Below, one piece after another: positions 1 through 64,000 of a DNA stretch of 64,000 nt (within the stretch, counting starts at the first letter, position 1; each line of letters starts with the position of its first letter). The DNA lies in the NCBI GenBank assembly GCA_963669155.1, contig OZ022596.1, forward strand, positions 8,562,802 to 8,626,801. Direction: 5' to 3'. The position numbers were made by a program, and so were the translations under genes. The notes below the pieces were generated by a model. It had not been told where the DNA came from. It did not search any database and worked only from the letters and a program-made list of their open reading frames with translations. This stretch comes from Arbacia lixula (taxonomy: Eukaryota > Echinodermata > Echinoidea > Arbacioida > Arbaciidae).

Positions 1-343
1 GACAGTTACGGCTCTAAAAAGCCAATACTTCAGCGGAGATTCTGATTCCAATATTGTTTGGGCTCAAAAATAAAACATTTGAGCTATTCGTCTTCAAAGT
101 GACGCGAGATTTCAGAAATCGTACGGACTTCGCAACCGATATATACGTAAGCTCCCAGACTTTGCTGGATCCTGACCCTTCTACAAATTGAACGGCAATA
201 CCAGTTACAGCTTTGGAAAGCCGGTACTCCAGCGGAGAATTTGATTCCAGTTTTGTTTGGGCTCAAAAATAAAACATTTGAGCTATTCGTCTTCAAAGTG
301 ACGCGAATTTTCAGAAATCATACGGACTTCGCAACCGATATTC
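1..343. repeat. 199-bp direct duplication (two copies, first cut by window edge)
   Basis: Two copies of a block starting with GTTACRGCT and ending with CTTCGCAACCGATAT lie about 199 bp apart. They share long identical stretches such as GGGCTCAAAAATAAAACATT. No coding potential is evident. The spacer near 150-185 carries the motif TTGCTGGATCCTGACCC, which also occurs in both arms of the adjoining palindrome, so the two are probably related parts of one repeat family. Confidence 0.8.
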
Positions 344-348
344 GTCCG

Positions 349-1351
349 CAGGCAGCAGAAAACACACGATTTTATTTTCAGCTCGGTAGTCGTGACCTTC
401 ACTTTACCTCTCGAACCGCGAAAAAGGTCTCCTTTTCAAACTGCGATATCTCCATGAATATATCATATTTTTGTACACTTTCTTTTGTAACTGTATGTTG
501 GAGGTCGACATTTACTAAGGGTGAAAAAACATTTCATTGAAACAGGCAGAAAAATATTGAAAATTCGAGATAAATAATGTGGTTCTAATAAAAATTTAAA
601 AAATGAAAATAAACTCTATATTTCAATGTCAATCGCTTTTGAGCCCCTATTATTTAGAGATCATCTGAAGCGGAATTTATTGTACTTTATGGAGATACCA
701 TTATTTTTCAACCTCCCCCCATAGAAGGGTCAGGATCCAGCAAAATATCAACCATGTTCAAATCCAGAATGAGCGAGATATGACGAAGTTGTGAGCGATC
801 CTCACCAGTCAATCATAGTCCGCGGACTATGATTGGATCGCCTTGGATCGCCGGTAGAATTTCGTTCTTATCGTGGACTATGATTGGCTGGTTAGGATCG
901 TTCACAACTTCGTCATATCTCGCTCATTTTGGATTTGAACATGGTTGATGTTTTGCTGGATCCTGACCCTTCTATGGGGGGAGGTTGAAAAATAATGGTA
1001 TCTCCATAAAGTACAATAAATTCCGCTTCAGATGATCTCTAAATGTTTAGGGCTCAAAAGCGATTGACATTGGAATATAGAGTTTATTTTATTTTTTTTA
1101 ATTTGTATTAGAACCACATATTTATCTCGAATTTGCAATATTTGTCTGCCTGTTTCAATGAAATGTTTTTTCACCCTTGGTAAATGTCGACCTCCAACAT
1201 ACAGTTACAAAAGAAAGCGCACGAAAATATGATATATTCATGAAGATATCGCAGTTTGAAAAGGAGACGTTTTCCGCGGTTCGAGAGGTCAAGTGAAGGT
1301 CACGACTACCTCGCTGAAAATAAAATGAGCGTATTTTCCGGTGCCTGCCGT
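349..1351. mobile_element. about 1-kb palindromic (foldback) element, no coding capacity
   Basis: The left arm (about 349-830) and right arm (about 873-1351) are near-exact reverse complements of roughly 470 bp. For example TCGCTTTTGAGCC on the left matches GGCTCAAAAGCGA on the right. The short loop contains a 26-bp perfect palindrome at 810-835. No transposase frame is present. This fits a non-autonomous foldback DNA element or an inverted duplication. Target-site duplication was not resolved. Confidence 0.8.
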
Positions 1352-1358
1352 TTGGCTG

Positions 1359-2738
1359 TTTTATGATACATCATCTTCAGCTCAGGACGATGTCCCTCAC
1401 CAAGTAAGGATTCATTATTGTTGTTTTATGATACATCATCTTCAGCTCAGGACTACACTGTATGTCCCTCACCAAGTAAGGATTCATTATTGTTGTTGTA
1501 TGATACATCATCTTCAGCTCAGGACTATGTCCCTCACCAAGGAAGGATTCATTATTGTTGTTTTATGAATACATCATCTTCAGCTCAGGACTATGTCCCT
1601 CACCAAGTAAGGATTCATTATTGTTGTTTTATGATACATCATCTTCAGCTCAGGACTATGTCCCTCACCAAGTAAGGATTCATTATTGTTGTTTTATGAT
1701 ACATCATCTTCAGCTCAGGACTATGTCCCTCACCAAGTAAGGATTCATTATTGTTGTTTTATGATACATCATCTTCAGCTCAGGACTATGTCCCTCACCA
1801 AGTAAGGATTCATTATTGTTGTTTTATGATACATCATCTTCAGCTCAGGACTATGTCCCTCACCAAGTAAGGATTCATTATTGTTGTTTTATGATACATC
1901 ATCTTGAGCTCAGGACTATGTCCCTCACCAAGTAAGGATTCATTATTGTTGTTTTATGATACATCATCTTCAGCTATGGATTATGTCCCTCACCAAGTAA
2001 GGATTCATTATTGTTGTTTTATGATACATCATCCTCAGGACTATGTCCCTCACCAAGTAAGGATTCATTATTGTTGTTTTATGTTACATCATCCTCAGGA
2101 CTATGTCCCTCACCAAGTAAGGATTCATTATTGTTGTTTGATGATACATCATCTTCAGCTCAGGACTATGTCCCTCACCAAGTAAGGATTCATTATTGTT
2201 GTTTTATGATACATCATCTTGAGCTCAGGACTATGTCCCTCACCAAGTAAGGATTCATTATTGTTGTTTTATGTTACATCATCTTCAGCTCAGGACTATG
2301 TCCCTCACCAAGTAAGGATTCATTATTGTTGTTTTATGTTACATCATCTTCAGCTCAGGACTATGTCCCTCACCAAGTAAGGATTCATTATTGTTGTTTT
2401 ATGATACATCATCTTCAGCTCAGGACTACACTGTATGTCCCTCACCAAGTAAGGATTCATTATTGTTGTTTTATGATACATCATCTTCAGCTCAGGATTA
2501 TGTCCTTCACCAAGTTAGGATTCATTATTGTTGTTTTATGTTACATCATCTTCAGCTCAGGACTATGTCCCTCACCAAGTAAGGATTCATTATTGTTGTT
2601 TTATGATACATCATCTTCAGCTCAGGACTATGTCCCTCACCAAGTAAGGATTCATTATTGTTGTTTTATGATACATCATCTTCAGCTCAGGACTATGTCC
2701 CTCACCAAGTAAGGATTCGCTATTGTTGTTTTATGATA
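1359..2738. repeat. 65-bp minisatellite, 21 copies
   Basis: A 65-bp unit containing AAGTAAGGATTCATTATTG and CATCATCTTCAGCTCAGGA is repeated 21 times in tandem. Variants include two units with an extra ACTGTAC-type insertion (near 1450 and 2430) and two units missing 6 bp (near 2033 and 2092). Because 65 is not a multiple of three, all forward frames read the same short peptides in rotation. It is not coding. Confidence 0.92.
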
Positions 2739-3650
2739 AGTTTTATTACTTCGTGATCAAATAGAATGACAATACTTACAAATGATTAGTAGTGAATGGA
2801 AAAAATGAATAAGAAAAGGAAAACATTTCATGAAAAGACTTATTATGAGAGACAGAGAACCAACACAATTCAGAAAGGTCCAGGGTACCACAGCTCATAC
2901 AGCTTAAAACAAAAATTTAAGCGGTATTTTCTTTTAATATTTACCATTTAATAGTAAATATTTTATTGTTGGATAATCAAATAGAATCACATTTACAAAT
3001 AATTACCACCATTGTAGAAAGGGAAAGTGAAAAAGAATAAAAAAAGACAAGAACATTTCATTAAAAAACAGCATATTTTACAAAAGAGAGCAACCATGAT
3101 TCAGATATGTTGAGCATAGTTACTTTAGACATTTTGCAAAAGAAGAATGTTTGATGATGATTAAAATTTATTTATTAATTAATTATACAAAATTATGCAT
3201 AGATTTTTTTTATTTCCCCGTATAATTCACCTATGTAATGGATAGAAAAATCATAATTTCAGGCACGCGGCTACTGTATGATTTGATAAAAAAAGTTTTT
3301 AAATATAAAAAAATTGAAAATGCCACATTTTCCCTTTTGTATTTCTTTGTTTAGTGAAATTCTTAGATATGTCTTTGTTTTTTATTGTCTTTGTTTAATC
3401 GGAACTTATAACACCATTATTGGGGGAATTACGGTATATGAAATCAAAGAATACACTTTCCATTGGGTTTGTACACATAAATCACAAAAATGAGCTGAGT
3501 TTGGGATAATTTTGTCTGGCAAAACATGATGCGACGTGATTATTGTCTCAAAATTATGTTTTTCTCCACAAATGATACATACAAATTAATAAAAGCGTTG
3601 GTTCATCTGGCACATAAAAGGTTCATCATCTGATTTCATTTTCTCCAAAG
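2739..3650. other. AT-rich intron remainder upstream of the first visible exon
   Basis: No gene is seen. A diverged local duplication is present: a block around 2745-2845 resembles 2965-3075 (ATCAAATAGAAT, then ACATTTCATKAAAA). The stretch ends in the TTTTCTCCAAAG acceptor of the first exon. Confidence 0.5.
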
Positions 3651-3785
3651 CGGTTTGTGACTTTGAGCATGATGACATCTGTGGATTTGACCAGGATTTC
3701 ACCGATTCTGGGAACTGGAATGTTGGAACGGGTTCCGGTCGCAATTACGGCCCAGATGTTGACCATACTTATGGAACAAAGCTTG
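3651..3785 (+). CDS. Exon 1: MAM A, N-terminal segment
   Basis: Phase 1 in, phase 1 out. It reads [13 protein letters not shown] and ends [12 protein letters not shown] before donor CTTG|gtaaat; the acceptor is tctccaaag|CG. It has the two early MAM cysteines and the conserved GP..DHT turn. The exon before it must lie left of the window or be unrecognisable, since a G is needed to complete the first Ala codon. Confidence 0.88.
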
Positions 3786-6700
3786 GTAAATATACATCAA
3801 ATCTTATTACTGAACTCCTCTAATTAGGATCTTACAATATGGAAAAGTCTTGTAAGAACAATCAGGCCCAATTATTGTAACTCACCATCACTTTAGTCAT
3901 TAAAAGTGTTACATGAAGTATATGTCATATTTTTTTCCTTTTACCCAACTTGCAAGCTGATCACTATTTTCAGACAGCATTTCATCTGTGTGGAGGATGG
4001 CAATACAATAAGCCATTTTCTTCATACATTAACAATATCCCCATAATGTGTAGTAACACTTTCTTGCATTCACCTGCATTTCTTGACTCAGTTTCAATGG
4101 ATAGAACGCACCTTCAATCTATTAGTTGTTGCTACTGGGACAAACCTGTGACAAGCTTTGGGGTTACCATTAGTAAGGAATTGTACGAACATATTTAACG
4201 GAATGCACAGAATATGCATACATAACAAAAATGGTTTATTTCGAGTAGAATAGATAGAAATACACTTGTATCCCTCAATAGCTCGAGGGATCTCTTATGT
4301 CTATCTCTCAACTTTCTTTCCAAAGAATATTTCATCTATGTAGATAGTTCGATTGATATTTCATTTCTATCTCTCAATTTTCTTTCCACAGGATATGTAA
4401 TCTATGTAGTCAGCTACATTAGTGCATAAGGTTCAATAATTGAACAGTGGGGTGTTTCACTAAGCTGTTCGCAAGTTACGAACGACTTTACGAACGACTG
4501 GTGATCCCTTCTTGTGCTTAATGCGATACCACACTTTGTCCATTGAGAAACTGATTTAGCTCAAGAAGGGATTGCCAGCCGTTTGTAAAGTCATTCGTAA
4601 CTTACGAACAGCTTGGTGAAACACCAACCTGATATGTTGTGTCTTTTTTTCTACCCTTTTTTCATAGGATACTTCATCTACGTTGATAGTTACAAGAACG
4701 AGATAGTCACAACGGCTCGATTAACATTTCATTTCTCCCTCTCTCAACATTCTTTCCATGGACACCGACAACTCTACTAATAAAAAAAAAATTAACTCAC
4801 GTCTATCTGTCAACTTTCTTTCCATAATAGACGGTTGTATGAGTGCATAAGGTTCAATATTTCAACTTATAAGTTGTGTCTTGCCCCCAACTTTTTTTTT
4901 TTTTCACAGGATACTTCATCTATGTGGATACTGATGCAAACGAAATAGGCACAACGGCTCGATTGATATCGCCCGTGTACCCAGCAACCTTCCAACGCTG
5001 CCTTCAGCTCTGGGTGTATATGAAGGGTGATAGCCCACCAACACTGAGGGTGACCTTGATGATCGGAGACACACCAATCACAGACCTGCTTGCTCTTGAT
5101 CACTCCCATGCTCTGGAGAGATGGGCGGTGTATCAGAGCACTCTCTCTAGCGCACTGGACTACACGGTGAGTTCTTGCAACATTTAAAGATGGTCCGTCC
5201 CTTTTATAAGTAATTCATGACACAATGCTGTTTGAAGGGTGCATACATTAAAGGGGACCTCCAGTCATTACAAAAACAATACTAGAATTGAATATCAATC
5301 ATCTTGTTGTGGTGTCTTTTATGTTTCTGTAATTAGAAAAAAATGCAATTTACTAATACATCGCACAGAACATCGGCTATCTCGATGTTTCGCGCGTCTA
5401 TTTGATTTGCATGTCCACTAAATTGTTTTGTGTGTTTATTTCAGATACATCTTTGATGTAAGAAAGTTAAATTTCTGCCCGGTGGTTTTTAACCCAAAAA
5501 TAATTTGTAGCACTATTATTTTACTTTCTTGTTACAGGTTGTCTTTGAAACAGATATCAAAACGCAAGGTGTTTTGGCAATAGACGACATCAACATGAAC
5601 AAAGACAACTGTGCACCGTTTGGGTCATGTGACTTTGAGCATGACCTCTGCACGTACTGGAATTCTGAGGAGGATACTTTTGATTGGCTGCGAAACGCTG
5701 GTCCCACGCCCTCAGAGTCGTCTGGTCCAAGCACTGACCATTCTACTGGCACTAGTGGAGGTAACATCAATGCATATTTCTTCCCATTTAAAAGAAGGAC
5801 CCTTGAAATAAGTTAAAATATGTATGTCTTAAATATTTCTGTTTTTAGCTTTTCAAATTGAGTTCTCCGCTTGTTTATCTGGACTATTTCCTGAGGTGCA
5901 AAAAAAAAAGGAAAATCTAATTCATCTTGGGGGTCAATAGATTCGACAAGATCCCTCACCATCATACAATGTATGTCTGCTATTCACTCCCAGGCGTTTA
6001 CATCTATATGGATTCCACCCCTCTCCTCGAGTTCACCTTCACGTCAATAGATTCAACAAGATCCCTCATGATCATGCAATATTGAATATTATTCACTCCC
6101 AGGCGTTTACATCTATATGGATTCCACCCATCCCCTCGAGTTCACCTTCAGGTCAATAGATTCAACAAGATCCCTCATGATCATGCAATATTGAATATTA
6201 TTCACTCCCAGGCGTTTATATGTGTATGGATTCCACCCCTCCCCTCGAATTCACCTTCAGTCAATAGATTCAGCAAGATTCCTCTTAATCATGTGATATG
6301 TGTCACTATTCACTCCCAGGCGTCTACATCTATATGGATTTCACCCCTCCCCTCGAGTTCACCTTCAGGTCAATAGATTCAACAAGATCCCTCATGATCA
6401 TGCAATATTGAATATTATCCACTCCCAGGCAATTATATCTATATGGATTCCACCCCTCCCCTCGAGTTCACCTTGAGGTCAATAGATTCAACAAGATCCC
6501 TCATGATCATGCAATATTTGTCACTATTCACTCCCAGGCATTTACATCTATATGGATTTCACCCCTCCCCTCGAGTTCACCTTCAGGTCAATAGATTCAA
6601 CAAGATCCCTCATGATCATGCAATATTGAATATTATTCACTCCCAGGCGTTTACATCTATATGGATTCCACCCCTCCCCTCGAGTTCACCTTCAGGTCAA

Positions 6701-9700
6701 TAGATTCAACAAGATCCCTCATGATCATGTAATATTGAATATTATTCACTCCCAGGCGTTTACATCTATATGGATTCCACCCCTCCCGTTGAGTTCACCT
6801 TCAGGTCAATAGATTCAACAAGATCCCTCATGATCATGCAATATTGAATATTATTCACTCCCAGGCATTTACATCTATATGGATTCCACCCCTCCCCTCG
6901 AGTTCACCTTCAGGTCAATAGATTCAACAAGATCCCTCTTAATCATGTGATATTTGCCATTATACTCCGCATACTAAGAATGTAACCATATGATTGGTCA
7001 AGAGTTGATCATGTGATAAAGCATAGTTTTGCCCATCTGATTATCTGAGAAGAAAAGTTTGTTACACTCTAGTTGATAGTACTTTTTGGTTTCGCTGATC
7101 TCTTCACTCCTTACAGTCCTAACAGTTCTAACAGTCCTAGATAGCTACATCTAGGTCGCCTGGGAAGTGATAGTTTGTCCCATTACCTTCACCGACGTTG
7201 ATTATTTGCTTACTATTCACTCCCAGGCGTCTACATCTACGTGGACTCCGCTCCTCCCCGCCAGCAATCAGACACGGCCGTCCTGGTCTCGGAGCTGATC
7301 ACCAGCGAGATGTGTCTGTCCTTCTGGTACTACATGGGCGGGGCTCAGAACGGACGACTGGAGGTGGTTGTCGATGGCAACACGGTCTGGAGCCAGAGCG
7401 GCAGCCAGGAGAACCTGTGGATCCATGGGATATCAACCGTCGGAGATAACAACGATCCTACATACTCTACTTCTGTAAGTCCAGTTTAAAGGGATACAGG
7501 TAGTTCACCCTGAAAATAAATTGGTTTCAATAAAAGCAGAAACATGAAATAATCCTATAAGTGAAGGTTTGACAAAAATCTGTCAAAGGATAAGAAAAAT
7601 ATGATCTTCGAAATGTTGATTTTGTGATGTCACTTGCAAGGTGCCCTCCTATATGTAGTGTGCAATATAATGACATGAATTGCTCTCTTTCTGTTTTTGA
7701 TTTTTTTTCATAGAAGAATGTGTGTAAAAAGGAATTTCTTATGATGTGTCAAATGCACAGGTAAAAAGGTGCAAATCTCTTTGAAAAAATGCACACATTA
7801 AAAAAAACCTGTACACAGCATATGAGGGTCAATAGTCTGAAAGTGTATATTTTTGTGTCCCTAGAGTTCCGTGTAATATAATTCATCAGATATTGGACAT
7901 TTAACTTTGAATTTTCTGTATGTATAGTCTTTAACATGTATCAGATAAGATTATATAGTGCAATTGTGAAGTATAGTTTCTTTTTTTATGATGTTCACTA
8001 GTCTTATATCCAGACCCCCCTAAAACCCCATGTCCCTATACAAAAAATCAAAATACATGACAGCATTTCTAACTTATGCTGGAAAGAAGCTCTCATTTTT
8101 TTAATGTGGGAATTATATAAATTGTATAATCTCATGAAATTGATACCAATAAAATGGAATGCATAAGTAAAATTTGACTTTTTTATTAATTCTTTCCTGT
8201 CCCGATGTTTTGCATCAGCTCCGTCACGTAATGTTTTTCTGCCATCTACGACTATCAATAATCGAGTAATTCGAGTAAAACTGTCCTGGCGGGTCCACGC
8301 AGTCCTCACGGAGTGGTGTTTTCCTTAAGGTTCCTGTAATATTTAAAGGCAGTTGTGAAAAATACCAAATTCCTTTCGAAAGTCGGACCGTACCTTTATT
8401 CAGCATCATCTCCGAACGTATATTTTGACATATTAAATGATGCTTATTGCATTTAACTTTGATTGATTCCAAAACCGATCAATTCCCACTGCAATCACAC
8501 AAAGCCGCTTCGAAGCTGCTCTATGCTAACCCGTGCTTTTCTCCCCACGAGTCGCTCGGGCATCAGCTCCGTCACGGTCAGCTCCGTCACACTCCCCCAT
8601 TTGTGTGACGGAGATGACGATTGTGTGACGGAGATGACGATTGTGTGACGGAGCTGATGAGATCTATTTGTTAAATTTCTTAGATTGTTAATTGTTTTTT
8701 TGGAGGTATGACTTGTGAATATATAAAAGTAATACTAGAAGACATAATTGAGGTGAACTGAATCAGTTTTTGGTGCTTGTCTATGTAAATTCTAATGCCT
8801 CTTCTGCCATGTGACGGAGCTGACCGTGACGGAGCTTATGCCCCAGCGACTCGGGAGAAAAGCTGAATAAACTGAAAAAAAAATAAAGATTTATAGAGAG
8901 TCTTTAAAAAGTCAAGTATTCTGAACTAATGACTTATGCGCCAACAGAGAGTTTGGTTTAATATTATAGTATTAAATATCAATGAGCAAGTTGTAATATG
9001 TACATAGTATGAGTCTGCAATCCCCCATCATCTCCGTCACGCTGTGTCAGCTCCGTCACGGTGGTATCTAATCTTGAAAAATGTGGTACAGACTTAAAAG
9101 ATTGATAAGATTTAAATTCACGAATTGAGATTAAAATACCACACTTTGATTAATCTATCAAACTCTGTTCAATCTCAATGGCATGTGGTCATGAAAGTGA
9201 ATGGAAAGTCCCTTTTTTCGTGAAATTCGCAATTTAGTGCTGTGGCATGGTTTTAAATCTACTTAAAAGACTAACAAACATAAAACTATTGATCTTGATT
9301 TGATTACACCTTTATAGAAGTACATTACTTTCTGTTTATGGAATGTAAGGACTGTGATGTATAAACTGAATTGTAAAAACAAATCAAAATATTGTGCAGA
9401 CCTTTCGTGACGGAGCTGACTCAAATTCAGTCAGTGTTGTGAAAAGAGCATAAATATAGTAGCTTAGTCCCGGGAAATAGCGTGCCAAACTATATTTTCA
9501 ATTTTCATGAATAGTTATCACTATAAAAACACCAATAGGAATCATGGATGAGTTGTTTGGATTTCCCTTGGTACCTATCTCTGAAAATATACACTTTCTG
9601 ACTATTCACCCATGAGAGATCACCTCAAACTTGACGTCACAAAACCAAAACTTTAAAAGATTATTTGGTTGTTTACAGTGTACTGTAAAATAGCACCATG

Positions 9701-12700
9701 AGTGGTTTTGCATACTTCACCCTGGAAACTTCATGTTAAAAACAAATACACATTTTCTGATATTGACCTGTATTGTGATTGATACTGTTTTATCATCATC
9801 CATAGTGCTCACGGCTACCGTTGAAACCTTTTCACAGAACAACTGGCCAATTGATGACATCAAACTGGTTACTTTGATCATGTTGACTTATATATGGTAT
9901 TATTATCATCCACCCTATATTTAGAATATGACATTGAACTGAATGTTACATTGATCATGTTAACCTGTACACTTTATCATCCACCCTCTCATACATTGAA
10001 TGGTACTGCTGGGACCCTCTCTAAGAGGGACATTACACTGGATGACATTTAACTAGATATTGTTCTATTAACCATGTTTTGATTGTATCGTCATATCCTA
10101 CTCTATCATTAGATTATTTTTATATACATTACAATAACTTATATATTATATTCACCCTGCTCTAGATGGGTCCTGATCTTACCCCTAAGAGACATGGCTC
10201 TTGATGATATCAACACCTTTTATTGTTGTTTTTATCATATTGACTTGAACACTTTATAATGATTGTCTACCCTATCATTATATCAGTATTATATTTTTTC
10301 ATATTGACTGATACATGGTGTTATTATCATCCACCCTCTCTTTAGATCATGTCCTGGGGTACCATTGGGATGCCCTCTAGAGCGACATTGCACTGGATTA
10401 CATCACTCTAACCCCAATTCCTGTTCCTCTGTTCATATTGACCTGTGCACTATATTCACTTTGTCTTTACCTCATGTTCAAGGGTACAGTTGGGATGCCA
10501 ACCCTAAGCGACATGGCACTTGATGACATCATCTTAACCTCTGATGCCTGCTCCTCTGTTATTACCTCTCATTCACCCTATATTTTTAATATGACATAAA
10601 TTTGAATGTTACATTTATCATATTGACCTATACACTATATCCACTCTGTCTTTATAGATCATGTTCAGGGGTACAATTGGGACGCCCTTCATGAGCGACA
10701 TTGCACTGGATGACATCACTCTAACCCCAATTCCTGCTCCTCTGTTGTTAGCTCTCATCCACCCTTTATTTTAATATGAGATCAAACTGGTTGTTACATT
10801 TATCATATAGACCTATAACCACTTTGTCTTTACATCATGTTCAGGGCTACAGTTGGGATGCCATTGCTAAGCAACATGGCACTTGATGACATCATTCTAA
10901 CCTCCAATGCCTGCTCCTCTGTTATTACCTAGCATCCACCCTTTATTTTAATATGAGATCAAACTGGTTGTTACATTTATCATATTGACCTATAAACCAT
11001 ATCCAATCTGTCTTTATAGATCATGTTCAGGGGTAGCGTTGGGACGCCATTCCTAAGCGACATAGCACTTGATGACATCACCTTAGCCTCTGATGCCTGC
11101 TCCTCTGTTTTTAGCCCTCATCCATGCTATATCTATAATATGACATCAAACTGGTTGTTACATTTACATGTATCATATTGACCTGTAAACTATGTCCACT
11201 CTGTCTTTATAGATCATGTTCAGGGGTACCATTGGGATGCCATCCCTAAGCGACATGGCATTGGATGACATAACTCTAACCTCCTATTCCTGCTCCTCTG
11301 TTATTTCCTCTCATCCACTGTATATTGTTAATATGACATAAAATTGAATGTTACATTTATCATATTGACCTATACACTATATCCACTCTGTCTTTACAGA
11401 TCATGTTCAGGGGTACCATCGGGACGCCATCCCTAAGCGACATGGCATTGGATGACATAACTCTAACCCCTGATGCTTGCTCCTCCGCCACCCCTGAGCC
11501 GCCCTGCTACTTCTACTGCGCAAACGACATCTGTCTCCACAGCCAAGACCTGGTCTGTAACTTCCAAGACGACTGCGGCGATGGAAGTGATGAAGTCAAC
11601 TGCGGTATGTATTCTGATGTCGTGTCAGTTCTTTGGAATCAACTAAAAAGTTCTGTAGCGCTACGAAATTCTAAGCAGTGGAAGACTTGTAAACTTGCAG
11701 TGTATCACAGGTTGCAGCCCATTTTATTGATTAACCTGATCTTACACTCCAAAGATAACTCAGAGATAACACTGTCTCTTGTTGTCTGAGCTGTACACAT
11801 ATTTCTGAATCAAACTCTCTGATATCTCTGAATATATTCTTATTCTCTCATCAGATACAATTTGACAAATATAGTGAAATGCCTTGAGAGGGCCAGTGGC
11901 TTGGATTTATAATGACTCAGTACATATCCCATCGCAGCTTGGGCTTCTGAAAAGTGGTCATAAAAATGGATATGATTCAAGATGCGGGGGAGTGGTAAAA
12001 GGACTTAGGTCGCATAAGAGTATTATTTCAGCTCTCTAACTCTTTATACACCACTCATGCATTTTCGGACAAGTCATACACACTAATTTCCACAGATCAG
12101 CATTTTACTTGCAACACAAAGGGTAAAGCAATAGAATTTACTTCATTTAGATTATTGAGTGCCACATGTGACTTTTTAATACTATATAAGCACAATTAGC
12201 ATTGGTGAGAGTTTATCTGGCACCAAAAGGAGTGAAGGCAAAGTACTAGAACGGACATCATTGTGTTAATGTCGACAGGATCGTGTGACTTTGAGTCTGG
12301 TTGGTGTAACTACACGGATGTGAGTACAGGGAGCATAGAGTGGCAGAGGGGACAAGGGTCTCTCTCTTCAGGTCCCACCAACGACCATACCACAGGGACA
12401 AGTCAAGGTAACCATAGAAACAACTACTTTAAAGGGATGGTTCACCCTGAAATTATTCTTGTTTTAAAAATAAGCAGACGCATGAAAGAAACAGATAAGG
12501 TTTGATGAAAATCCACCAATTAGTTTAACATTTCAGTGTTTATTACTGCAAATAGTACACTGCAACAACATAGACAACATGTAAAAATGGAATTGAATTG
12601 AAGGAAATAATCATCATGGAATTTTGAGACCTTATCAAGGAAGAATTAGGGAATTGTGTTTTCTTGAAATGCTGTGAATCCTGGTTATAGTGAAAATAAC

Positions 12701-15700
12701 AATGAAAGTAAGAGAAATTCATAGATACTGATTAATGTGTTCATCACCTGTGTCCATTGAACACCCTCTGTTTGTAGGATACTACATGTTTGTGGATATG
12801 ACGACTGGAGCGGGTTTCAGCGAAGCTTGGCTGATGAGTCCTGAGCTGAACAAGGCCAGTCCATCATGCGTCATCGAGCTTTGGGCACATATTGCTGGCA
12901 GTGGTAAGTTTTAATTCAAACTCACAATTTCTAGTTCCACCTTTTTGTCTCGCCCACCGGAGGTGAAGGCGAGACTAAGGGATCCAAATGGCGTCCGTCC
13001 ATTGTCCGTCCGTCGTCCGTCGTCCGTCACAAATGTTAAAGTTTACCTGCAAGACTCTCTTTTGACAAATAACTTCACATGGGTTGCTTGGATTACAACC
13101 TAACTTGGGTCATAGATGCACTGGGGGTACCTTCATGTTATGGTACCGTTGGAGGTCACAGGATAAGGTCAAAGGTCATTTGAGGTCATACGTTAAAGTT
13201 TACCTGCAAGACTCTCTTTTGACAAATAACTTCACATGGGTTGCTTGGATTACAACCTAACTTGGGTCATAGATGCACTGGGGGTACCTTCATGTTATGG
13301 TGCCGTTGGAGGTCACAGGATAAGGTCAAAGGTCATTTGAGGTCAAACATTAAAGTTTACCTGCAAGACTCTCTTTTGACAAATAACTTCACATAAGTTG
13401 CTTGGATTACAACCTAACTTGGGTCATAGATGCACTGGGGGTACCTTCATGTTATGGTACCGTTGGAGGTCACAGGATGAGGTCAAAGGTCATTTGAGGT
13501 CATACGTTAAAGTTTACCTGCAAGACTCTCTTTTGACAAATAACTTCACATGGGTCGCTTGGATTACAACCTAACTTGGGTCATAGATGCACTGGGGGTA
13601 CCTCCATGTTATGGTACCGTTGGAGGTCACAGGATAAGGTCAAAGGTCATTTGAGGTCATACGTTAAAGTTTACCTGCAAGACTCTCTTTTGACAAATAA
13701 CTTCACATGGGTTGCTTGGATTACATCCTAACTTGGGTCATAGATGCACTGGGGGTACCTTCATGTTATGGTGCCGTTGGAGGTCACAGGATAAGGTCAA
13801 AGGTCATTTGAGGTCATACGTTAAAGTTTACCTGCAAGACTCTCTTTTGACAAATAACTTCACATAGGTTGCTTGGATTACAACCTAACCTGGGTCATAG
13901 ATGCACTAGGGGTACCTTCATGTTATGGTGCTGTTGGAGGTCACAGGATAAGGTCAAAGGTCATTTGAGGTCATACGTTAAAGTTTACCTGCAAGACTCT
14001 CTTTTGACAAATAACTTCACATAGGTTGCTTGGATTACAACCTAACTTGGGTCATAGATGCACTGGGGGTACCTTCATGTTATGGTACCGTTGGAGGTCA
14101 CAGGATAAGGTCAAAGGTCATTTGAGGTCAGGGATACAATTCTTTTGCGTAGCAACGGAGATCGCGATATTTCTGGTTATTTTCGCAAGTGGGCGAGACA
14201 CAATATTGCTAATGCCTTGTTTTTCTTTGTTTTGTTTTGTTTTTTTTTTTTTGGGGGGGGGGTTGTCGTGGTGTAGTTGTTGCGAGCTGTGACTGAAAAT
14301 CTCAAGGTCTCAAGTTCAAGTCCATTCAAGGCACTTGTGTACTTGTGTGTTCTCCACCCTGGGCCCTGTTGCATAAAACTTACCATTGATGGTAACTCTA
14401 TCATCAATGGTAACTACCATGGTAAAACTGCTTGACAGCCAATCAAATTCAAGGGTACCCTAGCAGTTGCCATTGATAGCAAAGCTACCATCAATGGTAA
14501 GTTTTATGCAACAGGGCACAGGTGTGTTAATTGGGTACCCGGTAGGAATGGGATGACAGGCTGCCATGATTCTGAATGAATTCTTGGGATTGCCTCTTTA
14601 TACCTCCGCAATGCGGATGGCAGATGCCATTATGTTTCCAGGTTAGCCATCTATCCAGACATGCATTTGCTCGTCCATCCGTCCGTCCATCTGGATGTCA
14701 TTTATGCAATAATTCAATGCAATTTGATTCGATTTTTATTTTCATCAAAGTAAAAACATCAAAACAAAATGTAATACATTTGACAAAAAACACATATGAC
14801 GGAGAGAGAAGCACCATATGTAAAATAATAATTGACAAAATTTCATCAAACTTGGTACAAAGACAGAACAATTATTTTATTAGATTTTGGGATTTGACAA
14901 GTTATATGTCAAGATCAAATCATGTATTTTCATAATTTTCTTTGTCTCTCTGTGTTGATAGTTGATCAAATGTTCACGCTGTACATCACGTCTCCTAGTG
15001 GTGTGGATAGGACTTTGCTTCATGTAGTCGTTGAGAGTCAGAGCCGGGACTGGTTCAAGTTGGAGCTTGGGATAGGCGCTCTCAGAGGAACATTCGTGGT
15101 AAGCTTTTGGTCCAGGTTTTTTAAATGCATTTACCTTTAAATGTAGCGTAGCTTTGTTCGAAAAGTCCAAAACTTGACATGGATCAGCTATATATCATAA
15201 CAATGTGATGTCTGACATATCACAGGTACAGCTTTTCAAACCTTGTCAGGAAAAGCAAAAAAAAAATATTTTTTATATCTTTTTTACATCTTTTTTTATA
15301 TTTTATATCTTAAAGGGCATATACTGTACTGGGAAGGCAAAAAAGCCTTCAAAATGTAATTGAATTAAATTCATGGAGTGTCTATTTTAGAAACTTGCTG
15401 GAAGTTATTTGTGATCAAATGGTCTACATTTGGAGTAATGAGTGATTAAATCACAAATCCTCAAAATGTTTGGCCCTAACATTTTGAGGATTTAATAATT
15501 AATTATTAATTACTCCATATGTGGATCATTTGAGGGCAAGTAACTTTCATCAAGCTTCTATAAAAAAAAGACAATACATGAATTTAAGACCATTGACAAG
15601 AAGATTGCTAACAATTACATTTTGAAGGCTTTTTTACCTTCCCAGTACAGTATATACCCTTTAAACACCTCATTTTGTAGCAACCATATTCTAAAGAGTT

Positions 15701-18700
15701 ATACTTTTTTCATTGAATGTAGTGACACACTTTTACAAAAGGTGTGAAACTTAACATGGATCGCCCATATATCATAATTATATCTTGTCTAAAATATCCA
15801 TGTCAAAGCTTTGTAAACCTTTTCAGGAAAAATGACAAATTATCTTTATCTTTGTTTGATGAAATCTTATTGATGCCCTTGTGACGCTCTTCTGGAAACA
15901 CAGATTCTATCGATGCACAATCGTATGAATGTAGCTTATGGCTTTTCCATTACATGATTACAGATCCGGTTTGGGGCTTATCAGTTTTCAACCAATCTCG
16001 ATCATACAGCCTTGGATGATATCACATTCAAGGATTGTGGATATCCAGGTAAGATGATACAGCAATCTCAGGTTTTCAGGGGTTGTATTCCAAAATGCTC
16101 AGGATGAAAAAGAAAATAACCTGCATTATCCAAAAATGTTAGACCAGCACTCACAGCCAGAAACAAGATTATTTGGGGCTACCACTGAACCTGTGTGCAA
16201 TGCATATGCACACTATTGATGAACAAAGGGTAAATATCAAATGTTACTTGTTGCTTATGACCACAGCCATTGCGTCCAATGGATATTTTGCATCATTACT
16301 AATAGTAATAATGCAAAATATAAATAACCTACATTATCCAAAAATGTTAGACCAGCACTCACAGCCAGAAACAAGATTATTTGGAACTACTGTTGAACAT
16401 GTGTACAGTGCATATGCACACTATTGATAAACAAAGGGTAAATATCAAATGTTACTTGTTGCTTATGACCACAGCCATTGTGACCAATGGATATTTTGCA
16501 CCATTACTTAATAGTAATAATGCAAAATATCGATGGCTGCGGTCAAAAGCAATGAGTAACATTTGATATTGATACATGCCAATCGTGCATGCAATGGGTA
16601 CTGTACTATAATGATTTCCTTTGAAGCCGAATATACAATGCTTAGTAAATTCCGAATGAAAGTCTTTTCTCCAAAGAAGTTCCATAAATATAATCATGAA
16701 CTGTAGCTAAACAATTGAACCACTTATTGCACAGTATCAACACCATTCAAACACAATGAAAAAGAATTTGAAACAAACTACAAACAAGCCAAGGCTGGTA
16801 CATTTCTGAAAACCCGGTTCCCGTTTCTGAGTAGGAATCTTGGTAACCGGGTATTCCCAGTTCCCGTAGTAAGCGAGTTAAATCTAGGATTTCTCCAAAA
16901 CTGTATTAAAAAATCTCTCAGCGTCATTGTATTGGATTTGTTCAGTGGATGATATAAATCAAAGTTTTAGTTAAAGGGCTTTCTGGGGTAATTTCAATTT
17001 ACAAAGAAATTTTAGGCATACACCCAGTAGTAAGGATAGCGTGCTCCATCCTGTAAATGAACGAAAAACAAGTCAGACAAAAATCTTGGAACCAGACGGG
17101 ATTTGAACCTGCAGTCTACTGCTTACCGGGCAGCGACTTAACCACGCAAGCTATTTCTAGTTCACGGGTCAAGACGCAACAACATGGAAAGTTTTAATAT
17201 GGTCGTAGTATTTTGAATGATATGAACTATTTTGAGGGGTTTATATGAAACTAATAGGGCAGCACTTTGCACTAATCTATTCATCTTGCAGAGCCAACAC
17301 CGGGTGGCTGCAGTCCTACAGAGTTTGCCTGTGACAACGGAGTCTGCATCGATACTGACCGATACTGCGACCTCACGAATGACTGCGGAGATAACTCAGA
17401 TGAGAACTCATGTGGTACGTTAACCCTCTACGTGCCATACTTTCATTTTTTTCCCTGGGAATACACACAAATCCATGGTTATGACTGCCACTCAATGGGT
17501 CATGTGCTGCTTTCTTGAAACAAATGTAGATTTATAAGGGATAAATTTGTTGGCCTTAAAGTATGCGCATAAGCATAGCAATAAGCCAGTTTTTAGTTGC
17601 AATCTGCACATGATTGTTGCTGGTAGAAAATGATGTCCGATCAATGGCACTTCTCATTAGGTAAAATGAAAATTCAATAGATAGTCAACCATTGTTCAAT
17701 TAATTATCATGTATATATTGCAACAACTATTCAGCTTTGAGAAGGTAGTGAAAGAACATTCCATCATGTGCACCTGCTCCTATTGTTGTTCTGGGCACAG
17801 TAAAATGTCTTACATCCACCTGAATCACAAAATACAGTTGAATGTAAAATTGCATTACTACTCAGTCATGAATACATTACTAAATAGGCTTAAACTTGCA
17901 CCTTCTTTCCATCTACTGTAGATGACTATGCACAGTGTGACTTTGAATCGGGCATCTGCACCTGGTCTCAGCTCACAACAGATGAAATGGATTGGCGGTG
18001 GTATCAAGGACCGGCATCAACACGTGGTACCGGTCCTAACAGGGACCATACTACTGGTCTAGCCACAGGTATTTTCATATTAAAGTCATCTATTTAATGG
18101 TCCTAACAGAGACCATACCACTGGTCTAGCCACAGGTGCGTTCATATTAAAGTCATCTATTTAATGGTCCTAACACAGACCATACCACTGGTCTAGCCAC
18201 AGGTGCGTTCATATTAAAGTCATCTATTTAATGGTCCTAACAGAGACCATACCACTGGTCTAGCCACAGGTGCGTTCATATTAAAGTCATCTATTTAATG
18301 GACTTAACAGGGACCATACCACTGGTCTAGCCACAGGTATGTTTATATTAAAGTCATCTATTTAATGGTCATAACAGGGACCATACCACTGGTCTAGCCA
18401 CAGGTGCGTTCATATTAAAGTCATCTATTTAATGGTCCTAACAGGGACCATACCACTGGTCTAGCCACAGGTATGTTTATATTAAAGTCATCTATTTAAT
18501 GGTCCTAACAGGGACCATACAACTGGTCTATCTACAGGTATGTTCATATTAAAGTCATCTATTTAATGGTCTTAACAGGGGGTAATATTTCTGGGGGGGG
18601 GAGGGGTATGCGGAATAGTGACCAAGGTTAAAACTGCACCAATAGGCCAATCACAGACATAGATTCTAGGGAATTTAAGTCCAAATGCACAGCACTGAGG

Positions 18701-21700
18701 GAACATATGATCACAGACCTGAGTGTTATCAATCCATCATCTCCTTCCCACCTCAGGTTACTACATCTACATGGAAACCACCTCCAGTTATATTGGCTAT
18801 GGTGACAGGGCACGGCTCACTTCACCGGTCATCACTTCGGCCTCCACCTGCTATCTACGATTCTACTACCACATGTACGGGGAGGATATCAACGAGTTGA
18901 ACGTGTACACTAGGGGCCAAGTCAACGGCCCCCTAACTTGGATCTGGGGACGCAACATGGATCTTGGAGACAATTTCCTGCGAGCGGACATCCAGCTGAC
19001 GTACCCCGGGTATCCCTTCCAGGTAGAGTTCAGTGACACCTCGGACCGTTCAAAGAATGTGATCTTATAAAAGCAAGACCTGAACCCTATTGCATATATA
19101 TTTTCAATTTTCAATTGTTGTAACTACATGTATCATAGTAGCAGCCAATGGGCTTTCAGCTTTGCTGCAGCTGCTATGGCAGTTACCATTAATGGTTAGT
19201 TGAAATACCGGTACTTGAAAACATTATATGCAACATGGCCTTGATCGGTATGTACAGTTTACTGTACTACAGGTTATGATTAGAAATATACATGGGGTCA
19301 ATATAGAGCAAGCTATGTAATCGATATTCAACCCTGGTTTATTGATGAAGAGCACTTACAGGGTACAGCGGCCGTATAAATTAAACCCCAAAATCATGTC
19401 TCAGGCTGCTGGCCCTGGTCTAAAATTCTTGTAATAAACGGATAAAGCATATTTGTATGTATGTGCATGGGCATAGGACTCTTCTTTTGCAGGAAATCAA
19501 CACAAAGTTCAAATAATGCATAAACAATAAAAAAATAGTAAAAGGAATAGTTTTTACAGCAGCCAGCATTTACTCAAATAATATCATTCCAAAATTAATC
19601 CTCACACCATTGTTTCCTGAGCCTGGAAAGCTTTTTAAACATTTACAGAATATTATATTGTCTACCTAAAATAAACTTTGAATCACTATTTGACAACATT
19701 GAAAAGATTTAACAGAATCGATGTACAGTGACAGTACCGTAATTTCCGGCATATAAGACACATGTTTTTTCACTTGAAAATCATGCGCCGTTAGCAAAAG
19801 TTGGGGCTTTCAATTTTGTTTTACTGTTACATTAATTCTGTCAGGCTATCAAAGCCATCTATTTTGCTGTTGACTGTATAGCATAGTCCCATACATGTGT
19901 ATACGTGAGACCCGATTTTTAAAAAAAAAAAAATTAAATTGCATGCTCAAAGTCGGGGTGCATCTTAACTGCAGGTGCGTCTTATCTACTGGTCGATACA
20001 GTAGTAGAATTATTATGTGAGCAAGAACATTTTTGATCTATATATCTTTTTATTCCTAAATCTGTTTCTGGCTATCTGCAGGTGATTATTGAAGCGGTTC
20101 GTGGTGACGGTGACCGAGGCGACATCGCTATCGATGACACCAGCTTCACGCCTGGGTGCGTGTTCAGTGAAGTCTCCCTCCCTACTATCACCACCCCTGC
20201 CCCGACCTCCCCCATTGGCTCCAACCCAACTTGTAGCTCGGATTCTTACCGCTGCAGCAATGGCTCATGTGTGGATATGGAGAGGCGGTGCGATGGCATG
20301 GTGGATTGCAGCGATGGTGGGGATGAGGTTGACTGTGGTAGGTTTGATGTCAAGTCACTGTCATGCTACAAATGGAGGAGCTATGTATGCCTTGTCATTG
20401 AGTACTGAAGTACCAAAGTACCGAAGCTTTGCAGGTTTCTGAACAACATCACTCAACTGAGACTTTCACTGATCCAACATTGTCTAGCAGGCCAGTGTCA
20501 GGCAATCCCAATGAGAATCCCTGCTATGATCACTGCTGCTTGCTCTACCCACAGAGTTTAGAACCAGTTGTTGAACCAACATGCTCATATATCACGCTTT
20601 GGTATAGGCCTATGTTCATTTACTAAGAATCACCTAAAGTGATTTTAATTCCTTTTAGAATCAAACTCTTTTTATGTCGCCCTTGGGCAGTGATAGTGGG
20701 AATGAGATAGACTGTGGTAGATTTAATAGTATTTGAATGACATGTTTTCAAAAGAGACCAAATCCATTTTCACTTACCCCTAATCAGGCCAGGAAGCCTA
20801 TTATGCCCCCCCCCCCCTTCCCTTCAACATTTTGCATGTTTTTTCTTAAAAGATGAAAATATTTTGCTGTGAAACCTTGTGTCTGTATTCTTTGTAGTCC
20901 AATACAACTTTTGAGACAAAAATCTGCTACTGGCTATACCAACAGGAGCCCAAATCATAATCGCAAGACAATACTTTCTCCAATTCTGCTCATTTTTGTA
21001 ATTTTGTGTACAACTTATTGGAAATTGTCAACTTTCATACAGTACTGATCTGTTGTAATGATTTGTAAATATTCTAATTTTTCTTGATGTTGGTTTTATG
21101 ATTCAAGAAAACATATGAATATTAACAAAAAAAACTTTCATACAAGACTGATGTGGCTTAGAATCCTTAGAATTGAAGAGTTAAATAACACCCTTTATTT
21201 CAATAATGCCAAACAGGTGACTGCAGCTTTGAATCAGGGACCTGCGGATGGACCAGCATCCCCAATGGTCTGTACCTCTGGACCTTGATCCAGGCCAGCG
21301 ATGTGCCCCAGGGGCGTGGTCCGACCACTGACCACACCACCAACACCGGCAGCGGTCACTACATGTTTGTGGACAGCACTCACGGAACCTTTGGATTGAC
21401 CACTCTGTTTGTCAGTCCAGTCCTACTAGGGACCACTGGCTCAAGGTAAGATTGATAATAAAAATGATCATTATTTAATTCATGTATATTACAACAGAAC
21501 AAGCGTAGCTGGGTTTAAACTCTTTGAATGGGGAAAAAAGATTGTACAGGTAATACACACAAAATCCAAAGGAAATCATGTTTTTGGCTTCTAAGAAGTT
21601 AAAATTGCAAGAGTCATATGAAATATTATTGAATTTCATATTATCACATTATTTGTTATTATGTCATATATTGTTATACATATTTGTTTGTGATTCATTA

Positions 21701-24700
21701 TTGTCTTTCTGAAAATGTGAGATGGAGTTCTACCGCTTGCTTGATGGTGATGCTAGAACCCTGACTGTTGTAGTCTATGGGAGCAACCTGCCTTTGTCTT
21801 TGTGGACATATTATGTCACATATCATATTATATTATATCATACTACATTGTTGTGTAATATATTATCATATTACTGCAGATGTGCGATGACGGTGTACTA
21901 TCACATACTTGGTGATGATGCAGAGATGCTAACCGCTGTGATGTACGAGAACAACCTCAGTGTGCCCTCATGAACATATTATTGTGTTATACCGTATTGT
22001 ATTATAGTATATATCATGTCATTTAATATTACAATGTTGTTTATTATCATATCACTTCAGATGTGAGACGAGTTCTACTATCACATGCTTGCTGGTGATG
22101 CAGTAACCCTAACTGCTATGTTCTGTGAGACCACATGTCTGTCTCCATGGACATATTATTATATCATACCACATTTTATAGTATGGCATTTGCGATATAT
22201 CATACCATACTATAATATCATATACTATCATATTTTATCATATCATATCACTATATCATACCACATTTTATAGTATGGCATTCGTGATATATCATACCAT
22301 ACTATAATATCATATATTGAATTTATCATATTATATCGTATCATACTATAATGTTATGTTATATATTATACTTTTACTTCAGCTGTGAGATGGAGTTCTA
22401 CTACCACATGCTTGGTGGTGACGCAGGGACATTAACCGCTGTAGTGTATGAGAACAACCTGCCTGTGTCATCTTGGACAGTGTCTGGTGATCAGGGGCAA
22501 CAGTGGAACCGTGGAGCGCTGCTCGTTGGCAACCGATTCGCTGGACAATACTATGTGAGTGATCTTTTTCTTTTTAACTCTCACTCTGCTAGGTAACCCC
22601 TTCAATGCCAATGGATTTGTAAGTTTTTACAGTTTAGCAAAGTGTAACATGTGTGTCATTTATTAAACTCCATATCTCTTTCAAAAGACATAAAACAAAT
22701 GTCTGCGCACATTGCATGTTGTTGTTGTTGTTTTTTTTCAAGTTTTACTATTTACTTGATTTCTTTAGTTTTTTTATTTTTAACTAAGGTGAAAATCAAT
22801 GCTCCTGTTTCCAATCAAGAAGATACACAAATACATATTATTTGAGTTGTAAGTGCAAACATACCCGGTATTCAGGAATATTTCATATTTTGTTCTTAAC
22901 CACAGGTTCACATTGAGGTGATATATTAATGCGCCTTTTCCAATCAAGAAAACATGGGATACATATTCTTTGAGTTGTACATTTTAAGGCAACAAACAGA
23001 GTATTCAGGAATACTTAATATTGTATATTCGTTTACAGGTGCGCATTGAGGCATCCCCAGGGATCGACTTTGATGACACGACCCAGGCTACCGACATCGC
23101 CATCGATGACATTGCTTTCACCAACTGTGCCAAGTCTGCAGGTATTTTTGTACCTTTCATATGCTGAATGTGAGTTGATAAAAAATGGAAATTATGGATA
23201 TATTTTGCTGTGATCACTGGTCCTATTCTCATTTGATTTCAGGATTATGTGAAGGCATAATCCAAAAAAAAATGTAAGCAGTTCTTGATACATAATGAGA
23301 TCATGAATCGCGATTAGGACAGAACACTTCTATAGTAATTGCCACTTCTATCTCTTCTATTCAACATTTGACTCCCTTTTCCAAATGATGTTATAGTTGA
23401 AATCTAATGCAATCAGGACCTTTTATCACAACAGAATGCTTCTGAAATCTTTTTCATTTCTTTCTCCCCTTTATACCTTTGAACTCTGATTCCCTTCTCA
23501 GATATCAATTGTGACTTTGGATCTGAGGACTCTGAGGGAACGTTCTGTGGCTGGACCTTGGACGATGCGACTGCCCTGTTCCGCTGGACCCTGTGGGAGG
23601 GGGAGACACCTGGTGACTTCACTGGACCACAGGAGAGCACCGGTAGGCCTAGTCTAACTGTCTTGGTCCCACTCCCGGGATCTATGTAGACTTACACTAA
23701 GAGCTTTAGTCCAATTCTTTTGACCTATGTGGACTAGACTAAGAGTTTAGTCCCACTCCCAGGACCTATGGAGACTTAGACTAAGAGTTTTAGTGCCACT
23801 CCCTGGACCTATGGAGACTTAAACTAAGAGCTTTAGTCCACTCCCTGGACCTATGTAGACTAGACTAAGAGCTTTAGTCCCGCTCCTGGTTTTATCAAAC
23901 ATGACCATTAACTTGTTGCTCACTGTTTGATTTCTGGGTCTTGTGAACCCTGGTCTAATGAGGATGCCAACATTTGTCAAGGAACTACATTGCCCTACTC
24001 TGACAAAAGAGAGCAACTGACAAAAGAGATTTCTCTCGTAAATGAGCAAAATTTGTCTGTCACTTGCATTGACATCAGTGCAACACCACATCATTTTAGA
24101 TTGAATATCTCGCAGCAATATGAATATTTCTTGTCTACATTTTACCTTTTTGCAGGGAATGCTGGGTACAATCTAAAAACCAATAACACAGATTTGAGTG
24201 ATTTGTCCCTTGCTTCCTTTTGTCAGAGTAGGGCAGTACAGTTACCAAAGGGGTGTGACTTGAGTGTGTCCTATAAGGACTTTGGTGTTTATTCATAGCA
24301 AGTGTCTATTGTCTTTACAGCAGACTGTTCAATATCTAAGAGAAGAAACCAGCCTGCATATACACAGGCTCAGTAAAGTATGGGTTAAAGAAGGTAGCTA
24401 GATTGTCTCAATAATAACTCCGACTCTTGGGGATAGGAGAGACACCCATTGACTACTTTGGTCCTTTTTTTCGCAATCTGGCACTGGTATAATTCAAACT
24501 TGTATAGAAAGGGCCACTCAAGGGAGACAACATGTTATACTTTTTCTTGCCATGACACACGTTATTCAGGGTTCCCATCCCATCAGGGAAATCAGCAAAA
24601 TCAGGCAAATTGGGGGAAATTATTTTCAGGGAAAAGTCAAAGAATTTAATAAAAATGACTCAATTCAGGAAGTCAGGGAATTCAAAAAACGCCTCAAATC

Positions 24701-27700
24701 AGAGGAAAGTCAGTAAATCTTGATTGGCCATAAAGTCGACAGTAGCTAGTCAGACTCTGCTATATTCTGTTGCATTTTATACTGCAAGTAGTTCCCTGCA
24801 ACAACATAGAAAACATGTGAAAATGGAAAAAAGGTTAAAATATTTATCAAGGAATTTTGAGACCTCATCAGGGAAAAATTAGGAAAAAATCAGAGAATTT
24901 TTTTTTTTTTTTAAATGCTGGAAACCCTGTTATTGTTCACATATTATTTGCTTTATTTCCTTTTTTTGACCTGGCTATTTTTTAATATACCACGATCTGT
25001 CTTTGCAGGTTACTATGCCTACACAAAGTCAACAGAAGGAGCAACTGATGGTCACACAACTAGTTTGAGATATGGCCCTCTACGGTCGACAGAGGGACAG
25101 GCATTTTGCTTCAGCCTGTGGTATCACATGTATGGATCCAACATAGGGACGCTTAACATCATCAAGAGAGACACGGATGGACAGAACGGAGAAGTGGTAA
25201 GATTTAACTTATTGCTCACGGTTAAAGTTTTGGGCTTTATGAACCCTGGCCCACTTCAGATGTCACAAAATACCCCATTGAACTAATGTCCAAAGGGGTA
25301 TGGCTTAATTGCACCCATGAGGACATTGTCCAAGATGATCTGCGTATGAACACTCACATTGATAATATTTGTAAATCGGCTGCCAAGGGACTACATAGGA
25401 TTGGGAAGATAAGACATTTTTTGGATAAAGTGACCACAGAGAGGCTTGTTCATGCATTTATATTTAGTTACTTAGATTTCAATAATGGTCTGTTTCTGGA
25501 TATCTCTGAGACTCAACTAAATAAACTCCAACGTGTACAGAATTCAGCGGCAAGGCTTGTAACACAAAAAAGGAAATTTGAACATATAACTCCGATCCTG
25601 CGTAGTCTCCACTGGCTCCCGATAAGGGCTCGTGTTCAGTTTAAAATCCTCACTCTTGTATTCAAATGCTTATGTAGAAATGCTCCTGTCTATCTTACTG
25701 AACTCATCAAACCATACCAGCCTACTCGTAATCTTTGTTCTCAATCAAAAAATCTTCTCTCTGAAATTCGTGTAAAATCTAAAACATTCGGTGATAGAGC
25801 TTTTGCAAATACGGCACCCAAATTATGAAATAACCTCCCCCAAGGCATTAGATCATTGACAGACTTCGATCAATTCAAATCAAGACTAAAGAGGCATCTG
25901 TTTGATAATTATAAGTTATTTTCAAATTCTCACATAATCAATTTTTACTTTCACACGCATACAGACTATTTGAATGGTATTATGCGTCTCTAAGAATTGA
26001 ATATTATTATTGAAGTTTATTCCTAGCCTGTCATCTATTGTCCTTACAGCAGATTGTGCAGGAGTCACACTGTTTCTTCTCTGAGAGGAAAAAAGCCAAC
26101 ACAAAATTTCATAGTCTCAGTAGAGAACAGTTTAAACAAGGTAGTTTTCTATTTTGTTGGTCTTCTTACCTACTTCTGATACGAATTGACCACAATATAG
26201 CAATAAATAATGGATCGGAAAACAGTTTCGATGTCAGCAAAATCTTGTCTGACAGAAGAATATCGTGTAATGAAAAGATTTGAGCAGAACTATTTTTTTG
26301 GGAGAAAAAGTATAAACATTCTTTTGACAAATAGAGGACTTTCTACTCTATCAGTTATCATACTCACTTCAGGTACTTGCAAATTAACCACAATATAACA
26401 ATAAAAAAAAAGATGACCTCGCATGTGATCAAGACAGATTCAGAAAGTAAAATGGTATGATGTAGGCCAGATATACATGTAGATTATTGATGAATGATAA
26501 AATAAGTACTCTGGCACTTATATAATTCATTTTTATGCCTCCGCCACGAAGTGGCCAGAAGCATTATGTTTTCGGGTTGTCCGTCCGTCCGTCCGTCCGT
26601 AAGTCCGCCTGTCCGTCCGTCCCGAATCCGTTTTGGCAATATCTTGAGAACCGTTGAGCAGGTTTGCTTCAAACTTGGTACATGTATGTATTGCATAAAA
26701 CTAATGAAGTGTGTAAAATTGGGGTCAAATCTGATTGAGGTCAAAGGTCAAAGGTCATGGAACTCTGTAAAACTTGCCCAAAATTGACCTTTTTCACAAT
26801 AAATCCAAATCCAAGGATGCAATTCTCATTAAACATGGTACAAAGATGGATCACTACTTGGGGATAGACTGGTAACATTTTTGGTAAATTCCTGAAAGTT
26901 CAGAGGTCAAAGGTCAATGAACTTTGCCAAAATTGGCTAGAAAATGCCCCAAACTGTAAAATTTTCACAATAAATCCAAATCCGCTGGTGCAATTCCAAC
27001 TAAACATAGTAAAACGATGGACCACTTCCTGGGGTTAGACTGGTGACATTGTTGGTGAAATTGCTGGAAGGTCAGAGGTCAAAGGTCAATGAACTTTGCA
27101 AAAATTGATATTTTTCACAATGAACCCAAATCCAAATCCAATGGCGCAATTCTAACCAAACATGGTACAGAGATGCATCACTTCATGGAGGTAGACTGGT
27201 GAAAGTTTGGGTAAAATTCCTGAGAGTTCAAAGGTCAAAGGTCATGAACTTTGCCAAAAATTAGCTAAAAATTGCCCCCAAAGTGATAATTTTCAAAATG
27301 TATCAAAATCCAATGATGCAATACCAACCAAACATGGTGCAAAGATGGATCACTACTTGGGGGTAGACTGCATGACATTTTGGGTGAAATTTCTCAAAAG
27401 GTCAGAGATCAAAGGTCAATGAACTTTGCCAGAAGTGGCTAAAAATTGCCCCCAAATAGATATTTTTCACATCGAATCCAATACTAATGATCCAATTCAA
27501 ACCAAACATAGTACAGAGATGTATTACTTCATGGAGGTAGACTGGTGAAGTTTGGATAAAATTCCTGAAAGGTCAATGGTCAATGAACTTCACCAAAAAA
27601 TTGGCTAATTTTAAACAAACTTGATACAAGGATGGATTTAGACAGACTGGTTAGATTGGAAGTCAAAGAAGTAAGAGGTCAAAAGTCATTGAACATTGCC

Positions 27701-30700
27701 AAACTTGGCTAAACTTGGAAAAACATAATGTGATATTTTCATTTCACATAGGAGCAATGGTACATTGCCCACCAAACATACACATTTTCTGAGAATAGCA
27801 AAGAGGCGGAGGCATATTTATCGACTGCGTGGCAGTCGAATTGCTCTAGTTGGCCTTGACCTAAGAGCATATTAGAACATCATATTACCAGCAACTTTGA
27901 TTATGGGAAAATGAACTATTTTCTCTGCTAGATCTGGACCAAGTCAGGGAATCAGGCCAATGCTTGGCTTCCTGCCCAGAGGAACATTGTGACGTCAGGC
28001 AACTATGAGCTGTTGATTGAGGCCACCAGGGGAGAGGACTGGTATGGGGATATCGCTATCGATACGATCAACCTCTCATCTGATGTCTGCCCTGGCTCAG
28101 GTAGGTGATTCGAGCTCTTCCTTGCTTTATGTGATTAACCCTAATACTGCCATAATGCGCCCCCCCCCCCCTTGTCAAACTTTTGTCGGTAGGTCCTTCT
28201 CGCACATTTTGATACCAAATTCATGGCAATCAAACTTCCCATGCAAGTAACAGAATATGTTTACCGAACACATGTCACTGAAATTTTGCGATTTCTCTAT
28301 AGGACTGTGTATAACCCTATTGACATAGTCAAGAGCTTTTCCATTCTCTGTAAATACTTTTCCAGTGAGTATCATTGTTTCAAATAGTGTAATTAATTAC
28401 CACACACACACATATTCACACATACCCACACCCAAAAAGCAAAAAATGCTTGAAGAAAAACAAAGAAATACATTGAACAACAATAAAATACATGAATGAT
28501 TTCTTTCAGAAATTGATGAGGGAGCTATGAAAGACATTAGTAACCAAAAATGCCATGCCTGAGCCTTTATTTAGTGAGAAGTACCAAAATCCATGATTTC
28601 TCACATAAATTAGCATAAATTGATTAATAAAATATAAGGTTTTTTGTAAATTTAGCTTTACAAGTTTGTAGATTACATAATTCTTGACCCTTGTACAAAA
28701 TTTTGAAGCAATCGTGCGACCCGTGGCTGAGATCCCGGGGGGGGGGGGGGGGGGGGGGTGGGGGGTGGGTTAGGGTTAGGGTTAGGGTTAGGGTAATAAC
28801 ACACTTTGAAATACCCCGGAAGTATTAGGCTTAATCTATGTTTCCCTGTGTTTTGAGGACAGAGAGTTGTGTCATTCCATGGATGTACACGTAGAGAAAT
28901 AATGCATGATCAGGCAAAGGAGTGACAGATTGTGACAGTGTCGTGAGAGTGTGATAAATCAATGATAAAATATGAGATGTTTTACTCCCTTTGAGAGTTG
29001 ATTGTGATATTTAACTTGGTCTTTTCGATTGGACGGAAATAGCAGGTGCCCAGTTTAACGGCGGATAATGTGCACCTCTGTATATTTATTTTTGTTTATT
29101 TTTTTAATCATATTTCTTGACAGGAATACATGTATGTTTCATGAGTATGCACAAAAAAGGTAGTGGAGTGACTGAAAAATGGAATGAATGCAACAATAAT
29201 TACCACAAGATACTCTTCTCTTGATGACAGTTGATTGTGATTTTGAGCTTGGGTTCTGTGACTGGACGAACGTGGATGCAGATGAGTTTGACTGGCAGTG
29301 GGACATGGCTGACAATGTGAAGGACAAAGCTCCAGAAGTTGACCACTCCACCCTCACTCCTTCAGGTTTGTAATATGCTTTTCACACTGGCAAAAATGTC
29401 CTTAGCCCCGTACTATATGTGGGGCTAAGGGGGGGGTGGGGGGGGGGGAGCCTTAGCCCCACCTATAGAACGGGGCTAAGCTTAGACCACTTTCTGTTCT
29501 CATTGGTTTTTACCAAAGTGGGCTAGCCCCACCAATAATCCAGGATTATTTGGCCCTGCAAAAAAGCAGGGCTAACCCCGCAATTGCAGTGCCAAGCCAA
29601 ATAGTCCAGGGCTAAGAGCGCCAGTGAGAACAGAAACTAAAAATAGTACGAGGCTATGGATAGTACGGTGCCAAGAAAACCTAGTGAGAAAAGGGTATAA
29701 GGCATCTTATTCCTCAGTAGAACCTAGAGACCCTAATCTGCTGTGGTGCGCATTAAGCTCCCTGTAGTGCAGTGGTGCATTTAGGCGATTAGTACACCAG
29801 TGACCGGTGCAATATGTACAGTAGAGCCTGAGATCACCGTCACAGCTGATTGCAATCAAATGCATTCATCTCCATACATTGACTGCAGTCTGATTGCAAT
29901 AGATTGCAATCAGCTGTGACGTTGATCTCAGGCCCAACTGTATATATAAATGTTAACTGGAGGCTATGTACCGAGGTGTTATAAATGTAAACAAACATGT
30001 TATTTCACTTTTCCTGAAATGGTTAGCGAAGTTATTCCCGAGGATTAATACTCGTTATTATTATGGTATCCTGCGGCTACATGCAGAGTCCTGTAAAAGT
30101 AAAATATAGTAAGAAATATATCAAAATCCCATTAAAAACTGCTTTTTTCCTGAATATGTGTTATTCCCTCTGCAAGGAGATGTGTGATTGTGACACCAAG
30201 AGCAACACCCATCACACTCCATTATGTGACCGCTCTGCTTCAAAGCCAGAACTTTTGCAGCACTGTATATTCACAAACTAGTGTTTTTCTTGTATTGATT
30301 GATGAAAATTTATATATTACCAAAAGTAAGCATTTTTTATTAAATATTCCTTGTAGGTCATTACCTCTATGTGGATACCTCCATCCCATTCACCGGTGCG
30401 ACTGCTCTGCTCCAGAGCCAAGACTACTTCCATACCGGTCTCCGCTGCATCTCCTTCTATTACCACATGAGCGGATCAAACCCCGGCTCCCTCTCCGTCT
30501 ATCGCCAGGACGACGGCGACATCTTCGTGACCCCCAGCTGGACCAAGGCTGGTAACCAAGGCAACCGCTGGCTGATGGGGCAGGTGGAGGTCATCCCAAC
30601 CTTGGACAAGAGCTATAAGGTAAAGGCTTAATCCTTTCAGTGTTTCACCTGCATGACATGTGAAATAAGTTCACATTTACTATAGACTAAGCATATAGAC

Positions 30701-33700
30701 TAAGCTATAGACAACATAGTTTAAGTAAAGTTGTGTCCCCACGCACTATAGAATCAGAAAGAAAGTATATTACACGTATTGGTGTGTTTACATCTACTGT
30801 AGATTCAGAAGAGAAGGTATGTGAAGGTGTGTTCCCCCACGCACTATAGAATCAGAAAGAAAGTATATTACACGTACTGGTGTGTTTACATCTACTGTAG
30901 ATTCAGAAGAGACGGTATGTGAAGGTGTGTCCCCACACACTATAGAATCAGAAAGAAAGTATATTACACGTACTGGTGTGTTCACGTCTAGTGTAGATTT
31001 AGAAGAGAAGGTATGTAAAGGTGTGTTCCCACGCACTAAAGAATCAGAAAGAAAGTATATTACACCTACTGGTGTGTTCAGATCTAGTGTAGATTCAGAA
31101 GAGAAGGTATGTGAAGGTGTTCCCCCACGCATGAGAGAATCAGAAAGAAAGTACATTGCACGTACTGGTGTGTTCACATCTACTGTAGATTCAGAAGAGA
31201 AGGCATGTAAAGGTGTGCCCTCACGCACTATAGAATCAGAAAGAAAGTACATTCCACATACTGGTGTATTGACATCTACAGTAGATTCAGAAGAGAAGGT
31301 TTGTAAAGGTATGCCCCCACGCACTATAGAATCAGAAAGAAAGTACATTACACGTAGTGGTGTGTTTACATCTAGCGCAGATTCAGAAGAGAAGGTATGT
31401 AAAGATGTGCCCCCACGCACTATAGAATCAGAAAGAAAGTACATTCCACATACTGGTGTATTGACATCTACAGTAGATTCAGAAGAGAAGGTTTGTAAAG
31501 GTATGCCCCCACGCACTATAGAATAAGAAAGAAAGTACATTACACGTAGTGGTGTGTTTACATCTAGCGTAGATTCAGAAGAGAAGGTATGTAAAGGTGT
31601 GCCCCCAAGCACTATAGAATCAGAAAGAAAGTATATTACACGTACTGGTGTGTTTACATCTACTGTAGATTCAGAAGAGAAGGTATGTAAATGTGTGTCC
31701 CCACGCACTAAAGAATCAGAAAGAAAGTATATTACACGTACTGGTGTGTTCAGATCTAGTGTAGATTCAGAAGAGAAGGTATGTAAAGGTGTGTCCCCAC
31801 GCACTATAGAATCAGAAAGAAAGTACATTACACGTACTGGTGTGTTCACATCTACTGTAGATTCAGAAAAGTGCAAAGTTTGACTGATGGTGTTTACAGA
31901 CCTATCATCTGTCCAGAAAAGAGCACATGTCAAGTAATGGTGTGTTCACATGAATTTTAACATTCAAACAAAAACATGTATGTAATAGTGTGTCAACAAG
32001 TCTTATATTATTTTCTTTTAATTGTAAAAAGCAGTGTGATTACATGTACATTTAGATCCACAAAAGAATATGTTATGACAAAATTAGATGTTGTATACAT
32101 TTAAATTTAATAATAAAATTGTCAACAAAGAGCATATTATAACCAATGGAGGGTTCTCATCTTCTATAAGTGCAGAAAAGAACAACTTTAAGAAGTGGCC
32201 ATGTTCACATCTACTATAGATTAAGAAAAAGTCATAGTTTAAGCAATTTTGTGTTCACATCCTCTGTAGACTCATCAAAGAGTGTGGACTAAATCATGGT
32301 GTGTTTACTTCTACTATAGATATCGAAATGAATATATTATAAACAATATTATAAGCAGTAGTGTGTTCATATTTTCTGTAGATAGGTTTTGCTACATTTG
32401 TTTTCTGGGTCATCTTCTGTTGATGGTAAATCTAAAAGTCCTCTGAAGCCACTGTGTTGCCTTTCTCCTATCCACATTTCTATAAATAAGTACTTGAGTA
32501 ACAGTGTTATTTTATTTTCTTCTACTTGTAGATTTACTTTGAGGCCATCTCGGGAGGCCAATCATCAGACAGCAATCTGGCAATCGATGATATCAACATC
32601 GACGACCGGATTTGCCTGCCTCAAGGGGACTGCACTTTTGAGTTTGACATGTGTGGTTATGTAAATGACTATGAGAATGACGATTTTGATTGGTTGAGGG
32701 GTAGTTATGGCTCCTCCCCATCCAGTTACACTGGACCCAGCTTTGATCACACTCTCCAGACAGGATACGGTAAGATTATTTATTTATTTTAGTGTTTTTT
32801 TAGAAGGCTTGTACTGTTCTCCATGGAGGCAATTTGTACAAATAAAAAGAAATATGTACATGTGCATAATAACAGAAATGTAGTAAATAAGAAAAATAAA
32901 TAGATATACAGGACTGTTATACAGGTACAAACCAAAAAGGTACAGCACATGTAACAATGTAACACTGATCAAGTGTATGCAAAATGCAATGATGTAGTAG
33001 TATAGTTATACGAATGATTTCATGTTACCACATAAGTGGAAATATATCATAAAACAAGTATAAATGAGAGTGGTTGTGTATCTAATCATATTTGTCAATA
33101 GGTTTTATTAACAAATTTACATGAAATTAAGTGCAACCAAGGCCATATCAGTCAACCAAGGCCATATCAGTCAATATGTATATAACAGTGTTGTTTCCGT
33201 GGTTGTGTTCTTGCGCCCTCCAGGTCACTATGTGTTCATTGAGGCGTCCAGCCCCAGGGTAGAGGGAGACAAGGCCTGGTTGCTCAGCGAGAGCTTCGCC
33301 CCAACAGCAGGTGAGAAGTGCACCCAGTCTGATAGATATAGGTCATGATTAAAGGGCATACACTGTACTGGGAAGACAAAAATGCCTTCAAAAGTTAATC
33401 GTGAGCAATCTTCTTGCCAATGGTCTAAAGTCATGTACTGTCCATTTGAGAAACTTGCTGAAAGTTCTTTGCCCTCAAATGATCCACATTTCGAGTAATT
33501 AGTGATTAAATCACCCATCCTCAACATGTTCGGTCCGAACATTTTGAGGATTCTACTAATAATCATTAATTACTCCAAATGTGGATCAAGTGAAGGCAAA
33601 AAACTTTCAGCAAGTTTCTAAAATGGACAATACATGAATTTAAGACCATTGGCAAGAAGATTGATCACGATCACCTTTTTAAGGCATTTTTGTCTTCCCA

Positions 33701-36700
33701 GTACAGTATATTCCCTTCAAGAGAGCAACAAGGAAGTGCTACCTAAATTCCGTATTTGATGTCATTTGAAAAATAAGATAAGCCTGGGTGGCAATACTCA
33801 AATATGTTTAATCTCTGATTAGATTAGTTTTACACAAAGTGACCTATGTGCTGTTTTTCTGGTTCATGTAAAGTTTCAACTTATCTAAATGTTAGGTTGC
33901 AGTACATTTATTCATTCCATAGATCTTACATTCAATGATAACTCTGCGATGGTTTCTCTAAGATAATTCTCTATATCTCTGGTTCTCTTTTTCCAAACTC
34001 TCTGATATCTACTTTATATTCATGTAAATTGGTTCTTAACTAAAATACAATTCAATGAAATATCTTGGATTTGTAATGACTTACATTCATATACTAAACT
34101 ATAATGACCAAAAGCTTTGTGTAGTTTTCCAGTGAAACTTGATGGTCCCATGTCACAGTGTCACTATCCCAGTATTAGTGTCATCTAGAAAACATTGATT
34201 TCAGGGTCATAGCGCTTTCTGAAAGTGAGCATTATGATTTGGTGCACTGGATTGCTTGGTGGACTTGTAGAGAATAACCCTATGTTCATATAACAGGCCG
34301 CTGCATGAGATTCTATTACCACATGTATGGGGTTGGTATGGGCAACCTGACCGTCTACACAGCAACAGAGGGCGGTACACCCAAGCAAATCTGGTCTGAG
34401 ACGGGTAACCATGGAAATGTCTGGCTGCAGGCAAAACTATTCGTCAGTGAAACGTCCACATTCTGGGTAAATTCAGTGTGTCTTCTTCAGGGTGATCTGC
34501 CTCTTTCCTGTTTAAGGCCCCGTACCACCTTGCTGGGCTCCTGAGTAGTTTTTGCTTAATTTCCTACATAAGAATCTGTTTTTACCCAAGTAAAGTTATA
34601 TTGACTTGATAGATTATTAAATATCGAACAATTTGAATCCATGTAATCTGACACCACATGCACCTCATTAGCATAATCAGCGATTCAAGGTCAATACTTT
34701 GATCACACCTCCTAGGCAATTGTAATCATCCAATCTCTCTCAAATTTGCTAGAGAGATGTCCCAGAGTATACTCTTTATTGGTATTGAAGCTTTTCACCA
34801 TACATATTTTCTTTTATTTTTTATGATTTTTTTTCTCAACCAATCACGGCATTAGCTGCCTAATTATGTATTCATGAGCTAATTAATCAACAACCAAACA
34901 TAGTTTGAGAAAAAGCTTCAATAAGAACTTAGATAATTATGTTATCTCCCATCTTGCACAGTTTCAGCTCATTCAAATGCAGCATTCTCCAGATACACTC
35001 ACTGAAGTGGACCACACATACTGCAAATTCAAAGTTTGGAGAAAACAAAGAAAATAACAAGAATATCACTCCTCAGTCAGGAACGCACCATATTCTATGA
35101 CTCCTGTACCGAAAAAAGTGAAAAAAGACATCATTCTTTGGAATTAATTGCATTATTTAATTAATTTAACATCAATTTATACAGTTACATTCAAATATAT
35201 ACACATAATTCAATAAATATTATTATATTAATATGATTTACTAAAATTACTACTGGGGAAACTGGGTCGCCCTGACCAGCGTTTGTACTGTTGATGCCAA
35301 GGCGACCCAGCTCACACATGAATACAGGTGCTGGGGGAAGGACGTGGCAGTGTCGCTGGTCTTCTACTAGTATTGCACAATACCCATTAATATACATATT
35401 TACAATTGGAAAATAACAAATTAGTAATATAGATCAAGTAATATTTACACCAAGAAAAAATATATATATACATGTACAAACGAAAAAACAAAATTAAAAT
35501 GCCCCAGCCTCATACACTACCCCTTCCTGCTCTACATAATCTTCCTCCCGCCTCTTCTTAGCTACCCTATCTATTTCCCTTTTCCTTTTAGTTACCTCCC
35601 TAGCCCTTAATTCTGAACCCATTAACCTCAGTGAATCTTTTTTCTCTGCAATAGACAATGCGTGAGCTCCCATTTCAAGGTTCAATCCGGAGAGGATTCT
35701 GTTGCGACCTTTCACTGCGCCACAATTGAATGCCAGTACTGCCATATTTGTGGCAAGGGCAACCACTCGTGGGCCTCTCCACAGGTGTTTGGGACACCTT
35801 CGCCAGATGAGAGAGTTGAAGCTCTCATTCTGGTTTTGGGTGTAACCTGGGAGGCATCTCTCAAGGAGATTTTTGTGACTTAGGCGCTCAAAGATAGGCT
35901 TGAGTAGTTCAAGGAACCGGCCATCAAGATGGTGATCCTTGTCACTCATTGTACCTTTGTTTCTGTACTCACAAAAGTCATTATCAGGACAGTACTGGTG
36001 GCGGGCTTCAGTATCATCATTTTTACATGAATGATAAAGAATAGCCAATACCATCCTTTGCATTTTATCTACAGCCTTACTTCTCTCTGTTTCATCCCTA
36101 ATTACACTACCTACACTATGTTTCTTTATAGTATTCCTATATTGCTTACTTAACCTACCTACTGTCCCTGTATCCGAAGTACCCCATAAATGACCCGTTG
36201 CTGACCCCCTTCCCTTCCTCATTAGTTTCCTATCATCGGCTGTGTGATCCCCATTCTTACGAAAATTATCTAAAGCATTAAACATTCTTTTACCTACGTG
36301 CCCTACACAATCATATTTCCTAACTTTACCTGCATCCCCATATGTGTTTTCAACTTTGTTAAATGTAGCACTATCCCCATCACAAATCATATATTTATAT
36401 CTTAGCCTATGCTTATCTACAGATCTATCCCACATATTTTTAGCTGCTTCACTTTCCATACTACCACTGCTTCCCTTATGAGTCCCCAAACATTTATCTT
36501 TATGACCCTCCCACCATTGTTTGTATTCATCCCCCTCCCTGTCCCAATCTTTCCTTACTTTACATGCATTACAAAATTTCGATAAAACCTCCCTATCTAA
36601 AACCTCCCCAGTGTCCATACTAATAACCACCCCTACCCCATTATTTGAAACATGTCCCCGTTTGTGCCACGTCCCATCATACGACACTGCCACGTCCAGG

Positions 36701-39700
36701 ATGTCTGCAGGGTGCAGTTAATTTGTGTGTACTCATGAGAAATATAACAAGAAACACAAATGTGTTTCTGTTGTACACTTTTATGTTCTGAATTCTAAAA
36801 ATGCTGCAACATGGCTGATATTCAACGAGTAGTTGGTATCGGTGATTACAAGCTTCACCAGTTGATATCCAGGCCTACATGTACTAGTGTCTAAAGCTCG
36901 TTATTTAGATTGTACATATTTAGTAGATGTGTGATTGAGTTGTTGGCATCAGATATCAAGACAAACCGCTTAATGATATTTTCATGTTTTATCCTTTCAT
37001 ATTTTTACCCATCAGCTGATATGTGATTGAGTTGGTGGCATTAGATATCAAGACAAACTGCTTAATGATATTTTCAAGTTTTATCCTTTCATATTTTTAC
37101 CCATCAGCTGATATGTGATTGAGTTGGTGGCATTAGATATCAAGACAAACCGCTTAATGATATGTTCATGTTTTATTCTTTCACATTTTTACCCATCAGC
37201 TGATATGTGATTGAGTTGTTGGCATCAGAGATCAAGACAAATCACATGATTATATCTTGATGTTTTCTCCTTTCAGCTGATATTTGAGGGAGTGGTTGGT
37301 CCCAGTGAGACGAGTGACATGGCGTTAGATGATATGATTCTCTATGATTACATCTGTGCTTACACCTTTGCTCCACCTTCTGTTCGCCCACCTCCCCCAA
37401 CGTATGGTGAGTAGCCAAACTGAGATCATTCTATGTTACTGTATAAGCTATTATATTCCACATACTAAGAATGTTGTTATATGATTGCTCAAGAGTTGAT
37501 CACATTACTGTATAAGCCACTATATTCCACATATTAAGAATGTTGCTATATGATTGGTCAAGAGTTGATCACGTGATAAAGGGTAGTTTTGCCCATCTGA
37601 TTACCTGAGAAGAAAAGTTTGTTACGCTCTAGGTGATAGTACTTTTTGGTTTTGCTGATCTCTTCACTCCCCACAGTCCTAACGCGTGATCAATATTTTG
37701 AGTATTGGTGAAATAAAAGTGCGTTACACTCGGACTATCAACTGACAGTAGCTCCTCCTGAAACGCCATAACGCGCGTCCTAGTAACGCGCGTCTTAACC
37801 CGTGTTCCCCATGGCAGCGGCTCGGGGTAAAGTAGAGAAGTAAACATTACTTTTGTACGTCAAATTGTCATATTTGGTATAGATAGTTGGTTTCAGATGT
37901 GGAATATAAAGCAAATAATCAACTTTTGGTTTCAGGTAATGAGACGAACTATCACTTCCTCGGCGATCTGGATGTGTACGCTATCTTTCCTCAGCTGCGC
38001 TTCAGAAAAATAGCTACATCCAGATCGCGTCGGAAGTGATAGTTCGTCCAATCACCCTCACCAACGTTGATTATTTGCTTAATATTTTTGTATACTGAGC
38101 ATGCAATGCTTCCCTGGCTCGCCATATTATGTACTCAATTGGCAACTGTTGCTGATGAAGCGAATCTCTCCCATCAATGAAAACCAATTCGTCATTGTCA
38201 TCATATTCATGCAGTGTACAGAATTGATTCAATAGTTTGTAAAAACGTTGACTAATCAATAAATTTAATGATTCTTTATGTGCTGACAATATGAACAAAA
38301 TGTATCGAATCTTTTACATCTCGCAGCTGTAGACTCAGTGGCTGATCAAGAAACGCATTCACACATAAATAGAATGGAACATGAATAAATGAATGAATGA
38401 AAAAAATGTAAATATGCTGACAATTTTAACTGAATCAATGAGACATTTATATCTAACAGCTCCTGACTCGCACAACTGTGACTTTGAGACTGACTTCTGT
38501 ACGTGGAGCCAGGACCCTGATAATGACTTTCCGTGGGTCAGAGCTTCTGGTTCTACGGTCAACGCAGGGAGTGGACCCAGCTATGACCACACCAAAAAAG
38601 ACCAAACAGGTAAGACCAGATTATTTGGTACCTCGAATAGTAATTCTCCCTATCGCATATAACTCTTTGAACCTGAACGCATGTGGCGCTCTAATTTTTT
38701 TTTACCTTTAATTCATGGGATATGACCTTCCGGACCACAAACATTCTATAGCCATCATCTTGCTTGTGTCTTTTCGTTCTTTCATTAGTCCATCCACAAT
38801 CAATGTTGAGGTAGGCAAAAAACATCGCCGTGAGTCATTGGTGGTATTTTTTTCAAGTCCTTCGTCCATGTGTATAAATAGGTATTAATATTATGAGGTT
38901 TACGAGGGTCGAAATTACAGATTCTGTGCATTATTGCGTGAATTGAATACATACCAAACTCTTACCGGAAGTATACGTCCCAAAAGCAATCGATTAGATA
39001 TCGGTATTGCGAGGTAACATGGTTTGATAGCGGCTATATGCGATAGGGAGAATTGTCTTTAAATTCGGTCAGAACCTCCAAAGCATGGATGGATTGTGTG
39101 GTGGCTGCTCTTTGCACATCAGATCACGATATAATTGTTTCTCAACTGAAAAGTGAAGTAGTACTACTGTAAAGAGGATAGGTTAATCAACATTTCACAA
39201 CAATTTTTCTTGTGTAATTAAATTTTAAGGAGATATGGTCACTTGGAAATGAAACACACGTTACATTTGAACCCATAGACAAGCTTAACAAGGCCTTAGG
39301 ACTGACGGGGTATCATGCATGGCACAGTAAGAGTATATCATTACATAACCTAAACCAATATTGTAATTATGCAACTAATCATTTCTAATGTGTAAATTCC
39401 AGGCTACTCCATTTAGATAAAGACCTTAAATGTGGCTGCACAGTGCATCATAGAACGACTTTTCCTGATTGCTTCTAATGTGTAAATGTTGTTCCTATTT
39501 CAGGGTACTACGTTTAGATAAAGACCTTAAATGTGGCTGCATGGTGCATCATGGGAAGACTTTTCCTGAAATGCTTTATAGAGCTATTTGCTTCTAATGT
39601 GTAAATGTTGTTCTTATTGCAGAGTACTATATTTACATCGATACGGCCAATGGCCAGCGGGGCGACAAGGCCCACCCAAACTCAGCTCTCCTCCAGTGTG

Positions 39701-42700
39701 TCAATGTGACGGCCTATTGCATGGAGCTCTGCTACCATCAACAGCACAAAACCAATGCTCTTATCATGTAGTTCTTTTTTATACCAATAATGTCAATATT
39801 GCACATTTCAGGGTAGTAGATACATTAAGATATCCGATGGGAAGCAGAATGACATCACTTACCTAAACTTTCTTTTGATACATCTGAATTGTCTAAACTA
39901 GTACTAATCTGTTTCTTGATTTTTTTGCTCATATTCATGTCAAATTATTATAGGGAATTGATTCCCCTATAACAACACATAGGTAATGTGTTAATCATGC
40001 AGGGTTTTGTTTTGTACATGTTTATGTTGCACATTTCAGGGTACTACATTTACATCGATACGGCTGATGGCCAGCAAGGTGACAAGGCTCGGCTTAACTC
40101 CGCCCTCCTCCAGAACGTCAATGAAACCGGCTACTGCATGGAGTTCTGGTTTCACATGTACGGTCAGCATCTGGGCACCTTGACCGTCTATGAGAAGAAG
40201 GAGGACGACACTGAGACGGCCGTGTGGACTGAAAATTGGCCCAGGGGCCCATTCTGGAACCAAGCCCAGATCCACTTCACAGATACCGGCAACTATATGG
40301 TGAGTAGATATCATACCGTCCCTTGCATTATAGCCCTCAGCTCGGAATCTACATTTCATTTTTATCGATTCCACCTGCTTTTGCTGATATGTGTAGTAAC
40401 CAAGTGTTGATACATTGTTAAAAACATATATATGTTTGGTTAATGTCCTGGACGAAATAAGACAAGTAAATGTGCTTACCAGTTTTACCAGTTTTGCAAG
40501 TGATGTAATGTGAGATATGTTTTCAACTGTTCTAATCGCTCACTGCAAAAACAAATAACTGTTTAATTTTGTAAACAAAATCCCCTCACATATTTACATA
40601 CATACTTCGTTACAAGTCAGAGAGAAATGATGCACATGCTTTCCAGTATTACAGGTGTTTCTACTTGGAATACCTTTTCAACTGTTATTGTCCATCAATA
40701 AAATGCAAATTCCAAAATGGCGTTTATTTCTCATTGAACTATACATGTTATTTGTTTGTATATATGTAAACCATGTTTGTGTTATATGTCAAAGCAGGGG
40801 CCCCTGGTAGAACAGTGTTCAACCACTGACGGGACTACCCTGGGTAAAGAACACCAATGAAATAAAATAAAATAAAATAAAATCTACAATCTATACAGAC
40901 AGAAATATGATTTAGTTTTTGTTGCATCTTGGTAGCCATCTTTTAGTCAAACACTTTCTCATTCACAACGTAACTGGTGCTAAGTAACTGAACTCTAATG
41001 TTCAGTTACCACATTATATCATATTATTTATTTCAATTATTCAAAAAGACATTTAAAAATAATTCAGTATGTGCTATTTGTCTTGTTGTCTACTTCAAGT
41101 GTGATATTCTGAAAGAAAATTGTCTTTGCAGTAAGTTGGTAATCCTTAAATTAACTCAGGTAGAACTGCTAATAGGCCAATCATGAAGAAAATTTCATAT
41201 AACAAACGTTCAGTTGTAATTCAACATGTAAATGTCCATGCACCATTTTACATCATTTAGAGGAAGGAAAGCCTTCAAAATATATTTGATTTTTTTCTGA
41301 TTGTTTGCTTTAGATCATCTTTTAGGGGACACGTGGTGTGAAACTATGACATATCATACCTGAAAAATGATAGAACATGTATGTTTTCTTTGTACATTAG
41401 ACCCCAAAAAGGCCTTCAAAATATATTATGATTTTTATTTACAGCTGTGTGGTGCAGAATATTATGTATTTTAATGTATTTGAATATTTGTTTATGGTTG
41501 TTTACTCTACATCATCTTTGAAGGGCCATATATATAATATATATATGTGTATAAATATATATCAAAATATATGTTTTTACGGTTGTTTTCTCTAGATCAT
41601 CTTTGAAGGGACATATATATAATATATATATATATGTGTATATATATATCAAAATATATGTCTTTATGGTTGTTTACTCTAGATCATCTTTGAAGGGACA
41701 CGAGGAGAGGACTACATGGGTGACATTGCTCTGGATGACCTATCTTTCCACCCTGGTGTCTGTCCTACACCATGTGAGTAGACAATGACTCCTTTAAAAT
41801 TATTTGCCCTCAAATAATGTACATTTGGAGTAATGAGTGATTAAATCACAAATGGTCAAAATGTTCGGCCCGAACATTTTGAAAATTTAATCACTAATCA
41901 TTAATTACTCCAAATGTGGATCATTTGAGGGCAAATAACTTTCAGCAAGCTTGTAAAATGGACACTACATGAATTTAAGGCCATTGGCAAGAAGATTGCT
42001 CACGATTACCTTTTGAAGGCTTTTTTGCCTTCCCAGTACAGTATATGCCCTTTAACTATTAACATGCCAGATAAACTGCTGCTCTAAGTATATACTGTGT
42101 GTGTAGTGTGATAAAAACACATATAGCACATAAAGAATAAAGTACTACTCTGCCCTACTCTGACAAAAGGAATCAAGTGACAAATCACTCAAATCTGGGT
42201 TACTGGTATTCTTAGATTGTACCCAGCATTCCCTACATTCCCTACATTCCCTACGAGATATTAAATTCAATGCACTGATGCCAATGCAAGTGACAGACAC
42301 ATTTTGCTCATTTACAAGAAAAGTCTCTTTCGTCAGTTGCTTCCTTTTGTTGGTGTAGGGCAGTACTGTTGAATTTTCTTTTTTTTTTAAATATGGCAAA
42401 ATCCTACAGAGCAGGAGTTTATCTGGAGCATCGCATTGTCGTATGATGCTCAGAAAATGTTCTCTTTGCACAATCAGGAGATCTACCTGTTGTAGGTGAA
42501 ATAATATCCATTTAGAAAAGCTTATCTGACTCGCAAAAAATTAGACTCGCGAAATATATGGCATATACAGTATGAGGAAGCTAACAAATCCATTGGGCAA
42601 AGCTTACCTGTACCTAAGACAGATAATGAGTGAGTTAGCGTACTATTCGTGGTAGGTGGAGCTGTTGCAGTAAGTTCATCATAGTCAAATAATCTATTGT

Positions 42701-45700
42701 TGTTGTCATGATTTCTGTACGGTTGTGGTGATGGTAAAAATTATGTTTTTATTGTATAGTTGTATTTTATAGTGGTGAGTTGGTAGATGACTCTTCTCTC
42801 TCTCTTCAGCTAAATGTGATTTTGAGAACGGCCCCCTGGACTGCTACTTCAGCGAGTCTGTCCTAGGATTTCTTTCACGTACCTTTATTTCATAGTACAC
42901 CTCCACATCAGTCTTACCCATTCGATGTCATGAATTCCTCTTCTTTCTCACTCTCACTCTCTACTGTAGCTAAATGTGACTTTGAGAATGGCCCCCTGGC
43001 CTGCTGTTACGTGCCTTTACCTCACAGCACACCTTCACTTTGTCTAATTCATTCTATTTCATGATTTGTTGTTTCCTCTGTCTCTAGCTAAATGTGATTT
43101 TGAGAACAGCCCCCTGGCCTGCTACTTCAACGAGTCTGTCGTACCTTTATTTCATAGTACACCTCCACTTCCCTCTTATCCACTCGATGTCATGATTTCC
43201 TCTTCTCACTCAGTCTCCTTCTGTAGCTAAATGTGACTTTGAGAACAGCCCCTGGCCTGCTACTACGTGCCTTTACCTCACAGCACACCTTCACTTTGTC
43301 TAATTCATTCTATATCATGATTTTGTTGTTCCCTCTGTCTCTAGCTAAATGTGATTTTGAGAACAGCCCCCTGGCCTGCTACTACAGTGAGCCTGTCCCT
43401 GACCAGTTTGACTGGGAGGTCATCGGGGCCAACTCACAGTCAATGGCGCCCCCTGTAGACAACACCTATCGCACTGACTATGGTAGGTATGCAGCAATTG
43501 AGAGAATAATACAAAATTCATCTGAATGTAACACAATATGCATGTGGTTTCTGAAATTATATAATGCTATACATGTAAGTTGATTGTCATAGAAAGTACT
43601 GCATCAGTTACTTGATTTTTCATCAAGATGTTTGATAAAGGTGTAGGCCTAGAACAAAAATTGATGTATGGTGAAAATCTACTTGTTACCCAAAGCAAAA
43701 CCATTAATCACAAATCAGCTAAAATACTAAACATAACAAAGAAGTAAGCCCCCCCCCCCCAAGCATAATTACATAAGTTTTTATCAAAGAGGTTTTGGTT
43801 AGAATAATTTAGCAGGATTGTTCCTTAACTTATTGACTAACATCTGTGTGAAAATCAAAAAAGTTATGCTATTTTGCTTTTGGGAGGGGGGGGGGCGATT
43901 TATTTTTTTGTTGTGTTTATTACACGATATTTCAAATTATTCTTATATAAGCATGCATGCTACAACTGTTGATGTGCTTTTTTGTGCAATGTAATTATAT
44001 AGGGTCCCATTGTATGTCCTATCCAAGATATTGAATGACTTTGGTATGTGTTCAGCAATCGTGATAGGAGCATGGCTAAATAATGATTGATCACAACATA
44101 ATGCAAAAGTAATCTGAATGTAACACAATTTGCATGCCTTTTATATGATAGATTATCATAAAAAGTGTTATGTTCTAGTCTACTCTAGACTCAGTTACCT
44201 ATTTTTTCATCAAGGTAGAGCTAAATTCAATGCATTGTGAAAATTTAACTATTCCCAAAAGTAACATTGATCACATGTAAAATATTGTCATAAAGGATCA
44301 CATTGTATGTCACACCGATGATATTGAATGATGTATATCTTCCTCATTGTTTAAGTAATATTTGATTGGCCTTCAGGGGGTTGCCAGAATATATCAAAAT
44401 GAGCTATTTCAAATAATTGTCATTTTAGCACCCATACTACGACTATCAATGAACATGTGCAATGTAGTTATAAAGCATCACATTCTATGTCACATCAATG
44501 ATATTGAATGACACAAACATGTATAGTAGTTACTTATGTAATATTGAATGGCCTTTAGGGGTTATCAGAAAATATTGCATGGACTAGAATCATATTGGAT
44601 GGCTTGAAAGGAGTGCAAGACAGGGGCGAACAAACGTATACAAGGCCTTAATTCTATTTCTATTTCTTTCAGGACACGTCTTATTTGCTGGGATGTCTGA
44701 TCTTACCTCCAACAACGACATGGCGGTGGTCGATTCTGGCATTTTTGCTCCAACTACGCTTAACGGCCAGTGCTTCCAGATGTGGTACTTTATGTTCAAC
44801 TCAGCGGTCTGCCAGCTAACGGTAGGTTGACACCATAACCCTTCAAATTAATAATCTTTCACAAATCTATGCAATAGTGCTGCAATCAGGTGATGAATGA
44901 GTTGGTATCTGTATTTAATAGTACTCATACAAAATGATATAAAATTACTTATTCATACATGTACATTTGTTCAACATTATATTGTAATGTATACAGTGAA
45001 AAGTTTGTTAGTATTTGTGTGGATAATCCTACAAATATCTGTTCCTGTGTAAACGGTTACACTGAAAAAATGGCACATGGTTTTATGAACAGCCAGAAGG
45101 GCTTAACTTGTTAATGTGTTTCCTCCTCCAGGTGTCTAAAGTCCACTTGGGGACAGGTAATACCGAGTTGCTATGGGAGATGAACGGTGTGGCCCTGGAA
45201 GATGAGTGGCATGTGATGGAGATTACACTCAACAACACGGATGACTTCTTTAAGGTCAGTTTGAAATCAAGCTTTGTTGGTGGTGATGGTGGTAGTGGTG
45301 TTAGTGGTGGTGGTGGTGGTGGTGTGTTAGTGGTGGTGATGGTGGTGGTAGTGTGTTAGTGGTGGTGGTGGTGGTGATGGTGGTGGAAGTGTGTTAGTGG
45401 TGGTGGTGGTGGTGGTGGTGGCAGTGTGTTAGTAGTGGTGGTGGTTGTAGTTGAACGTGTGTTAGTGGTGGTGGTGGTGGTGGAAGTGTGTTAGTAGTGG
45501 TGGTGGTGGTGGTGGTGGTAGTGGAAGTGTGTCACTGGTGGTGGTGGTGGTGGAAGAAGTTATGGTAGTGATAGTGATGATGGTAGTGGTGGTGGTGGTG
45601 ATGGTGGTTGTGGTGTTGGTGTAGTGGTGATGGTGGTGGTGATGGTGGTGGTGGTGGTAGTGTGTTAGTGGTTGTGGTGGTGGTGGTGGTAGTGGTGGTG

Positions 45701-48700
45701 GTGGTTGTGGTGGTGGTGGTGGTGGTGGTAGTGGTGGTGGTAGTATGTTAGTGGTGGTGGTGGTAGTGTATTAATGGTGGTGGTTTTAGTGGTGGTGTTG
45801 CTCAGTGAGATGAGTTGCATGTCATGGAGATGACTTTTTTAAGGTGAGTTTGTAGTTGAACTGTGGTGGTGGCGCTTGTAGTTATTTTGATTGTGATCAT
45901 GATTATGTTGATTGTGGTGGTGGTGCACGGTGATGGTGAGGTTTGTGGCGGTGGTGGTACTGATATTTGGGGGGGATGGTAATTGGGGCTGTGGTTGTGG
46001 TGGAAATGATAGTAATTTGTCGTGGTGGTGGTGATGGTAGTAGTAGTGATCATTCTAGTTATAGTGTTGGAAATTACTGTGGTAGTGGTAGTGGGCATAA
46101 TGGTGAAGATGGTATTATCAACATGATTGTAAAGTGGTGATGGTGGTGGTGCTGGTGTTGGTTGTAGAAGTAAGCATGTTTATTGTGTTGGTGTTGGTGC
46201 AAAGGATGTGGAAGTGATGGAGGTTATTATGATGTATAGGTGGTAGTGGTTATGGTGGTGATGGTGAGTGTGTTGAAACTTGAAATTACATCCCATAACA
46301 ATGTTTTTTATTCTCACTACCATCGCACAACCTCTTTTAGCTTCGCTTCCAAGCTTCCACCAAGAACTACCAGCAGAATGCAGCCATCTCACTGGACGAC
46401 ATCCAGGTATCCGCCGACCCCTGCATGCCGTTTGGTGACTGCACCTTTGAGACCGGACTGTGCTCCTGGAAGAATGAGGAGACGCTGGATGACTTTGACT
46501 GGCAGCTGATCCAGGGAAGGACGCCCTCAGAAGGCACCGGGCCTGCAGTGGATCACACTCTGGGAACACCGTATGGTGAGTCAGTGTATAATGTGGTGTA
46601 AAGTGGTGATGTGGTGTATAGTGTAGTGTACATGTGATGATTTGGTGTATAGTGTGGTAATGTAGTGTATAGTGGTGATGTTGTGGTATGGTGGTTGTGA
46701 GCAGGAACTGGAGTGGATCACACTCTGGGAACACCGTATGGTGAGTCAGTGCTGTGGTGCAATGTATATAGTGTATGTTTAGCGATAGTATAGTAATGAT
46801 GTGCTGTATATTGTGGTGTGTAGTGGGGATTTAATGTACGCACATGTATATGTGGTGTATAGTGAGTCAACTTTGACTCAGCTTGTGCTTTCAAATCATC
46901 CAAATAATAAAAAGAATAGAGCAATCCATTCCATACATTTGGCAAAAAAATATTATTCTCAACTGGAAATAGTACTTCTTGCATTGTTTAATTTGGTACA
47001 CAAGGAGTTGGGAGTTGTACACGTATTAGCTAATGTACTTTCCCCATTTATAGGAACCTATCATGGCATCTGAAAGGAGACCAGTGGATTTGACCCTTTT
47101 ATTGACCAAAACGAAAAAGATCTACATGTGTTAAAGGACATATACTGTACTGGGAAGACAAAAAGCCTTCAAAAGTTGATCTTAAATTCATGTATTGCCC
47201 ATTTTAGAAAAAACTTGCTGAAAGTTATTCGCCCTCAAATGATCCACATTTGTAGTTATTAGTGATTGAATCACAAATCCCCTAAATGCTCGGGCCGAAC
47301 ATGTGGACAGTTTCACTGATAATCATTAATTACTCCAAATGTGGATCATTTGAGGGCAAATAACTTTCCACAAGTTTCTAAAATGAGCAATACATGAGTT
47401 TAAGCCCATGGGCGAGAAGATTGTTCATGATCACCTTTTGAAGGCTTTTTGTCTGCCCAGTACAATATATGCCCTTTAAGAGTCAGACAAATAATACAAA
47501 TTGAAATCCAATCCTGTTTTTCCCATGTACAGGTACCTACCTCTACACCGAGGCATCAGAAAGAAGCTCTGGTGATGATGCCGTCCTGAAATCCGGTGAC
47601 TTCCTGGCCTCTGAGCAGCGCTGTATTGAGTTCTACTTCCATATGCTTGGTGATACAGTGGGCACCCTTTACACTGAGTACATCACGGATACCAACCCCA
47701 CTAAGGTTGTCAGAGCGGATAAAGTGAATAGCAATAAGGGTGATGCGTGGAGGAGACGAACCGTGAGTGCTTTGAATTGTACAGTGTGTACAATTTCTGT
47801 AAGAGTTCTTACGTTGATTCAATTTTATTTCAAGTTTGATTTAATCTGTGCTCTCTCTTATAAAGTAAATGACAATAAGGGTGATGTGTGGAAGAGACGA
47901 ACAATGAGTGCTTTAAATTGTACAGTGTATACATTTTCTGTAATAGTTCTTTAGTTGATTCAATTTCATTTCAAGTTTGATTTAATCTGTACTCTCTCTT
48001 ATAAAGTAAATGACAATAAGGGTGAGGCATGGAAAATTGTACAGTGTATACATTTTCTGTAATAGTTCTTTAGTTGATTCAATTCCATTTCAATTTTGAT
48101 TTAATCCATGCACTCTCTTATAAAGTAAATGAAAATAAGGGTGATGCGTGGAGGAGACGAACCATGAGTGCTTTCAATTGTACAGTGTGTAAATTTTCTG
48201 TAATAGTTGTTAGTTGTTAGTTGATTCAGTTTCATTTCAAGTTTGATTTAATCCGGGCTCTGTCTTCAGTCACATGGAATGTTCTTCAAAGGAGCCCTGG
48301 GATGAAAAAAATAGGCCATCATAACATGTCTGATTTTGGACACCATGCCAGAAAGGAAGACATGGAAAGCAGCAATTTAGTCAGGAAAAGGTCATGGAAT
48401 TCTGTTTTCAAATGTCTGTGGGTGCCCTGACCCCTCATTATTACTTAAGTCCCTGGATCGAGGGATTGTATCACATCCATAAAAAAAAGATGCAGATTCT
48501 TTCTTAGGTATGGAGCAGGGTGATGTTTCACCAAGCTGTCCGTAAATTACGAACGACTGGTGATCCCTTCTTGCGCTAAATGCAACACCACACTCTGTTC
48601 ACTGAGAATCGGACTTAGCACAAGAGGGGATCACCAGTCGTTCGTAAAGTCGTTCGTATCTTACGAACAGCTTGGTGAAACACCACCCGGCTATGTAGAT

Positions 48701-51700
48701 TAAAATGTTCTGCCAAAAAACACAAGTGGCAGTTGCTGAGGTTAAACCCTTGCCCTCCTGGTCAACACTCAGAAGAAATAAGCCATTATACCCCACCATA
48801 TCTCACACACTCTCTAGGTTCAACTCAACCCAGTGAATGGTGCGTTCTCCTACGTAGTGAGACTCAGGGCCGTCATGGGCAGCACTCACTCCAGCGATAT
48901 CTCAGTAGACGACATCAAATTCTACGATGGCGAGTGTCCAGGTATGAAATTCACCATAAACTCTTCAACCACGTGATGCAAATGTATCGCAAAAACCCTC
49001 AATAATTTGTTTGTGTCCGTGTATTCATTCCATCATCATGTGTGTTATGGTTGGATGAAAACTTGCAATTGCCTCGTTTGTGAATGTTCAGGTGTCTTTT
49101 GCAATTGCACACTGCTTATTCAATCCATTATTAATTCACCAGTTAGAAAGCAGACAGTGTGATTCCTTCTGTAATAATTATGTACATGATTCTTTTTGTG
49201 CCTCCGCTACAAAGTGGCGGAAACATGGGAAAACAGAATATGATATTTCCATTTTACATAGGAATTCAATGGTACATTGCCCACCAAACATACAGATTTT
49301 CTGAGAGTAAATCTAAATAGAGCTAGCAAAGAGGCGGAGGCATTTTTATTGACTGCATGGCAGTCAAATTGCTCTAGTTTTTTACGAACTTTCGAATCCG
49401 TAGAGCGCACAGATGCAATGGTTTATAACAACGCTGTCGACTTAAAACCTCTCCGCGTTTCATATCACGATTTAGGCGGTTCGTGCTCTGGTTTAACAAA
49501 AGCGATTTGCAGTTGCCTACAGTGTGAATAGTGGAGTTTCAATTGGAATTTAAAATTGTTATTGTTCATTTCGTTGACCTTTTAGAAATCACCCCGTGTG
49601 ATTTCTTCTGTGGCGACGCTGCTGAAACGTGTATTCCGCAAGCTCAGATCTGTGACTTTGTTACTCAGTGCCCCAACGAGTTTGATGAATATGACTGTGG
49701 TAAGTAAAAGAAAAATTCTGTGAAGAGCTTTTCATTTTAGTCTGGTATGAAACATGAGTTGGGATTCTAAGAGTGCAGTGAATTGTAATGATTGGATGAC
49801 TAATTAGAAACATATGAATGTTTTAATGATTTCAGTCTTGATATTTGGAGAGGCAAATTTGCAAATTTGATCATGAGACTGTGACGTCACAGGCGCACGT
49901 TCCTTCAATAATTCACTGCATAGCTCAATATTCGAAATGGTGTATGAATCGCTACAATCCATATTTATCGTGACCATGGGTGAATTCATAACCAGGTTTC
50001 TTGACGCTGGTGGAACTTCAATTGCTGCTTTATGCAAAGGACTGCTCTTTAAAAGTTATGTGTATTAATTGCGTGAAGGTCTAGACATGGAGCTCATAAA
50101 ATATTTCATTTTTGGGGGTGCTTCCAGGCAGTGCATGCACCTTTGAGCAGGATTCTTGTCGCTGGTGGAACGCTGGTCACAACACCTACCGCTTCCTTCG
50201 ACACACCGGTGCTACACCGGACGCAAACACTGGACCAGCTTATGATCACACAACACTCACCGCAGAAGGTAAGATCGATCAGGACCATGTTGCAAATAGG
50301 TTTTCGATTATTGCAACTTGCCATCAATGGTAACTACCATCGCAACAGGTGTATTAATGAAAGCTCATTGGCTATTGCCCTCGAAGTTACCATTGATGGA
50401 ATTGAAAACCTATATGCACCATTGTCCAGGGCAAAATGTACCGTCTAGGCTCTCTGTAAGTTACCATATGACATAGCATCTGGTCGCACAACACTCACTG
50501 CAGGAGGTTAAGATTGATGAGCAATGTCTTTCTTTGTCAGATCCATCTTTCTTTCATGTAAATAGACAACAATTTTGTGATGAATTTCAATATTTGAAAA
50601 GAACATAGTTTCAAACTTGATATTTGCACCAATTAAAAAAAAAATCATTTTTTGTATTAAAAAGGGAGCTGGGTGAACAAGTGCACTAACCTCACTGCCC
50701 GCTAGTGCACAAATAAAGAAGCTAAAAAACAATGATTATGTAAATTTTGTGTGTTCCACTTATCTTACAAGACAAATGCGTGGACATTTTGCGCTTCAGA
50801 AAAAGTACTTTCGTATGATATGACGTCAGAATCTTGGTTTAGCAAATGTACCTGGGTATGACGTCAATATCCCTTTTTATTCATGATGGTATCCTATTTT
50901 GACAATTGTAAGAGCTGTAGGATGTATTATTGACTATCCGTCCTTGCTACTCCCCCTCAGGCTGGTACTTGTACGTGGGCATCACACCAGGAGAAGGTTC
51001 AGGCTCCAAGTACGCTGTGATATCGTCACGGCAACACCACAACGCAGCGGCTACGTGCGAGATCCGCTTCTGGTACCACATGTTTGGTGATGAGAGCGCA
51101 AACATGCAGCTCTGGATCCAAGAAGAGATCTTCCTCATGTTGCCATGGTTTCAAGAAGGGGACCATGGTGACAAGTGGCATGAGGTCATCGCAGGGATTG
51201 GACGTGTGCCTGGTGCATTCAACGTGAGTGTGCTCATTTGCTTCTCTTTTTTTATTGCAACTTGCCATCAATGGTAACTACCATGGCAACAGGTGTATCC
51301 AACCTGTTCTTTATTGAGCCTCCGTATTAACCGACTGGCTTTTCTCCGCTCAGATACTGAGCAACGTGACTCCCACATAATCTGCTGTACTAACAATACA
51401 ACAGGCTATGAATAAACTCTTTCTTAAACCATTCGGGACCAAGTACCACAAATATGTGGTTTGGGCCTGCAACTATCAACACCAGCTATTAAAAATAACA
51501 GATACATCACCTGAAAGATCATAAATTTCTGCACAAGACAAATCCATTTTAGGCATTTAGTGATATATACATGTACTACCTTTGTAAAGATTTTTCAAAG
51601 CAAAATAAGGGATAAAAGGGCATGAGGGCTTTAAATTGGCAACTTGCAGAAAAGGATGAAATTTCTCTTTTATTTTTCAAATTGGCAGGGTTTTTGTTCT

Positions 51701-54700
51701 AACTTGAATGATTTTGATGTTTTATTGATTTACAGTGGAAATTACAGGGGTATGTTTCTTCACAAAAAAATTATTTGAAAAAAAATAGTGTTAAAAATTA
51801 AAAAGTGAAATAGTAATGAGTTATGCTCTAAGAGGGCCTTCGTCCTGAAAGAGTTCATCCACTTTCATTAAAACCTCTCCTTGTAATCAGCTTTCTTGGC
51901 CATTGTTTCCTCTTTTCTTATGTTAATGTCTAAGAGCCGGTGTGGGAATATCATGTCCCCGATTTAACATGTATTACAACCATACTTTTAGTTATTTTTT
52001 CCTTGTGCTGTTAATGTTAGTGATGTTCAATTCCCGTTTTTTCTCTTAGTATAGATCTTTTGATTTCGTCGTAGTATTCATGTTATAATATGACTATGTT
52101 TTGATACTGCCCTGCATATTCCTTTGTAAATGTATGACCTGGGCTTATTTTTTTTCCTTTGTTGCATTTGCATATTCAATAAAGTGATGTTTAAAGAAAT
52201 GAAACGCATATACCCAGTCTCCAGAATTGTTCTGATCTCAACATGTGTAGACTTTATCCAACTTGTTCTTAGCTGAGCCTTTATATTTGCGGGCTGGCTT
52301 TTCTCCGCTCAGATACTGAGCAACGTGACTCCCACATAATCTGCTGTACTAACAATACAACAGGCTATGAATAAACTCTTTCTTATATACAGTTAAACCT
52401 GTCTTAGTGGCCACCTGTCTATAGTGGCCAGTAAAATAATTCCCCCGGAGAGAGATCATGTGTTAACTCTTAAAGTGCCATAGCGCTGCAAACACGCTAT
52501 TGTTACGGTGCTCGATCGATTGACTGCTTTGTTCAAGCAAGGGCGCTACTGTTCGAGTGCCAGAAGCGCCCTTGCTTGCATTCGTCATAGCAGTCATTGT
52601 TCATGCTTATTGCACATGTACTGAATGCGTCGCACACGCTATTGTTCATCGCATCGCACGCACCAGCTAATCGGCTCTGGATTACGCATGTGTGTTTACA
52701 CCTTTCAGATTGGATTTTCTCGAGTAATTTAGTATTTTGTACTTGATATACAGGATGTACTTATCACTCTCTCACGCAAATAAGGGAATAAAACACAGGA
52801 TGTACATTGTTTACCCAATCGTTTCTAGTCAAGGCATAGCCTATTTGTGGGGTCCAAGGGGGATATTTCTCACAAAATGCCAAATGCAAGTTACCACATA
52901 AACATACAACATTATGAATATGATCTGAAGATAAGGAAGCATGTATGCAGTTCAACCGAATATAGCACAGAAATGACTTCAAAATAAAAAGTACAACTTA
53001 AGGTTTATTATTACTTTATAACAAAATAAGAAAATAAGATCTCCATACAAATTTGATGTCATAATAAAGCTGATAAGATTTTGTACAACTTTTGTGTACA
53101 AATGTTTCTGTAAAAATGAATAAGTTTCAAAATATAGTGGTTCGAAAATGCCAACATAGAAAACACAGCGCAACTAACAAGGCCTCAAAATAAACTTGGC
53201 ACAGGGCGGATTTTGGGCGGGCACAATGGGGATTAGCAGCGTGGCACTGGGCTCTATTCATTGGGCCAGGCTAAGAGTTAAAGAACCTGGCTATAGCAGC
53301 CACCTGGCTATAAAGGCTACAATTTTTGTTTCCCTTGGGTGGCCACTATAGACAGGTTTCACTGTATTTTCAAAACCAAATTGAATACATATCTCATATC
53401 GTAGCTAGTCTTTAAAGGGCATATACTGTACTGGGAAGGCAAGAAAGCCTCCATAAGGTAATTGTTAGCAATCTTCTTGTCAATGGTCTTAAATTAATGT
53501 ATTGTCCATTTTAGAAGCTTGCTGAAAGTTATTTGCCCTCAAATGATCCACATTTGGAGAAATTAATGATTAATGATTAAATCCTCAAAATGTTCGGCCC
53601 GAACATTTTGTGGATTTGTGATTGAATCACTGATTACTCCAAATGTAGATCATTTGAGGGCAAATAACTTTCAGCAAGCTTCTAAAATAGACAATACATT
53701 AATTTAAGACCATTGACAAGAAGATTGCTAACAATTACCTTTTGAAGGCTTTTTTGCTACCCAGTACAGTATATGCCCTTTAACCATGTTTCTGTTTTGT
53801 TTTCCTGTTCAGGTCAAGTTTCAGTCTGTCAGACGTTTTGACGTACTCGGTGATGTGGCAATTGATGATATCAGAATGGAAAACTGTGCTCTGCCAAGTA
53901 AGAATTTTTGGGTATTTTATACTTTATTGGACAGCAATTTTCCTCATTTTTATTCCCTTTGATGGCTTCTTTGATGAATTGACACTTGACAAAATAAGGT
54001 TAGGGTTAGAATTTGGTCTAGAGAAGGGCTAGGGCTAGGGTTGGGAAGGGTTTTATTGAAGTGATTTTAGAGCAATGTTGTAGCCCAATAAATGCAAAAA
54101 CTAATCTTGTTCGCGTACAGCATCTCTGAGCTACAACACACGTTTCAATGGCTTTGCAGTCTGCATACACACACTCAATAGTACACGTGGCCTTAAATAT
54201 CATGTGGAAAAGTGGTTAGGACAATTTTCTTCTGCTAAGTTTGGGGATAAAAAGTTATTACCGCTTGTAATCAGCTTTCTTGTATCATAATTCCTAATAG
54301 CAATCAATGTAAAACTTTAAATAGCAAAACATGAGACATCTCCAAGTGATATATTTTCATATGTGATCTACCAATTTGATTCAATTTTTTGCATATCAAA
54401 AAAAAATTGTAACAAGAAAACATGGAAAATGAAAGATGATTCCACAGCAGAACTTCCCTACCAGCGATAAAACTGAAAACTGACTTTTGGCAAAATTATA
54501 GCAATCGCTAGATTATGAGGAGGTTTTGGGCGGGTCGCCTCAAAGTCTGGAGACTGTTGTGTACTCTAGTCAGCATCTTACTTCTTCACAGTGCATTTGA
54601 TCAATAGGAGTAATGTAAGAATCACACACTGACAGGGACACTATGATTATTCATTTACACTATAGTCAGTGTGTCTTTGACGTAAAGAAGGATAGTTTTC

Positions 54701-57700
54701 ACTCTTCCTGAAAAAGTCCACAAAGCTATGGCTGTGAAATTTCATTATCGATAGGGTATACTGCTGATTCCTGCCGAGTCTCATGACTTTTACAAATGGG
54801 ACACCCTGTCTTTAAGGGGAAAATGTTTTGAGGAAAAAAGTGTAAAGGAGGAAGACGACGAGGAAGAGAGGGAAGAAAAAAGGGATGGAGGGGCGGAAAG
54901 ATCACTGAAGAAATAGGAGCCGATAGTGAAGGATGACACAGGGAATTTGCAAATCAGTTATATCATCAATATAGCAGAGAAAACGATCAGAATGAGTAAC
55001 CCTAGATCCTTATATACAACTCGTGAAATTAGATCACCACCATCACCAACGTCGTCCTGTAGACATAATCACATATCAGATGATGTTTGAAGGTTTGCAT
55101 GGTGGTATGATCAATCACTAGAGAGATTTACAGTACACCATGTGTAAAGTCCTGGGAGGACTGAGATGAGAAAACGTGGATAGAATTGAAGGAGAAATGG
55201 ACAGGCGAGAAAATGGAGATTTGAAAGTAGAGTATTCTTTCAAAATGTGAGTGTAGTCCTGAAAAGGACTGTAAACCAGAAAGCGTGAATAGCTGATGAG
55301 TAAAGAGGTAGACTCACATATCAATCACCAACACCGCACCACCACATCCTCCTCCTCCTACTCTTTTAATTCCCCAGTTCCTCAGTCAGGTGCTTGTGCT
55401 AGTGATGAGTTCCGGTGTGACCGTGCTGCCTGCATCCCTAAGCTAAGGCTCTGTGACTTCACAGACGACTGTGGAGATTACTCAGACGAAGGACCGGAGG
55501 TGTGTGGTAAGTGAGGAATTCAGTTTCTTTAACCATCTCGCTCCTAAACCTTGAAAAGCATAGGCCTATAGAGATAGTACACATTCTTTGTTTTCACGTG
55601 GTTGAGAGGGTTATACTTTAAACAGGCTTAGTGGAGCCTAAGATCAAATGCACAGTGATTGTAATCAAATGTAATCGGCTCCATACATTGACTGCAGTGT
55701 GACTGTAATAGATTGCAATCAGCTGTGACATTGATCTCAGGCTCAACTGTATATGTCTAAACATTCTTTAAAATAAAAGTACCATAGTACCATGTAGGTG
55801 ATGTGCACTCTATATACAGTGGAGCCTGAGATCAAATGCACAGTGACTGCAATCAAATGTAATCAGCTCCATACATTGACTGCAATCTGACTGTAATAGA
55901 TTGCAATTAGCTGTGACGTTGATCTCAGGCCAAACTATATCTGTTTGTGCGACACTGTCATATTTGTATCATGTTTGATTTTAATTTGTTATTAGCAACT
56001 AGAAGTGTTAAAATGGGCTGACATGAGCCTGTGAGAGATAATTCAGTCAAACTTGAAGTTGTGTCGTTTATCTTATCATTCCTGAGTGGTCTTTATGTGC
56101 AGGTTTCACTGTATTATTTTCCTGTGCATTGAATATTATGTTAATGTTCACCACACTCTACAAGCTATGGGCTTTTCTGTGGATACCTTGAATTCATTGC
56201 TTTTCTTTTTATATGATGAATTGAATTGAATTATAATCTTCAACTTTGTACTCCTTGTGTAACGACAGATCAAAATATTTATAAGTGTTATCTTTCTGTG
56301 CCTCACAGCCGACTATGACAACTGTGATTTTGAGGACAGGACATGAAACTACTTTTTTAAATCATAATATATATTTCAATTATCTTCATTTGCCTCACAG
56401 CCGACTATGACAACTGTGATTTTGAGGATGATACATGTAAATAGTTTTTTAAATCAAAATATATATTTCAGTTATCTTCATTTGCCGTACACCTGACTAT
56501 GACAACAGTGATTTTTAAGAACGGTACATGTAACTAGTTTTTTAAATCAAGATATACATTTCAATTATCTTCATTTGCCCTACAGCTGACTATGACAAAT
56601 GTGATTTTGAGGATGGTGCATTGAACTAGTTGTTTAAATCAAAATATACATTTCAATTATCTTCATTTGCCTCACAGCCAACTACAACAACTGTGATTTT
56701 GAGGACGGGACATGTGATTGGCTGTTGGACCCGACTGGCGAGATGACGTTCCAGAGGTACATCGGTCCCTCCGACGACGACTTCAGGACCGGCCCTTACC
56801 GGGATCATACAACGCTGTACCTCGGTAAGATCAGGAAATCTTTAACTCTCCGAGCACCAAGCTAAGAAAAACGCATTTGTTTGTTACCCATGGGACTGAA
56901 AAGGTTTGTATCACACAACGCTGTACCTTGGTAAGAACAGGAAATTGTTAACCCTCGTAGTACCAAGCCATGAAAAACATATTTGTTTGTTACCCATGGG
57001 ACTGAAAAGGTTTGCCTCACACAACGCTGTACCTCGGTAAGAACAAGAAATCACAAACCGTAATACTCCTGGGTACTTATAGAATAAAATTTCAAGACTT
57101 TTTTTTTCTGATCCTTCCCGCACATTTTGATACCATATTTATGGCAATCGGACCTACCGTGCGGGTGTCAGATTACGCTTGCCGAACACATGTTACTGAT
57201 ATTTCGCTATTTCTCTATATGACTGTGTATGACCTTATGGACAAAAGCAGCTGCTTTTCCATTTTATGTAAATACTTTTCTAGTAAGTATCTTTGTTTCA
57301 AATAGTGTAACTAATACCACACACACACACACCCACATTCACACACACCCACACCCAAATAGCAAAAAAACGCTTGACGAAAAACAAAGAAATACATAAG
57401 AAAATTGAAAAGCAACAAAATATATAAGAAATAATTTCCACTACCTATCTTTTTGAAATACCCTGAGAATTTTAGAGTTAACCCTCTTAGTACCAAGCCA
57501 TGAAAAAACGTATTTGTTTGTTATGCATTGGTGTGCCCATGAGACTGAGAAGGTTTGTATGACACAACGCTGTACCTCGGTAAGAACAGGAAATCTTTAA
57601 CTCTCTGAGCACCAAGCTATGAAAAATGTATTTGTTTGTTATACATTGGTGTGCCCATGAGACTGAGAAGGTTTATGTCTCACAACACTGTACCTCAGTG

Positions 57701-58653
57701 CCAACAAAGAAATGTTGAAGGATTTTGAAACTCCTGAAATAAATCAAATTTAATAGAATACGAAAAATTTGAAAAACAGATAGTGTAATAAAGTAATAGA
57801 AAAAACAAACATATTGTAATGATGTCATACATTTTTGAAAATCATGATTTATAGCAATAATTTCTAATCACACAGGCAACTCCTTTGGTCTTAAAAGATT
57901 TTGTAACTGGTGATCATTGCAGCGTTACTTTGCTTTAAAAAGTAGTTTCAAAGGTGATTCATATTTCAGACTTAGATTAACTTTGTGCAGATATTTATAT
58001 TATAAATAGTTAAAACTTTTGATACTTTATATCAGGAGTTATATCCCCTAACCACGTATTTGTGTTGCAATGTCCTGAACCAGAATCACGGGCTATGAAC
58101 AGCTGCGATGACACTGATAAGTCTTCTCTGGGTAAGAGTGACATTTCATTCAAAGGAATATACTGTACTTTGAGGACAAAAAGGCTTCAAAAAAGGGCGA
58201 TCGTAAGCAATCTTAAATGGTCTTAAATTCATGTATTGTCCATTTTAGAAAGTTGCTGAAAGTTATTTTCCCTCAAATGATCTACATTTGGAGTAATTTG
58301 TGATTAAATCACAAATCCTAAAAATGTTCGGGCCAAACAAAAACAGGATTTGTGATTTACTCACTAATTACTCCACTTTTGGGCAAGTAACTTTCAGCAA
58401 GTTCCTAAAATAGACAATACATGAATTTAAGACCACTGGCAAGAAGATTGCTCATGATTTTCCTTGTGAAGATTGTTGACTTCCCAGTACTGTTTTTAAG
58501 ACTGTTGTTTGTCTTCAATCTTCAATCTTCTTTCAGGCTATTACATGGTGGTTGATGCCAGCATACCAGAGTACAAGGAGGGAGACAAGGGCAGGATGAT
58601 TGGCAATGTCTATAGGTCATCTGGCCCAGGATGCAGGGTAGGTAGCTACGACC

Positions 58654-58728
<75 letters not shown>

Positions 58729-58779
58729 TTCTCCCCCTCTCTCTCTCTCTCTATCTCTCTTTCCCCCTCTCTCTCTCTC

Positions 58780-58810
<31 letters not shown>

Positions 58811-58924
58811 CAAAGAGGGAGATGTGCGCATGGTGATAAGAGAGTCTTCATATTACCACAACCAGGCTGTAGGGTATGTAATTAAGATTCCTTTTTCTCT
58901 CTCTTCCTCTCTCTCTCCCTGTCC

Positions 58925-58984
<60 letters not shown>

Positions 58985-61900
58985 CTCTATCTATCTCTCT
59001 ATCTATCTCTCTCTCTCTCCCTCTCTCAAACTCTTGTCTTCTTTCTATGATGCACCAAAACACCTTCCCTTCTCTCCAGTCAAAAAGAAAAAAAGTCAAA
59101 AAGAGAAAAATGTATCATTTACCATCATTTTACTTCCGTGCCACTATTCCTTTCTCCTCATGCCATTCTGTATTCAAGTATTGAAGTTAAGACCCACAAG
59201 AACAATTATTAGTTTCCTGCAAGTTACTGTTTATGTGCCATGTGTTTACACTTGTCTGTCCTCCTCTGATAAAAGGAAGCAAGTGACAAATCACTCAAAT
59301 TGATACTCTAAATTGCACCCAGGATTCCTTACATACAGGCAAAATCTGGACAAGAAATATTCATCTTGCTGCGAGTTATTCAATCTAACATGATGTGGCA
59401 TGACAGACACAGTTTGCTCATTTACAAGAAAAGTCTCTTTTGCTAGTTGCGTGAATAAAATTTGCATACAGGTACATAAAGAATTAATAAGCAACCTTCC
59501 AGTTGCGAGGCACTGGGTTTTGTGTATACTGTAGTCAACTGTGCTTTTGGAAGCTATCCATGTATGTATTTAACGAGATTTGATAATCTTCTCAACATTA
59601 TTGCCGGTACTGTGCAATGCTCTGTTTTTTCTAGGTACCTCAGGAGGTTCCCTCCCTCCTGTATTTTCTGTATTTTGTACATTTTTGTTGTTCCAATGCA
59701 ATGTTGTGTTTTCTTTGTGCGTTTTTTTGTAATTTTCTGTCATTCTTCTGTATCTTTTTACCAGAGGAGGCTGACATTCTGTATTTTTATATAAACAATA
59801 AAATTGAATCTTGAATCTTGAATCTTCCCTTTTGTCAGATTAAGGCAGCATAATACACAATCCCATAAAGTTAATTTATTAAGTCTTTTTTAAGCAGGGT
59901 AGCCCGATCAGTGAGCATGGCACATGAAAGTAAAGTGGTTTCTCTATTTGTCCCATTCCTAGTTCCGGCTATGGTACCAGATGTATGGCTCCAACATGGG
60001 AACTCTCAACGTCTACATGCGTACGAACATCGGAGGTTACATGACTACCTTGTTCACCAAGACTGGCCATGCCAATGAATACTGGGAACTTGCAGATGTA
60101 GCCCTACCCGACGCCGGCAGTCCCAATTTCCAGGTGGGTTCTTTGTCTATTTATTTTTTTCACCAAGACTGGCCATGCCAATGAATACTGGGAACTTGCA
60201 GATGTAGCCCTACCCGACGCCGGCAGTCCAAATTTCCAGGTGGGTTCTTTGTCTATTTATTTTTTTCACCAAGACGGACCATGCCAATGAATACTGGGAA
60301 CTTGCAGATGTAGCCCTACCCGACGCCGGCAGTACGAATTTCCAGGTGGGTTCTTTGTCTATTTATATGAAGAAACATCATGTAAATTCCATTATAAATA
60401 AATACAACTTCAAAATCATTCTAGTTAGAACAAAAATCATGCCAATTTGAAGAGCAAAAGAGGGATTTCAACCTTTTCAGTGATTTGCCAATTTGAAGAT
60501 TAAGTGCCCATTTGCCCCTTATTTTACTTTGAAGAATAATTACTAAGGTAACATATACTGTGAAACCTGTCTAGAGTGGCCACCCAAGGGAAACAGAAAT
60601 TGGGGCCTTTATAGACAGGTGGCTGCTATAGACAGGTTCTGTAACACATGATCTCTCTCTGGGGGAATCCTGTTAGTGGCCACTATAGATAGGTTGGCTG
60701 CTATAGACAGGTGGCCACTAAGACATGTTTGACTGTACCACTTAATGCCCAAAATGGATTCATCTTGTGCAGAAATGTATGCTCTTTCCTGTGATGCATC
60801 TGTTATGATATTTAACAGTTCATATTAATAATTAAAGCCCCAAACCACATATTTGTGGTACTTGGTCCCAAATGGTTAAATCGATTAATATTCTAATTTA
60901 TTATCTCTTCCTCCACAGATTGTGATTGAGGCTGTGAGAGGTGATGGGCCATATAGCGATATCGCCATTGATGATACGTCCTACACTCCAGATTGCACAA
61001 TCACTTCAGGTAATGGTTGCATCAAGAGATTTCACAATACCACAACAAAGCACATTACAAGACAGTATTTAAATATTACGTATTGATTTTGAGTTAATTT
61101 AATTAAATTCAGTGATTTGTCACTATTACTTTTTTTTATATCAGAAATATGGTTATTGTCTTTGATTAAACAGGGATGACCTTATTGCTCTTTGGTGACA
61201 TGTTATATGTAAAGTGACAAGGTAGTTACTGAAAGTTTCTAGAGTAACAAACTTACATTATTCATCTTCAGTTTTGAAATCATTATTTGATTACCAACCT
61301 TGTGGCTTGTGGATATGATGCTGACAATAAATGTTCTGCCTTGTCACATTAGTGCCTCATTGACTGCAACACTCTGGGTCTATTCACTATTCTTTTCTAT
61401 TCTATTCCTTTTTGAGAAAATGTTGTTGATTGTTTTGTTATTGTGTGTTGCTTTTATCTCTGTTTAGAATACCAATCTAGTATCTTTCCTCATTTTTCTG
61501 ACTTTCTATCTATCTACTGTATCTATCTATCTAAGTGCCATATCAGGAGACGTAGGTGATCATGGAGTGCCACAAATCTCTGTTTCTAGCTGTTTGAATC
61601 AGCTCCACCTCCCGCTGACCCGCACCTCTCTCTGTAATCCATGCATTCAGACTGGTCATCCAATTCATTCGTTTCCTTCCTCTATCCCTCTTTCCCTCTA
61701 TCTTTCCTGTCAGTGACAAATTTTCAAGGTATTTTTCTGGTATTTTTTAATTAGGAGGATTACCTTCGGGCACTACAACACCAGCTTCTACCACCATAGG
61801 GCCATGTGGAGCAGGAAAATGGCAGTGTGCCAATACAGACTGCATTGATGCTGACCAATACTGTGACTACCAGACGGACTGCTCCGATGGCTCCGATGAA

Positions 61901-64000: not shown

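Follow-up and report, generated by a model that had tools for sequence, protein, structure and literature searches.

In amphioxus, the minisatellites termed mirages are built of tandem units that lie across exon-intron boundaries (PMC3087553, PMC3902484). The accessible parts of these reports place them at both 5′ and 3′ boundaries, with spare copies that carry AG or GT, a unit number that varies between haplotypes, and regular splicing that was undisturbed as judged by RT-PCR. Exon stuttering, described genome-wide in 2026 for the chicken dot chromosomes, was tied to high GC (PMC12954441). In the available portion of that report, more than 90% of the stutters lie no farther than 1 base from the border of the exon, their exon parts span 20–187 bp with a median of 36, the controls are shuffled introns and distal introns, without real intron segments, and the word "mirage" is absent. 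As far as the accessible extracts go, paralogs from human segmental duplications carry internal tandem repeats at exon-intron boundaries (PMC2812944), and potato RdRp has gained an intron via tandem genomic duplication (PMC4974935). Among the matches listed, by title or abstract, no report concerned exon-edge repeats in an echinoderm.

We analysed a 64,000-nucleotide stretch of the Arbacia lixula genome (contig 21, 8,562,802–8,626,801; hereafter the window), from an assembly of 607.0 Mb in 590 contigs, which holds 46 plus-strand exons of a MAM/LDLa mosaic gene. The exon-edge repeats of this gene are of the mirage or exon-stutter kind, already published, and we regard the gene as a further case, notable for its density of repeats, their age range and a datable paralog. 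As in the mirages described, the units comprise part of an exon and the adjoining intron while the coding exon stays intact, both boundary types are affected (13 starts and 8 ends), and many spare copies keep AG or GT (48 of 57). In mirages the unit number varies between haplotypes; the comparison here is between paralogs, whose unit counts differ in 12 of the 18 shared window arrays. Unlike the mirages as reported, the repeats here occupy about 20 of the 46 exons of one gene, with identities from 97% to about 67%, and whereas mirage splicing was followed by RT-PCR, the window gene is known from sequence alone.

The copies also resemble the described chicken stutters in lying in neighbouring introns and not elsewhere in the gene. 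Repeating the chicken screen on the window gene gave 25 proximal and no distal hits at the bit-score threshold of the chicken study, in 10 of 45 introns; 21 of the 25 lay no more than 1 base from the border, and none of the five shuffled-intron controls exceeded 18.3 bits. The exon part is comparable, 13–109 bases with a median of 46.5 (16 edges), against the range and median given above for chicken. The setting, unlike that reported for the chicken, is not GC-rich, with 37% GC in introns and 52.5% in exons. The human paralogs share the minisatellites at exon-intron boundaries; their repeats, as described, alter coding sequence and can make introns, whereas the exon borders here are identical in both paralogs. 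The potato case is likewise one of tandem duplication bearing on splice sites, and no new intron was seen here.

The MAM/LDLa gene and its inverted paralog

The gene occupies 3651–64000 on the plus strand, as supported by frame, Pfam and paralog, and continues past the right end of the window; further MAM exons lie upstream of the window too. The exon map comes from a simple exon-chaining model that initially gave 79 exons, of which 46 were retained by eye for their MAM/LDLa likeness, with exons 4, 14, 20, 22, 27, 31 and 32 corrected by eye; the initial join held 19 stops, which disappeared with the correction of exon 32. The joined frame of 2482 codons has no stops, with AG and GT at each internal edge, and matches to Pfam MAM and Ldl_recept_a were obtained in the first 356 residues of the predicted protein.

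An inverted paralog lies on the minus strand of the same contig at about 9.78–9.84 Mb, 1.2 Mb from the window. All of exons 1–46 were mapped in it; no mapped edge has lost its AG or GT, and 45 joined exons form an open frame. Comparison of the two genes gave a dS of 0.146, a dN of 0.0073 and a dN/dS of 0.05, and the window gene is thus under strong purifying selection. Since the paralog keeps its AG and GT sites and an open frame at low dN, the exons are real and the exon map is independently supported.

Other elements were recorded in and around the gene. A MITE-like element of about 300 bp has six intronic copies (15310–15668, 33344–33724, 41796–42056, 47130–47482, 53408–53788 and 58148–58490) with matches in both orientations. 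A 200-codon open frame at 25226–25825 appears reverse-transcriptase-like by eye, with no Pfam match at 1e-3. Outside the gene model, a 65-bp array of 21 units (1357–2738) has a consensus unit with a donor-like CAA|GTAAGG, and no functional exon was found beside it; a long inverted repeat, or foldback, was seen by eye upstream of the gene (423–760 and 945–1290). Neither RNA families (at the gathering threshold) nor tRNAs were found in the window. Elsewhere, matches containing MAM recur regularly every 4 kb or so on contig 1 (9.559–9.592 Mb), in what is probably a tandem array of genes or domains.

Anatomy of the exon-edge copies

When the introns on either side of an exon were searched with that exon plus flanking sequence, copies running across the edge turned up at 21 of 91 edges, distributed over 20 of the 46 exons. 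Two hits were left out of this count, one at the end of exon 29 (E 0.002, with 8 exon bases) and one at that of exon 31 (a TGG repeat); a stricter exon-only rule finds an edge copy in 18 of 45 exons. All features given below are on the plus strand.

Starts are copied at exons 2, 4, 5, 15, 16, 20, 25, 26, 27, 28, 29, 35 and 40. Exon 2 (4910–5166) has start copies at 4278–4969 with at most 60 exon bases. Exon 4 (7227–7474) has nine copies of a 109-bp unit at 5916–7264 with 38 exon bases, with a dispersed repeat (6956–7217) lying between array and exon. An array of about 185 bp at 9873–11485 takes in 86 bases of exon 5 (11400–11604), copies at 21619–22479 take in 97 bases of exon 15 (22383–22554), and a tandem pair at 22787–23051 reaches 13 bases into exon 16 (23039–23141). 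Exon 20 (29231–29365) has a faint copy at 28975–29035; exon 25 (37277–37406) is touched by a 92-bp array at 36926–37299 whose exon part has diverged; and a faint copy of the exon 26 start (38460–38609) at 38254–38336 runs 10 bases into the exon. The copies of exon 27 (40040–40299) at 39396–40148 hold at most 109 exon bases, those of exon 28 (41683–41773), an 87-bp array at 41289–41705, hold 18–23, and those of exon 29 (43345–43482) at 42794–43398 hold 54. Exon 35 (49586–49699) has a faint copy at 49063–49172, and in the paralog the same start is crossed by a 146-bp array with a 94% match. The start of exon 40 (56678–56824) is copied in a 92-bp array at 56269–56726 with 49 exon bases.

Ends are copied at exons 11, 13, 32, 33, 36, 40, 42 and 44. 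The end and donor of exon 11 (17922–18068) lie in a 67-bp array with seven extra copies (18032–18580; 37 exon bases), and the end of exon 13, at 20337, has a single copy at 20687–20744. Copies of the ends of exon 32 (46341–46575) and exon 33 (47533–47762) were found at 46543–46825 with 33 exon bases and, as a 141-bp array, at 47719–48266 with 44, and that of exon 36 (50128–50268) at 50475–50521. Exon 40 is copied at its end as well, in a 106-bp array at 56804–57719 with 21 exon bases. The exon 42 array (exon 59963–60133), three 106-bp units at 60050–60366 with 84 exon bases, is recent and its site is single-copy in the paralog. Copies of the exon 44 end (61800–61910) lie at 61844–62388 with 67 exon bases.

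Arrays confined to introns form a control class, among them seven 157-bp units at 13030–14130 (three copies in the paralog). A recent, non-crossing pair of 208-bp units lies at 16107–16530 and is single-copy in the paralog, and a 96-bp array at 30715–32337 starts about 100 bases past exon 21. In the last of these, an open frame of 233 codons runs through some units (30725–31868), with no Pfam match at 1e-3.

The original prediction had named 22 exons with edge copies, and 17 of them stand. At exon 17 the array begins 3 bases inside the intron, exon 21 has an exon-interior match only, with the 96-bp array off to one side, and the exon 22 copy is intronic. Exon 31 has a TGG microsatellite and an exon-interior match, for which a reversed control scores as high, and exon 41 a CT microsatellite equalled by its reversed control; in the paralog, however, exon 41 carries an edge copy. 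Conversely, exons 20, 26 and 35, with weak copies of 67–71% identity, had not been listed. The proposed range of ages holds at its young end, exon 42 being near identity at about 97%; the faint remnants claimed at exons 17 and 21 were unconfirmed, and the lowest identity is about 67%, with most copies at 70–95%.

Start copies lie upstream of their exon and end copies downstream, as predicted, with one exception, in which 14 bases from the start of exon 44 recur downstream (E 0.007). Seven wrong-side matches were obtained in all: this one, five that lack any exon base, and one from the interior of the block at the end of exon 44. We reject polarity as a sign of a process, because a tandem duplication across an edge can leave a spare copy on the intron side only. 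Units in the clusters used for the tests below measure 43–257 bp. Because the copied exon part can be anything between 13 and 109 bases long, breakpoints do not coincide with the splice site. Base-by-base inspection of eight arrays found clean ends in five, where −3 to 13 bases were left after division into whole units, hence little junction homology, and partial units in the other three.

Arrays at exon edges: excess, birth and persistence

Whether exon edges are copied more than expected by chance depends on the null. The original prediction had staked its proposal on random intron segments being tandemly copied less often than exon edges, and the raw counts go against it: 18 of 45 real exons (40%) have an edge copy, against 240 of 800 intron pseudo-exons in the window (30%; Fisher p = 0.18). 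Similarly, 24–29% of 60-base intron segments have a local copy, compared with 19–24% of exon edges (score thresholds 20–25). Counting each array once gives an excess of about threefold in the window gene: of 24 tandem clusters, 15 span an edge, with 4.9 expected from random length-matched placement (P = 5e-6). The two tests differ because introns contain each array many times over, and with pseudo-exons weighted for this multiplicity only 9–11% within the gene have edge copies, against the 40% of real exons.

The 24 clusters were drawn from 33 local clusters after dropping two outside the gene, six dispersed pairs, one of which crosses the exon 13 end, and one TGG microsatellite, which crosses the exon 31 end; some unit lengths in these cluster tests were set by hand. 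An automatic recount gave 16 of 26 clusters crossing with 5.1 expected, and TRF, a stricter detector, gave 8 of 19 with 3.1 expected (P = 0.006). GC-driven seeding within introns was considered and rejected; the non-crossing TRF arrays have GC of 0.23–0.46, around the intron mean of 0.37.

The excess is one of proximity as well as of crossing. The numbers of arrays crossing an edge, within 8 bases, within 130 bases and farther away are 15, 2, 6 and 1, against 4.9, 1.0, 5.5 and 12.7 expected, and eight of the nine non-crossing arrays lie within 130 bases of an exon. Among arrays within this distance, 15 of 23 cross, compared with 43% expected (P = 0.025), so that shelter through proximity alone explains part of the crossing and not clearly all of it.

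Geometry alone might produce such figures if introns were short when blocks of about 130 bp arose and later intron growth made the excess. With usable intron capped at 300 bp, 12.2 of the 24 clusters are expected to cross against the 15 seen (P = 0.16), some of the intron sequence does consist of dispersed repeats, and few arrays lie far from exons, as the single array in the farthest class attests. Removal of the recognisable dispersed repeats, however, hardly shifts the result (15 against 5.8 expected), and the paralog's introns are mostly similar in length, so short introns were not the rule at the split. We consider this explanation unlikely.

The paralog also allows the arrays to be dated. 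Of the arrays common to both paralogs, 15 of 20 cross an edge, whereas of those born since the split 2 of 8 do, with about 1.5 expected. The contrast rests on only eight births and has a Fisher p of 0.03, or 0.09 with one ambiguous array moved. Born since the split means multiple in one paralog and a single site in the other, a classification made by the author of the analysis that scored the exon 27 and exon 29 arrays as shared and the exon 41 array as new, and excluded three arrays whose site is absent from the other paralog as well as the TGG arrays. The two recent crossing arrays are those of exon 42 in the window and exon 41 in the paralog. There is an arguable case for a third crossing birth, which would bring the count to 3 of 8 at most: a 169-bp insertion beside exon 28 of the paralog is crossing by a pairwise-gap method, while TRF locates the array 24 bases clear of the exon. 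The pairwise-gap method itself was dropped, because its gap placement within arrays was arbitrary and known arrays escaped it. Copy number has changed even where arrays are shared: the exon 5 start has six copies in the window and one in the paralog, the exon 4 start nine and seven, and the exon 11 end seven and four.

Age within the window gives a less clear picture. Among arrays of at least 90% identity 4 of 10 cross (1.9 expected, P = 0.11), and among less similar arrays 11 of 14. At a threshold of at least 85%, the count is 9 of 15 against 3.0 expected (P = 6e-4), an excess that counts against a pure age effect.

The original prediction left open whether other genes behave alike, and edge copies do occur elsewhere in the genome, in 9 of 32 exons upstream of the window and in 3 of 43 exons of dynein genes. 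Two of the dynein heavy-chain stretches illustrate them, one (L033) at 3969–4328 and the exon at 4918–5283, the other (L034) at the exon of 5314–5505. The control exons are ab initio predictions from a model that was exact for 37 of the 46 known exons in the window that it was trained on. Raw comparison with pseudo-exons was not significant for the paralog (14 of 45 real exons against 195 of 800), the upstream exons (9 of 32 against 195 of 800) or the dynein stretches (3 of 43 against 85 of 800). By clusters, 81 kb of other genic sequence shows no crossing excess (5 of 20, 4.3 expected), made up of 41 kb of upstream MAM exons (4 of 14, 2.6 expected, one of the four taking in a predicted exon at both its ends) and four dynein heavy-chain stretches of 10 kb each (1 of 6, 1.8 expected). 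Edge copies thus also occur outside this part of the gene, to which the crossing excess, as far as sampled, is confined. The contrast between window and controls, 16 of 26 against 5 of 20 clusters (Fisher p = 0.02), is inflated by the choice of a conspicuous window, and it cuts both ways, against genome-wide edge-seeking and against plain persistence, which should show in the controls too.

We propose that these arrays probably reflect ordinary random tandem duplication, with exon-crossing arrays persisting and remaining recognisable for longer. Short blocks would duplicate in tandem at more or less arbitrary sites in a duplication-rich gene, with about four local clusters per 10 kb in the window gene, perhaps through staggered-break fill-in or replication slippage. 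A block across an acceptor would leave a spare copy of intron and exon start upstream, and a block across a donor a spare exon end and intron downstream. Arrays would then grow and shrink in the manner of minisatellites. With the exon half of the reference copy held by selection, crossing arrays would stay recognisable for longer, and sequence beside exons may turn over less than intron interiors. This persistence reading draws on the crossing excess among arrays older than the split, on the similar raw rates of real exons and pseudo-exons, on a youngest class (90% identity or more) that is not significantly enriched, on the controls, on the changing unit counts between paralogs, on the strong constraint on the exons and on the mismatch pattern of the copies given below. 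The observations that run counter to it are the crossing excess with each array counted once and its retention at 85% identity or more, the low rate of multiplicity-weighted pseudo-exons, the controls without excess and their difference from the window, the ab initio origin of the control exons, the small number of births behind the paralog contrast with its arguable third crossing birth, and the closeness of non-crossing arrays to exons, which a local process would predict too.

Such a process, seeding duplications at exon edges, was proposed in the original prediction; breaks, R-loops or fork stalling at the junction of exon and intron would be examples. The proposal draws strength from the threefold excess once arrays are counted singly, from that excess persisting at 85% identity and above, from the difference between window and controls, and from the two recent arrays that cross edges in exons 42 and 41. 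It is set back by post-split births that stay near chance even at their highest count, by the lack of excess in upstream exons and dynein genes, by exon parts with no fixed breakpoint, and by the similar raw rates of pseudo-exons; we therefore find it improbable. The wider form of the idea, that tandem duplications arise preferentially at the exon edges of this gene through a local process, not driven by GC, that is common to amphioxus, birds and this animal and has left scars at about two fifths of the exons, strikes us as improbable too.

Spare splice sites and their decay

For splice-site analysis we listed 57 copies by hand, of which 48 retain AG or GT. Scored with a generic metazoan matrix of our own making, 26 of these 48 reach at least the score of the functional site. 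At exon 11 (17922–18580) the used donor scores 5.6 by this matrix and the seven spare donors downstream score 9.9–10.4. None of the 48 gives a longer exon that is in frame and free of stops; the first spare of exon 33 would do so, yet it has lost its GT. Mean mismatch between copy and functional site, over 19 arrays aligned without gaps so that small shifts inflate the values, is 0.12 over 12 exon bases and 0.27 over 10 intron bases. This is as expected, because on the exon side a copy drifts against a held exon and on the intron side both parts drift. The mismatch of the AG or GT dinucleotide itself (0.08) is not significantly different from that of the exon side.

These data bear on the possibility that selection maintains the copies, whether for service as decoy or back-up sites in splicing or as raw material for new exons and introns. 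The many retained and high-scoring sites fit that explanation, and mirages have been proposed, in the accessible text, as a route to new introns (PMC3087553). The copies nevertheless decay like unconstrained sequence, with a dinucleotide no better kept than the exon bases to a significant degree, their numbers differ between paralogs, and none of the retained sites opens a usable extension; selection on the copies is very unlikely. An assembly artefact, with false duplications or collapsed haplotypes, is scarcely credible, since the copies are mostly well short of identical and most crossing arrays recur in the diverged paralog, although tandem arrays are hard to assemble and only one assembly was used.

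Returning to persistence, we read the copies as decaying neutrally while splicing presumably uses the authentic site. With the authentic exon intact, duplication is tolerated, though many spare sites match the real one, and the sequence thus agrees with the original suggestion that decoy splice sites are tolerated. This tolerance may operate via exon definition.

The gene links the literature on amphioxus mirages with that on avian exon stuttering. The same repeats are dense here in AT-rich DNA, and GC-richness is thus not required for them. The recent paralog separates births from survivors and leans towards persistence over edge-directed birth. By placing many strong copies of splice sites beside the real ones, the edge-crossing arrays of this gene constitute a natural test of splice-site choice.
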